From contig BRYA01001055.1 in assembly GCA_030267965.1 (NCBI GenBank), forward strand, positions 35,665 to 99,664: 64,000 nt of DNA, given 5' to 3'. Each line of letters begins with the position of its first letter. Position 1 is the first letter of the stretch. Shown one piece after another: positions 1-64,000 of this stretch. This DNA comes from Triparma columacea (lineage: Eukaryota > Sar > Bolidophyceae > Parmales > Triparmaceae). A program made the translations under genes and the position numbers. The notes below the pieces were generated by a model. The model saw only the letters and a program-made list of their open reading frames with translations, was not told the origin of the DNA and ran no database searches.

Positions 1-2653
1 TCCTTAAGGTAACGCTCGAGAAGCTTGTTCGTTGCACTGTTGTTGACGACGTGCTCGAAGTTCTTGATGTTCTCCCTCAACCTCGCTTGAATCTCCTTAA
101 TATCTTCTTTGTTAGACTTCTGAGTTTTGATGCTCCTCTTCTTCTCTTCGATCTTGTTCTTGAGGACGAGCCACTTTTCCGTCTCCTGGATGACCACCCT
201 AAGGTAGGACTTCGTCATGATCACCTTACAGCGATCGATGTCAGCTTGGTTAATGTGTCCGTTGCGCAATTTGGTAAGCTCCTCCTTGAGCTGCCTCAAC
301 GCTATGAGACCCTCAAGGTCGCTCATGAACTGCTTCGAGACCTTGTTGGACGAAACGAGCTGCGGAATAATCTTCTTGTGGAAGGAAAGGAGATCATAGA
401 GAGACCTAAGTTGGCGGCCGTACTGGGCCTCCTCCTTGACGCAGAATTCGATCTCTTGCTCAGGGGCGAGGTTGAACTCAAACCTGGAAAAGTTCGCCGT
501 CTTCTTGACGCACTTGTCTTGAGTTGTGATGACGAAGCCTCCGTGGAGAGGGGAGGCAGTGTGATCGACATAGAGCTTACTCACAGACTTTTCTGAAGAG
601 CAGTTCTTAATCGTGTACTTAGTCTCGCGCTCCGCCTGAAAACAAACTTGGATTCCATCGTTTTTCTGCCTCCCACTGCAATCGATGTATGTAAGCTCAC
701 ACCTGATGATCTCGTCTTTGTTTGATCCCTCAGTAACTTTTCTAGCAACATCCACTGAACTGTCATAAGCGAAAGGGTGTTTTGAAGAGGGTGAGAATTT
801 TCGTGGTGATAAAGGGAGGGAGGGGATCTACGCTCGACCTTACCTGTCTTCTCCGTACTCAATGAGCTCGTCGTCTCCGGGAATCATGGGGGTGAAGTTG
901 ATTTGAGAAACGAACCTGTCGTCGTCGAAGATACTCATGTCTCCCGGGGAAAGCGGAGTATCGCTATCGTTGAAGAGGTGAATAACTTTCTTCACAGCAA
1001 CCTCACTCTCCTTTGGGTCGTAGTGCAGAACACGGTCCCCGAGGAGGGCAAAGTTTCCGATCGGAACCATAGCAGATTCTGTGACGAGTGAATCGAAGCG
1101 AAGACCGAAGGGTTGCTGTTAAGTGGTTGGGTTGTCTTTTTGTGATTTTCATCCACCCTCTCACCTCCCGACTTGATGGAGCATAGTTCCTTGCTCTCGT
1201 AGATCACATCGTGCATCTGGCACTGCCTGACGTTGAGTGACTCGTACTGAAAGTCATCATCGTCCACCGTGATATTGCGAGACGTCGCCTGAAGTGACAC
1301 GTTTCCAGGTCCCCCACGAAGGCGCAGGACGAGGTGGATGGTAGACTCCTTCTGGATGTTGTAGTCCATAAGGGAGCGGCCATCATCGAGCTGCTTTCCG
1401 GCGAAGATGAGGCGTTGCTGGTCCGGGGGAATTCCCTCCTTGTCTTGGATTTTTTTCTTCACAGCGTCGATGGTATCAGAATACTCGGTGTCAAGGGTTA
1501 TGGTCTTGCCGGTGAGTGTCTTGACGAAGATGTTGCCGCCACTGGAGTAGTTGGCTTTTTTAATCTCCGCCATTGCCTTCGATTTAGCAACGGGGTTGGA
1601 AGAGGACGACGATGAAAGAAGGGTGACCTCGGAGGGAACAAGAGAAATAGAAATGTTTGACCAGTCCTCAGAAGTGGTGTTGGTGACGTTTCCAAAGACG
1701 TTGAGGTAAACCCTGCTGTCGGTTGCGAGGGATGTGGAGTCAGCCATGGCATCGGCGTCGTCGATCGCGGAGGCAGCAACAAACTCAGACTGAACTTGGT
1801 CCCAGTCGCGGTTCTCCTTTGGGATGTTCATTCGGTACGAGCACCTCCACTCCTTCATCTTTCCAACATGACCGACAGACATTTTTCTCGGCTCCTCGTC
1901 GCTACCACTCCTCTTCGTCTTGATGCTGATTCTCGTCTTCCCGGTGGGGTTAGGCTTGGGCTTCTTGTTGGACATGTTCTTACTAAGAGCTGCCATGAGC
2001 TGCTCCTGGAGGTACTGGTCGATTATCCTAAAGGACTTTAGGGAGGAGAGGGGGATTGAGGAGACAGTGCAGGTCGCAGAGTTGAGGATTGATATTTGGG
2101 AGTAGAACTCAATGACGGGAGAATCATGACGCAATTGCTCTTTCTTCTTTTCGATCGACATCAACAGGCACTCGGTAATCGCACCGTCTGTCGTTGTCAA
2201 CTCAAGTCTGGATCCAATGAGTGAGGACAGAATATCACCCTGAGACTTGAGGACACCGAAGTTGAACGGGAAGAGGTTAGTATCAGAAGGGGTGTCGCCA
2301 GGAACGGGGTTCGAGGTGAGGTTAGATGTGTCCTTCGAATCAAAGTTTATTGAAACGGAGGTTGTATCGGGAGGAGGAGTGAGGGAAAGAGTGTCAACTG
2401 CGGTTTTGGGGGTCGAGAGTGGAGTAGGGGGGTGGAGATTGGTGTGTTAGGGTAGTCAGGTGGTGCAAGGGTAGCGAAAACCCACGTATTGGCTTTCCAA
2501 GATTGAAGGCTCACCCACGAGGTCTCTCTCTTTTTGTTGAACTTCCAATATGTAATCATTTCCTCCGTCAGCCTTCGCCTCGCGTTGAAAGAAGGCAAGA
2601 GGAGAGGTGTAGAGTGTAACGTGTTTGAGCGATAATTGTTTGGGGGACTGCAT
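1..2653 (-). CDS. DUF4140/DUF4139 (mucoidy-inhibitor A-like) protein with embedded ubiquitin; 3' end outside window
   Basis: Exons by phase matching: 2653-2515, 2397-1165, 1078-844, 759 to beyond base 1. Donors are GTGAGC, GTGAGA and GTAAGG. The start is chosen because [18 protein letters not shown] at the N-terminus fits the DUF4140 strand (xVTVYxxxAxVxR). Exons 2-4 carry the DUF4139 region, including an [16 protein letters not shown] stretch and a [12 protein letters not shown] stretch typical of that family. A near-complete ubiquitin is coded at 1531-1310, in the middle of the DUF4139 region; it keeps the lysines equivalent to K6, K11, K48 and K63 and ends LRLRGG followed by Pro. The C-terminal exon is predicted helical or coiled-coil and is still open at the window edge. 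The molecular function of eukaryotic DUF4139 proteins is unknown to me. Confidence 0.8.
1310..1531 (-). other. Embedded ubiquitin domain
   Basis: This segment codes about 74 residues that align with ubiquitin from [13 protein letters not shown] to the C-terminal LRLRGG, with roughly ten substitutions by eye (for example [12 protein letters not shown] in place of LEVESSDTIENV). It lies within one exon, so it is not a splicing artefact, and the DUF4139 sequence continues in frame on both sides. The residue after GlyGly is proline. Most deubiquitinases cut poorly before proline, so the domain may stay attached (inference). Confidence 0.9.
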
Positions 2654-3032
2654 TTTGATTTGCTAAGAATTTTGCTTTGGTAGGATCCTTGTTGTTGGGT
2701 CTTGCATGAGGAAATATCTTGAGTCTTGAATACCGAGGGGAAAATTGGGGTGATGAGAGACTGAAAAGGGTCGGGTGAGGGACGGACAGTCCGGTCTAAG
2801 TGATAAGAGGTAGGAGCACTCCATGAAAAGGCGCTTAAAATGCCTTTCTCCAAAGCAACCCAACCCAATAGGACCAAAGCCAAAAAAATTATTTCTCTTC
2901 TGTAAGATCGATTGAAGAGTATTTGGAGTATTTTTGGAGCTAATAGATACTCAACTGGAGCTTGAGAGGTAGTAGTCAACATAAAGGTCGCGAATTAAAA
3001 AAACTAGCCTCACAAAAACACCTCGGCTTTCC
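2654..3032. promoter_or_regulatory. Divergent intergenic region between DUF4139 and HbpS-like genes
   Basis: This 379-bp spacer separates two divergently transcribed genes and should hold both promoters. It is more AT-rich than its flanks towards 2880-3030. I see no RNA gene or clear repeat. A minus-strand open frame across part of it (from about 2982) has no recognisable domain and its lower part overlaps intron 1 of the left gene. Confidence 0.45.
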
Positions 3033-3605
3033 ATGTCTTCTGCTTCTCTGCGTCTTATGGGCGCTCTTAACATCACTAAGACAATAATAAATGAATGTAA
3101 GGCGAAGGGATACCCGCCAGTTGCCGTGTCGATCCTATCATGCGCTGGAAATCCTGTCACCACTGTCTTAATGGATGGTTGCTCCCCTGTGATTTTTCCA
3201 CAGATGGCTGAGAGCAAGGCAAGGGTTGCGGTGGGGTTCAAGGTGTCGAGTCGGGACTTTGGGGATAAGGTGAGGGCTGGGGTATGGGTGGAGCGGAGGT
3301 GTAAGGGGGGGTTGTTTGTTCACCGAGGAAGGCAAAGACAACTACAACACAATGAACACAATGAAGACACCAATACATCGTCCTCTCCACCTACACCCCA
3401 GTACCTCTCCACCGGCTCCCCGACAAAGATAATGCAGCTTGATAACATGTGTTCAATCTCCAACCTCGCCATGTTCCCTGGCGGTGTCACCATCAAAGAC
3501 GCGTCCGGTAGAATCGTCGGTGGCGTCGGGGTCAGTGGTGCGACCGGTGACCAAGACGAGGAGCTTGCCCTGCTGGGCTCGGAGGCTTACAAGGAGCTAG
3601 AATAG
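3033..3605 (+). CDS. HbpS/GlcG-like (DUF336) protein
   Basis: This is a small heme-binding-protein-HbpS/GlcG-like domain. The C-terminal half has the family hallmarks: an FPGGV stretch, then IVGGVGVSGATGDQDE. An intron is likely at 3270-3401 (GTGAGG to CCCCAG). It is 132 nt, a multiple of three and free of stops, so the whole region reads as one frame of 190 aa. Removing it gives 146 aa and joins FGDK to YLSTGSPTKIMQLDNM, the pattern I expect in fungal and algal homologues (RDKY...K.xxMLxM). Family members bind heme or sit beside glycolate oxidase genes in bacteria; the eukaryotic role is unclear. The gene converges with the M48 gene 85 bp downstream. Confidence 0.75.
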   Translation: MSSASLRLMGALNITKTIINECKAKGYPPVAVSILSCAGNPVTTVLMDGCSPVIFPQMAESKARVAVGFKVSSRDFGDKVRAGVWVERRCKGGLFVHRGRQRQLQHNEHNEDTNTSSSPPTPQYLSTGSPTKIMQLDNMCSISNLAMFPGGVTIKDASGRIVGGVGVSGATGDQDEELALLGSEAYKELE

Positions 3606-3690
3606 AATTGTGGAGGAGTGAGGAGTGTGCACTTGAGAGCCACGAAGAATAAGTGATATTTTGCTGCAAATAGATAGAGGATTTTCCCTA

Positions 3691-4673
3691 TTATACTCTA
3701 TCGTGATTTCTGAACTTCCCCCTCCTCATCGCCTCCCACCTCCTATTAACCTCCCTGCACTCCTCTTCCCTCCCCCTGTTCTTCTCCCAAGTCTCCCTCC
3801 CCCACTTCTTCAAGTTCCCCACCCTCTCCCCGTGGCTTGGGTGTGTGCTTAGGTAAGAGCTCCCCCCTCCCCCCCTACCACCCCCCTTACGCTTCTCGTC
3901 CTTCTCCATCCTTTCGAAAACCTTGCTAGCATCCCTCGGGTCAAAGCAAGCCCTCCCCATCAACTCAACCCCGATAAGATCAGCCTCCCTTTCCATATCT
4001 CGGCTGTGCGGCAGCTCGTACAGGAAAGATTTACCAATCGTCAATACCTTGAACGCTGCGGCGCTTGAATCACCCCCAAAAATCAAACCTGATATACCTG
4101 CCAACGCCAGTGTTGCAAGGCTGGAGACTCCGCTATCTGTTACCTTCTCCCCGGTATGACGTGCCAGGACGTGGCCGATCTCGTGGGCTATAACCGCCGC
4201 TAGTTCTGATTCTGTACGGGCGTATTTGAACATACCAGAGTAAATTACTATATGACCGGGTGGAAGGGCAAAGGCGTTGGGTTGAGATTTATCAGAGACC
4301 GTGACGAAATTCCACCGTTTGTTAGCGTCTGTTGATGTTGCCGCGAGACGGTGACCTATTGCTGATACTGTACTGCTGGCAGGGTGTGAGGGTGGCAGGA
4401 TTGTCAAGCTTGAAGATTTTTTTATTTGCTCAAAGGATGCAGATCCTAGTTGTGCTTCGTAGTGAGGGGTAGTTAAGATGTGACGAGATCGGTTGCTTAC
4501 TGGTACTAGGAGAAGGGTTAGTAGACTGAAAATGTCATCAACCCTCCCCCCTTTTGGAACGATTCCCTGAATTCTAGAATGGAAGTAAACTCACCTGTAT
4601 TTTCCGTCTTTTTGTGGATGTAGTAACCAACAGACCCCAAAACCGGGATCGTAGCCGCTGCCGTTCTGATCAT
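3691..4673 (-). CDS. OMA1: OMA1-like M48 zinc metalloprotease
   Basis: Two exons, 4673-4595 and 4505-3691 (GTGAGT/CCTAG, phase 1), give 297 aa. The zinc site HEIGH is at residues 134-138 with a downstream MEREAD glutamate motif, followed by a hydrophobic stretch (LATLALAGISGLIFGG). That is the arrangement of OMA1/BepA-like M48 proteases. The first exon codes a short arginine-containing hydrophobic N-terminus that could anchor or target the protein to mitochondria. OMA1 is a mitochondrial inner-membrane quality-control protease that cuts OPA1-type targets in animals; that exact role is not implied here. The start codon is 46 bp from the start of the divergent EamA gene. The C-terminus is basic and charged, longer than the catalytic core needs. 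Confidence 0.85.
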
Positions 4674-4719
4674 AGATTTTTTGGCTGGTTTTGGAGAGGT
4701 GCCTAGAGACCGAAGAAAA
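4674..4719. promoter_or_regulatory. 46-bp divergent start-to-start spacer
   Basis: Only 46 bp separate the ATG of the M48 protease (4673, minus) from the ATG of the EamA transporter (4720, plus). Promoter elements and both 5' leaders must therefore lie within the opposing transcripts or this spacer. No TATA-like box is obvious. Confidence 0.5.
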
Positions 4720-6039
4720 ATGTCAGGTTGTAATCTCGCAATACTGGCACTCGTTGCCTTCTTATTGCTGGGTGTGGGTGTAGATTCGTTTTCTCCGTCT
4801 GTTCATACCCCTAAACTCCCACATAACCTTCACTTTCCTGATTTTATTGACTGTCATCATGGCGTCCTTGCCTCCTTTCATTCTCAATCCTCTTCTTCTC
4901 TTCGCCATCTTTACGCCAAGCCCCCCCTTCCTCCCTCTCCCATCGAAGAGAGTCTTAAATCAAAGCTTCCTGCCGTCAACGTCCTCTCAAAAATCCATGA
5001 TACTTCAGTGTCACCCTCACCCCATGTGTCACCCTCTACCCATCCCCTACCCCCCCCATCCTACCACCCAATAGACAAAGCATCCCTACCCACCCCCTCC
5101 TGGAAGTCCAGCCGGTCCGTCTGGATAGCCGCAGTCGCCGTAGTTTCCATATGTTGGGGTATGAATTTCCCAGTCACCAAGCTGGTTACTGATTCCTCCA
5201 CCCCCGCCTTAACCGTCCCTCCCGGTTCCTTCGTTGCTATACGTTTCGGCCTCGCGGGGCTGGCTTTCTCGCCCCTCCTCGCGAGGAGTGAGGACCTTGG
5301 GAAGACGCTTAGAGCTGGGGCGGAGGTTGGGATATATTTGGCCTTGGGTTATGTGAGCCAGGCGGTGGGGCTGGTAACGGAGGGGGCGGGGGAGGCGGGT
5401 TTCCTGTGCTCGCTCCAGGTTGTTTTTGTGACGCTCGTCGGGGCGGTTAGGAAGGGGGGGATCACATTCAGAGAGGGCCTGAGCGCAATGCTGGCTGTGG
5501 CGGGGGTGGGGGTACTTGAGGGGATTGGGGGGGGGATGGAACTGGGACCGGGGTTCTGGCTGCTTATGCTGCAGCCGTTCATGTTCGGGATGAGCTACCT
5601 GAGAATCGAGAAGTACATGAAGTCCACGGACAGCCTGAGCTTCACTGCAAGCCAGCTGATTTTCACAGCGTTGTTCGCGGGAATTTACAGCGTAGTGGGC
5701 GAGGGGGGGGTAGAAGGTCTAGCGGGTAGCTTCGGTGGTATCGTCGGTGACGGTTGGCTCAGCCCTCAGGCTCTGGCTGTCGCTTACACTGCGGTGTTCG
5801 GAACCATCATCAGCATAGCGCTGGAGACGGAGGCACTCAAGCACGTTAGCCCGAGGGAGACGAGCGTGGTGCTGACGACGGAACCGCTGATTGCAGGGCT
5901 GGGGGGGGCGTGGCTACTGCATGAACAATTCCAAGGGTGGCTAGGAGCGGCGCTCATCTTGGGGGCTAGCGCAGTCACTTTTTTACCAGCTTTTGGGGGG
6001 GAAGGAGGGGAAGGGGGGGGGGGGGAAACGGGGGAGTAA
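4720..6039 (+). CDS. EamA/DMT-family transporter, probably plastid-targeted
   Basis: This is a single-exon gene of 439 aa. The start is the first ATG; an in-frame TTG 13 codons upstream extends the frame but is not a likely start. Residues 1-30 are a signal peptide ending VDSFSPS, with Phe at the predicted cleavage point as in stramenopile bipartite plastid presequences, then a Ser/Pro-rich transit-like stretch to about residue 130. From there about ten hydrophobic segments form two EamA repeats. The first begins WIAAVAVVSICWGMNFPVTK, the usual start of a drug/metabolite transporter, and the second ends LGAALILGASAVTFLPA. The tail is Gly/Glu low complexity. The substrate cannot be told from sequence. 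Confidence 0.85.
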   Translation: MSGCNLAILALVAFLLLGVGVDSFSPSVHTPKLPHNLHFPDFIDCHHGVLASFHSQSSSSLRHLYAKPPLPPSPIEESLKSKLPAVNVLSKIHDTSVSPSPHVSPSTHPLPPPSYHPIDKASLPTPSWKSSRSVWIAAVAVVSICWGMNFPVTKLVTDSSTPALTVPPGSFVAIRFGLAGLAFSPLLARSEDLGKTLRAGAEVGIYLALGYVSQAVGLVTEGAGEAGFLCSLQVVFVTLVGAVRKGGITFREGLSAMLAVAGVGVLEGIGGGMELGPGFWLLMLQPFMFGMSYLRIEKYMKSTDSLSFTASQLIFTALFAGIYSVVGEGGVEGLAGSFGGIVGDGWLSPQALAVAYTAVFGTIISIALETEALKHVSPRETSVVLTTEPLIAGLGGAWLLHEQFQGWLGAALILGASAVTFLPAFGGEGGEGGGGETGE

Positions 6040-6158
6040 ACGTCCCCCAGATGCACCGCCTGTGGTAGTATACACATCTGTTGTTTTCGATAAAATACTT
6101 TGATTTCATTTCTTGGTTCAGTTTCTTGGTCCTCAGCAAACCACCTTGGAAAAAAACA

Positions 6159-7684
6159 ATGAAACGGAAATATGGTGACGCAGGCTCAGAATCCTGTTCA
6201 GTTGGCGCCGTTCTTCTCAATCATATGTCATTAGACGTCTCAAATATATGCATAGATGAAATAACAATAGAATCATCAAAGCAGAGAATTATCCGGGCCA
6301 AGAAGCACCTACAGAAGGGGACTATCGTGCTCCGTATCCCCTCCTCCAAGACAATAACGTCCTCTGTTACAACATTGCAGCAACTTCAATCGTCATGTTA
6401 CCCCTTAACCAACAAAAATTACCTCCCAATCACCGATACTGCCTTAGTGCTTGCTCTAATCTCTCTCCCTTCAACACATCCGTACATTCAAATACTACCA
6501 GAGTCGTTCGATGAAGAGCTTCCTGTTAACTGGTCACACGCAACTCTGTCTGATCTCCTCAAGGGCAGCGAAGGTATCCTAAAGGTAAGACTTAAGGGTT
6601 GTTCTTCTTCTAGTGGGCCTCAATTACCCTTGCTGCGCCAGTTCTAGCGCTGGTGCTCACAATCGAATCCTCCCTCTAATTCTCTCCCCCCTCATCCTCC
6701 TCCTTAAAGTCGATAAGCTCCCGTTCGTCTGCTCTCCAGCACACCCACGCGCACCTTGCCTTACACAATCTGCTCCCCTTTGGTGCGGAAGATCTCCGTA
6801 CGTTCGTATGGGGTCACTGCGTTCTGACCTCTAGGGCCTTCCGGCTCACCAGCAAGGCGGGGGGGGTGAGCTTGGAATGCTTCGTACCTGTTATGGACTT
6901 ATGCAACTCACAGAGACCTAGACAATGCGAATACGGGATAGAGGAGGGGGAAAACGGGGAGGTTGACGTCGTTCTTAGGGCTAGGAGGGAAGTGGGGGAA
7001 GGTGAAGAGATTACATATAGCTACGGAGCACTGGGGGGAGCGAGGACACTGGTCGATTACGGGTTTGTGGTGGAAACCGTTAGGGAACCTGACGGGAGCT
7101 GTAATGAAGTGGTGGAGATTGAAATGGGGGGAACGTGGGTGGGACTTAGAGGGAAGGGGGGGGGGGGGGGATACACTTACGGGGGACTTAAGGGGATGGT
7201 GGAGGCGGTTGGGGGGGGGGGAGGGGAAGGGGGGATTTGGGATTTGTTGGAGGAGGAGGGGGGGGGGGAGGGGGGGGGAGAGGGAGAGGAAGAGGAAGAG
7301 GAAGAGGAAGAAGAAGATTTTGATATTTATGGAGAAATTGAAGATGACAGTGGAGAGGAGGGGGTGGTCGAGGGGGCTGTTGAAGCGCTGGGGGAAGTAG
7401 GGAGGTTGTTGGAGGAGAAGATCAGAGCTTACGGGGAGGGGAGGGAAGGGGGAGGGAGGGAGCTTTACTGCAGGACACTACAAAGTATCGAGAAGAGTAT
7501 TCTTGCATTTTACAGGGACGCAGCTGGGGAAGTTAGGAAGGTGGCCATGAGGATCAAGGAGGGGGAGGACGTTAAGGAAATACTAGAGGGGTGGGAGGCG
7601 AGGAAGAGGGGGGGGGGGGCAGGGGAGGTAGACGAGGAGATGGAGGACTTGGTAAAGAAGTTCGTCATGATCAACTTTGCGTGA
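6159..7684 (+). CDS. SET-domain methyltransferase of the SETD3/SETD6/Rubisco-LSMT type
   Basis: Exons 6159-6584 and 6710-7684 (GTAAGA to TTAAAG, phase 0) give 466 aa. The N-terminal part fits the opening of plant-type SET proteins (IIRAKKHLQKGTIVLRIPSS). Exon 2 has the W...VLTSRAF block, a VPVMDLCNS block and EEITYSYG...YGFV near the end of the SET domain. In most active members the second block reads NH; here the histidine is serine. A Gly/Glu low-complexity insert (about 7140-7340) sits between the SET core and a C-terminal helical substrate-binding region. Targets of this class include Rubisco, actin and ribosomal proteins; the substrate here is unknown. Confidence 0.8.
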
Positions 7685-7861
7685 TCAATTGTGATGGTAC
7701 TAATACAAAGAAGATTATTTACCATCCACCTAATTTCCACCTCTTCGCCCCCCGTTCACGTGCTCGTGGTCTGTCATCCCGAGCCTTTCCCTCTTCAACT
7801 TCCTCTCGGCTCTAATCTGCTCGATCTCCTGCACGAGGAGTTATAATTTGGGACACAGTGA

Positions 7862-9229
7862 TTAGAAAGAGAATACATATGTGCGTGTAGTGCTTGAATT
7901 ATCTAAAGCAACCCTTTCACTCGTTGTTCGTCCCCCCTTCCTCGCCGTTCTCACCTCCTCCGTCCTCTTTGGTTTCATACTTCTTCTCTTCCTGACCTTT
8001 TTGTCGTTCCCAGGGATGTTAGATAGTTCTTCTCCACCTCCGCCACCTCCACCTCCATCTCCAATCACGGCGCTCAACAACGACGAGAACTCGCCACCCT
8101 CTGCAAACTCCGTCAACTTGGCGACAGCCTCTTCATCCCCCACTGAGTCCCACAAAATGTCCGCGATTCGCCGGTGGGCAAACGTGTTTTTGCAGGCCAG
8201 CAGAGTGTCGAGGGGGGGCATGTCTCCGTCGTCTATCCAGCGGCTCTGAATGTCATTCTTGCTGGAGTGATAGCGGCACAAAAACTCAAAGTGCCACGGA
8301 AAAAAGTAGGAAGCCATCTTACGGCCCCGCGCGTCATCTCGGAAGTGATCTTTGTTGTACTGCGCTAGTCGGCGATATACTGCAACCCTGTCTCTGGCAG
8401 ATGGGTTCCACCGAACGCCCGTCTCGAACTCCTGGAATATCCAAGGCTTCTCTAAAGCACCCCTCCCAACCATAACTGAATCCACGCCTGTCGATTCTAT
8501 CTTTGCCCGTGCGTCCTCGTGGGTAAGAATATCGCCGTTCCCCACGATCAGCATATCCGAATCCCTTGACTCCGCCACCACCTTTGCAATCTCGTCCCAG
8601 TTCGCTGCGTTAGAATAACGCTGTTGTGCAGTCCTTCCGTGAATCGTTAGGGCTGCGGCACCGGCGTCCCGCATCTCCTTTGACACCCTCATCACGTTGT
8701 TCTTGTTGTCGGCGCCCAACCTCACTTTGACGGTGAGTGGAATGCCAACATCAGCCTCCACTATTCCTAAAACGAGCTCCGCCAACCTGTTCGGATTTCG
8801 CAGCATCGCAGAACCCAGGCCTCTACGAGTTGCCTCGTTGATCGGGCACCCGCAGTTCAAATCGACAAAGTCGATTTGGCCTGCAGCTTTAATGAGCTTG
8901 AGACTTGCGACCGCTTCTTCGACATCGTTGGTCGCTATCTGAACCCCAAACAACCCCCCTTCGTTGGGTGCCCTACGTAGCCTCGCATGCTCCACCGCGT
9001 CTCCTTTAAGCAGGTTCCGAGCGTAAATCATCTCCCCAAAGGCAACCTTGCAGCCAAAGTCCGCACAGAGCCGCCTGTAGGGGAGGTTGCAACCTCTCGT
9101 GAGAGGTGCGAGTATCATTTGATCTCGAAATCCAGCAGGTAGTGCGAGTGCGTCCAGCTGAAGCAACAAAATAAGCAGAAGAAAGCCCACAGGCTCGACT
9201 GAAGTTGGCAGAAATCGTGTTTTGGTCAT
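7862..9229 (-). CDS. tRNA-dihydrouridine synthase
   Basis: This single-exon gene codes 455 aa of a DUS flavoprotein, which reduces uridine to dihydrouridine in tRNA using FMN and NADPH. It has the opening LAPLTRGCNLPYRRLC, the catalytic-cysteine loop VDLNCGCPINEATRRGLGSAML, the TVKVRLG strand, the IHGRTAQQRYS site and the VGNGDI and MVGRGAL FMN phosphate-binding turns. It looks closest to the Dus3 group but has no CCCH zinc fingers. Residues 10-32 are a leucine-rich hydrophobic stretch that could be a signal or anchor. The C-terminus has a poly-Gly tract and a basic KKVRKRRSMKPKR patch that could act as a nuclear signal. It converges with the SET gene 177 bp away. Confidence 0.9.
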   Translation of the reverse strand: MTKTRFLPTSVEPVGFLLLILLLQLDALALPAGFRDQMILAPLTRGCNLPYRRLCADFGCKVAFGEMIYARNLLKGDAVEHARLRRAPNEGGLFGVQIATNDVEEAVASLKLIKAAGQIDFVDLNCGCPINEATRRGLGSAMLRNPNRLAELVLGIVEADVGIPLTVKVRLGADNKNNVMRVSKEMRDAGAAALTIHGRTAQQRYSNAANWDEIAKVVAESRDSDMLIVGNGDILTHEDARAKIESTGVDSVMVGRGALEKPWIFQEFETGVRWNPSARDRVAVYRRLAQYNKDHFRDDARGRKMASYFFPWHFEFLCRYHSSKNDIQSRWIDDGDMPPLDTLLACKNTFAHRRIADILWDSVGDEEAVAKLTEFAEGGEFSSLLSAVIGDGGGGGGGGEELSNIPGNDKKVRKRRSMKPKRTEEVRTARKGGRTTSERVALDNSSTTRTYVFSF

Positions 9230-9816
9230 AACGACAAATAATTTTCAGCTGTAAAATGATACCTAGAAGCGATTAGATCAGAAGTTGAACCACTGAGAAG
9301 TTGTCGGCTTAGGTTTAGGAAATAGGGGCAGTCCTGATTTTGACAGATTTTTTTTGACGGTGATACGAGTAATTTTTTTCCTCAAATATCTCGCATAATT
9401 ATTATGAATCATTTTAATATTATAATTGAGCATAACGTGTACAAACCTTAACTTAATACTCATCTATATATTTCTTAATTTTTAATATAATTCTAATTTG
9501 ATAAATTTTATGGGTTTTAAATCGATACATTAAAATTGACTAAAATTATCAGTATCTATATCGAGAAAAAATATATCTTCAAAAATGTAAAAATTCATTT
9601 GAAAAGTAATTTAGATTGCAACCTTCATAAAAGTATTATGGATCATAAAAAGAAATATTTTATTAATGATAAATATTACCGTCTTCAAATCGTTAGGCAA
9701 TTTTTTTTTGTCATTTTGGGCTGGATTTTAAACCACAAGATTTAGCTGTACACGGTTCTTAATCCTGGAATTTCTGTTTCATCAATCGTTATACAATACA
9801 TATATACCCTGGACAA
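9230..9816. other. AT-rich intergenic island
   Basis: This 587-bp spacer lies between the divergent DUS and Nudix genes. The core 9361-9720 has 76 G or C in 360 bases by my count (about 21%), far below the surrounding coding DNA. It has long A and T runs and no convincing reading frame, tRNA or repeat. The shift in composition is abrupt on both sides. Confidence 0.8.
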
Positions 9817-11061
9817 ATGATGCGCCCAGAAATACGTCTTACTGCTCGACCTTCCTTGTCTCGCCTCCTTACTTTCACCCTCTACCCTCTAGTTGGGTTC
9901 TTCGCCTTGCTGACTCTCTTATTTCTCTATGATATCGAGCGAGGGCTCACTAATATCTCTCCATATGAGGCGAGACGAGCATCGAGACAGCACTTTAGAC
10001 CATCTTCTTCCTCATCTTCCAGCAACTTCGTTGTCGACGACAACAACGCGGCCCCAGACCTCACTGTTTACAAGGGAAACCCTTGGATAACAGACCTGAC
10101 AGCGTCAAGAACGGTACTATACCAGACTGCCTTTGCTTCATGTGAGGTCCATGATGTTTGGACTGAGGATCACAGCGCGATACAAAAAGACTGGCTGTGG
10201 GCCGAGGAGATCGATCACGTCAATGTTATCGTAGTTGATGAGGCTGGAGACTTCTACTTCTTCAAACAAAAGGTGAGAAGGGATGGGGAAGCTGGGGTCA
10301 ATTTGCGATGCCTCTACGTCTTCACCTTCCTCACACCTCCATCGGTACAACCTGCATCGTCGACACTTTTCACTAACCGCCGTCCACTCTCAACAACCAA
10401 CCCACGCTCTTATCCCCCCACCCTCGCAGAAGTACGGTTTAGAATCAACTTCGTTTGCGACAGTGGGTGGCTTCATTGACGTGGAGAAGGTGAGAATGAT
10501 GGGCAAGATGTTAGCGTGACAATTCTATTCACCAACGCCACTCGTTGGTTGTCGCTTCGCTCTTACTTAGGGGGAGACTGGTTTTGAGGCCTGTCGACGG
10601 GAGGTTGTCGAGGAGATGGGCATGACGTCTCCAGCTCACCTTCATTCTCTCACGTCCTCAACTCCCTATGATGCTTCTTCTGATCCCAATTGGATCCCCC
10701 TTGGCCGGTATCGCACGGCATCGAATCGGGGTGGCGGCTTCCTAACCGCGTACCTTCTGAAATCTGCCGTAAAGATTCCCGATCAGTATCTCAAAGAGGC
10801 TGGCTACGAAGGCCTGGGGACTGGCGCTGGTGTGGTTGGCGGGGAAAAGGGGAACGCTGATGGGGAAGAGCAAAAGGTTGTAAAGGTGAGAAACGAAAAG
10901 AGGCGAAAGCACAATTCTCAACACTAACGTGTTAATGCAATCTCTTAACTCGGCACTCGCCACAGATGAACTTGACCCGAACTCGCACGATCCTCCTCGC
11001 TGGGGGCTTCCAAGAAGTGAAATGGACTGCGTCGCTTGCCCTTGCCCTCCTCCACCTGTGA
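9817..11061 (+). CDS. Membrane-anchored Nudix hydrolase
   Basis: Four exons, 9817-10272, 10430-10489, 10571-10885 and 10966-11061, all phase 0 with GTGAGA donors, give 308 aa. Residues 18-42 are one hydrophobic segment with basic residues before it, so probably a type II signal anchor. The Nudix box is split across the exon 2/3 junction: GGFIDVEK then GETGFEACRREVVEEMGM. It keeps the metal-binding REVVEE core, with two extra residues in the first loop. The last exon (FQEVKWTASLALALLHL) matches the C-terminal helix of ADP-ribose/nucleoside-diphosphate-sugar pyrophosphatases. It probably hydrolyses a nucleoside diphosphate linked to another group, but the substrate and topology are inferred only. 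Confidence 0.8.
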
Positions 11062-11178
11062 AGAAACCTAAAACGATGTATTTTTTGTTGTTTCCATCAT
11101 CATTTCGCAGCCCAATTGTTAATTAAGTCCCTACACAAACAACCCTACAACACCCTCCCCCTTCCCTTCGCCGACAGA
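11062..11178. terminator. Convergent 3' region, Nudix and Tudor-SN genes
   Basis: This 117-bp spacer between two convergent stops must hold both 3' ends and polyadenylation sites. T-rich and A-rich patches are present on both strands. No canonical signal stands out. Confidence 0.35.
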
Positions 11179-13860
11179 TTAATACTTTGCCGTCTCATCA
11201 TCATCTTCTCCCACATCCCCATAAACCCAAATTCCAACCCTTCCCTTCCTCGCCTCCTCCTGAACCTCCTTAAGGTCGTCATGGAGCGCCCCAGCGCTCT
11301 CCTGGGTCTCCCTCTTGAAGTACATGAGAGCCCTGTCCGCAATAATCCTCGCCAATCCCGCCTTGACCAGTTTGCTGTTAATGCTCTCGGCATCGTCCAC
11401 ATTGTACAATGTGACGCTCAGCCCCGATCCCCCGTCGACGTCCTTGCCATGGATCCTGGCCGTGAGCTCCTTCCCCCATGTTAACTTGCTCAGCATTCTG
11501 GCAGCATCGACCCCCTCATCGTGCTCAAGCCCCCTGCACTTGATGAGGGCGAGCTCGCACTCACTAGCAGCGAAAGGGATGGTCTCAATTCCTGGGTCCA
11601 GCATCCTGCACTCTTTCACGCTGATAGAAGCAACGTTGCCATGGTCGACGTATAGGACCCTTGCGCCGTCCCCCTTCTTCTCGAGCACCTTGGCCCTGTA
11701 CCACTCCTTCCCCTGCCCGTCGTCGAACATGCAGGCGACGAGTTTATTCTTTCTGAGCTCGACCGGTCCAGCCTGCAGTCCGTTGGTCTCCTTGAAGTCG
11801 GCCATCCTTGCCACGACCTTTTCACTGAGTTCAGGATCGGTCGTCAGGAAGAGCCTATTTCCGTTTGTGATCTCCGACACCTTGACGGTCTTGACCTCTT
11901 CATCGATACCACCCTCCTTCTTCACTACAACCTCGGGCTCTTCCTTCACGAGACTATAAATCTTGAGCTTTGCGGCCTTGGCAGTTTCCATGGCCTTGAG
12001 AATAGCTGCGTCCGACCCCCCCAGGTCCCTGAAGTCGATGGTAGCAAGGCCGGTGTTGAGGAGGGTCTGGGCAAAGTTGGTCTTCTTCTCACCGCCTCCT
12101 ACCCACATCTTCCCTGTCATGACGCCACCGTTGGTGCAGCTCACTATCTGGACCTCGACGGTCCTCTGACTGACGTGAAGCTTTGCAAACATCTTGGCCT
12201 CGTCTCCGAAGGGTTCAGCGGGCCTCGAACTGGCGTTGTTCGAAGACGGCTGGGGGCACCTGACCTCACTAAGGGCCATCATGATACTGCAGTTCTCTTT
12301 GGGAATCCAGAGCTTATACCTGCTACCCGAGAAGACGTACTCCACGGTGGCCTTCAAAATGCCGCTCCTCTGAAGGAAGCCGACGTACCCCTTGGCCTTC
12401 CTGGGATCGGTGCAATCATTCACCTTCCTGACCCCCGCGTCCTTGCCGCTGTGGAGGTTCTTCTTGGCCTTCCTGGCCACGGCCTCCGCAGCAGAGAGCT
12501 CGTCGTACCTGCTACTCCTCACCTCCCCATCCCTGTGGAACTGGAGGGACGCGAGACCCTCGGCAATGAGGACCTCGCCGACGTCGGGCCTCTTCCCTAC
12601 GGAGATGGTGGCGTACTTCCTCTTGATGGTCTTTTCCCCCGCAGGGATGTCGCGCACGTAGTCAACCTTAACCTTGACCTGCTTTCCGACGAGAAGCTGC
12701 CTGAGTCTGTCCTTGCACTCGAAAGCGTAGGGCTCATCTACCCTATCGGATCCCCTCCCCCCCATCCTAGGCGACCTGATGCTGGCGAGGCTGACCTTCA
12801 GCAGCTTCTCGTCGCTCGTGTAACTTTCTCCGCCCATGAGGATGGTACACGTGTCCCCAGTGACGACCTCGACTACGGTGCCGTGCGCCTCTGAGACACC
12901 ATCGATGACGGGCTTCACGTAGCCCCTCCATATTCCCACTCTGGCTGCCTTGGCGGCCGTCTCAGTACGGCGGAGTTCGGCCACCTCGACCACATCGAGG
13001 TAGCGGGCGCTCCATTCGCTGACATTTCCAAGGCCGGCCTTCAACACCTCAACAGCGATGTTGCCCTTGGGGTGGTGGACCTTAGCAGCGGCGGCAGAGC
13101 CGTTCTTGTCAGTCCCGATGATGGTTATGTCAAGGCACCTATTGAGGAGGCGAAGGTCCACAAAGAACTTGGACTGGGGTCCCCCCTCGGCGTCCTGCCT
13201 GGGGCAGGAGACCCCGGCAAGCTGGATGGTGAAGTTCCTCCACGTGCCCACCTCCTCCACCTTGAACCTCCCGCCATCGAAGCAGTGCTGAATGATGACC
13301 TTGATCTTCTTACCCTTGGTCTCCTTGGCCAGCTCAGCGAGGGTGAACTGCTCACCGGCCTGCTGCGGCGTCCTGACCTTTGCAGAAGATCCGTGGACCC
13401 CCAGCTCTGCGTTCCTAGCGAGGGTTTGGGCCTCCTCAAGGGATTCCATGTAGGAGTCAGCGGAGGTGTCTCCGCCCTTCTTTGCCTTAGAGATCCCGTG
13501 TCCGTTCTTCACGACCTCAACATTCACGTTGACGGCCTTCGGGGTGTTGTAGTCCAGGTTCACGATACCGAAGTACTTGTTGTTGGCCTGCCTCATAACC
13601 TTGAACTCCACCACCTTGCCAATCAGCATGGCCCTAAGGAATTCCTTCGACTCGAACGCCCCGGGCTCATCAGCCGTCGAAGTCTTTGTGTTACCAAGGC
13701 GGGGGGCGACAATGTCGCTTAGGTGGAAGATGTAGCAGGCTGAGAGATAGCTTGGATTGGGTGCAGATAAGAGTATCGTGTCTCCAGATAGCACACTGCG
13801 CACGAGTGCTAGCCCAGCCTGGGGCAAGGGAGCAGGTGGAGGCGAAAGATTGGTTGCCAT
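11179..13860 (-). CDS. SND1: Tudor staphylococcal-nuclease protein (Tudor-SN/SND1)
   Basis: A single 893-aa exon. Four tandem SNase-like (OB-fold) repeats run from about residue 12 to 650; each has the VxSGDTxxL-like strand or a late VAEVL/VKVVEVAELRRTE-type helix. A Tudor domain follows at about 700-760 (CMFDDGQGKEWYRAKVLEK, then VLYVDHGN), and a split final SNase half closes the protein. Length and order match SND1, a conserved RNA-binding factor in RNA processing, stress granules and transcription. As is usual in the family, catalytic nuclease residues are not clearly conserved. No introns were detected. Confidence 0.93.
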   Translation of the reverse strand: MATNLSPPPAPLPQAGLALVRSVLSGDTILLSAPNPSYLSACYIFHLSDIVAPRLGNTKTSTADEPGAFESKEFLRAMLIGKVVEFKVMRQANNKYFGIVNLDYNTPKAVNVNVEVVKNGHGISKAKKGGDTSADSYMESLEEAQTLARNAELGVHGSSAKVRTPQQAGEQFTLAELAKETKGKKIKVIIQHCFDGGRFKVEEVGTWRNFTIQLAGVSCPRQDAEGGPQSKFFVDLRLLNRCLDITIIGTDKNGSAAAAKVHHPKGNIAVEVLKAGLGNVSEWSARYLDVVEVAELRRTETAAKAARVGIWRGYVKPVIDGVSEAHGTVVEVVTGDTCTILMGGESYTSDEKLLKVSLASIRSPRMGGRGSDRVDEPYAFECKDRLRQLLVGKQVKVKVDYVRDIPAGEKTIKRKYATISVGKRPDVGEVLIAEGLASLQFHRDGEVRSSRYDELSAAEAVARKAKKNLHSGKDAGVRKVNDCTDPRKAKGYVGFLQRSGILKATVEYVFSGSRYKLWIPKENCSIMMALSEVRCPQPSSNNASSRPAEPFGDEAKMFAKLHVSQRTVEVQIVSCTNGGVMTGKMWVGGGEKKTNFAQTLLNTGLATIDFRDLGGSDAAILKAMETAKAAKLKIYSLVKEEPEVVVKKEGGIDEEVKTVKVSEITNGNRLFLTTDPELSEKVVARMADFKETNGLQAGPVELRKNKLVACMFDDGQGKEWYRAKVLEKKGDGARVLYVDHGNVASISVKECRMLDPGIETIPFAASECELALIKCRGLEHDEGVDAARMLSKLTWGKELTARIHGKDVDGGSGLSVTLYNVDDAESINSKLVKAGLARIIADRALMYFKRETQESAGALHDDLKEVQEEARKGRVGIWVYGDVGEDDDETAKY

Positions 13861-14294
13861 CGTCTGTGATGTCGTTATGGGAGTGAGGAGGGTTGGAAAA
13901 GAAAAAAACCAAAGTAACGGAGACGACAGCGGTGAAAAAAAGTCAAGATTTCAGCCTCTGAGCAGTACAATCCAAGAAGCTTCGAATACCTAACAAACCA
14001 ATGCCTTTTTCTGAGCCTGGGAGAGATGCACGCCGCAGGAGTCGTCTAACCTCTAAAAAGTGTCACTCAATATATTTCTCCAATTTTCATTTCTCTCATT
14101 TCCTCGTCTCCAGACCTTTGAGGTGAAATATGGACTTGTGGATTGAGATAGCTTCTGTACTGCGTATGATGATCGACGATAGATCGTGATGCAATATTCT
14201 TTTAATGTGTTGTGTGTTATTGAGAAATCAAACGCCATCACAATTCATTTTCTTCTCAAAAAATTAAAGCATTCATAAATTCCGCCTCCCCCCT
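13861..14294. other. Intergenic spacer
   Basis: This 434-bp spacer lies between the start of Tudor-SN and the stop of the next minus-strand gene. It should hold the Tudor-SN promoter and the upstream gene's 3' end. The half nearer 14200 is AT-rich. I see no gene or repeat. Confidence 0.4.
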
Positions 14295-17200
14295 CTAAAT
14301 CTCAACCTCCATGTCCGCTAACTTGCCCCCCCCCCCCTCAACCTCCGGTTTCCCCCAACGCTCCTTCAAATACCCATAGCTGGAATAATCACCACTCTCT
14401 GACAGCGCCATGCCAATCTTCTTCACCAAACAGACCCTCTCTCTCCTCTGCTTCTTTGTCAGATCTTGCATCTTCATGTGGACCCTTCCAGGCACTTTCA
14501 CGGGCTGCCACTCGGCATTGAATAACGGGTACCTGTCCACAACATACTGCTCCATCAAATACATGGTGTGCTCTCCCATCACACTGGCGAGGCACCACCC
14601 GTACTCCTGCACCTTCTTCCTCAGACCCTCGTCCTCAGCCTCCTGCAAGACGACAGGCCACCAGGCACCGTTGATTTTTACCCAGGAGAAGGCCCTCACG
14701 GGTTTCGCCTTGGTCCAGACGTTTACTGGCATGTACCCGTTACTCTTCTTCATCTCCGTCACGGTCCTCTTTGCCCGAGTCTTCCTCCCCACCACCTCCT
14801 CCTTCCTCTTCTCGTCAATCTTCAAGACCCTCTGCACGGCCTCATCTCCATAAACCCTATCATGCAGCACATCCTCGCCGTCTTGCATCTCGGTGAGAAG
14901 GTTTAGCAAATCCTCCAGGAAGGCAAAGATGAGAGTGCTGAAAACTGCGATGAGCGAGGTGACGAGCAAAGAAATTTAGGTAAAATGAATGAGGCCAGAC
15001 ACGACGTAACATAACCCTTTCCGCGCACTCCCTTCACACTCACCTGGAATCGTCTCCGCCCTTTCAACCTCCTTTATCCAACCCATTCTCCCTTCCCTCT
15101 TCAACGCCCCAACAACCCCCCACATCCTCTTACTCTTTTCAACCGCAACGACCACCTCTCCCTCCAAATCACCCCCCTGCGCCCCCTCATCATCATCATC
15201 GCTATCGTAATCGTCGTCGTCGCTGTCCTGATCGTCCATGGCAGCTAAGGCCTTCTGCTTCAAATCGTCCGGCTTCAAGTAAATGTGCATGTCCTTTTTA
15301 TCAGGGGTGGTGAAGTCGAAGTCGTCAATGTCAATCTCCTGCCCGTTGACCTTCCCCTCCTGCCCTGGTTGCACCCCTCGGACCCCGAATTCATCCTTGA
15401 CGTACCTGTCCACGTCGGCCCTGCTTCTGAGCCTGATGCCCTCGGGCGTGTAAAAGGTCATATCCGCCTTGTCCCTATCCTTCCTCCAGTAGGCACTCCT
15501 GTGAAACCCCCTGTATGGAATGTTGTTGTAGATACTCTTGATGTCGAACATTTTCTTCCTCATCTCCCTCTCGTATCGCCTCTCCTTTCTGGCCTGCCTG
15601 GCCTCCTCACTTTCCTGCTGGAGGAAAATGTCCTCGTTGACCTTCCAGCAGTCGTCAACGTACCTCCCCCCGGCCTGATTGTACACAAGATTCTCGAGCT
15701 TCAGCAAGGGCTTTCTGAGCTCCTTCAGCCACTGCTTGGTAATCCTCGCGTCCGTGACGTTGCCCTCGTAGTCGATCATCTTGTTGGCGATGGCGTCCTC
15801 CCAGCCCCTTTCAACTGACTTCACGTTATTTCTCCACTTCTCCCTCTCCCTCGTGTCCATTCCGCAGATGATATTGACCTGGGACTCGGCGTAAAGTAGC
15901 TCTCCAACGATAATGCTAACGCCGCTCTCCTGCCACACTGAGGTGACCTTGTGGCTGTCAATGTTCCCGCACTCGTATCTTGGGATTTTAAGGTTCTTCC
16001 TTACGCTTTTCAAAGGTGGGTTAATCACGCTGTACCCGTGGTCGAACTCCAGCACGCTCAAGATTCCCGACCTCTCCATCGCCCTCTTCTCCTCGCTGAG
16101 CTGTAGCTTCTCCTCCTCGTCGTAGAGGATGGAGGAGACGACAGGGGCATCCTCCTCCTTCGAAGATGACGCCTTAGGGACCTCATCAATTCCGTTTTTG
16201 CTCTCGTCAGGAATGCTCACTCTGACGAGCACGCTTGCGATTGGACTGTCGGGGATATAAACGTCCAAACTCCCCAAGACGGTGCTCTTGCCAACGACAG
16301 ACCCCGGCATCCGCGTGCTGCGCCTCTCGACCTCCCCCAAGATCTTCTTCTTTCTGTTGCTCTTCATCTTCTTCCTAATTAGTATGATGTGGTCCTTCAG
16401 GCTCTCGAGAAGCACGAGCTCCCGCTCCCCCTTCTTGTCGAGGGACTCCACGAGCCTGTCAAACTCCGTCTGTGTCTCATAGTATGACCATGAGCCCCCC
16501 CTGCTCTCGACCCATATCCTCCCCTCGTCGTTGTCGAACCACCAGTACTTGTTCCAGTCCCTGTCCTCCCCCAGCATCTCCGTCCTGATCAGATCTGTGC
16601 TGGAGCTCGCCAGGAGCTGCTTCTCCGTGGCCAGGGTGTCGTTCTCCCATTTCCTGACGTCGGCATCGGTGGGGTTGCCGCGAACGTTCCCGGAGTGGAT
16701 GGAGTACTTCTTGGGCGCCCAGGCCTTGCCGGCCTTCCTCTTGGCGACTTCCTCCTTTTTGTCGTTTTCGTACTTGGTCCTCATCTTCTTACTGATGTTG
16801 CCGAGCCTGGTGTACTCCCTTTTGAGCGCGAAGAGCGCCGAGGCCCTCCTGTCCATCTCCGCGGGGAGGAGCTTCGCGACGACGTCCTCGGCGAGAATCT
16901 TGAGAAGACAGACCATCTCCTTCATGTTCAACGCGTCAGGTTCGAAGCTCCAGAGCTTCTTGTATGCCTTGTTGAGTGTAGAAGAGGGCTTTCCAAAGTA
17001 AGAGTCGTCGTCGTAGAGGGTAGCGGGATCCACGTCATCGGAATTCGTGGGCATGGGAGAGGGGGATGACGGGAGTCCATTCTCGGCCGCCGTCGCCCGG
17101 GTGGTTGTCGCGGCTGGACTGGTGGGGGACAACTTCCCGTTGGAAGCAGAAGGCTTGGACGGGGTCGTCTGTCTAGCCTCCATCAGCTTCTTATTTTCGT

Positions 17201-18892
17201 TCATCAAGCTCAGGCTCTGCTTCTCAATCTTCTTCCTGTGCTCGAAGTAGAGGCTCTGGTTCTCCAGGTATATCGCCAGTACCGCCGGCCAAGTCATCGG
17301 GCTGCCAAAAGCAAAGCGAGTCGCATAAGGGGTTAGAATTGTGCGACGAGCTTGAGAGGGAAAGTTGCAAAAATAGTTTGCACGTTGTCAAAGTGTCGTA
17401 GGGGCGCTCCTCCGTACTCTTACCTGATAACCTTGAGCATATCTCTGCTACCCGAGTACCGTTCCTCCGCCTCGTCTCTCGTGATGTCGTAGCCCTGGTT
17501 GTACACGCTCTGCCCAACGTCGTCCTTCCCGAGGTGGGAGTCTACCACAATGATCAGGAGCTGGGTGGCGAGGGCGCTGATGAGGGGGGGAGAGGGCCCC
17601 TTCCCGACCTCGAGGAACGCCGTGAGGACGTGGTCGAGGTTGAAGATGGGGGTAAGGCCGATCTCCTTTATCCCAAGCTGCCCCATCACCACCCCGTGGA
17701 TAAAGAGAATGTCCCCCACCATGCTCCCGAGATGTTCGTGGGCCTTATTCCCGACGGGCTTGGGGTTGGTCTTGGTGAGCTGCTCGTCGGGCACGGGGTA
17801 CCCCTTGGTGATCCCTTCGATGGGACGCTTGAGGTACCCCATCCTCAGCCTACCCCTAACCTCTTCCAGTCTCTTCTTGACCTCCTCCCTGTTCCCGTCG
17901 TTCCTCCCCTGCTTCTGCCTCTTTTTCCAGTCGCTTGCCAGCTTGTAGCTCCCCTTGATCTCCTCCCACCACTTCTTCTCACACCCCAGCGCCATCGCCT
18001 GCTCCATCGCGACGTCGAACCTCCGGGCCTGAGTCTCGTTGTCTAGATCCACGTGCATGGCATCCGCGCAGAAGTTCTTGACGTTCAGACGGCTCACAGG
18101 AGGCCTGAGCGCCAAGAGGCAGTCAAGTATAACGTCAGCATACCCCCTCCTCCTCTTACTACCCCCTCCTCCGTTCTTCTTCTTCGCGCTGCCACTCTCC
18201 TGCTCCTCGAGGAACCTCTTTACCTTGGAAGGGTTGTCCTTGGACATGTCCTTGACTAAGGGCTCATCAAAGGGGATGAACTCACCCTCCTTTATCCACA
18301 TGGTCTTGGTGCCATTCTTATAGCCACAGAGGGACTTTGCCGAGGCACATAGCTCCAAGACGGTGACAAGAACGTGAGGAATATGGACTCTGTGGGGAGA
18401 TGTGTGTATGTTTGTGTGTATGTGTGTGTGTGTGGAGGGGGGGGTGTTTTAGTTAGTTGAGGATTGTTTTGAGGGTGTTTATCGATGCGGGACAGAGGGG
18501 AACAGCGCGGTGAATTGGCATGACGAGTAAGAGACGGGTAAGAGAACGTGCCAGATTGGTGAGTCGAGAAAGAAGTTTGAGGAGACTCATCGACGGTGGT
18601 ACGACTACGACACTCAATTTCTGCTCTTTATGGCCATCAGTGAGCAGCTTACGGCATGAAGAGTTCTCTAAGAGTATAGATAACCCATAATCTAGCAGTT
18701 AAGCACACATAAACACCACAAAAGCAACAAAACTCACCTCTTTATACTCTTGGTCTCCGCTCTGCCCACTCTCCACAGAGTGTGTGTCGCCATGAGAGGG
18801 TGAGATGGAGCTTCAGGCGGATCTGACGGCGGTTGGGCACACAGAACGAACGTGTCCTTGGCGGGGAGCGCGGCAAAACGTTTGTCCTCCAT
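14295..18892 (-). CDS. DDT/WHIM chromatin-remodelling subunit with PWWP-like C-terminus
   Basis: Exons 18892-18738, 18389-17424, 17301-15044 and 14944-14295 join in frame to 1,342 aa. A DDT-type helical domain is at about residues 270-335 (ILFIHGVVMGQLGI, LDHVLTAFLE, LISALATQLL). A WHIM/WSD block is at about 600-675 (TEMLGEDRDWNKYWWFDND, RIWVESRGGSWSYY). Such pairs occur in ACF1/BAZ and plant RINGLET-like partners of ISWI ATPases and position nucleosomes. Near the C-terminus, WVKINGAWWPVVLQ (about residue 1200) looks like a PWWP or related reader, which I hold less firmly. Acidic Asp-rich tracts and coiled coil lie between. Exon 1 was found only by phase matching and its ATG is the best start. 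The role is nuclear. Confidence 0.82.
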
Positions 18893-19003
18893 CCACGCCA
18901 ACAACTGTGACGAATTTGGCTAAATTGGGTGTTTTCCGACCAAGAAAAAAGTTGCTAGACGCTGTTTAATGCAGACGACTGTTTAAAATACAACAAACAA
19001 CCC
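18893..19003. promoter_or_regulatory. Short spacer upstream of the DDT gene
   Basis: These 111 bp separate the DDT gene start from the GT61 stop on the same strand, leaving little room for a promoter. The 3' UTR of the GT61 gene and the DDT promoter must overlap. Confidence 0.3.
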
Positions 19004-20616
19004 CTAATCATAAAAAGCTCGTTCGACCTGTTCCGCGAACTCGTCCACGTCAACGAGGCCTGTCTCATAGTTGAAGTCCCCCTCGTTCTTCGCCACGATC
19101 CCCTTGGAGTCTTTGTAATAGTACCTGATACCGAACGCTCTAGCCAGGTTCGCGAAGTCGGCTTTATGGTAGCCCCTCGTTCCCTGCTGCCCCCCCCCGT
19201 AGTACAGGGGTGAGCGGTTGATGACCTCAATCAGGGTGGACCCCCTCCTCATCCACATTGCGTGTGTGAGGCCAGCGCCGTGGACGCCGATCATTACCTT
19301 GGCTTGGGCGACCGCCCGAACGACGGCGGCTGTGGGGAGGGATGAGTTGAAGGCGATGGAGCGGACGGGGAGCCCCCGCTTGGAGAGCGCGTCGATTACG
19401 ATGTCATGCTTCCCCCACTCGTAACCTCCTTGGACCAGCTTCCTGTAACCTCCGAGGCAGCGGTTAGTCTCCCGGTCGAGGACAAGGACGGTGCCCGTTT
19501 CATCTCCCGAACCCCACTCCTTCACGCCGAGGTTGGCCTTGATCGTGTCGGCGAAGCCGGAGATTCTTGGGTCGTGAACCCTCCCAATTTCGAATCCCCA
19601 CGACGCCCAAAGAGGGAACGTCGACACGAAGTTGTTGTGGTGGGAGTTTGGAATTAGAATGTCGGACATGGCGTCCGAGGATGATATCGCCCTCCTCTGT
19701 TTTGCGATAGCATGGAACAGGGCTGGGTCGGGAGGCGGTTCGGAGGGGGTGTATATCGCCCCTCCATTTGGGACGAGGAGGGCTTCCAGGGCGTCCCTCG
19801 TGTTGGCGTTGGTGGGGAAGAACTCGTCCTCTATGAAGAGATCTACTCTGGTGGAGGGGTGAAGAACGGCCGTGTAGAGGTAGGTACAGAAAAGCTTGGG
19901 GTCCATCACCAACGAGTGGTAAGGGTTGGCGTCTGCAACCCTCCCGCGAACAATGAGGAGATGGCGTGTGGTTGAGGTGGTCCCCTCTGGCATATCTTTT
20001 GCATTCACCGTTGTCGACACAGTCGACGCTGTTAACGATACCACTGATCCGAACGACTCTACAGGGGTTGTCTCGCACTCTCGAAGCTTCTCCTCCGTTT
20101 TGGTGAACTGCTTCTTCTCAGACTGAGGGAAGAGAGAATTGACGTGGAATGGAGTTGGAGCTCTTTTGTCGTCGAAGGGAAAGTAGTGGAGTCTGGGTAT
20201 GTGTGTGTTAGTTACAAACGCGCTCGTGTTGACACTCACTCACTCACACAAACACACAAACACACAAACGCACAAACACACTTTCACACTTTCACTCACC
20301 TTCCAGATGCGAGGCCGTCCCAAATCTCCTTCATTGGTTGTAACCCTAACAGGTCTTGAGTTTCTGGTGGAGGTCTCCCTCGCCCTCCGTAATTAGCATC
20401 TAGAGATATTTCAGTAATCTCCTGTTTGAATTCAAAGATGAGATCATCAAGCGTTGGAAGGTTGATTAATTTAGCTGGAAAAAGACGATGAATGGAAAAC
20501 ACTATCCAAATTGACACAACTAAGGGAAGGAGGATATATTTTGGGGCAAGACCCTTACGTTTAGGCAATGTCACATGTGAAATATGTCTTTGTTTTGATC
20601 GTGATCGTTGGCTCAT
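19004..20616 (-). CDS. GT61-family (DUF563) glycosyltransferase, type II membrane protein
   Basis: Exons 20616-20300 and 20192-19004 (GTGAGT to CCCAG, phase 2) give 501 aa. The start is the first ATG (MSQRSRSK); the frame is open for about 74 codons more but without an ATG. A hydrophobic segment at about residues 27-47 (YILLPLVVSIWIVFS) after basic residues is a Golgi-type signal anchor. The C-terminal half has the DUF563/GT61 core, including AKVMIGVHGAGLTHAMWMRRGSTLIEV. GT61 enzymes include plant xylosyl/arabinosyl transferases and animal EOGT. The acceptor here cannot be predicted. The intron holds a (CA-rich) cacaaa repeat, 20232-20282. Confidence 0.85.
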
Positions 20617-21018
20617 CAATTTTTGGCATGAATCTTTGTAGTGAGGTCCTTCGGTCCTTCGGCCTTTTCTTGAGCGAGCAAAAAATGTACTTGGGGCCAA
20701 ATATACCTTCCCGGCCGTTTTTTCTGATTTCTTTTTCACTCCCGCGCGCCTGGCTGCCCCGTGATCATGGGAAGCAGGATCCACAAAAAAACCAAAACCG
20801 TCTGAGGTCTGAAAGGTATTTTTTGAGAACCAAATCAATTCGATGAATGTCGAATCTCCAAGTACACTTTTTGCTCCTTCAATTCCCTGTACCCAAAATA
20901 CTTGACAACTAAATTACAACTACAACAACTTCAAACACCAAAATAAACGCCCGTCGCCGATATCTCAAAATGCACTCTTCATGTTCTTCCCTCGCTTCCT
21001 CCTCTTCCTCTGAGTCAG
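20617..21018. promoter_or_regulatory. Divergent intergenic region
   Basis: This 402-bp spacer between the GT61 gene (minus) and the unknown gene at 21019 (plus) should carry both promoters. The GT61 frame stays open into it without an ATG, so part may be 5' leader. No repeats or RNA genes seen. Confidence 0.4.
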
Positions 21019-21817
21019 ATGATCTCCCCAAACAAGACCCAATCCGTGACGAAAGTGTCTCCAAAGACCTACCAGCCTACGGTCCCGACCGTCACCTCTG
21101 CCTCCAAGGACGCAAAATGGACTTCCTACGACGACGAGGTGTATTGCGCATCCCGGATATTCCCGGGTTCTTCGTTTGTATCTGACTTTGATATGCAGCA
21201 GCACACTCGGGACAACCTCAAGGTCACCTGCCCAGGCACGCCTGATGCCACTGTATTCGAGGGCGGGACGACTCTAGAGGGTGACGTTTGGAACGTTAAG
21301 TGCCTCCAAGTGTGCAGAGGTTACTCTCGTAAACATGTCAACGCCATGATCGCCGAGAAGGTATATACATATATATATGGCCTCCGTGACACATTGTTCC
21401 CTCCCCTCCCCTTCCTAACCCCCCCCCCCCCAACCCCAGGTGTACAAATCGGCAATCTGGCTGTCCACCCTTTCCTCCATCAAACCCTCCCTTTCCTGCA
21501 GCACCTTTACGATCGCCCTTCTTGTTCGTCCCACGCTCCACCTTGCTGCTCTCCGCATCGCATCCTACGCTAACGTGCTTCTCAACGACACAGTATTCGA
21601 CATCAGGATAATCGAGGCCCCTCTGCGTGCCGTGATGGCGATGACAGATAGCAACGTGAGGAAGGGATCCTTGCTGGCGAAGCGTAAATACATCTCTGCA
21701 TCTCTGGTGCTCAAGGCGCTCGAGGACGGCAGGTCAAGCGCCAAGGAGGGGGGGCTTAACTTCGACGACGACGATCAGTGCTCTTACGAGCTTTTGTTCG
21801 TTATCTTTGAGCTGTAG
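21019..21817 (+). CDS. Hypothetical protein, two exons
   Basis: Exons 21019-21360 and 21440-21817 (GTATAT to CCCCAG, phase 0) give 239 aa. I do not recognise a family. The N-terminal 30 residues are Ser/Thr/Lys-rich. The middle (residues 35-110) is mixed alpha/beta in look with four cysteines. The second exon is largely hydrophobic-helical (LSCSTFTIALLVRPTLHLAAL), then charged, ending ELLFVIFEL. The donor GTATAT is atypical for this window, where most are GTGAG, but both exons join in frame and the unspliced frame has no homology to guide it. It converges with the HECT gene 121 bp downstream. Confidence 0.6.
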
Positions 21818-21938
21818 CACGAGTAGACGCGACGATGTACGCACAGTTTTCAGGAACCTCACACTAACACGGCAGTTTGTATTACAAAGCTTTCACACTA
21901 TTTCCTGTTGCCCCTATAGCCCCCCCCTCTCTCCCCCC

Positions 21939-24900
21939 TTATAACCCCCCGTACCCCGCACTCAACTCCGATGCGCTTGTGACGAAGTCCGCATCAAGCG
22001 TTGGGCTGCTCTCGATTGCGTAGAGGAGCTTCTCCCTGAAGATTTCCTTGGAGCTGTACTCGGGCACCATGAGGCTGAAGAAGCAGGTGCTCGAAGTTAC
22101 CAGATAAGAATCCCCCCCGCTTCCCCCCTCCCCAGCACCTCCGCCACCCTCCTTTTTCTGGAGCTTGAAGGGTTGGTCGAAGTCCTCCCTCCGTGCCGGT
22201 AGGCTCGTCCTGGCCCAGACGAACTTCAGGAACGCCCTCCTTTCCTCGTTTGTCATCTCCGCCAAAATCTCCCACAGCCAGCTCACGACCTTATCATTCT
22301 CTCTCCAACCCTCGTACTCTGTGCATTCCTTCAGCAAGCCCACATTGATCTCCCCCCCCCCGCAGAACACCGACTTGAGCTCCCCGGCGCTGAACAGAGG
22401 GAATAGTTCCACAGGAACAACCCCTCCCATTCCATCCTTAAGCTCCTTCAACTCAAGCTCCGCCAGCCCTCCCAGCACATCGTCAGGGCTCCTGACCCCC
22501 TCCTTTACCTGCTTCAAACCCAAGTAATCCACCTCCCCCAAAATTCCCTCCAGCTCCTCGGCACTCAACTTCTCCGAGCCCCTCTTGACAAGCAGTCCCC
22601 AAAAACTGCACTCCCCCAACCTGAGGTTCAGTGGGATCTTCAGCCTCACCGCACTGCCGAACAGCTTCCCGACGAAAGCCTTCCCTCCGCCCTTCCCCCC
22701 CCTTCTCCCGTCAACTTCCCTCCTCAGCCCCCTCTCGACTTCCCCGAGCCCTCCCAAATCTCCCGAACCCCCATTCTTCGCCTTCCTCTTCAGCATGTAC
22801 AGCTCCTGCCCATCCCCGATCCCCCCCAAGTTGTTCGAAGTAGGTTGGAACATGTTCCACTCGCTGTCCCCCCCCACCCCTTCCCCTAGGAGCTCCTCCA
22901 CAACGTCATCGTAAAGTGCCCTCATGGGCCCTCCGTGGTCGTCTGCGCCCTCCCCCACCAACTTGATCTTGAAGAACCGAGCCTGCCCCCCGCTCCCCCT
23001 GGCAATGTAGCAGCGTCTAAACGCGGCGCTGCTCCAGCTCTTCATCTCCCCGTACATCTGAGCGACGACGGGCTTCGATCGCGTGATGCGGTTGACCTTG
23101 ATGGTCTTGATTTCACGGGGAATTTCGTACTCGTCGTGGCTTGGCGCTGTCGGGGTGATGGTGCTCTGTAAGATTACATTGAAGTAAGTTCTCTTGGTAC
23201 TCGTCGTCAAAATTGTCTTGGTTCGCACGATGAGGTCCCCCGCGCAACCGCCAACGATCCAGTCGTCACCAACCCTGACGCTACCCCCTCCGCTTCCGTT
23301 CAGCCCTCCGAACAGCGCAGAAGCCTCCTGGCTGCATCGCAAGCAAATCAGCGGAAGACCCCGCGCGACGATCTTGTTGAGAGTCAGGACCTTTGCAATC
23401 TCGATCATGATGTCTCTCACCCCCATCTTCAACCCCTCCAAATGTTTCCTCGCAATCTGGTTCATTAGCGCATCTGAATCCCCTCCATCCCCAACGCCAA
23501 CCCCGTAAGCAACACTGGAACTCAGGGCATCGAACGCCAACTCGTCGCTCCCACACTCGGCCATGATCTCATTGATCATCTCAACGAGGAGCTCCCACTT
23601 CTCTTCCCCGCCTTCCAGGGCAAAGTCGCGCTCCATCGTCATCTGGCTTTCTCCCCTCATGATCCCTTGCAGCTGGAGTGCAATCCTCATGGCGACATCA
23701 GTCGTATTCTCTCCCTCCCTCTTCCCCACCTCCTGAACAATAAGGTCGTCTCCACTGCCCCTAATCCTTCCACTGCACCATCCTTCCCTTTCCATATCAC
23801 CCCCCACCCCCTCCCCCTTTTCAGGAATCTTGACCTTGTACCGCATGATGCCGCAGCTGTTGACTCGCCTCTCGGAATACTCGTACTCCTTGTGCGCCTC
23901 GAGCGAACCGATATTCTTGCTGCTGTCGAGATCAATCTCAACGTCGGTTCTAACCACAGCTCCAGGCTCGTAGACTACCTTCATCCGCCCCCCCGAGAAA
24001 TCCTTCGACAGGGGAAGTACAATGTCCAGGCACCTATCGTCGACGCGTTTCAACACCTCGAGCCCGTCCTCAATGCAATCGCACGCCCCCAGCATCCACG
24101 CCCTCCCTCCTCCCTCGACTAAGCTGCCACCTTCTCCTTTCTGACTAACGAGGCGGTAGTAGAGGTTGCCGCCATGTGCTCCCAAAATTTCAGCCTCCTC
24201 ACGGAGTTCCAAGGGTCTCCCCCCCGAGCGTTTCACTCTGATGATATCGCCTGGCAAGAGGATATACCTCATGCCTGAGTTCATACAGGCCTCAATCACA
24301 TCGACAGGCTCCCTCGAAATCTTCAGTGTGATGTTCCCTCGGGTAAGCACGTCGCTTGATCTCTTGTTCTTCCACGTTTGAAATTGTTCGAAGGAGAGTT
24401 TTGCGAACCAAGCAGGCATTTCAAGACCGTCTTTCCATCTCTGCAGGATGTCACATCCTCGGATTACGTCCGCAATGGTGTCGAGAGGGTGCACCTGTGT
24501 GCCCACGGTACCGATGTACTTGTTGTTCAACGTGACCCTATCTCCCAGCGCCCTAAGGCCGATGACAGGGTACAGCGGTTTGAGAACATTCTTGGCTCCA
24601 ATCATTCCACGCCTGCCCTCAGATCCATTGGGCGCGCCCATCCCGAGGCCACCTCCTCCGAGTCCATCACCTGCGTAGCCGTAGGGCGAGATAGCCTCGA
24701 AAGCGCAGCCCAAATCCTGCAGGCTATGTTCTCCATACTTTAAACCGTCCAAGAAATAACTCAAACGGCCTGCATCGCAGTCGAGCAGTACACCAACGGT
24801 ATCGCCGGGGTGAAAGTGTGCTCCATAGATTCTCTCAGCGCCCGCTTGCGATGTCGCCCTAAAGTTGACAAAACCCATACCCGTCCATCGTTGGTACTTG

Positions 24901-27900
24901 TTATTATCGTCGTTTGGCTTCTCGCTAACACCAATGTAGACATTGCCCGGCTCCCCAGTCTCGACCTTGACTTCAAAGTAATGCTGACCCGTCGTAAACC
25001 CCACGTTGCCGTAGACTAAACCACGGCACTCGCTCGACGACCCCCAAACAGAGTTCCTGTCTGATGAGACTTGGATACTGGATGCGCAACACTGGGGGTC
25101 AAACTGGAGCACCGACGCCGCCCCCCTTACGGCTCTCAACTTCCACTTATGCTCTACGCAGAGTTCTCCCCCCGCACTGGACCTCAAGATTGGAGAACGG
25201 AAGGTTGTAGATGCGGTGAGTGTGGCCCCCTTCAGGTCAGGGGTTGCGTCGATGATGGTGAACTCGTGTTGCGACCCAGGCACGTAAGTCGCCTGTCCGA
25301 ATCGCTGGGTCCATCCCACAGCACCGGTTCCGAAAAGTAAGCGTTCCTCGGTTATTGTCATCCGGTTCTCCTGCCTCTCTCCTGTGACGAGGATGCCACA
25401 ACCGAAGTGAGGAACATCCATGATTCCAAACCACTTCGCACCAGCCTCGTCGGTCGCCTTGATCTTCATAATGACCCCACACTCGAGCTCCTTGGTTCCG
25501 AAGCCGCTCCTTGCCGCGGCCGCCTCATTAGAGTCAGGAGTGGCAAACCTCAACTCCGCCTTAGTCTTCTCCTTATTCACCTCCACGTGACACAAGTCGA
25601 AGCAGCCACCGATGCCCCACCTGTAGACTCTCTCCTCGCCGGTCTTTTCCCAGCGGACTAGCCTCCCCCCGCCCTTAACACCTCCGTAGTCAACAATCTT
25701 GAGAACAGTTCCCAAAGGGAGAGCTGGAAGGTCAACAATGCTCTTGGCAGTAAGCCCCGTCCTGCGGCCGCCCCTCCTTCTCTTATCCTTTGCTTTCTTC
25801 CTTTTCCTCTTCTTCCTCTCTTTTCTTTCCCTCTCTCTATCCTCGGCAGCCTCCACTGCCGCGGCCTCTGCCGCCCTGACGTCCTCTTCACTCTGCTCAG
25901 TGTTGATGCTGGCAATGGTGTTGTCGTCGCCACCCGTTTCAACTGTTGCGGCGTCTGTTGCAAGGGAAACGGCGTCCGTCGCCAGCGAAAGAGATCCGTC
26001 ATCTTCATTTTCGTTTTCGGCCGTGGCATCGTCATCGGAGGGGTTGGTGTTGTGTTGCTGGTGCGGTTGTGGGGAGGTGGCCTGAGAGCTGTTTGCGGAG
26101 AGTGCAGAGGCATCGTCATCGCACTCCTCTGCGTAGTCATGGCTTTCATCTTGCTGCTCGGACCCTCTATGGCTCTTTTCTTCCTCCATTTCCCTTTCCA
26201 TTTCCCTTTCATTTTCATTTTCATTTTCCTTCTCCGTCTCTTCCAACTTCACCTCCCACCCATCCTCCTCTCCGTACACACTGTCCTTCCAATCGGGGCC
26301 TCTCATGACGGTCATGCCAACATCCAAAAAGGGAGGCCCTTCTCCTCCGTCCATGAGAGCCCTGATGGCAAACTTCTTCGCCGAGTAAGCTTTGAGAGCT
26401 TCAACCTCACCGATGACCATCTTCCCCTGGAAGGTAACCCAATCATCAGTGACGACATGGTCGTCGAGTCCAAGGTAGGGGCGAGGAAGCTGCGAGGGGA
26501 CGGTGTTGTCGAGTGTAGCAACCCCAACCCCCCCCTCAGAGTCAGTACCGGTGGCCAACAATAGTTCCACGAGAGCTTGGAGGTACTTGGAGTAAACGGG
26601 GGCGGCTGCCCTCTCAGCCCAGATCCTTCTGACCGTTATCTCCTTGAGTCTTTCAAAGTAGGCGAGAACCTTGGGCTCCTTCACAGAGGATAGGCTAGCT
26701 CCCTCTCGGAGAAGGATGCTGCAGTGGTTGGCGGAGATCATCCTAAAGGGCATGGACGGGGAAAGAAGTCCACTAGCCCACGCCTTGAACAGCTGCTGTC
26801 TCACATCGCGGTCACCACCGTCTCCGCTACTTCCCCTAAATGTAGACAAAAGGAGCCCAGACAGCCAGGAAACGAAGCGGATGTCCCCACCCCCAATCCC
26901 AACGCCTATGGAGTTTCGTGTGGGGTCGAGGGGGGAAGAAGAGAAATTATCAGGCTGAGATTCATCTTCATCCTCGTCAATCTCATCTTCGACCTCTACC
27001 CTGGCCTTGGATTTAGAAATATTCGCCACAGTTTTCTCAACTTCCCTAATACATTCATCCTTGAAGCCGTCGACGGCCCCACAAACCTTCATGAGACTCT
27101 GCTTTAAGAAAGGGAGGCATTGAAAGCCCCCGAAGGAGAAGGCAAACTCAGCTGCCTTCCCAAGGCTGAGATCTTTCGACGTTGCCTCTTCTTGGAATTC
27201 CTCACTGGCCTCATTCAAGAACAACACACCACAGAACTCCCTTCCTCCGCTATTGAACCCGCTGCAGCCAAGTCCCAAGCACTCGGCACTCAACGCCATT
27301 GCGCCCGCCTCGCCAGTGATGCCATCACTACACAAAGTCTTCACAAGCCTGAAGACGTCCTTGACGTTGCCATTGTTTACTACAACGTCCCTGTGTTTCC
27401 GCAGCATCTCCAGGGTCCCTCTCCTCGCGTAAAGGACGCAGAGCTTGTAACCCGCCAGCCCAAACTTGAATCTCGCCCTCTCCTCGTCCTCCTCGATTAC
27501 CTTGAGGGGGCTCTCCTCCCTGTCAACCCACCTCTCGCCTTCCGAGGACCTCCTGCCAATTCCTGTACCACCCAAGTGGACTGAGGCATCAGCCCCATTG
27601 TACCTGTGCTGGTGCGAGAAGAGCTCGTTCCCGACCTCGGAACCAGAGAAATCCAGGGAATCTGAGTGCGTCTTGAACAGGAAATCTCCAAGGGGTTGGT
27701 ATCCTTCAGGCAGGTACTTCATGCCACCGTTGCTTTGCAAATGCTCTCCACCGAGGACTATTTTGCACTTTTCCTTTCTGTTGAAGCTCAGGCACATTCT
27801 AACTCCACCACAAGGCTTGAAGCCATCGCTTGAAAAGGCAAGCCCGCAGCCGCATTCCTCTCCCATACCGTTCCTCCAAAACGAGACAGTCTTCTCGTCC

Positions 27901-30900
27901 ATGTCAACTCCGACCCCAATCACATCGCCCTTGCGCCACTTCGACCCCCACGGGACGGGGAACTTGTGCCACCTGTAGCACCTCCATCCATCAAAAGCCC
28001 AACTTCCGATGCCGTCCCCACAACCATCACCTCTGTCGCTGTTTGCATTGTAGCAAGCGTCAGCCCACCCTATTTGCATGCATCCCGAGGTCTGCAGGAC
28101 AACTTCGTAGTACCACTTGCCAGAAGTGATCAAAGAACCCGACGTTCCGACGCTCGCAAACCCTCCAGCAGGAACTCCCGTGATTTCCATCGTTCGCTTG
28201 TTGATTCTCGACCCCCCTGATATCTTTCTTAAGGGACAAGGTATCCCCGACCATGCAACATCAACGCCAGAGGGAGCCTTAGTAGTGTCCATCGAGGAGG
28301 CAGGCTTCTTCTCTTCGTTACCTAAGACGCAGTCCTGGGCTGAGAGCCTTTCCATGTTTTTCGTGATGTAACTCAAGGCGCTCTTCACTCCAACCTTGCC
28401 CTGACCACCCAGTGCTTCGTCAATCCATCTGTCGGGGTAACCCATCTTGAGCAGAGTCTTCAATGACTCTGCGTCGATCGTGTCTTCTTCGCTCTCCTCG
28501 CCATCGTGATCGTCGTCATTATCTCCCCCCTCCCCCGCTCCTGTCCCTGTTACCTTTTTCGCATCTTCCTCCTTCTGTTCCTTCCTCCTCTCCCTCTCCC
28601 TCTCCTCTTCCAGCAGTGCGTCCATCTCTCCGCTTCTCTCGAAGCAGAAGTGGATTGCAGCCTCAACACTGCCACCTGCCCGTCTCAGTGCCAGAGAGCA
28701 CCACTCAGGCGGGAATCCCATTTCGAGCATCTGCTGGAACGCGAGGGACTCTTGAGATTCAGAATTGTCAACCACGTCTTCGTTGTCCTCGTCGTGCTCA
28801 GAGCCGGACTCATCCTCCTCATCAACTTCGCCTCGCATTCCTTCACGAGCGTCCTCATCCTCCTCCTCCTCGTCGTCGTCGTCCTCGTCCTCGTCCTCAT
28901 CACCATCCTCGTCATTATCTTCATCATCTTCATCCTTCTCATCATCTTCCTCATCCTCCCCTAAAAGCCGAGGTGGACCTTGATCGGCGTTCATTGGTGG
29001 AGGTGTGACGAGGTCTCTCGGAGAAGGCGTGGCTAGTTCTCTGCCATCGTCTTCAGCCCTAGAGTTAGTTTGGGTTGGAGGCGGAGGCGGAGGCAAGAGT
29101 TCCGAAACTTCGGTATTTTCCTCCTTCTCCTTCTCCTTCTCCTTCTCCTTCTCTACTTGCAGGATGTCACTTTCTTTCATTTCTTCCCTGTGAATGGCCA
29201 AGGCAGCCTTCTTTCGCTCCCACTCCTCTCGGGCCCTCCAATAATTCCCCTCGATTTCACCCAGCTCGACAAGTCCAACATCGAGCTCATTCGTGTGCTG
29301 CTGCTTACTTCCGCTTTTTTCGTAGATGCTCATCTCATCAGAATTAGCAAGCTCCAAGGATGCTATCGAGAGTAAGGCATCAAAATTCTCCCCGCTACCG
29401 CAGCCAAGAGTTACAGCCGCCCTAACCCTCTTGACGAGTTCTTCAATTTCCGAACCGCAAACCTCCGATGTTACGTCCGCTTTCACAACACCCTTCCTAG
29501 AGACGGTCAGGATCCGCTTTCCTGCCTCAGTACGACTGTCACTCGTGATCCCCTTAACCACGTTGCAAAACTGGTGGATTCTAAACCTGATGCTACCATT
29601 GTCCTCCTCTATCTTTCCCTCATCTCCCTCAGTGATGACGCCCTTCACGACATTCTTGTGCTTCTCAGAGAGCGCGTGGAAGTAAAGCCTCGCCTTGAGC
29701 GACGACAAGTTGTGAACGGGGCCGGAAAGCAACCTTGGAATGAATTCGTCAGACAACCTTATCCCAACCTCCTGCAGGATGAAGCACCTCCCGCTCTTCT
29801 CTGTGCCAATCTTGACTCCCCTGCCTTCGATCTCGAGATCACGGCCTTTCCCCGTAACCTTCCCGCTCTTTTGCGACGACCATTTCAACACTATGCCGAC
29901 CTTGTCCCTCTCAAGCGAGGGTGACGAGTAAACTGCATGAGCGCCGCTGACCATTCCTGCGGGAATCCCAGAGAGGCAGTAAAGCACACCGGCTTTATCT
30001 ACATTCGACTCAATGTAAGAATTGATGGGAGAAGCCATCGCACAAAGTCGGAACAGAGATACCGCCGAGATTCTAGTTTCAGTCGAGAACTTCGAGTCTC
30101 CTGCGACCATTGTGATGCTATTGAGTAGACTCTCAGTGATGGAGGCAACGGGAGGACTCTCCATCGCGTCTCCACCGATCATTGATCGGAGAAGGTGGGC
30201 CACGCACGATATTCCGAGCCCAAGGTTTATGCACCTTTCCCACACAGTAAAGTCTCCGAAAGTGGCAAAGCCTATGCCCTCACGAAGGAACTTTTCAACC
30301 ACCTCGAGAAGATTGCACAGTAGCTCTCGCTGAGCCGCGGGAGGGCGCATAGGGAGGACGTGTGGCAACTGAAAGCCGAACAGGTTGAGCGAAGAAGTTT
30401 GGCTCTGCTTTTCACTGGCTTGCTGCTCGTCAGTGCAAAGGTCCAACGATGCCTTGAGCTCGTTCCAAAGCACCTCCAATCCCTTAGCTCTTGCCTCCGG
30501 GTCCCAGTTGCTTCCCTCCTTCTTGAAAACTGAAACACTAAGGGCCTTGTATCCTGCCTCCTTGAGTTTCCTCCAATCTTCGATTTTGTCGGTGTCCACC
30601 AGCTTCCTTAAATCCTCAACCACGCTGTTCAGCGCAAGAGAGGAAACGAACAATTCCCAGCCGCGACCTCTCTTTCCCTCGAAGCCCCTGAGCTTGATAA
30701 GAGAGTCCGTGGAGGGAAGGTTCGAGAGGGTTGTAAATATGTTTTCCTTTATCGTTCCGACTATTCGCCTCGCAAAGTAGTTGATACCGTTGGGTGCTGA
30801 TTCTTCGTCGGACCCGAAGTCTACCCTGATGCCAGACAACCCCGCCAATAGCGTTCTCTTTCCGTCTTGGTCGAAATTGTTCAAGGCCGCTTGGAAAGTT

Positions 30901-33900
30901 AACAAGAACAACCCGTGGCTTGTGTAGTTCGCAGTCGCTAATCTCATCTTCGAGGTCAACGTCTCGAAGTAGATGCCGTCCCTCTCCGTCCTAATGGACT
31001 CGACATAGTTTTTGACAAGAGAAGTGAGATCCTCTAGTTCGTTGGTCGCGTTGGGGTAAAGCGTATTGAGGAAGTTGGCGATTGATTCGGTGTCGGTACA
31101 CGCCTTTCTCACTCCTTCCTTCACTTTTGGGCTCGAGTTGCTCTTGCTCGGGGACATCCTTGCTCTGCACAGTTCCTCCATGGCAAGCTTCGCACATTTG
31201 AAAACAGCCAGCTTGTCCTGTTCTTTCAAGTCCGAAGGCAGGTGGCGAAGAAAAGAGGACGTGAGGAGTCTGCGGGCATCTGGGAACAGTTCAGGCTGCA
31301 TCCTCGCCATCATGCTCTCGCCGCCAACTTTAGAAAGTAAGTCCAGATCCTCGCTCGCAGAGATTGGTTCTCCGGGGCGAGGATCCTCACAGGGACGGTC
31401 AGAGTTAGGAAACGCAAGTTCCTGGAATTCCCCCCCCCCTTCCCATGCAATCATGCCATTCTCGGCAATTTGGGGCAACGCATCACTTTCGCCAGCAGTC
31501 CACCCTCTCCCGACTCCCTTGGCGACCTCGACGAAGGCTTTGGCGACCAAAAGTTGCGTCGGAAAGGATGGCTTCGCTTGCGCCCTTCCCTTGGCCTTCC
31601 AGTCGACCCCGTCAACCGCGACCTTGCCGTCAAAGACCCCCCCACAGACCACGCCCTCCCATAAGTGGCCGGCTAACGTCTTGAACCTGCAGAAATGACC
31701 AAAGTTGTCAGGCTCGACGAAACCTGATAATATTTTGTCTCCATCTGGCCCAATGACGCCATCTGAGACATTGACGGTAAAAGTCTCCTTGACGGGGCTC
31801 GGGGGAGCGGTCAATTCTCGCGACCTCAGGAGCGACGATACAGGGCTGTCCATGCTTCTCTCCATCTCCCAAATCCCGCTGAAGCCTGCATCTGGAACCT
31901 CGAGTTTCCCCAAGTCCACGAGGCTCTGAAGCACCTTCATCCTAAGGCCATCCTCGAAATCCCCTCCGTACTTCCAGATTACGACAAGGAGCCCATTTAC
32001 AACCATCTCCCTCCACCAGACTGGGTTCGAAGGGGCAGGAATAACTTTACCTGCGTGGTCACTGACGACCGAGCATGACTTCACATTGCGCAGCCACTCA
32101 TCGATTCCCTCCCCCCCACCGTTACTGACGAGGATATTGACTTCGTCGTCTTTTTGGTACATCCCTATGGTGGGGATGAGGTCTCCGTCAACTGGAAGAT
32201 CTTTGAAAGCAGCCCCGTAATCCTTCACACTGCCGTCCTTCGCAGTCACGACAAAGCTCATTTCCCTCTTTTCTCTGTCGACCTTGACATCCACCCTGTC
32301 TCCAGTTCCCCAGCCTGAGACGAGCAGGCAAGGAGCGAAGCGACGACCGGAGAGTTTAGTAAGGTTAGCGGATTAGGTTCCTCGCGACGCGGGAAAGCTG
32401 TCTTGCTCTTTGTCCATTCTCACCTTCTCCGTAAGACCTCCTCTTTTCCCTGCCGAACCAGACTGCCTTGGTTCCTATCACACCCCAGCCCTCCTTGTCG
32501 CCACCGACGTAAGTCTTGAGGTTGGCCATGTCCGTCGTGACACCCAGGAAGGTGTGGGACTTGGGGGAGAGGACAATTTGAACGCTGAAACAGTAGACTT
32601 CTTTGGGTTTGATGCGTCGGTTCGTTTGGACGCTGCCCCAAGTCTTGCCGGCCTTTTGCTTCGCCCTGCTCGCGTCAATGACCTCGATGCTGGGGGCGTG
32701 CTTCGTGAACTGAAGCCTCTGCCCTCCGGAACTAGACGGGGAGAGGAAGAGGCTGGGGACGACGATATCATTCAAAACTGCGGTGACAGTCGAGATGAAA
32801 GGGGTCGGAGCCGGAACGGAGCGCTTGCTCAAGATGTAAGACGTCAAGACATCGAAAACTTCCCGAGGAAGGCTCCTCCAGCGCTCTCCACCGTAGCTAG
32901 AGACGGCAACGTGGAGAAGGGAGTCCTCTTCTTGGAGGATTGCTTGCTTCAAGGTGTCGAGATCGAACCAGACATCAAGCCCACGGAGGACGTATAGGAT
33001 CGCGTGGTTGTTGGAAGCGAGGTTAGCATCCTCGAGGGTCTTTACGTCGTCGAGTCCAACGCAGGCCCCTCGTCTCATGGCCTCGATGGAGGCGTTGCGG
33101 ATAATTTCCTTCATATCTCCCTTCCTGCGAAGGATGGAGGGCGAAGAGGGGGGATGAGAGGGGGGATGAGAGTCAGCTTCAAGGTGCGGCATCTTTCTGT
33201 GTGAAATGTTTCAGCTCTCACCTCCTCTTCTCCTCCATCATCAAAGCTTCCTCCCTAGCCTTGGCCTTGCGAACGAAACCTTTTCTAGTCAGGGTGTCGG
33301 TGTAGTCCTCGTCGGCAGAATCAACGGAGGAGGTCGGGGAGGAGGGACGGGAGGTCTTCACGGGTGCCGAGGAGGCGGCGGGGTCAGGTTCTGGTTCAGT
33401 GGGAGCATCGTAATTGCCAGCGCTCGAGTCCGCGGCGGCAGGAGGAGGGGCGAGACGATCAATGTCCAACATGACCTTGCTACCAGCCTTGAGAATTGAG
33501 CTCACAACTTTGTCGTCGGCCTTGGTGGCGGGCATGCTCTGGAGCATCTTAACCACCACGTTGAGCACGACCATCTTGGGGACGGACGCAGGAGGGGCAG
33601 GGGAAGGGGGGCCGGGAGTGGTTGGGGAGGAAGGTTCAGGGGGTGGTTTGGTGTCTGACAGAGAGAGAGCGAGGGCTTCCCGGAGCATTTTCTGGTAGGG
33701 GGAAGGAGTGGGTGAGGGAGGGGGAAAGGAAGGCGAGGGGTAAAACAGAACGACTACTCACCTCCTCCTCGTCCTCACTGTCATCCTCTTCTCCACCTGC
33801 TGGACTAGCAGCGGCAGCTGGCGTCTGAGACTCAGAGCGCTGATCCTGAACTTTTACATGAGCAGGAGCGTCAAGGAGGCCCTCCCTCACGAAACCGGGA

Positions 33901-34211
33901 AATTTCATGAGCAACTCGCGGACATCCCACTCTGGCCTCTCCCACTCATCAAAGAGTGTCAGGGTCGTCGACAGGAGACCAGATGGTGTGATAGGATGGA
34001 GAGATAGAGAGGGAGTTTCGTTGACACTTTCAGAATCCTCAACTGGTGGCAAATCTTCCGCTGATGAATTCTTATTCGAAGATTGAGACGGAGATTGAGA
34101 CGAACCCATCGTAGGAGAGGGACTGGTAGGAATGGGAGGCTGAGGGAGGGGAGCAGTAGGAGGAGGAAGAGGGACGAGAATCGGGAGTGGCATAAATGTT
34201 GAATGATTCAT
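21939..34211 (-). CDS. Giant HECT E3 ubiquitin ligase with SPRY, UIM-like and UBA domains
   Basis: Exons 34211-33762, 33691-33222, 33196-32424 and 32314-21939 give about 4,022 aa; the last exon alone is 10.4 kb. Domains in order: a UIM-like helix spanning the exon 1/2 junction (residues about 151-165, EKMLREALALSLSDTK); a SPRY domain across the exon 3/4 junction (about 490-620); two UBA domains (about 1745 and 1843, MLEMGFPPEW and LLKMGYPDRW) after acidic linkers; a second SPRY (about 1965-2060); a third SPRY (about 3005-3105); and a C-terminal HECT domain with catalytic Cys at about residue 3975 (TCFFSL, codon 22085-22083). It should transfer ubiquitin to substrates chosen by SPRY/UBA modules. 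The start is uncertain: an upstream 5' exon ending near 34391 may exist. Confidence 0.88.
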
Positions 34212-34604
34212 CGTGTGCGCCGAACGCTGGAGCTGCGGGTGTAGGAGAGATAGGATGAGTGTCGAAACAGCAACAACTGACAGAATGTCTCTCCTCTGGT
34301 GAGACTGAAAGCGAAACAAGACACACGATTATTCTAGATTTGTGTGTGGATAACTGGGGGGATTGAAGGACTCTTAGCGCCGAACTCACCGTTGGTGTCT
34401 TCCTCCTGATCAACACTTAAGACAAAAAGAATTTTAACGAAATTCGTGCTTACAAACTTATCAAAATCCTTTGCTCCTCCTCCCGACTCCTGCTCTCATC
34501 CACTCTGGGGACTCTGGACTGGACCATTTTTTTCCAAACTTGACGACGAATGCAATCATAGTGCGCCACTCGCCGCCCCGTGAAGCCCGAATTTCCAAGT
34601 CGAC
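34212..34604. promoter_or_regulatory. Divergent intergenic region with a possible 5'-UTR intron of the HECT gene
   Basis: This 393-bp spacer separates the HECT gene (minus) from the FYVE gene (plus). On the minus strand a GTGAGT donor near 34391 and a CAG acceptor near 34235 could form a leader intron, as is common in compact protist genes. Either a non-coding first exon or a short coding extension is possible. Confidence 0.4.
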
Positions 34605-35768
34605 ATGAGTGCCTTTGCTGTTCCGCAAGAGGAGGTTCCTGTGTTCTCTCCTAACGACACTCCGGAAGAGCCACCAACAAGGACCATGACTACGAATACG
34701 AACAGCACCGCCGCCTCCACGCTCCGAAACTATGCCAGGAGAGCTTCAAGGGCCATTGTTGGGGACACTCCAAACCTTGTCCTCAGCCAGGAGGAGAAAT
34801 TTGCGCAACTTCGACCAAGAGTCCCGTCTGAATACAGTGTAAATGTAGTGAGCGGCGGTTTCTTTGAGGGTCGAGTTAAGGTGAGAGCGGACGTCAGATG
34901 GACCTTCGCTGATCTCATGACTAACGCAAATCCTTCTCGCTTCGGCGTTTAGAACATCGACAAAAGTTTACAGAACAAGACATTTTCTGTTGGACGGTTT
35001 AGAGAGCAGGAGCACGCAGAGACGATATCCCGTGCGCAGGCCCCTCCGGTTTGGGAGGAGGCCTCAGCTTGTAACATATGCAAGGGAACTTTCGCAGTGC
35101 TCCGCCCTCGGCACCACTGCCGTAACTGCGGCTGCTCTGTCTGCTCCGACTGCTCTAGCAGAACATGGCCGAGTCGTTGTTTGCCTGTCACGTTCGGCTG
35201 CAAAGGGGACGTGCGTGTTTGCGACTGTTGCAACTTGCTCTCAGAAAAGTTTAAGGATTCGATTGAGCGTGGGAATCTTTCGGACTGCGTTGCCTTTGCT
35301 CTCTCAGGAAACGTTAATTTAATGTGCCCGCTGTCGCCAGGCCGAGAATATCCCCTCCACGTGGCAGCCAGGACAGGCCGTTTGGACATAATGAAGACGC
35401 TCTGTGCGTCACCTTTCTACGTAAGCATATACTATTCACTGAATGGAAAGACCATGGCCTATACGACGATACAGCCGGGGATGAGAAACAAGGGAATAAC
35501 TGTGATGGGGTTTGCAGGAGTGAACAAGGACGTCGAAATGGTTAGATGGCTTCATTGCGAGAAACAAATGCCGATCGCCCTCATAACGGACGTCAGGGTC
35601 CTTCAGGAAATCCTTGAAAAGATGTTTCGGGAGGAGAATTCAGCGATGCCTTCCCCCTACGACCCCGGGCAGGCAAGTGTCGCCTGGGCGGAGAGCGTCA
35701 TGATAGACAACAATTACAGTACCGACCCACCCGTATTTCAGGCGGAGCTTGTGCACGACGGTGAGTAA
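34605..35768 (+). CDS. FYVE zinc-finger protein with ankyrin-like repeats
   Basis: Exons 34605-34880 and 34953-35768 (GTGAGA to GTTTAG, phase 0) give 363 aa. A FYVE finger is at about residues 130-185: it begins WEEASACNICKGTF, has the LRPRHHCRNCG ligand-binding block and closes VCDCC. FYVE domains bind phosphatidylinositol 3-phosphate on endosomes. Two or three ankyrin-like helices follow (YPLHVAARTGRLDIMKTL, then VMGFAGVNKDVEMVRWL). The stop is a TAA immediately after a GGTGAG string, so a further intron with a downstream exon cannot be excluded, though such an exon would run into the convergent WBP11-like gene 70 bp away. It is likely an endosomal trafficking adaptor. Confidence 0.78.
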
Positions 35769-35838
35769 CGAACTAATAACGAAAAGAAAAACACACTAGA
35801 AAACGGTAAATTTCATGATAGGAAGACTGCGCAAAAGG

Positions 35839-38673
35839 TTAGAGCGACTCCAGGAAATTGTCGACATCGTCGTCAACCTTCTTCTTCTTCTTTACGCTGC
35901 TCTCCGCCGCCTGCCCTCCCTGGACCTTCCTTTTCTTTTTAGCAGCCACAGGTTTCGGGGCCGACCGCTTAGTGAAGAGGCCCTTCATGCTGGAGCTAAT
36001 CTTGAGTTTTTTCTTGGCTTTAGTTTGGGGCTGTTCTGTCGCAGGGGCAGCGTTTGCAGCTCCGGGCAAGGTTGCCGCAGCGTCTCCTCCCGGGTAAGCC
36101 ACGTCGGTGGGGTAGTCGTCTCCTCCCGGGTAAGCCACATCGGTGGGGTAGTCATCTCCTCCCGGGTATACCACGTCGGTGGGGTAGTCGTCTCCTCCCG
36201 GGTAAGCCACATCGGTGGGGTAGTCATCTCCTCCCGGGTAAGCAACGTCAGTGGGGTAAGGGTCGTCAGCGTAAGGTCCCACGTCCGGATACGGCGCTAC
36301 GTCGGGGTGCGCCTCACCGCTCGCTTCGGGATAAGCGTCGGGGCCTTGCGGTCCTTGGGGTCCCTGTGGAACCACGGCACCCTCAAGTTTTGAGAGAGAC
36401 AAGGCCTCCGTCTGCTTCTCCGTCCCATCGCCCTTGGCAATAGTATAGTAAGGTACGGCGTCGTCCCTGTGCACCTTTACGATCCTGACGATCTCCTCTG
36501 CTCCGTTCCTCTTGTACAGGGCCGATTCCCCCTCCTCAAATCCTGCGACCGCCAAGTTGCCCTCCTCGTAACCTCCCTGAACCGCACCCCTCTCATCAGC
36601 GTCCATGTCCGCGAGCTTCATCTTGTCCTCCTCGACCTCCCTGACCTCCCCGTTGTAGTCCACCTCGTAGATCCCCCCACCCTTGTACCCGACGATGATG
36701 ACCTCGGCATCCCCGATGATCTCGCAGACGTCGTTATCATAAAATTTTCTAACTTCCTCCCCCCCCCCCACATCCAAGTCCGCGAGCTTCATCTTGTCCT
36801 CTTCGACCTCCCTAACCTCCCCGTTATAGTCCACCTCGTAGACCCCCCCGCCCTTGTACCCTACGATGATAACTTCAGCATCCCCGATGATCTCGCAGAC
36901 GTCGTTATCCTTAAATTTTCTATCCCCCTCCTCCGTCCCATTCCCCTCCTCAAACACCTCCATCTCTTCCTCCTCAACCTCCCACTTCCTCCCCCCCCCC
37001 CCCGGCGGGCCCAGTGTGTACGATCCCTGCCCTAGGTACTCCTTAACAACGAGTTCCACCCCCCCAACCCCCTTCAGCGAGACCGCAGTGCCAACCGGGA
37101 ATATCGGGTTGTCCGTAACGTGCTCCGCGAGCGGGTCGTAAGTCGGTAAAGCCATCTGCTGCTGCTCAGGCCCCTTCACCCCCCCCTTCAAGGCTGCTAG
37201 CCTATCCTCAACTCCTCCCCCCCCCTTGTTGCTCTGCTTCTTCAAGTGTTGGGCGTCGTCAGGATTCCAACGAAATGTTACAACGTCACGGAACTCACCG
37301 GCCAAACCGTTCATCCTGCACCTGACGGACATCCCGGAGGGCAGGAAACCACCGGACTGCCAACCTGACATTTGAAGAGAGGAGAACCACTCCTGAACGT
37401 TGCCCTGGAGGTCCACGTAGGAGTACTGGATGTTGGAAGGCGCCTTTTTCCTTTTAGGTTTTGAGGAGCCTTTGTGTGTTTTCTTTTTAACTGAGACCGC
37501 CCAGGGGTCGGAATTGTCGCTGTCGCTGTCGTTTCCATCCTCCTCCTCCTCCTCCTCCTCCTCCTCCTCCTCCTCCTCCTCCTCCTCCTCCTCCTTTTCC
37601 TCTGGAGGAGGTGGCTGCGGTTGTTGGTTGGGTCTCGACTGTTGTTGTCGTGCTGGTGGTGGAGGGGGTGGGATTCCTGCCCCGGGTCTGTAGACTGGTG
37701 GCTGTCTCTGTTTGGGTGGCTGCTGGCGCCACTGCTGCTGCTGAGGTGGAGGTGGCGGCGGGGGCGGTGGAGGTGGGCGCGCTCCCATGGGATGACCCGG
37801 CATGCACGCCATGAGAGGGACCACGGGAGCTGCCTTAGCGGCGGCCTCGGCGGCTATTCTGGCTGCCGGAACCTTTTCCCCATAGTCGCAAGCGAGCCTG
37901 ATGTCGCGGGTCATCCCGCCCTTAGGGTCTCTGTACACCGCCCCCGATACGCCGGGGGGGTTGGCGCCATAGGGATTCATGAGGGGATCGTAGTAGTACG
38001 ACATGGTGGGTTTGTCGCCGTACACAGAGTGGAGCTTGGAAGGGTCTATCCTCTCTTTGCTCTTTACTGCAGCAGCGGCAGCCTGTGGGGAAAGTGAGGA
38101 GTTAAGTGAGGAGTTAAGTGAGGAGTAAGGAGCAAGGATTAAGTGAGCTGCGTTAGTGTGCGGCTTGTGTGTGACTACTGTACTATATGGGTTAACTTTG
38201 TATGTACTTTGAAGTCCTCACTCACCTCCTCTTCCTCCCTTCTTTCTCTCTCCCCTTCCTCTGTCGCCTTTGCAATCTGTAGCTGCTTCTGAATCATCTG
38301 CAACTGCTTCCGTTTAGTCGCTGACTCCTCCTTTTTTAGCTCTCCTTCAAGTTTAGATATGTCCCTCTGAAGCTGGCGAGAGTAACTTTCGTTTGATCCT
38401 GTACTTGCTGCTTCTTGTGCTTTCTTTCGTGCAGCAACTTGGGTTTGTGCTTGTCTCTACGTGAGGGTGGGGTGAGTGGGATGTTAGAGGAGATAAACAG
38501 GAGATAAAGACCTGAGTATATCGACCCATCCATTCGTATTGTCATTAATTGCCAGTTACAATACGATTAACTCTCACCTGAGCTGCTCTCTCAGCAGCAT
38601 TCTTCTTTTTTTCTCTCTCTCTCCGCTTTTTAGCCTCCGCCTGAGCGGGGTTCAGTTTGGATTTTCCACCCAT
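35839..38673 (-). CDS. WBP11-like splicing protein fused to a GYF domain
   Basis: Exons 38673-38578, 38456-38226 and 38082-35839 join in phase 0 to 856 aa. The N-terminus (GKSKLNPAQAEAKKRREREKKKN) and the later YYDPLMNPYGANPPG block are typical of WBP11/NpwBP, a proline-rich activated-spliceosome factor. A Pro/Gln-rich region and a poly-Glu tract follow, then a GYF domain (about residue 310; YSYVDLQGNVQEWFSSLQMSGW), which binds proline-rich ligands as in CD2BP2. After it lie a KOW/agenet-like module duplicated almost exactly (two copies 57 codons apart), a third related module, a tandem YPTDVAYPGGDD repeat and a basic C-terminus with nuclear-signal character. The nuclear, splicing-related role is inferred from the WBP11 and GYF parts. 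Confidence 0.82.
36082..36258 (-). repeat. 36-bp coding minisatellite, about five units
   Basis: Five near-identical 36-bp units code a 12-residue DYPTDVAYPGGD repeat near the C-terminus of the WBP11-like protein. Differences are mostly single silent changes, so the array is recent and may vary in copy number. Confidence 0.9.
36601..36920 (-). repeat. Duplicated 171-bp-spaced coding module
   Basis: Copies 36601-36749 and 36772-36920 are nearly identical at DNA level and 171 bp apart (57 codons). Each codes a beta-rich KOW/agenet-like unit (DNDVCEIIGDAEVIIVGYKGG, then YEVDYNGEVREVEEDKMKL). The tandem duplication lies inside one exon. Confidence 0.9.
37538..37596. repeat. (TCC)n microsatellite coding poly-Glu
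   Basis: An uninterrupted TCC run on the plus strand gives about 20 glutamates in the WBP11-like protein. It is expected to be length-polymorphic. Confidence 0.95.
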
Positions 38674-38830
38674 TCAGGGGCACACTTTATATGGGGCAAA
38701 GCAATGCCTTGGAACTTTCTCACAATAATTATATTGGAATGTTTCTCTTCGCCACCCTTCCCGATAACGTAACGCAAATATCTATTCGCTACAACATACA
38801 AATACATTGCTCTGTATGATATCGATTTAT

Positions 38831-39934
38831 CTATATTATGACGTCCAAACTCTTGACAGAAATAGCTGTATTGCCCTCCTCCTCCACACTAACTCTTAAC
38901 ATCTCAAGGTCGTTACTGTCTTCATCGCTGGTATTTATGCCACCCTTCTCCCCAAACTCCGGAATGTGTAGCCTCTCAAAGAAGCAGAAGCGGTGATTAA
39001 AGAAGCAAGCTACCGAAATAAGTATATGCCAGTACGCGTGCGTCAATTTGTACACGAGCCTGCTATCAGCGTCACACGCACCCACCCGTTCCGGCTTCTG
39101 CAGCAGGAACGCCACTCCTGCCGTGACGATTGCCGCAGCCGCGAGCTTATAGTTTGATCGGGATTCGTGAACGTAGTCGCACTTACCGAGAAAGAATCGA
39201 AGGGTGGCGAGAATGATACAGAAACCAATAATGATGGGAATTCCGACGTAAAGGAGGGGAGTGGCAAGACTGTTCGTCGGATCGACGAGGTGGAATGCCG
39301 AAAGACCACCTGGGAGAAGCACGTACCAGAACGCTAGCCAACCAGGGTAAAACCAACCCTTCCCCTTGGTCTCACCCCACTCCATCGGCACCCATCGGAG
39401 CAAAGACATGGCTAGGACTGGGGTTAGAATCATCCAAATTCCGGCGCGGTCTAGCTGGGCGCTGAAGTACGTCACCGCGCTGTGGCAAACGAAAGATCCG
39501 ATCCCTCCAAGGGCGAGTAGCAACGCGTACATCTTGTTCAATAAGTTGTACCTCTGGAGGTGGTTCTGGGGGACCAACATCGGCCTCTGGTGTTCCATCC
39601 AACGGCAGTGCAGCGACACGGTCGACAAAGTGACCATGGCGGAGACCACGAACGCCATGTTGGACATGGCGTTGTAGGGGGTTCTCAGAAACTTGCCCCA
39701 CTGGATTGGTTCGCAGTAGTGCTCCTCAAAAATTAACGCAGAGCAACCGTTCGTCTGGTCGGGGGCGCATATAAGAGCCTCTGTGGCACCGCCCCAGACG
39801 TTTGTACCATCGAACGATGCGTTAATTGCGAGGGGGACGACAATTATGATGAGAGTCACAATCGAGATGAGGAGGAAGTGGTGATAGGCATGGGAACGTA
39901 GGTAGGACTTCATGCGGAGGAACGGGTTGCACAT
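38831..39934 (-). CDS. CREST-superfamily membrane protein (alkaline ceramidase-like)
   Basis: A single exon of 367 aa with about seven or eight transmembrane helices after a cytosolic start. Conserved polar residues fit the ceramidase/CREST fold: EP...PYNAMSNMAFV at about residue 75-95, GSFVCHSAVTYFSAQLDRAGIWM with His and Asp, and HAYWHILISVACFFNHRF near the C-terminus. Alkaline ceramidases hydrolyse ceramide in ER or Golgi membranes using a zinc site made of such His/Asp residues. The catalytic activity is inferred. The C-terminal 40 residues are acidic and cytosolic. Confidence 0.72.
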   Translation of the reverse strand: MCNPFLRMKSYLRSHAYHHFLLISIVTLIIIVVPLAINASFDGTNVWGGATEALICAPDQTNGCSALIFEEHYCEPIQWGKFLRTPYNAMSNMAFVVSAMVTLSTVSLHCRWMEHQRPMLVPQNHLQRYNLLNKMYALLLALGGIGSFVCHSAVTYFSAQLDRAGIWMILTPVLAMSLLRWVPMEWGETKGKGWFYPGWLAFWYVLLPGGLSAFHLVDPTNSLATPLLYVGIPIIIGFCIILATLRFFLGKCDYVHESRSNYKLAAAAIVTAGVAFLLQKPERVGACDADSRLVYKLTHAYWHILISVACFFNHRFCFFERLHIPEFGEKGGINTSDEDSNDLEMLRVSVEEEGNTAISVKSLDVII

Positions 39935-40157
39935 TTCCGGAAGAATTAGGGGAGTTATAGAGAGGGAATTATCAGACGAGGCTCGTAGTGAAAGGGGAGG
40001 TGAAAGCAGGCTTTGGAGGAGACAAGAAGCTTTTTAACATCATTTAATTTACCCGGGTATTACTTGACACATTTAACCAATGCACCGCCGTGCACGTTCA
40101 AATACAACATACATTTTTATTGCACCAATTCTCCCCGTCTCCGAGATTCTGACCTAT
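39935..40157. other. Intergenic spacer
   Basis: A 223-bp spacer between two minus-strand genes, holding the 3' end of the ankyrin gene and the promoter of the CREST gene. It is AT-rich around 40030-40130. Nothing else seen. Confidence 0.3.
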
Positions 40158-43100
40158 CTATATGATGCAAAACTTCAAGTAGTTTCCCAGTCCAGCCCTG
40201 TCCTTCCCGCCCCCTCGCTTCCCTCCCCAACCTTTTCCGCCCACGCCGTTTTTCGCGTAGTTGGCGGCGGTCCACCCGCGCTGATCCTTGGCATCCCTCT
40301 TGGCTCCCATTTTTAGCAGAGTCTTGCAAAGGTTCAAATTCCCGACCCCAGCAGAAAGCATGAGAGCAGTGGTACCACCGGCATTCTTCATGTTTACCCT
40401 CAGCGCAGTGGCAAGCAATATCTTCAAGACCATCTGGTGGTCACCTCCTACCTCAGTGCTGAACTCGCAGGCGACCATGAGCGCAGTACTCGCATTCCGA
40501 CCCGCCCTATCGTCGACCGCGTTAGGATCCGCGCCCTGCATCAAAAGCGCCCTCAGTACGAGGTGCTTCCCCCTCCTGCAGGCATCATGAATGTAGCTGT
40601 TGGTAGGATCGTTGAGGACGCATATCGCGCAGAGAACGTGCCCATTGTTTGCAGCAACATCCGAAGCGGCCCTGTCCCTGACGCAGCCCGCGCGGAGGAG
40701 CTGGAGTACAACCGCCTCGAAGCCCAACCTGCACGCGTGAAACAGAGCGCTCTCACCGTTCCCATCTTTTGCCTCGAGGTCCACTCCATCAACATCAAGA
40801 ATGGCAGCAACCACCTGTTCGTCATCAATCTTGCAGCCTGCGATGAGCGCAGTGCTTCCCCCCCAGACCTCGTTGATGTCGACTCCTTGGGCCAACAAAG
40901 CCTTGATTCCTCCAAGGTCGCCGGCACTGGCAGCTTGAACCATCATGTAGGTCGACGGGACACACCTGATGATGTCCCCAGCATCCTGCATTCCTTTCGA
41001 TCTTGCCCAGTCAAGCGCCGTCCGACCCTTCAGGTCGCCAAGATCCCTCCTCGCGCCAGCTTTCAGAAGTTTTAACACAAGGTCTGTGCCCACCCCCCCC
41101 GCGTACATAAGCGCCGTCTGGCCTTTCCCGTTCCGGATGTTAATATCCACGCCAGGGACCTCGAGAAGGTATTCAAGGACGTCCGGCCTGTTGTAGGCTG
41201 CGGCTGCAATGAGACACCCGCCAAGCTCGTGCCTTACACTCTCGAAGTCCTTGCCCCCCTCCTCCCATGGTCTCCATCTTTCAATCCTCCAGTCAGCAAA
41301 CCCACCTGATTCAACGAGGTGCACGGAGTTGATGTCGACTCCCTGCATTAAAAGCGAAGTGATATCCAACAATGTTCCAAGTCCAGCCGCACAGCATATG
41401 GAGCATGTGACCGGATCGTTTGCAAGGAGCGTGCCCGTAAGGTTGTAGTTTCTGCCCTTATCGTTGCTCTTCTCAACCCCTCCCTCCGAATGTTCCTCGA
41501 ATTTTGCCGCAGCGATGTCCAAAGGCGTCCTCCCTGAGTCATCTTTCGCGTAGCGGTCACCACCGCAGCGAAGAAGTAGGGCCATCATTTCACCGTAACC
41601 CTCCTGTGCGCAGTAATGTAGGGGAGTCATGTTGAAGCGGCCCGGGTAATTCGGCGAGGCCATGTTTCCTCGGAAGAGAGGCAGAAGCCACTGGTCACAG
41701 AGGAGTGCTGAAGCGGTGGCAATGTCGTTATTGTAAACGCTAGCAATCAGGGGGGAGTAACCGAAGGATGAAGAACGCACATTGCAATTGACACCCTGCA
41801 TGATCAAGGATCTGATGGAAGAGCTATTTTTTGCCTTTGCTCTCTCACAAATCAGTTCGCGCCGGGTCTCCGCCGTGGAAGTTTGTGGGAGTATATTTGA
41901 CAGAAGATCGACGATGCTCGCGTTTGACGACTTTTCAGCCACCACAAGAGGGGACTGGCCCGAGCCATTATTTGCCTTCATGTCAGCTCCCGTAGCAAGA
42001 AATGCCAGAGCGATCCTGATTTGGTCCGTCGGCGAAAAAGCGGATGAACAGAGGAAGTGTAGCGCATTTTCCTTGTCGCAATTCTTCTGATTGATGTCGT
42101 CTGGGGAATCAGCGCATTCAATAATTTTCAGAACGTTATCAACGACTCCGGCCTGTATCGACTTCATGAGGAGGTTGACCTTCTTGGGGGGGTCCCATAT
42201 CGACCACACGTCTATCCCCTGGAGTCTAAGGTTGAGGATTGTCTTCCAGCCTCCCTGCAGCGCGCGGAATGTGTTGTATTAGTGCTTCAGGTCATATACT
42301 GCTGCTTCCCACACTTCCACTTTCCAATTCTCACCTCCTTCGAGGCCACCTTCATGGGATCGACCATTTTGGGATCACACCTGAGAAGTTCGACCATGTC
42401 GACCCATCGTTCTTCTTGCGAATTTTGCTTGACCCTCCCCGCAAGCCTAATTTTCTCTGCAACGATTAGCGGAGTCTCGCCCTTTCCATTATTTCTGTAC
42501 CTGTCGGCTCCCATTTCCAGTAGCATTCCCACCATCTTCTTGTCCCCCCCCCTCAAGGCCTCAAACAATGGCGTCTCGAAGGGAGGCTCATGATCTACGA
42601 TGAGCGAGGCGAGTCGCGAAGAGGATTAGGTCAAGGCTCCCTCCCGTGCAGAGACAATCGGAGACACAATCATATTCGCGTCGTTCTTTCACTTCTTCCC
42701 CATCCTCACCTTCATTAGTAAAATCTGGGAGCCTTGCAATCACGACGTTGGGGTCTAGAAGGCCAAGGCAAGACTTCTGGAGGAGTTTCAGCAAGTTAAC
42801 GTCACGGGAGCAAACAATTTCCATCAGAACACCTGTAGTGTTGGAAGGATCAAGCACATTTATTGCGTACTCAAACTTGGAGTCCGGACTGCTGCTGTCG
42901 GGGAGGAAAGAAGGCCGTTAGTCTTGAAATGAAATTGAAAGCCAAGGTTAACACTTTTCGACATTCTCACCTCTCCCCAGCGCCAGTTTGCTCCTTCAGT
43001 TCCTCAACGGCCTTCTTAGCCAGGTCGGCGTTGCGCGTTTTGATGCACCTTATGACCTTCAAGAGTCCCTCATACCCCCTCTTCCGATCTGCATTCTTCA

Positions 43101-44532
43101 CCCCCTTCAGGTACTCAACTGCCGAGGAAAAGACAGCCTTGCCGTACTCTGCGGAGCCACCAGAGGAAGAGGAGGAGGAGGAGGAGGAAGAGGGCGGATT
43201 GTCATAGTAACAAAGGGCCCAAATACAAGATCTCACGCCTTTTGCGTTGGTGCAAGCAATTAGTTGAGAGACGAAGGAAATAAGAACATCAGTTGAGACG
43301 GTTTTCACCGAGTGTTGAACGGAGAGGAAAGAGGACCCGAGACGAAGGATCGTGCATAAACAGGACTTCAGGTGAGAAGGGGATGGCAAGGTAGGGAGCA
43401 AAAGGAGGAGGGACTGAAGGATTGCGATGGAGGACTCGTAAGAGGGGGGAAGGGAGAAGGAGGGTAGAGAGAGATTTTCATTCGTGGTGGATAGGTGCAA
43501 GGCGAGCGTCTGCTTGTTGAATGTAATCGTCGGGAGGGGGGAAGTAGGAGATCGAAGGTACTTGTACTTTAGGGGAATGGGTTCATCCATGAAGCAGCCG
43601 CTCTGGTAGGGAGGGAAGGGGGGGGAGGGAAGGGGAGGAGAGTATTAGTTGAAGGCTCCGTCAGCTTCGAGACCTCGTCATTCTCCTCCTCACCTTCCAC
43701 CAAATATCGACCCTATTGATGAAAGTATCTTCATCTAGCGGGTAATCTGGGTGCGATGTGACGAGCCTTGGGAGCCTGCAATGGTAAAGATGGTTATGGT
43801 TAGGATGACAGACAACAACTTTGCGACGCTCATTCATGTTTTCCCCTTTCTTCTTCTCACCATGCGTTCATCATAACCCAGGTATTCACGTGGGACCAGA
43901 GCGACGAAGTAATGGCATCATAGGAGGAATCATAGTCTTCTTCTTCAGGGGGGTGGGAGGCGAAATCATTAAGGTGAGTTGGGGTGTTGGGAGGGAGATT
44001 TTTATCAAAAAAGGATTCCAGGTAGTGAAAAGGAGGGGAGAATAGATCGGTCGACGGGCCAGAAGAGGAAGAGGAGGACGAGCGACGGGAGAGAGACGAT
44101 CTTGATGATCGCTTTGATATTTTAGTGAATGCCTTCTGTGCGGAGAGGGGGGAAATACGACACGGATTAGGCGAATGGGAACATTTTGACAGAAAAATTA
44201 CCCGCAGCACCGTTGTTAGCCCACGACCGCTGTGTCACCCAGACCCTAACACTCACCTTTGCCGCAGCCTTAATTTCCTGATTCAACCAGTCGCACAAGT
44301 GTACTATCTGCTGCCTCGGATCATCCTCGTTCGCCGACGGCCTATAATACGTGTCGTCGTCCTCGTTTTCTTCGATCCGCTTCTCCAGGTCAGACTTGCA
44401 CAGCCTCTTGAGAAACTTTAATGCGCTCTTGTGGATCTTGGTATATGGCTGTTTTGTAAATGCAAGCTCGAAGGAAGGAGGGGTTATTTGGAGATGTAAG
44501 GGCCCACCCGGCCGCGGCATGGGCGACGACAT
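40158..44532 (-). CDS. Large ankyrin-repeat protein, seven exons
   Basis: Exons 44532-44257, 44135-43861, 43775-43694, 43602-42971, 42894-42710, 42594-42335 and 42254-40158 join in frame to 1,268 aa; all donors are GTGAG. The first 420 residues are helical with a Ser-rich tract and no family I recognise. From about residue 510 to the end ankyrin repeats follow one another (for example NALHFLCSSAF, TPLHYCAQEGYGEMMALLLRCG, TALMYAGGVGTDLVLKLLKAGA, TALMLSAGVGNLNLCKTLLKMGA). Several repeats carry an odd ...LIMQGV(N/D)... loop. Exon 5 has a tandem CAGCAG acceptor that could add or drop one serine. It is probably a scaffold; partners are unknown. Confidence 0.82.
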
Positions 44533-44626
44533 GGGGAGTTGAGGATTTAGCCCTGCCTATAAAGGTTCGGAAAGAAATATTCGGAGAGAAAGGGTGAAGG
44601 GACACCTTTTAGATCAGGTGGAAATT
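44533..44626. promoter_or_regulatory. 94-bp divergent start-to-start spacer
   Basis: This spacer separates the ATG of the ankyrin gene (minus) and the RGS-receptor gene (plus), so both promoters sit within 94 bp plus leaders. No TATA-like element is clear. Confidence 0.4.
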
Positions 44627-47107
44627 ATGCCGCTTCCCGGGGAGGTGAGAAAAACTGATTGCACTCTCGGAGGTTTCGACTCGTCTGACACAATATTTTG
44701 TACTATTACCGTCGATGCGTTCCATCTGTCCACAGTTTGTGGGTTCCAACTCCTTGGATATATTGTGATTTTAATGCTCCTTTTTTGTCCCCCTCTCTCA
44801 CCCCTTCGTTATATCGCCCGTAAACTCCAGGGATATCGCGAGGTACTAGGGATCGCAACGTTGGTGTCCTCCATGTTTTTCCCGTTTGGAAGTTTGGCAC
44901 TCTACTATCACAGGAGGCGTTATCACCCCATCAAAAGGAGCGGTAGGCCAAAGATTCCGTTCGTTATGATGTGAGTTGGGGGATAAGAGGAGTGGAAGAG
45001 TGGGGTAGAAGAGGAAATATGGGGGAATGTGTCGTCGATTTAATGCTTACCATGCCCTTCTCTTCCCCCCCCCACAAAGGTATATTGGGATCCTGATGTC
45101 CTCCATCGTGTCCTACGTGGAGGCGTTCGGCTGGGAGACCATGCCTTGCTTCGTCCACATGTTTGCCACGGTGCTCTTCCCGCCCTTCTTTTTGGCCCCT
45201 TTGAGTGTGGGCGCGTTCTGCCATTTCAAGGAGAGCAGGATCCATGCAAAGATGGCGAAACACGCCAACGATATCAACTTGACGAACAGGACAACAAGGG
45301 ACAAGGAGATGTTCACGAAGCTCGTTAACGATTTGAAGACGGAGAGGAAGAATTTGAGAGGGGTGAGTGGGGGGGCGAGGGGCGGTTCGCTTCGCTCACC
45401 GCTGAAGGGGTTTGGGGTGGGGGCGGTGAGCGAAGCGAACTTTCGCTGAAGGAGTTCGGGGGCTAATGTTGCGTCCAATGTTGGGTCCTTTGCTTGGCCT
45501 TTTCGTGCCCATTCCTCATACTTAAACCCACCCCCACCCCGCCGTCTAACTTTATTGTGTCATCCATCGTACCCATTATGCCGCCCATCTAACCCTCCAT
45601 GCCCTTCATAGTTCAACGTGAAAGCAATCATACTATTCCTCGTAATTTATGGGGGCATGTTCACCTGGATAATCTTCTCGTCCGTGCTCTCTAGGGACTT
45701 CGCCTCCATGATGAAGCCCCTCGACTCTCACCATGGTGACAGATCCTGCACCGATGTCATATTGAGCATCACCCAGGACGAGACCGACGACCCAAGGAAC
45801 ATCGTCGCCTACTTCGGGATGATTCTTTACATGTCGAGTCTGATATTCATTTCCCTGATATGCTACTACACGAAACGCCGTGGCCTCACCGACGACTACG
45901 GGATTACGAAGGAGTACAAGTACGTATGTGCTCTTGGTTACTTCACGCTTTTCATCTACACCGGCATCTACTACTGGCACGTGTGGTTCCCCGAGAGGCC
46001 AGTAAGGTTCTTTGAGAAGGAGGTGGTGGACCCCATCATTGTGTTCGTCATAAGCCTAACGATAGTGTACGGGATCCTCGTGCTATGGCCCGCCCTCAGG
46101 ACGTACAAGCAGGGGGACGCCGCTGCGATGGGGAGGGTGAGCGTGGACAGCACTGACATGATTGAGGTCCTCAACTCCAACCTTTACTACCTCTTCATCG
46201 AGCACCTGAAGAGCGAGTTCTCGGTGGAGAATTGCCTGTTCTGGAAGAAAGTACAGCAGTTTAAGATAGACTACGGGGGACTGGACGACGAGGGGACGGG
46301 CGTGGGAAATTCGCTTAGAGGCAAGAGGAGCAATAGCGCGGGAGCGGGGCTGTTGGGGATGAGCACACGTCACCTGGGCCCGGGAGGACATAACCCCATA
46401 GTCGGCTCGGATTTTGCACCCGGCGGGGCGGACGATACGGCGAGGGAGATCTACGACATGTTCATAAAGGACGGGGCTCCCATGGAGGTCAATATTAGCA
46501 GCGAAATTAGGGGCAAGATAGAGAAAGAGATCGAAGGGAAGAGGGACGCCGTCGGGCCTTGCGTCGAATGTGGGGAGCAAAGGGAGAGTGGGGTGCAGCT
46601 TGGGATGGAGGCCGAGGAGGGAGGGATCGACTTGGGGGTGTTTGACGAGGTGAGGGAGGGCGATGAGCGAAGTGAGGGCGATGAGCGAAGCGAGGGCGAC
46701 GAGCGAAGCGAGGGTGACGAGCGAAGCGAGTTGCGGCAAGAATTGCACTCCGTGCGTGGTTCATAACAAGGTCCCGTGGGTGCGGTTGATCGTCTCCGTT
46801 TGTCGTGGAATTCTTGGAAAAAACACAAATCCTCATCGACCCCCACCCTCCCAAATCCCCCAACCTAACTATAACCCTCCCCCCCCCCCCCTTCCCCGCC
46901 CTCCGTGCGCAGGCCCAGAACGAGGTATTTAAACTAATGGAGAGCGATAGCCTCCCTAGGTTCAAGCAGGGTAAGCTTTTCAAGAATTACGTCGAGGCCT
47001 TGAGCCCGAAGAAGCACCTGCTCGGGAGGCATATAGGAATGGAGCACGGGGGGGCCAAGGAGCAGCAGAAGGACGGTCTGGGGTACGTTGGGGATAACCA
47101 GCTTTAG
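44627..47107 (+). CDS. Multi-TM protein with C-terminal RGS domain
   Basis: Exons 44627-44970, 45080-45362, 45612-46649 and 46913-47107 give 619 aa. About eight hydrophobic helices occupy residues 35-375. An RGS domain follows from about residue 388: NLYYLFIEHLKSEFSVENCLFWKKV, then after a roughly 60-residue Gly-rich insert AREIYDMFIKDGAPMEVNI, and across the last intron FDE/AQNEVFKLMESDSLPRFKQG. RGS domains speed GTP hydrolysis by G-alpha subunits. A receptor-like membrane part joined to RGS is the layout of plant AtRGS1 and some protist proteins. The last intron contains an in-frame-open 18-bp repeat array, so an unspliced reading would wrongly extend exon 3. It converges with TBCA 44 bp away. 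Confidence 0.85.
45385..45440. repeat. Perfect 18-bp inverted repeat inside intron 2 of the RGS gene
   Basis: Arms 45385-45402 and 45423-45440 are exact reverse complements (GTTCGCTTCGCTCACCGC), with a 20-bp loop. It lies 22 bp downstream of the donor. The core GCTTCGCT is the same element found at the 3' ends of other introns in this window. Confidence 0.9.
46659..46730 (+). repeat. Intronic array of four 18-bp units
   Basis: Four units of GGCGAYGAGCGAAGYGAG sit just after the donor of intron 3 in the RGS gene. The array contains the GAGCGAAGCGA motif found in other introns, here amplified in tandem. Confidence 0.9.
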
Positions 47108-47151
47108 CCTAGGAGTTTTTCTGGAAAAAGTTTTTTTGTTGGGGTGGGAGT

Positions 47152-47893
47152 TTAGAAAGCCTCGCCCTCCTCGAGAGCATCCACGTTAGTCTCCGTAGGC
47201 ACGTCCTTGGGGGCACCCCCGTCGTTCTGTGGGGGGATGGGGGTGACTGACTTTAGTACGGGGAAGAGGGGGGGGTTAACTTTGCCCTCGTTCTTACCTC
47301 CTTCCCGTGGTACTTGGCGAGGACCTCCTCGCAGGTCGCCCACCACTCGCTTTCCTTAACTCCTTCCTTCTCCTTGGCTGTGTCCACGAAAATCTCGAGG
47401 TCCTCTACGTTCTTGCTGAGGCGGGACTTGGAATCGGGGACCATCATGACAGACTCAGCAAGGACCTCCTTGAACTTCTTCACGTCGTACTCGTCGTGAG
47501 CTCCCGATGACTCCATCTACGTGGGATGGGGATAGGGGTGAGAGATAGGGTGGGTGTGGGTGAGGAGTGGTGAGGAGTGGTGAGGGTCAGGTGAACCCTA
47601 ACTCACCTCCTTAAGTTTGTTGGTATTGTCAACAATCTCCTGCTCATAAGATGCAACCTCCTTCATCATCCTGCGCAGATAATACATGTTAGTGAGCTCG
47701 TCGTATTTTATCACCAAGTTGCGCGATTTCAAGGAGTGAAAATAAAAAGTTTTCGAGAGCCGATTTTGGTCCTCCCTTTAATTGAACAGGGGAGAAAGTA
47801 GGGGGGAGGACATACGCACCTCTGGACAATCTTAGTCTTTATCATGAGCTGACGAGGGTAATCGATGGGTGCATTGGGGTCTTTTCGGGGCAT
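47152..47893 (-). CDS. TBCA: Tubulin-binding cofactor A
   Basis: Exons 47893-47820, 47670-47607, 47516-47298 and 47226-47152 join in frame to 143 aa. The protein is an all-helical TBCA/Rbl2 type: QLMIKTKIVQRMMKEVASYEQE, then YDVKKFKEVLAESVMMVPDSKSRL, where the ESxMMxPD block is the family signature. TBCA binds beta-tubulin during folding in the cytosol. The first donor is GTGCGT, unlike the usual GTGAG. The C-terminal 25 residues are an acidic extension beyond the usual length of about 110. Confidence 0.9.
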
Positions 47894-48320
47894 TTTGGAG
47901 GTTCAATTTTGATTTTTCAGGGCAGGGGATTTGGGACTTTGAGATTCCTTTGGGGACCCAAAATTTGACAAGAAGTTGGGGAAAACGACAATCGTATGTG
48001 CTCTACCTACACCTTACGCTAGGAGGTAGTACGGCGAAATATAAAAAGTAGGGGAAAACGATGATGCAGAATTTCCCCCTACTTTCCCCAAAGGCCCTCC
48101 TGGGGAATTGGACGTGGGAGGATTGGAGGGAGGAGGGGATCCAAAATATCTTTCCAAGTAAATATCCACTTTACCATCGATCAGACACAATTTAAGGCGT
48201 TCTGATTGTTTACTGATATACAATCTACCTCTAAGACAAACTGTACTCTCCAAATTCTCCCTGTTGCCTTAAAAAAAGCCGTATCATTTTTCTCTCTCAC
48301 CCCGCCCTTACACATACAAG
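47894..48320. promoter_or_regulatory. Divergent intergenic region
   Basis: A 427-bp spacer between TBCA (minus) and the unknown gene at 48321 (plus). The two promoters must lie here. The right half is AT-richer. No gene, RNA or repeat recognised. Confidence 0.4.
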
Positions 48321-49493
48321 ATGGTAAAAGCCTCTCTATTCTCCACAAGACCGCCATTTACTACCCGATCTGGTCGTACAACATCCACCAATTTCAGATT
48401 TACTCCTAATACCTCCTCGGTTGAGGCAACCCCGCCAACAACACTCACACAATTTGATTCCATCTACCTTACTTACCTCCGCCCAATTGGTATAACGTGG
48501 AAGTGGGCTCGCAGCGCTCCAGGTATGGGTGGGGTGGGGGAGAGGGTTATGTATTACCACGGTAATAACCAAGGAGGCATGATGAGCCAGGAGGAGGTGG
48601 AGAGAAGGTTGCTAGAGGCTGGGAGGGGGAGTTTGAGGGGGAAGGACATCGACGAGAACGTGATGATGCGGTTCTACAAGGTGGGTCTGTAGGGAGAGGA
48701 GCGGTTGTATTGTAAAGGTTCGTGGGCTTGTGGGCTCACACAACAAAACACCCCCCCCCCTCAGGGTTTGGAAAGGGACGGTCTCCTCGATAATGATCCC
48801 ATGAAGACCATCGAGTCGACCTGGAGAGCCGCCTCCACCGTTGAGAAGGAAAATTCCGAGGAGCGCTCCTCCTCCTCCTCCTCCTCCTCCTCTTCTACAT
48901 CGTCGCCCGCCACGTCGTCGTTCGCCACCTCCACCTCGCCCTACTCCGGCAACGACTATAGCCCAGAGAAGGTCGCGGGCATATCCTCAGAGGATGAGTC
49001 CGATTGGGAGAACGCCTTCTTCGACGCCAACTTAGGGGGCTCCCTGGATTCCGAATCCGAGGACCCCCGCCGGGTGAGGGAGGTTTGGGAGGGGGAGCAG
49101 AAGGAGAATACGACGAAGAGGGAAATGGAAGAAGAGGAGGGGGAAAAGGAGGAGGGAAGGGGGGGGAGGGAACCAAAGAGACTGAAAACAAAGGAGACCT
49201 CTTCTCCCTCGTCATCATCGTCCTCTTCCTCTTCCTCTTCCTCTTCCTCGTCGAAATCCGGCGGCAACGTAATGACTCCCAATACCTCCCTTCGATCCCT
49301 CAAATCTCCCCCCGCCCCCTCCGCCAACATCCTCGCCCGGGCCTCCGCCGTTTACTACCACATTTTTGGTGACATGCCAAAGGACTTGACGTGGCCGGGG
49401 CTTAGGGAGGAATTTTGCAGCTTCTGGAAAGTTGACCCGCAGGGACCTTCGATGAGCCAGATGACGTACTTTGAGGGGCTGCTGTATGATTAA
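48321..49493 (+). CDS. Hypothetical acidic, Ser-rich protein
   Basis: Exons 48321-48680 and 48765-49493 (GTGGGT to CCCTCAG, phase 0) give 362 aa. I recognise no domain. Residues 1-120 are moderately ordered (LTYLRPIGITWKWARSAPG, EEVERRLLEAGRGSLRG). The centre has two poly-Ser runs and a Glu/Lys-rich block. The last 70 residues look folded (ILARASAVYYHIFGDMPKDL, LREEFCSFWKVDP). The Ser and Glu tracts come from TCC and GAG repeats. Confidence 0.6.
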
Positions 49494-49720
49494 GGGGCGC
49501 CGCGGTGGTGGTGGTGGGGGGGGGGGAAAAGACAAAGGAAACGTTATGGAAAGGGGAAGATGGGAAGAGGAGAGGGCTCTGGAGGGAAGATGAGGGCTAG
49601 GGCTAAGGAGGGAAGATAAGAGAGGGCTAAGGAGGAAAGTATGAAGGCCCAAAAAATGTTTTTTAGTCGTCCCTTATTTATTCATACAACGTATATATAC
49701 TTTGTTATTCTCCATTATTG

Positions 49721-50257
49721 TTACTTGGGAACTTTGACCATGGCGGGCTCGTTGGTTGAGAGATAAATCTGATGAATGGTGCCGCTCGACTCGGGCGAAA
49801 TAACTTGGAAACCCGGCGGGTGCGGGCTCATCATCAACTTTGTGTAGGTTATGTGTGATTGGACGAGGAATACCTCGTCGCCCGGCTGAATACCAGGGGT
49901 GTAGTGGGTCAATAGTCTAAACTGGGTTGGAGATAGATTGAAGAGCTCTGTAGAAGGTGTGTGGATAGATGGAGTCGAGGAGGTCGGCGGCATATTTTGA
50001 AGGAGATGGTTTCTCTTCCTCTTCTTCCTCTTCTCCTCCTCCTCCTTCCTCCTCATCTTCTCCTCGTTCTCCCTCTTCCTCCTCATCTGATGCTCGTCGA
50101 AGAGATCGCCTAAGGCCTTCTCACCCTCCTTGTATTTCTCTAAAGCTGCGGATGGATCGTAGGCAGGGAGTTGCTGAGAAGCATTGGTGTTGGGGAATGT
50201 GGGGGGGGATTCCCATGTTGACCTTGTTGACACTGATAGATTGTGGGGCGTAGACAT
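49721..50257 (-). CDS. Hypothetical coiled-coil protein
   Basis: A single exon of 178 aa. Residues 35-85 are a highly charged Lys/Glu/Arg coiled coil. Residues 100-178 look beta-rich (FRLLTHYTPGIQPGDEVFLVQ). No family recognised. An ATG 97 bp upstream in another frame could begin a first exon, but I find no donor for it. An 82-bp piece of this gene (49891-49972) has a diverged second copy near 52113. Confidence 0.55.
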   Translation of the reverse strand: MSTPHNLSVSTRSTWESPPTFPNTNASQQLPAYDPSAALEKYKEGEKALGDLFDEHQMRRKRENEEKMRRKEEEEKRKKRKRNHLLQNMPPTSSTPSIHTPSTELFNLSPTQFRLLTHYTPGIQPGDEVFLVQSHITYTKLMMSPHPPGFQVISPESSGTIHQIYLSTNEPAMVKVPK

Positions 50258-50641
50258 CGCTAAAAACTCCTGGTGCGAGTTTTTGTGAATTGACTGGTAG
50301 AATTTGGTGGAAACCCCAAAAAAATGGCCCTCTCAATTCCTCAAGTTTGGGCATGATTCATTTTTTAACTTGGTGAGTCTCTCTTTATAACCGCTATAAT
50401 TACAGCTTTCAAGGCATTAACGAGGTAGAGAGTTTTATTTAACATCGAATCACAGCAATTTTTGTGCGAATGGAGTTTGCTAGAGTGCAAAAAAATAACA
50501 GCAGGGCGTGTGCCCGAATCACTGACATCGCTTTCTCCCCTTCCAACCAAAGTGAACCTTAACCTCTTCCTCGTCTCTCACCGTTATATCTTTCCAGTCT
50601 TACCCCTTGAATCAACTTCTTTTCTTAATATCCCCCAGATA
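50258..50641. promoter_or_regulatory. Divergent intergenic region upstream of the epimerase
   Basis: A 384-bp spacer. The plus strand just before the epimerase ATG reads like an intron 3' end (pyrimidine-rich, then CCCCAG, then ATAATG), so a 5'-UTR intron is possible. Nothing else seen. Confidence 0.35.
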
Positions 50642-51870
50642 ATGAAGCTCCTACTCGTTTCCTTTGGTTTAACCTTGATCTCAGTTGAATGCTTCAAACC
50701 CACAACCTTTGCTGCTCCCAGACATTCCAGGTCCTGCTGCTCTGGCTGCCCCATTTGCTGCCCTACCACCCTTGCTGCCGTCTACGGCGAACCCCGTCCA
50801 GTTCAGATAATCCCTTCTGTCCTCCCAGCTGATTTTGGCAAGCTTGGAGCGGACTGCAAGGCCCTCGAGGATGCTGGATGCGACCGCATACAGTTCGACG
50901 TTATGGACGGGAACTTTGTGCCAAACTTGACATTCGGACCTGACACTATCAGATGGTGCAGGCAGGTGAGATCAGACAAGGAGCGAAGCGATGAGCTAAC
51001 AACGCAATCGCAAGTGACGAATCCCACACAGTGCTTGTACAAGATACAACTGCTTCGTAACTATCGCCATCATCCTAACCCCTTTCGCGATTCACTTCGC
51101 TCCTTGCAGTACACGACCCTGCCCTTTGAGACCCAACTAATGGTCTCGGAAAAATGCACAGATGCCATGCTACCCCAGGTGAGTTTGGACGAGAAGCGAA
51201 GCGACAGCAAAAGTAACACACCGCATTATCACGCATCCACATAACTAATCCCTCTCCTCGTCGCTTCGCTCCTCGCCCCGCTCTTCGCTTCACTCATCGC
51301 ACAGTTCACCGAGGTCACAAAAGGCCCAAACGGCGAGCCTGGCGTCGTGATCGTCCATGTCGAAGCTTGCACACACCTTCACCGTGCCCTCTCCAGCATT
51401 CGCGCTGCCGGTGGTTCTCCGTCTGTCGCACTCAATCCTCACACTCCTCCAGAGATGATCGAGAATGTGCTTGACCTCGTTGACCACGTTCTCGTAATGA
51501 CAGTCAACCCAGGGTTCGGGGGACAGGCTTACATACCCACCATGACTGATAAGATCAGGAAGATCAGGAAGTGGATAGGTGAGAAGTGCGCTGGCGTTTA
51601 TAAAAGTTGTGCGCGCACCTCGCTCAAGACGCGCCTTCTCCTTAACCGCGATTCGCTTCGTTCATTGCAGTCGACCGTAACCTTGATGTGGATATCGAGG
51701 TGGACGGGGGAATCAAGGCTACAAAGGAGACGATTGGTGCATGCGCAGAGGCCGGCGCCAACTGTTTCATCGCTGGGTCCGGACTATTTGCTTACGACGA
51801 CATGGCTCAGGGAGTGAAAGAGCTCACTGCTCTCGCAAAGGAGGGACAGGGCCTACCTGCTAACGCATGA
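50642..51870 (+). CDS. RPE: Ribulose-phosphate 3-epimerase, plastid-targeted
   Basis: Exons 50642-50965, 51110-51178, 51305-51578 and 51671-51870 give 288 aa. The enzyme interconverts ribulose 5-phosphate and xylulose 5-phosphate in the Calvin and pentose phosphate cycles. It has IIPSVLPADFGKLG, the metal/catalytic FDVMDGNFVPNLTFG, HVEA, SVALNPHTP, MTVNPGFGGQ and VDGGI plus the GSGLF phosphate-binding turn: a complete TIM barrel. Residues 1-25 are a signal peptide ending VECF/KPT, with Phe at the cleavage point, then a Cys/Ser-rich transit stretch, so the protein should enter a complex plastid. All three introns carry a TTCGCTTCGYTC-like motif near their 3' end. Confidence 0.92.
50980..51103. 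repeat. Intron-terminal inverted repeat, RPE intron 1
   Basis: GGAGCGAAG at 50980-50988, just after the donor, is exactly complementary to CTTCGCTCC at 51095-51103, just before the acceptor. Pairing would bring the splice sites together. Confidence 0.75.
51196..51269. repeat. Intron-terminal inverted repeat, RPE intron 2
   Basis: GCGAAGCGAC at 51196-51205 is exactly complementary to GTCGCTTCGC at 51260-51269. The arms lie towards the two ends of the 126-bp intron. Confidence 0.75.
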
Positions 51871-52266
51871 AACGTAGGTAGCGCGGGGTTTTACGGGGGC
51901 CGAAATGGCATTACGAGGAACAAACGTGACAACGGCTTGCCCTGCGCTGACCAAGATCTTATTACCACGCTTAACAGGGTACAGTACGAGGCTAGAGGGA
52001 GACGATGGGCATACTGGGATTAGGTATTTTAGGAAATTTAGGCTTTTTCACACCAAAACTCTCTTTTCATGATTCCGATCCCACTCCCCGCTCCTCAGCT
52101 CCCCCATCTGTATACCAGGGGTGTAGATGGTCAACTCTCTAACATCGGATGGAGATAGATTGAAGAGCTCTGTAGAAGGTGTGTGGATAGATGTTGTTGG
52201 AAAACCCTAAAATCCGACAATTGGCCCAAAACGATTGTTTCCTGAGCCAACTTCTAATTAGGTGTC
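51871..52266. other. Intergenic spacer holding a duplicated gene fragment
   Basis: This 396-bp spacer separates the epimerase from the next plus-strand gene. It holds the 3' end of RPE, the promoter of the next gene and an 82-bp copy of part of the 49721-50257 gene. This is roughly where housekeeping genes give way to subtelomeric ones. Confidence 0.5.
52113..52194 (-). repeat. 82-bp dispersed duplicate of coding sequence from 49891-49972
   Basis: About 73 of 82 positions match by eye, with a block of about 43 identical bases at the right end. The original lies inside the 178-aa coiled-coil gene; this copy is non-coding. Confidence 0.85.
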
Positions 52267-53443
52267 ATGGACGATTTGAGGCTGAATACAGACTCTGAAG
52301 CCAGGTAAGCGTGAAGTAGTGTCTGCAAGCGTTAATTCCACCTCCAAAGATCTGTTTTCTGGCGTTGAAACCGTGGAAGATGAATAAATCTCAAGACAAA
52401 AAACTGGCTGTTTGACCCGATTGAGTTCCATCCTATTTTATCCTTCATTTCTGACGCTTTGGTGTCAAAGATGTAGCCTAGACCTCACCTAGACTTGGTA
52501 GACGGACTCCCTAACACAAATTACGCACACACTCACACTCTTTTGTCTTCACAGGGAGATTAAGGTCGACGATATCAAGACTGCATGCTTGTTACTTCAA
52601 ATTCATAACAAGAAGGTTCACGCGGAGGTTCACGAGGAGGTTGTCCCTCCACCCCCTCCCTCCCCTCCCTCCCCTCCCTCCACACTACAGTTTGGGGGGT
52701 ACGACATCAGCGCCTCCTCTTCTCCACACCCCGCTCACGCGGAGGTTCACGAGGAGGTTGTCCCTCCACGCCCTCTCTCCCCTCCCTCCGCCCCTCCCTC
52801 CACAATTCAGTTTGGGGGGTACAACATCAGCGCCTCCTCTTCTCCACACCCCGCTGTGTCGGTCCACCAACCCCTGTGTCACAACCTGTTCCTCCAAGTA
52901 GCACCAGCTTCTACCCCATTTCCTTCGGAACAGCCTCCACCACAACGAAGTGTTAGGGTTAAAACCATAGCCCCTACAAAGTACTTAATCCCACTGATGA
53001 TGCGGTTCGCGACCGGGGGTAACCCACATCCAATCCAGCAGACGACTACACCCTTCGAGCACAATCTTTTGAGTCCAGTGTCACGTCCACCCTCCACCCC
53101 GACGCAACAGCCACAGCGATCCTCCCGCATGGTAATCAACATTAACTTCTGGTGGAGGAACTTCCCCATGCTCGATAATTTCCTCGCCAGTTACGCGCAT
53201 CAGTACTACCTCCACTCGGCAAACAACTACTCGGAGAGCCAGAAAAGCTTCAACAACAACCTCACCCACATGTTCATAAGTTACGCCTTCTCCCAGGGTT
53301 ACGTATTCAACCAATCTTTCACCTTCGAAATGATCCGTAATAGGGTGCGTTGCTACTACAACAAAAGCTTCCGTCGCCGCTTGCTCAACCCGCATGCGCG
53401 AACATTCCCACCCTTAACCTCACGTCACAAAAATAGCCTTTAG
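52267..53443 (+). CDS. Hypothetical Pro-rich protein with internal repeat
   Basis: Exons 52267-52304 and 52555-53443 (GTAAGC to TTCACAG, phase 2) give 308 aa; the tiny first exon supplies the ATG. Residues 33-112 are two copies of a Pro-rich unit (HAEVHEEVVPP, then QFGGYxISASSSPHP). The C-terminal 110 residues look folded and aromatic-rich (INFWWRNFPMLDNFLASYAHQYYL, FTFEMIRNRVRCYYNKSFRRRLL). No family recognised. The Trp/Tyr/Asn-rich C-terminus ending in a basic RxRxYYxxSFRRR block could bind nucleic acid, but that is a guess. Confidence 0.55.
52619..52855 (+). repeat. Tandem duplication of a Pro-rich coding unit
   Basis: Copies 52619-52735 and 52736-52855 (117 and 120 bp) are nearly identical, with a few changes in the Pro-rich tract and one Asp/Asn change. 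Confidence 0.9.
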
Positions 53444-53838
53444 CCACGTAAATATACCATTGGCGTCGGTGCGCGGATTTGCAGGGTTACATCATGTAAA
53501 TATATAAAACTTGTTTCCTCTCCATTCTCTCCAACTTTTGTTTTACTAGGCTTGCTTTGCTCTCTCTCCGAACTATTGTTTAATGTAAAAAATGCCACGA
53601 CGAACGAGACGGGAACGGTGGAGTTTGGTCGAATTGAAATCGAAGGTGCTGTTCATGACGAAGCGTGTGTATAGGGGGGGACAACAACTAAACTGAACCT
53701 CCAATCTCTGTCTCGTCTGCCTTCTGCCTTCTGCCTTCTGAGGCTCATTTCCACTCTCCTCTCTTCCCTCATTTTTCTCAATCTCTTCACTACATTAATC
53801 AGCACTTAGCACAACACTAAGCAGTTCCATCCAATATC
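53444..53838. other. Subtelomeric intergenic spacer
   Basis: A 395-bp spacer with a short run of CTTCTGC units near 53720-53740. No gene or RNA recognised. The promoter of the 53839 gene should lie here. Confidence 0.35.
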
Positions 53839-54444
53839 ATGCCTCTCCAAACCACAACAGTAGGAAATGTGATGAAAAATGTGTTTGGAAGTTCCTCTGT
53901 CTCAACGAGGCTTCGTTATTTAGGTGAGATTAAATCATCATCTATAGCCGATAGCGTTAGTGTTGATGTTGGTGATGATGATAAAGACGGTGAAGGTGAC
54001 GATACATCAACAGATATATCTAAAAAAACGTCAAAAAAGACAGAAAAGAAAGTCGGAAACAACTCCGCAAATGTAGCTTCAAAGGATGTCGTTCATTCCG
54101 ACGCAGACGCACCACCACCACCACCAAACTCCTTCAACATAACCAACCAAGCAAACCGGATGATAGGCTTAATGATCGAAGCCGAAGTAAAGTTCATAGT
54201 ATCCTCCGTAAAAAGCCGTGCTGATATCCCCCCATCCTCTAAGCGTAAGAAGACACCCGCCCTGTCCGCTGTCCCCGAGCCGGACGCGGTTGAGGGGAGC
54301 GGTAAGAAGGGGAAGAAACCGAGGAGGAGGAGGATAAACTTGAACGATATTCAAGAGGTATGCGGGGAGTGGAACAGGAACGTTGATGTTTACGCGTTAG
54401 CTATTGAAGCTACAAAGGGGAAGGGGGAGGTTGGAGGAGTTTGA
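53839..54444 (+). CDS. Lineage-specific protein, upstream tandem paralogue
   Basis: A single exon of 201 aa. It is homologous to the next gene: the N-terminus MPLQTTTVGNVMKNVF, a central ANRMIGLMIEAEVKFIVSSVKSRADI helix and a basic KKPRRRRINLNDIQEVCGEWN block are all shared. The helix followed by a basic loop and an INLxDIQ strand/helix is reminiscent of a histone fold (as in TAFs or CENP-S/X), but the match is too short to be sure. The linker is acidic, Ser/Lys-rich and has a poly-Pro run. A role in DNA binding is plausible, not shown. Confidence 0.6.
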   Translation: MPLQTTTVGNVMKNVFGSSSVSTRLRYLGEIKSSSIADSVSVDVGDDDKDGEGDDTSTDISKKTSKKTEKKVGNNSANVASKDVVHSDADAPPPPPNSFNITNQANRMIGLMIEAEVKFIVSSVKSRADIPPSSKRKKTPALSAVPEPDAVEGSGKKGKKPRRRRINLNDIQEVCGEWNRNVDVYALAIEATKGKGEVGGV

Positions 54445-54803
54445 TGTAACGGGGGAGGAGGGGATGAACTGGGGGGAAAAGGGGGAGGGAGGAGGGTTAG
54501 GAGGGGGGCTTGGGGGGATTCGTCAAAAAAGAAATCACAATTTAGGATTTGGGAATGGTTCGTTTAATTAATTAAACGCTTATTTACAGTCGCCTCACTC
54601 TCCCACCCCCACGGGGTGAGAGAGCGAGGATGAAATACCCTTCCCTCAACTTTTCCCCTTCCCCCACTTACTTTTGGGTGGACAGTTCAGACTCTTCATT
54701 TATTCCTTTTTTGGAAAATTAGACGTTCTAATTCAAATTCTTCCCATATACGTTATCTTTAGCTTCCACGCTATCACTACATATCATCTAAATCCCCTCA
54801 ATC
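54445..54803. other. Spacer between tandem paralogues, with palindrome
   Basis: A 359-bp spacer. It contains an 18-bp perfect palindrome (CGTTTAATTAATTAAACG) at 54561-54578. The rest is G-rich, then pyrimidine-rich, leading to the next gene. Confidence 0.45.
54561..54578. repeat. 18-bp perfect palindrome
   Basis: CGTTTAATTAATTAAACG reads the same on both strands. It could be a dimer binding site or chance in AT-rich DNA. Confidence 0.6.
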
Positions 54804-55496
54804 ATGCCTCTTCAATCAATGACAGTAGCATCCGTTATGCGTAATATTTTCAGTCCCAAAAATCAGTCTCAAACTAACCTTATATATTGTGATGAGGGTA
54901 AGGGTGGAGCTATATTGACATCAGAGACTGAAACATCAACAAGTGCTCAAGACGACACAAAAATAGCCTCAAATGGAGATACAGACACCCCCAAAGGTGA
55001 TAACTTTACCATAACACAGGATGCAAATAGGATGATTGCAGCGTTAATCGAGGAGGAAGTAAAGAGGATAGTAGGTCTCGTAAAAGGTCGTGCCGAAATC
55101 TACAGCAGTACAACAAAACGTAAGAAGAAAGACACAGAAACCTCCACAGAAACCTCACCCGTCCCCACACCCGATGATTCCACCTCTAAGAAGAAGAAGA
55201 AACCTAAACGCCGTAGGATAAACCTAACCGACGTTCAGGATATCGCCAGCCATTGGAACCCAAACGTCGAAGTGTATTCCTCATCCATTCTATCTACTTC
55301 AGCACTCCTTAAATCACAAGATGCTTTACCCCCCACTTCACCCTCTGGTATTAAACGACTACAGGATAGAGTATCTAGCGGTAAGACTAAAGAAGGGGAT
55401 GAGGAAAGAATGAAGGATGCGAAGATGGAACAGGAATTATTATTGGGGGAAAGTAGGGATAAAATGGGGACCGGTGAAGGATACATCGTAGGGTAA
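54804..55496 (+). CDS. Lineage-specific protein, downstream tandem paralogue
   Basis: A single exon of 230 aa, paralogous to the gene at 53839. Shared blocks are MPLQSMTVASVMRNIF, the ANRMIAALIEEEVKRIVGLVKGRAEI helix and KKPKRRRINLTDVQDIASHWN. It differs in a longer charged C-terminal tail (about 70 residues). Codons are more AT-rich at third positions than in the upstream copy. The same histone-fold-like possibility applies, with the same caution. Confidence 0.6.
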   Translation: MPLQSMTVASVMRNIFSPKNQSQTNLIYCDEGKGGAILTSETETSTSAQDDTKIASNGDTDTPKGDNFTITQDANRMIAALIEEEVKRIVGLVKGRAEIYSSTTKRKKKDTETSTETSPVPTPDDSTSKKKKKPKRRRINLTDVQDIASHWNPNVEVYSSSILSTSALLKSQDALPPTSPSGIKRLQDRVSSGKTKEGDEERMKDAKMEQELLLGESRDKMGTGEGYIVG

Positions 55497-56493
55497 AAAA
55501 GAAGGGGGGATCAATACAAAACAGAGAGGGGGGGAGGGTTTTAAGGAGGGGGAGTTAAAAAGGGGGGAAATGAAAAAAGGAGGAGACAGGGATAGGGAAG
55601 GGGATCGAGGAGAGGATGAAGGAGAAGACGATGGTACAGGAGGAACTACTGGGGGAGAAGCAAGGATGGGGAGGGGGGGGAGGTTACGTTCGGTAGGGTT
55701 AAGGGGGAGAAAGGGAGGAGGTGGGGAGGGGGGGGGGGGAGAGAAGTGGGGGGGGGAGATGGGGGGGGGGAAGAAAATGAAGGTGATGGTTAAATGGGAG
55801 AGAACTGATGGGGTTTTTCTTTTCTTATCGTCATCTTTACGTTACAAATTAACGAACAAATCGTTGGGGAAAGTGTCGTCGATTCATTGTTTGATAAACA
55901 GGACGCATAGTACGAGGCTTTATATCATGGTCCTAGGAAATCCCTAAATAACGTAGTTGTGCAATAGAGCAAGCGCCAAGTTTTGTTACATTTGTTGCTC
56001 GGACGACGACAGCGACGACAGCGACAGGAGACTAAGATGAGATTTCGAGGAAAATGCTTAGAAAGAAGAGACCAACCCCACCCCTCCCCCTCTTCCATGC
56101 CCCCCCTCCCTCTTCTTGATAAAATACAATTCTATATTTGTGAGTGAGTAATGGGGACGAACAGGGCGAGAGGGTCAGCCGTTGAGTTAAGTTATCTTCT
56201 AAAATTATGTCAAAACTGCGTGAAGTGGGGTGGGAGTTGTAACCAAAGGAATGCTGTCGTGCTGTTATAGCTCATGCTGGTCCCCATTTTTAGTGTGTTC
56301 ACGTATTTTTTTGGTCTTCGTTACTATTTTGAGCTTTGACAATTACGGGAGACGACATCTACAAGGATTTACGACGAACCTAATCATTGGAAGATTCACT
56401 TGCCCCAATCACCTTGCGATATCCTCACACTATTATCCCCATCCCACCCCCAGATTGAGCTTCACGCAAGATTAAAAAAGAAAGTGGTAGAAG
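55497..56493. other. Subtelomeric intergenic region, purine-rich left half
   Basis: A 997-bp spacer. From 55500 to 55800 the plus strand is almost all purine with many G runs. An open frame at 55570-55947 (125 aa, Gly/Glu/Lys-rich) arises from this and I do not call it. The right half is unremarkable. The promoter of the START-domain gene should lie close to 56494. Confidence 0.4.
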
Positions 56494-59400
56494 ATGAGTA
56501 ATGCTTCCAAGACCGGACAACAAGAAGCAGGGCATATCGACCCCTCAGAGTCAAACCTCTTGGGCGAACTGGCCTTCGAGGACATGATAGAGGTTAGTGA
56601 GAGGACTAACAGAGTCAAGGAAGGTACGTGAATAGGTCGAGAGTGTTAGTTAGGGAATGTTAAGGGGGACTGAGGGGTTCTGTTCGACTTCGGAACGTCC
56701 AAAATCTCAAAGCTTACCCGCTAACAACCTCCCCCCCCTGCCATCGTTTCACCACCGCAGAGACGTCTGGCAGAGATCCTCAGACTCAGGGGATAGCCGA
56801 GGATGGGGACCTTCTCCAAACTGAAGGAGTGTCGTCACCATCAAAGGTTGTTAACTCAAATGAAGGCATGCCTGCATCGAGAGAGGTAATGTCTGTTGCA
56901 AATACCATTGATGACCAAGAAGAGTCTAACGGAGAAGTCATTGAGGTCAACGGGGAGCTTGAGGAGGGTCTACCACCCGTATTGGAAAACGATTCTAAGC
57001 CCGTAGCGTCACCTAGGCTTCATGAGGAGAGTGAAGGTTTCTGGCAGGAAGGTGAGAGTGGACGAAAAAGGGAAAGAACGTCATGAGATCAACACGCAGG
57101 AACATTTAATACCGGCACAAATTGTGATCGTGACCATCTACTTTGTCTATAGCCGCCCTTAGAATGCACAATTTTATAGCTCACCAACGAAATCTCATCC
57201 ACGTCATTGTCTATCCCCGCGCAGAGATGAATGGAAGTGACGCACAGGTTTGGGCGCAGAGCAATGTAGAAGACCCCTCTAATCATAAGGGAGACCCTAC
57301 GCCGTCAGAGGGTGCTAAGAGGACTGAGATTTCAATTGAGAAAAAGAAGGAAGTCTCGAGGATGGTTAAGCACGACGCATACGCTGAATGGGCTGAGGGA
57401 GGTGAGTTCGGGTAGTTTAGGCTTCCTGAGGAGGTGGAGGCGAAGGAGAGGCTGCTTTCGGCGCTTATCGGGCAGCTGAGGTTCGTCAAATTTCATCCAT
57501 GCAAACTTCGCTAATCTCATCGCCAAACGCACCGTCACGGATGTAACCACGCCTACCATCACAGCAGGGCCTCGAGGCGGTTATCATACTCAAGTATTAC
57601 CTCAAGAGGGATCTCTCTCTGAAGGTGACGGAGTCTCACTGCCGTTGCAGGTCGTCAGTACAAGCGAGGGCGTGAAATTAAACACGTCAAGTGAGAAGAG
57701 TGCGCTCGACACTAAAGCCGAGGGAGTTGAAAGAGGTGAGATAAGGGTAGATGGGGGTTAAAGGGGGGAGGGAGATGATAAGGGAGGTTTAGCGAGCGGA
57801 GTTTGTGTGACTGCAGAGGCTCGTCAAATATCATAAAAGTATATGTGTCAACCCCACCAACACGTATATCTTCATAAACAAACGCCCACGCTCACATTCA
57901 CAGCGACGCCTCGAAAGGGCGCTCACTCTCTGGTAGGAGAGGATCCCCTTGATACAGTGGGAGGTGTATCGCAGTCGTCACATATAGAGAATTCAAGTGA
58001 GGATATGCAAGAGGTGAGATGAGATGAGGAGCGAAGTGACGGGCTGAAAACGTTAAGGAATGTGAGGGAGAAAATACGCAGAAGTCTTTAATTCTGTATA
58101 AGATGCATCTCAAGCCTCACACACTGCCGCTGCGATACTAACTCTTCGTAAAACCCCATTCTTGCACAACCCTCCACGCTTGTCACAGGTGAGAAAGGAA
58201 TCAGAGTAAAAACAATGTCGCACCTTGCAAGCCACGCCCATGCGCGTGATGATTTTGTCTCTTAATATAATCTCGCTTCCCCTACGGTCGACGTTACTAT
58301 TCCTAACCCTAACGTCTTTGCTTTCGCGATTTGCTTCGCTCCTCACAGGAAAAGGACACAGAAAAAGAATCCCAAGGAGGGAGAGAAGAACGTGTGGAGG
58401 AGACTCATTTACTTCAGGTTGACGCCCCGATGTCCGATAACTGCCATTCAGTACCCGATCTAGGCCATGAGAGGCAAGTTACTCCGTCTTCGTCAATTGA
58501 AAGACCTCATGGGGACGCTGAACGAGGTGAGTTCGTGTTAGGGGGTTGTAGGGGCGGAGATTCTTGATACTCTACAGAGAAACGAGGACGATATATAGGA
58601 ACACGCGTGGAAATCTTTTCAGTTTGACTAACAAACACCATTATCGCCATTATCGCAGACTCTGAAAATGGTCTTGAGGACGCCAGACGAGGTGAGTTGT
58701 GCGTTGAGAGCTGGAAAAGAAAAATACATTTTAATACTCTAGGGGAGAGCAGAAGAGTCGCGGGAGGGCGCGTTGAAACTTTGTAGTTTTTTCTCACCGC
58801 CTGTGTGCGGAATGTGCGTTTCAAAAAACACCTCATTCATCCCCAAACTACCCTTCCACCTTTCAGCCTTCCCCCCCCTCACGAGCATGAAAGTTACCCT
58901 CAAGCAGGAGGACGAGCAAGTCATCGCTGTAAACGACGACAACAGAGGCCTCACTGACCAAGAAAAAAACGTCGACGTCGAGAGCGAAGTAAATGAGGAG
59001 ATTGTTGGTGCTCCTGACGATATTATTGAGTTGATCAATGACAATGATATGGAGAAGGGACGCGTTACTCGCGTCAAAGATCCTCCCGACGAGCTTGACG
59101 ACGCCGAAAATTTGGAGGACAAAAAAGTCGAGAAGAGCGAACTGCCCCCTGTCGGTGTCGGCGACACCAGACAGACTGATGAGGAGATTGACCAAGCCAC
59201 GTTGGAGGCTCTTGCCAATATTATTAGGAACGAGCCACAGGATTACACCGAGGAGGAGGAAGCGGTTATGAGGGACGGCAAGGAGTTCTATAGGAAGTGC
59301 ATGGCGAGCAAGAAATTCAAGAATTTGAAGAGTCCAGATCGCAGGGTGAAGATGAAAGCTGTGCACCTCGAGGGTGAAGGCCTGGTGGTTGGCGTGTGCG

Positions 59401-62400
59401 AGACTGTTGTAGATGCTTCACTTGCAGAGTGTGTGGCATATGAGTTCATTAAGGACTCAAGACAGAGGAAGGCCAAACTTGGGAAGAAGTACAAGGCGAT
59501 CGAAACAAAGAAATTGAATGGCCACTCACAGCTTTATTTAAACAGGAGGAGTCTTGGGGTACGAGGGCTTTCTGATAGGGAGTGGAGAAGCTTTATTTGC
59601 TGGCAAAAGGAGGAAGGAGACAAAGTCTGTTGGACCGTGTACAAGGACACCAACTTGCTTGATGAAGATTTCCCATTGAGCTCTCAAACAGTACTTGCAA
59701 CTGTCAGAACTACCTGGATGTTTGAGGAACTCACAACCACTGGTGGTGTTCCCCAGACTAGAGTCACATTTGCTTCTAAGGTGGACATCAAGGGCTCTGT
59801 GCCAAGCTTTATCATGAATCGCTTGTCAACCATGTATGCAAGCAACATGATTGAATTGCGGAAGAAGTTTCACCAGAGTGATGACAAGATTGACAGGGCT
59901 GCGCTGGAATACCTTGCAAATGTTATTAAGAATGAGCCCCAGTATTATACAGAGGAGGAGGAGAAAGCGATTAGGCAGGGGGAGGAATTCTATGGAAAGT
60001 GCAAGGTGGAGGAAAACTTTGATGATCTAAAGAGTCCTGATGAGAGGGTCAAGATGAAGCTAGTTCATGTTGATGGGGCTAGCAGCGGCGGGACTGGTTT
60101 TGCCACTACTGTGGTTGATGCTAGTGTGGAAGAGTGTGCAGCACATGTAATAGTCGATCTAGACAGCAGGGAGAAGGCGGAGAAAGCTAAGAAGAGAGGA
60201 ATAACCTTCTTGAAAGTCATCAAAGTAAACCCCCACACCATCTACTACGTGACAACAAGAGAGCTTGGTCTCCCTGGATTTGTTCCTCGTGATGGAAGGA
60301 GTAAAGTTACCTGGTTCAAGCAAGATGATGGCAAAGTTATTATTGATGTTGCAGATACAGACCAACTTCAGGTAGACTTTCCAGTGAAGGCTAGGAATAT
60401 CTTAGGAAAGGTACACACAGTATGGGTATTTGAGCCCCTTCACACTGTTGGAGATGTGCCACAAACATCAGTGACTTTTACAACAAAGGTAGAGCTTGGT
60501 GGTGTCTTCTACTCTTCTATCATGAACAAGATTGCACCAAGGTTTCTTACACTAGTCTCAAATATGAGAAGTAAATTTGACAAGAGCAAAGAGATTGACG
60601 CCTTCAATAGACAACAGATCATTGAAAAGTTCGAGGAGATTGCAATCGAGGGAGTACCAGGGATTGAAAGTCACTTTGACGAGATTGATGGAGCTCAAGA
60701 GATCAGTAGTGGGTTGACTGGGCAGACATTGATAAAGGCAGAGAAGAGAATGGGTTGGGGGAAGACTTCAATAACTGTGAGAGCATCCCACAAGGAAGTT
60801 GCAGCATTCTTCTGGGGCCTCAAAAGTGGAGTTGAATCCCAGCTTGTGGTTCACAGAGTTAACAACAAGACACTTGTAATCACAGTTGAACATGAAGGGC
60901 ATCTCACAGCTGTAAGATTCTCAGAGGCTGGCCAAAGGAAGACAGACGTTGAAATGATGACTAGACATAAGGGTTTAGGAAAGCCTGCCAGCAAAAAGAG
61001 TGTAATCAAGCATCTGGGCATGGCAACTGATGCTGCTAACTACTTCGACAATCTGCTCAAGAGTACTGAAGCAGGGGAACAGGATGGGAAGAGGTTTGGA
61101 GAGCAGCTCATGGAGAAAGTGAAGAAAAGGAATGTCGGGGACAGTAAAGTAGAGGCTATGAGGGAATTCATTGCTGCCAATAGGGCACTGAAAGAGATTA
61201 CAGAGCAGCATGCTTTCATGAGAACTATGCTGTATGCTGTGGTAATGAACAAATTTAAAAGGAGAGCGACAAATGAAAGAGAAGTTAAGAGTGAGGAGGA
61301 AGCCAGAGGGTGGGAGATTGGGAGTGCAATGACAGCAGTCATGTTGACCACAGCAACTGCTGCTCATGCTGTAGATGAGTGGGCACATCAATTCAATGAA
61401 GTGCAAGGAGTCATGAATAAACAACTGTGGTTAAGGCCCATGCTTGAGGAGATAGTTATGAATCTATTCATGAAGTCTACTTTAGGCTTGAAGGCAAGGG
61501 TCACTGTTGGTGCTGCCACAAGCATGGTTGATTTGCTGACCGATGTGTATGTGACTTACATGTTTTGGAATGATAAGAAGTATGGGTACTTTAAGGCTTC
61601 TTTGGCAAGTTTGATGGTTTCAATTGGGATTCAAATGTTAGTCGTTTGGGGACAAAACAGGAAGTTGGGGATGACAAGGGTGTTGAGGGAGTGGATTCCA
61701 ATCTTGCTTGGGTACAAGCCTGCGGTTGATGCTTACAGAGTAGCAACTGGAGCAAAGCAAGAGGTTGGGACAATTAGTGACCCAATGACGGAGATGACAT
61801 ACTTGAAATGTGTGGAGATGTTTGCTGAGGCAATCCCTGGAGTGATTATCCAGCTTATGGCAATAGCATCAAGTGACAAAAATGTTGGAACTTCAGCATG
61901 GCTTTCAGTTGCAGTGTCAGCAATTACAACAGGCTTTGCCTCAGCAACAATTAGTTATGACTGGGACACAGACCCTGCTTGGAGAGAAAGGGCACCGAAC
62001 TTTTATGGGTATCTACCAGCAAAAGCAAGGAAGAGAACAGTAGTGTTTTTGTCTATGTTGCTGATGTCAGCAGGGATACTTCTCATAAGGTGTACAACAA
62101 TAGTTCTTCTTGGGTTAATTGGAGGTAGTTGGGCCTTTCTCTACATTGGAGCTGACCTTGGTCTGTACATGTTTGTTAAGATATTGAGGGGAGACTTCTG
62201 GTACTGGATACCATTGGGAGGAAACACGGAGATAGTGAGTAGCATTTTGATAAGACTGATAGTAAAGATCATTGTAGACTTCACATCAATTGCGCAGTTT
62301 AGACATCCTAATGAAGTTGGGGGAGTATATTGGTTGTTTGGCATTCTATTGACAATGGGGAGCCTACCAGTGTCAATATATATAGCTTCACCCTATGTTG

Positions 62401-62678
62401 ATGGGAAGGCAATTGACATTGCATCATCGATAGTGAAGTATTTCATACTAATAACTACCATGTGCTTTGCTGTCTTCTTTTTGAACATTGAGAAGAAGTA
62501 CTGGCACACCTTCTTGAGCACACAAAAAGGCAAGGAATATTCAATGGCCTTTTTTCTTGAAGAAGAAAGTGAAGCAGCAAAGTTTAAGGTTTTAGATAAC
62601 TCAAGGCATCAGTGGGTCTCAATTGAAGGAGAAGTTAAGAAATGGGTTGGCTTAAACTGGGCTAAGTGGGAAGAGTAG
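56494..62678 (+). CDS. START-domain multi-TM protein, ends at an in-frame TAG
   Basis: Exons 56494-56623, 56761-57051, 57225-57401, 57565-57735, 57904-58013, 58349-58526, 58659-58691 and 58867-62678 join in frame to 1,633 aa. Exons 1-7 (about 363 aa) are acidic and disordered. Exon 8 codes two complete START-like lipid-binding repeats (about 470-700 and 700-935; each opens ALxxLANxIxNEPQxYTEEEE), a third partial one (about 955-1075, GVPGIESHFDEIDGAQEI), then eight or more hydrophobic helices (about 1178-1575). It may sense or carry a lipid at a membrane. If the early exons are wrong, translation could start at the ATG at 58890. The stop looks like a nonsense change, as coding sequence continues in frame beyond it. 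Confidence 0.8.
58028..58342. repeat. Intron-terminal inverted repeat, START-gene intron 5
   Basis: GGAGCGAAG at 58028-58036 near the donor is exactly complementary to CTTCGCTCC at 58334-58342 near the acceptor, the same nine bases as in RPE intron 1. Confidence 0.75.
58181..58195 (+). other. Abutting 3' and 5' splice sites (zero-length exon)
   Basis: TGTCACAG followed at once by GTGAGAA lies inside the 335-bp intron 5 of the START-domain gene. It could be a recursive splice site, or the seam between two adjacent introns. Confidence 0.55.
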
Positions 62679-63929
62679 CAGCCAGAGTGGCTTACTGATG
62701 TGATGAAGGCTAAAGTACCTGTAGAGTTCATTCCATCAGTTGGAGATGCTAGAAGGAGAGAGAGTGTGAGGAGAGCAAGTGTTGATGCTGAAGCCACCGG
62801 TCTAGCAGGTTCAGTGAGAGCAAGAATTAGGAGAGCAAGTGTTGGCTTGGACACCAGAGGTGTTGGCTTGGACAGAAGAGGCGCAAGAATTGCTTCACAT
62901 GCTGTGAAAGATACTACACAAGACTATGCAGGTTTAGATCCTAAACAAATAGGACAGTTGTTGGGCAAGCAACTGCTGGTTGCATTAAGTTTCAGGAAGA
63001 AAGGAATGACAAAGGAGGAGGCAGTGAGATTATTTATAGGGTCAAACTATGTTCTCAGACAGGCTGCAGAGAAGTACATGTTTGTCACTCCAATGCTTGG
63101 CGCTGTTGTCAAGAACAAGATGCATGGGCTTAGGAAGGTAATGGGTAAGGCTGTAGAGTTGGGGGAGAAGGAAGGAAGGGAGATTGGAGAGTCTCTAGCG
63201 AGGAGCTTGGCTATTAATTCTCAGCCAGTTACTGCTGTGGATGCATTCATATTAAATTTCCCTGCTCTACAGGAGCTTGATGAGGAGTATGAATGGTTCA
63301 GACCTATGCTTGAGACAATTAGCTACAGGCTGTTGGAGGAAGTTCCTTGGGGGTTGAAGATGAGAGTGACTATTGGTGCTATCACAAGCATGACAGATGT
63401 AGTGACTGATGTGTATGTGACATACATGTTTTGGAGTGATGAGAAGTATGGGTACTTTAAGACATCTTTAGCAAGTTTGGTTGTGTCAATTGGGATTCAG
63501 ATGTTTTGTGTTTGGGCACAAAACCGGAAGTTAGGGATGAAAAGGGTCTTAAGGGAATGGTTTCCTATTTTGATTGGGTTTAAACCTGCTGTTGATGCTT
63601 ACAGGGTAGCAACTGGAGCAAAGCAAGAGGTTGGGACTACAATTGACCCAATGTTTGAGATGACATTGATGAAATGTGTTGAGATGTTTGCTGAGGCAAT
63701 CCCTGGAGTGATCATCCAACTTATGGCTATAGCAACCAGTGACAAAGATGTTGGAGCTTCTGCTTGGCTTTCAGTCGCAGTGTCAGCAATTACAACAGGC
63801 TTTGCCTCTGCAACAATTAGTTATGACTTCGACACTGACCCTGTGAAGAGAGAACAAGTTCCATACTTCTATGGATATGTACCTAGAAATGCCACAAAAA
63901 GATTAATCATATTTGTTTCAATGTTGCTT
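61083..63929 (+). repeat. Tandem duplication of the membrane-module coding sequence
   Basis: The stretch 61083-62064 is repeated at about 62930-63929, roughly 1,866 bp on (622 codons). The best-matched part (61800-61980 against 63666-63846) is nearly identical, including the CVEMFAEAIPGVIIQLMAIA and TTGFASATISYD codings. The first 350 bp of the unit are more diverged. Confidence 0.85.
62679..63929 (+). pseudogene. In-frame continuation after the TAG: second membrane module, cut by the telomere
   Basis: The reading frame of exon 8 stays open from the TAG at 62676-62678 for 417 codons to the telomere. Directly after the stop it codes QPEWLTDVMKAKVPVEFIPS, which fits as a linker after NWAKWEE. 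A Ser/Arg linker (RRASVDAEATG, RRASVGLDTRG) follows, then a second copy of the helix-rich module up to RLIIFVSMLLV, where telomere repeats begin. No independent promoter or start is evident. It may be a decayed 3' half, or be reached by readthrough. The missing C-terminal part of the module (over 200 aa in copy one) is lost off the end. Confidence 0.75.
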
Positions 63930-64000
63930 GTTAGGGTTAGGGTTAGGGTTAGGGTTAGGGTTAGGGTTAGGGTTAGGGTTAGGGTTAGGGTTAGGGTTAG
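63930..64000 (+). repeat. Telomere, (TTAGGG)n
   Basis: Nearly twelve perfect TTAGGG units run to the last base. The G-rich strand points outward to the right, so this is the right-hand end of a chromosome. There is no subtelomeric satellite between the coding repeat and the telomere. Confidence 0.98.

What the first reader, a model, noticed from the sequence alone, without database searches (positions are those of the whole stretch)
1079..58348. A shared GCTTCGCT element near intron 3' ends, possibly introner-like
The core TTCGCTTCGCTC or a close variant lies in the last 10-40 bases before the acceptor in at least eight unrelated introns: DUF4139 intron 2 (1091-1102), Nudix intron 2 (10551-10562), HECT intron 3 (32332-32347), all three RPE introns, START intron 5, and looser forms in the DDT gene (14945-14966) and ankyrin intron 5. 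In RPE introns 1 and 2 and START intron 5 a complementary arm lies near the donor. Terminal inverted repeats in introns are the mark of transposon-derived introners, described in pelagophyte algae. Alternatively it is a splicing enhancer.
Basis: partly seen in the sequence, partly recalled or inferred. Interest (0 to 1): 0.8.

Follow-up and report, generated by a model that had tools for sequence, protein, structure and literature searches.

The report
Ageing introner family in algal introns
The repeated GCTTCGCT tag marks the 3' end of an old family of self-copying introns that seems to have seeded roughly a fifth of the introns sampled in this single-celled alga, which lets one ask how many ordinary introns began as mobile elements.

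Summary
TTCGCT is about tenfold denser in predicted introns than in exons, mostly in the last 40 nt. The tag is not a lone enhancer but part of a diverged intron family (B): GTGAGAATGGACAAG...CACTAACGCAACCC...CTCGCTTCGCTCGTCGCAG. The head 15-mer occurs 35 times in the genome (reversed control 1); all 34 fetched sites are predicted sense-strand intron donors. Outside the window 18 of 82 introns score 4 bits or more; no shuffled or reversed intron of the 108 does. One pair of genes without other similarity shares the intron from donor to acceptor. A second repeat (A) has a similar last ~31 nt. Inverted arms are real in a subset but are no family-wide hairpin. No target-site duplication was found (n = 32). 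Verdict: introner-derived introns, most of them old; route of spread unresolved; pelagophyte placement not supported.

The parts
42595..42709 (-).
   Evidence: nhmmer E 7.5e-7 with a profile built from 32 introns outside the window, model 13-110; 25.2 bits; ankyrin repeats in the exon 40232-42254 of the same strand
32315..32423 (-).
   Evidence: E 3.4e-5, model 1-109 from the first intron base
50966..51109 (+). RPE intron 1, family B with inverted arms CAAGGAGCGAAGCGA / TCACTTCGCTCCTTG
   Evidence: E 2.7e-4; arms 14 of 15, p 0.001; removal restores a 288-aa RPE
51179..51304 (+). RPE intron 2, family B with inverted arms (17 of 19 nt)
   Evidence: E 0.0075; arms; RPE frame
51579..51670 (+). RPE intron 3, family B tail only
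   Evidence: E 0.31, model 76-111; no inverted arm (p 0.18)
58014..58348 (+).
10490..10570 (+).
   Evidence: E 0.14, model 2-106; my gene finder joined it to a longer intron (10490-10786)
14945..15043 (-). DDT-gene intron, weak family B member
   Evidence: E 0.17; 7.5 bits; WSD domain in the neighbouring exon
17302..17423 (-). Intron on the other side of the same WSD exon, family B tail TGCGACTCGCTTTGCTTTTGGCAG
   Evidence: E 0.15, model 56-111
1079..1164 (-).
   Evidence: E 0.51, model 68-110
45421..45540 (-). Family A repeat copy lying antisense inside the + strand intron 45363-45611, with a second facing module at 45386-45397
   Evidence: 86% identical to query positions 11-129 of the family A query (G000:C695:81085-81204:-); sequence; module
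46659..46730 (-). Four tandem antisense copies of the 3' module just inside the donor of the predicted intron 46650-46912
   Evidence: tail profile E 0.089 on the - strand

Best explanation
The tag is the conserved 3' part of an introner family: short introns that multiplied by copying themselves into new genes. A complete copy carries what it needs to be spliced from the start: a GTGAGAATGGACAAG donor end, a CACTAAC branch point, a pyrimidine-rich stretch CTCGCTTCGCTCGTCG that holds the tag, and a CAG acceptor. Insertion can therefore leave the protein unchanged. Most copies are old and only a profile shows that they are related. Shown here: common head, tail and boundaries; all 34 fetched head-bearing copies in predicted sense introns; one end-to-end copy pair; a similar last ~31 nt in a second dispersed repeat that lies in both orientations and at two places where no intron was predicted. 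Inferred: that copying happened through DNA (a non-autonomous element whose 3' module, with a facing copy near the donor in a subset, is the handle for the mobilising enzyme) rather than by reverse splicing of the excised intron, at odds of about 55 to 45; that CACTAAC is the branch point; and that the tag serves as polypyrimidine tract.
For: Head 15-mer: 35 in the genome, reversed control 1; 34 of 34 fetched sites are predicted donors of sense introns (the 35th lies in L026, also an intron). Tail CGCTTCGCTCRTYGCAG: 93 against 0. Block CACTAACGCAACCC: 86 against 1. Profile from head-selected introns: 28 of 108 introns at 4 bits or more, 0 in 20 dinucleotide shuffles and in the reversed set; outside the window 18 of 82. 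Tail-only profile: 14 hits at E up to 0.5, all in predicted introns, 13 on the sense strand. L108 (C300) and L102 (C485) share the intron from 1 nt before the donor to within 2 nt of the L108 acceptor in pieces of 87-98% identity, with no match outside it; splicing L102 gives a frame in which a DAGAT domain match spans the junction. RPE introns 1-3 removed give a 288-aa RPE, 81% identical over 98% to its best hit.
Against: No locus-specific target-site duplication in 32 family B introns. Only one end-to-end pair at E up to 1e-5 among 350 similar pairs of 308 introns, a pool enriched for family A; the published survey wants families of at least four, so by that yardstick the case is open on my sample. 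Six of the ten window introns listed score only E 0.14-0.51. The family A/B link is modest by profile: 2 hits at E up to 0.01, one of them a separate B-like tail. No presence/absence comparison was possible. Introns rest on my own gene finder. The tail is better conserved than the middle, which selection on splicing could also produce.
Confidence: 0.83

Rival explanations
1. Convergent splicing signal: the tag is merely this lineage's favoured polypyrimidine tract or intronic enhancer, repeatedly evolved in unrelated introns.
For: Position near the acceptor, downstream of CTAAC-like sequences; the tail is more conserved than the middle; intron tails are C/T-rich in general.
Against: A 15-nt head, of which only GTGAG has a known splicing role, recurs 35 times, and head-selected introns also carry the tail (12 of 34 within 2 mismatches, against 12 of 108 in the sample); one end-to-end copy pair; antisense copies sit in the donor half (5 of 5); a similar module ends a dispersed repeat.
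Confidence: 0.08
2. RNA route: excised family B introns were put into other transcripts by reverse splicing, then reverse transcribed and recombined into the genome, as proposed for Micromonas introner elements and fungal introner-like elements.
For: All 34 fetched head hits are sense and in predicted introns; no target-site duplication; boundaries at the splice sites in the copy pair; AG before the donor in 97-100% of 32 family B introns, though not in L108.
Against: The 3' module also occurs antisense (5 of 29 sites; window 46659-46730; family B tails antisense to the predicted gene in L106); a similar module ends family A, which lies in both orientations (12 sense and 6 antisense of 20 fetched stretches) and twice outside predicted introns (L062, L065); inverted arms are enriched.
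Confidence: 0.38
3. Ordinary MITE-type DNA transposon with target-site duplications that mostly landed inside existing introns rather than creating them.
For: Family A usually starts some 8-100 nt inside an intron and is found in both orientations; L062 shows a copy between two diverged copies of an about 80-bp host stretch; L102 alone has a 6-nt direct repeat.
Against: Family B homology runs from the donor to the acceptor in the best members and in the copy pair; no target-site duplication; no head-bearing family B copy outside a sense intron among 34.
Confidence: 0.12

Closest known systems
Introners as surveyed by Gozashti et al. 2022 (PMC9860276: abstract and outline, passages, sections 8, 15 and 23 read)
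   Same: Similar introns in unrelated genes with similarity ending near the splice sites; copies in either orientation are provided for; families with inverted repeats but no target-site duplication are described (Acanthoeca); aquatic hosts are over-represented.
   Different: Here most copies are too old for pairwise BLAST and need a profile; two families have a similar 3' module. The survey's supplement was not read, so this species could be in it; its main text has no 'Bolido', 'Triparma' or 'diatom'.
Micromonas introner elements (PMC3879977, passages read)
   Same: Introns with conserved sequence, in transcribed regions in sense orientation; copies at new gene positions.
   Different: Micromonas classes are recognised by their conserved sequence and have strain comparisons; here conservation is low, and antisense copies of the 3' module and of family A exist.
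Aureococcus introners (recalled, and as cited in PMC9860276 and PMC7789003 passages)
   Same: Stramenopile host, canonical splice sites, inverted repeats.
   Different: Aureococcus elements are said to have constant direct and terminal inverted repeats; here no target-site duplication and arms only in a subset.
Amoebophrya introner elements with 5'/3' inverted repeats (PMC7789003, passages read)
   Same: 8-20 nt complementary arms near both intron ends in part of the set.
   Different: Those are defined among non-canonical introns, with direct repeats over the exon/intron boundaries; these use GTGAG...CAG and show no such direct repeats in 32 tested.

Membership tests
Introner-derived introns (criteria of PMC9860276, section 15) | Sequence similarity between introns of unrelated genes that begins and ends near the splice sites | tested here: met
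   L102/L108 pair: match from 1 nt before both donors to 5 and 1 nt of the acceptors, E 2e-52; profile matches span most of the model in the best members, e.g. 1-110 in L026 and 1-109 in window 32315-32423
Introner-derived introns (criteria of PMC9860276, section 15) | At least four such introns linked by pairwise BLAST at E up to 1e-5 | tested here: inconclusive
   Only 1 end-to-end pair among 308 introns, a small and partly selected sample of the genome; the genome-wide annotated intron set was not available
Introner-derived introns | Presence/absence of the intron between orthologues or strains | not testable with these tools
   The tool states that this genome has no relatives held
DNA-transposon-type introner (Aureococcus-like) | Target-site duplication | tested here: not met
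   32 family B introns: no position with a locus-specific 5'/3' match (lowest p 0.11), longest shared string 3.88 against 3.85 shuffled. L102 alone shows a 6-nt direct repeat ATCAAG
DNA-transposon-type introner (Aureococcus-like) | Terminal inverted repeats | tested here: inconclusive
   Present in RPE1, RPE2 and START5 and enriched genome-wide (12 against 2; 213 against 21), absent from the family B consensus (p 0.81) and without head-tail specificity over 107 introns (p 0.67); co-occurrence p 0.37 and 0.009 to 0.56 over six cut-offs
Reverse-splicing introner-like element (fungal / Micromonas type) | Only sense copies in transcribed regions, no inverted repeats, no target-site duplication | tested here: inconclusive
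   Head: 34 of 34 sense, no duplication; but antisense module copies and arms in a subset
Splicing enhancer or polypyrimidine motif only | No homology beyond the motif | tested here: not met
   Shared head and CACTAACGCAACCC block, copy pair

The most novel reading that the evidence does not exclude
A fifth or more of all introns of this alga descend from one old mobile intron that has decayed almost to ordinary introns, and its 3' end is a two-way splice cassette shared by two otherwise different families: read one way TTCGCTTCGCTCAC is the pyrimidine tract before an acceptor, read the other way it is a ready 5' splice site (GTGAGCGAAGCG), so the element can make an intron in either orientation. 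Antisense introns starting at that donor are predicted in L056, L060 and L063, but only 4 of the 100 listed sites (190 in all) with GTGAGCGAAGCG are preceded by AG, so two-way use would be the minority.
Probability: 0.3. Interest if true: 0.78.

Novelty: new member of a known kind. Interest (0 to 1): 0.62.

Why it matters
Introners are normally caught young, as near-identical introns. Here the family is seen late: a profile recovers relatives that pairwise search misses, in about 22% of the introns sampled outside the window (18 of 82). If the same holds elsewhere, many introns that look ordinary may be decayed introners, and the share of intron gain owed to mobile elements would be undercounted. 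The alga is probably close to diatoms, and eight Parmales genomes have been published, so intron gain by this family could be dated by comparison.

Tried and rejected
Intron-spanning RNA hairpin as a general feature: rejected. Head-tail duplex energy within introns is no better than between introns (107 introns, p 0.67); RNAalifold finds no pairs in 26 introns; no Rfam hit in the window. Target-site duplications: not found. Viral spread: the head 15-mer, tail pattern and family A end gave 43, 22 and 0 stretches in IMG/VR; most profile scores there are near those of the seed words, and the four best (E 0.0022-0.0034, L121, L126, L137, L131) were not examined further, so I read them as chance. 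Reverse transcriptase partner: 4 RVT_1 matches, a lower bound; I did not test whether their 3' ends carry the module. BLAST with one family B intron (L026) found only 3' fragments elsewhere. 18S identification failed (searches gave no answer), so the lineage is inferred. Pfam found no family in the 84-aa L108 fragment, so its CAG acceptor at 296 rests on the open frame, the match end and a recalled motif; my gene finder preferred AAG at 302.
Full report
What was checked. The 12-mer TTCGCTTCGCTC and its one-mismatch forms occur 13 times in the window against 0.21 expected. To ask where they fall I wrote a small gene finder (exon codon model, donor and acceptor weights, introns and intergenic DNA scored alike) and ran it on the window and on 19 other loci fetched by place from the same 37.85-Mb genome. 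Three of those loci hold masked stretches (L009, L015, L023). Filtering left 108 introns, 26 of them in the window. Sense TTCGCT is 16.3 per 10 kb of intron and 1.4 of exon; without the window 12.1 and 1.3. Within introns 18 of 25 sense TTCGCT lie in the last 40 nt, and 7 of 11 antisense AGCGAA lie in the first 40 nt.

Not just a motif. Many of these introns also began alike. GTGAGAATGGACAAG occurs 35 times in the genome and once reversed. I fetched the 34 new places; in all 34 the word is a predicted donor on the sense strand. Their tails, which played no part in the choice, carry the tag within 2 mismatches in 12 of 34, against 12 of 108 in the sample. A profile of 32 of these introns was run over the window and the 19 loci. 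Its hits include L026 (9.3e-12), the ankyrin-gene intron 42595-42709 (7.5e-7), 32315-32423 (3.4e-5), RPE intron 1 (2.7e-4) and RPE intron 2 (0.0075), and more weakly Nudix, 17302, START 5, DDT, RPE 3 and DUF4139 (0.14-0.51). Reversed sequence gave nothing below 0.8. Per intron, 40 of 108 score at least 0 bits and 28 at least 4 bits; shuffles give 0.25 and 0 on average, reversed introns 4 and 0. Outside the window the figure at 4 bits is 18 of 82. A rough extrapolation is some four thousand introns in the genome, but that is arithmetic, not a count.

Genome-wide words. CGCTTCGCTCRTYGCAG: 93 against 0 reversed. CACTAACGCAACCC: 86 against 1. These were chosen after seeing the family and so describe it rather than test it blind.

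A young copy. Intron C300 (L108) and intron C485 (L102) match from 1 nt before the donor to about the acceptor; in L102 the 3' half is present four times. There is no match outside the intron; L102 is a diacylglycerol acyltransferase whose domain match runs across the junction. [quoted passage not shown] a second, identical pair, L046/L109, is the same place fetched twice). Family B is therefore mostly too old for pairwise BLAST.

Family A. The clustered hits on contig C11 led to a second repeat, GGGGTGGGTTTAGTATGAAG...(CCCAACATTGGA)n...CCCCAAACCCCTTCAGCGGTTCGCTTCGCTCACCGC (by eye), with at least 52 matching pieces in the genome. Of the 20 stretches fetched for it, 12 have it sense in a predicted intron, 6 antisense in one, and 2 (L062, L065) outside. 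The 3' end is the steadier one: 43 of the 52 pieces reach query position 124 or beyond, while 19 start within the first 15 positions (internal repeats split some copies). The window holds one antisense copy at 45421-45540. The ends of A and B agree in 27 of 31 nt when my by-eye end sequences are compared; with the computed family B tail profile 12 of 20 family A loci are hit at E up to 1 and one reversed, only two hits at E up to 0.01, of which the best is a separate B-like tail in L055. I did not compare the rest of the two families systematically. Read backwards the A end is GTGAGCGAAGCG, a good donor, and the gene finder starts antisense introns there in L056, L060 and L063; only 4 of the 100 listed sites (of 190) have AG before it.

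Inverted arms. Donor-side arms are common genome-wide (213 against 21 reversed; by eye about a fifth of the 100 listed are family A tandems), and facing pairs are enriched (12 places against 2). In the sample, co-occurrence of head and tail arms is suggestive at best (p 0.37; 0.009 to 0.56 over six cut-offs). The family B consensus shows no arm, introns show no specific head-tail pairing and no consensus fold. So arms belong to a subset, and a splicing hairpin is not supported.

How it spread. No target-site duplication in 32 introns, although L102 has a 6-nt direct repeat, and one family A copy sits between two diverged copies of an about 80-bp stretch (L062). Sense-only heads and exact boundaries favour reverse splicing; antisense modules, arms and the similar end of family A favour a DNA route. 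I lean slightly to DNA but regard this as open.

Host. Among RPE hits the named ones are diatoms (Pseudo-nitzschia, 85-86%), and an unnamed transcriptome protein reaches 92% over 82%. Parmales genomes are 31.0-43.6 Mb, seven of eight at about 50-52% GC (PMC10328945, passages); the window is 52% and the genome 37.85 Mb. Parmales or a near relative is therefore my guess. That paper's main text has no 'intron'.

Prior art. Searches for introner papers and for Parmales genomes listed none whose title or abstract start tells of introners in Parmales; the survey's supplement was not read, and subscription papers are mostly not held, so absence is not shown.

Noticed in passing
L062 (C774) 186-421: A family A copy lies between two diverged copies of an about 80-bp stretch downstream of a predicted exon, like a long target duplication or an insertion between tandem repeats.
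   Followed up: partly
window 46659-46730; L034; L045; L058; L102; L103; L106: The 3' module is itself amplified in tandem in several introns, in either orientation.
   Followed up: partly
L102 (C485) and L108 (C300): Youngest family B copies seen; the C485 intron holds four copies of about 105 nt of its 3' half.
   Followed up: yes
window 49890-49980 and 52113-52190: A short stretch upstream of the RPE gene (ACCAGGGGTGTAG...GAAGAGCTCTGTAGAAGGTGTGTGGATAGATG) recurs downstream of it, apparently a local duplication.
   Followed up: no
G000 C361:2887, C299:7942, C374:9024, C701:16751: Only four reverse transcriptase (RVT_1) matches were found in the genome, two in frames of more than 1600 codons (lower bound).
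   Followed up: no
   Followed up: no
window 50642-50965: The RPE protein starts with a signal-like stretch followed by CFKPTTFAAP, resembling the bipartite plastid targeting of algae with red-derived complex plastids (motif recalled).
   Followed up: no
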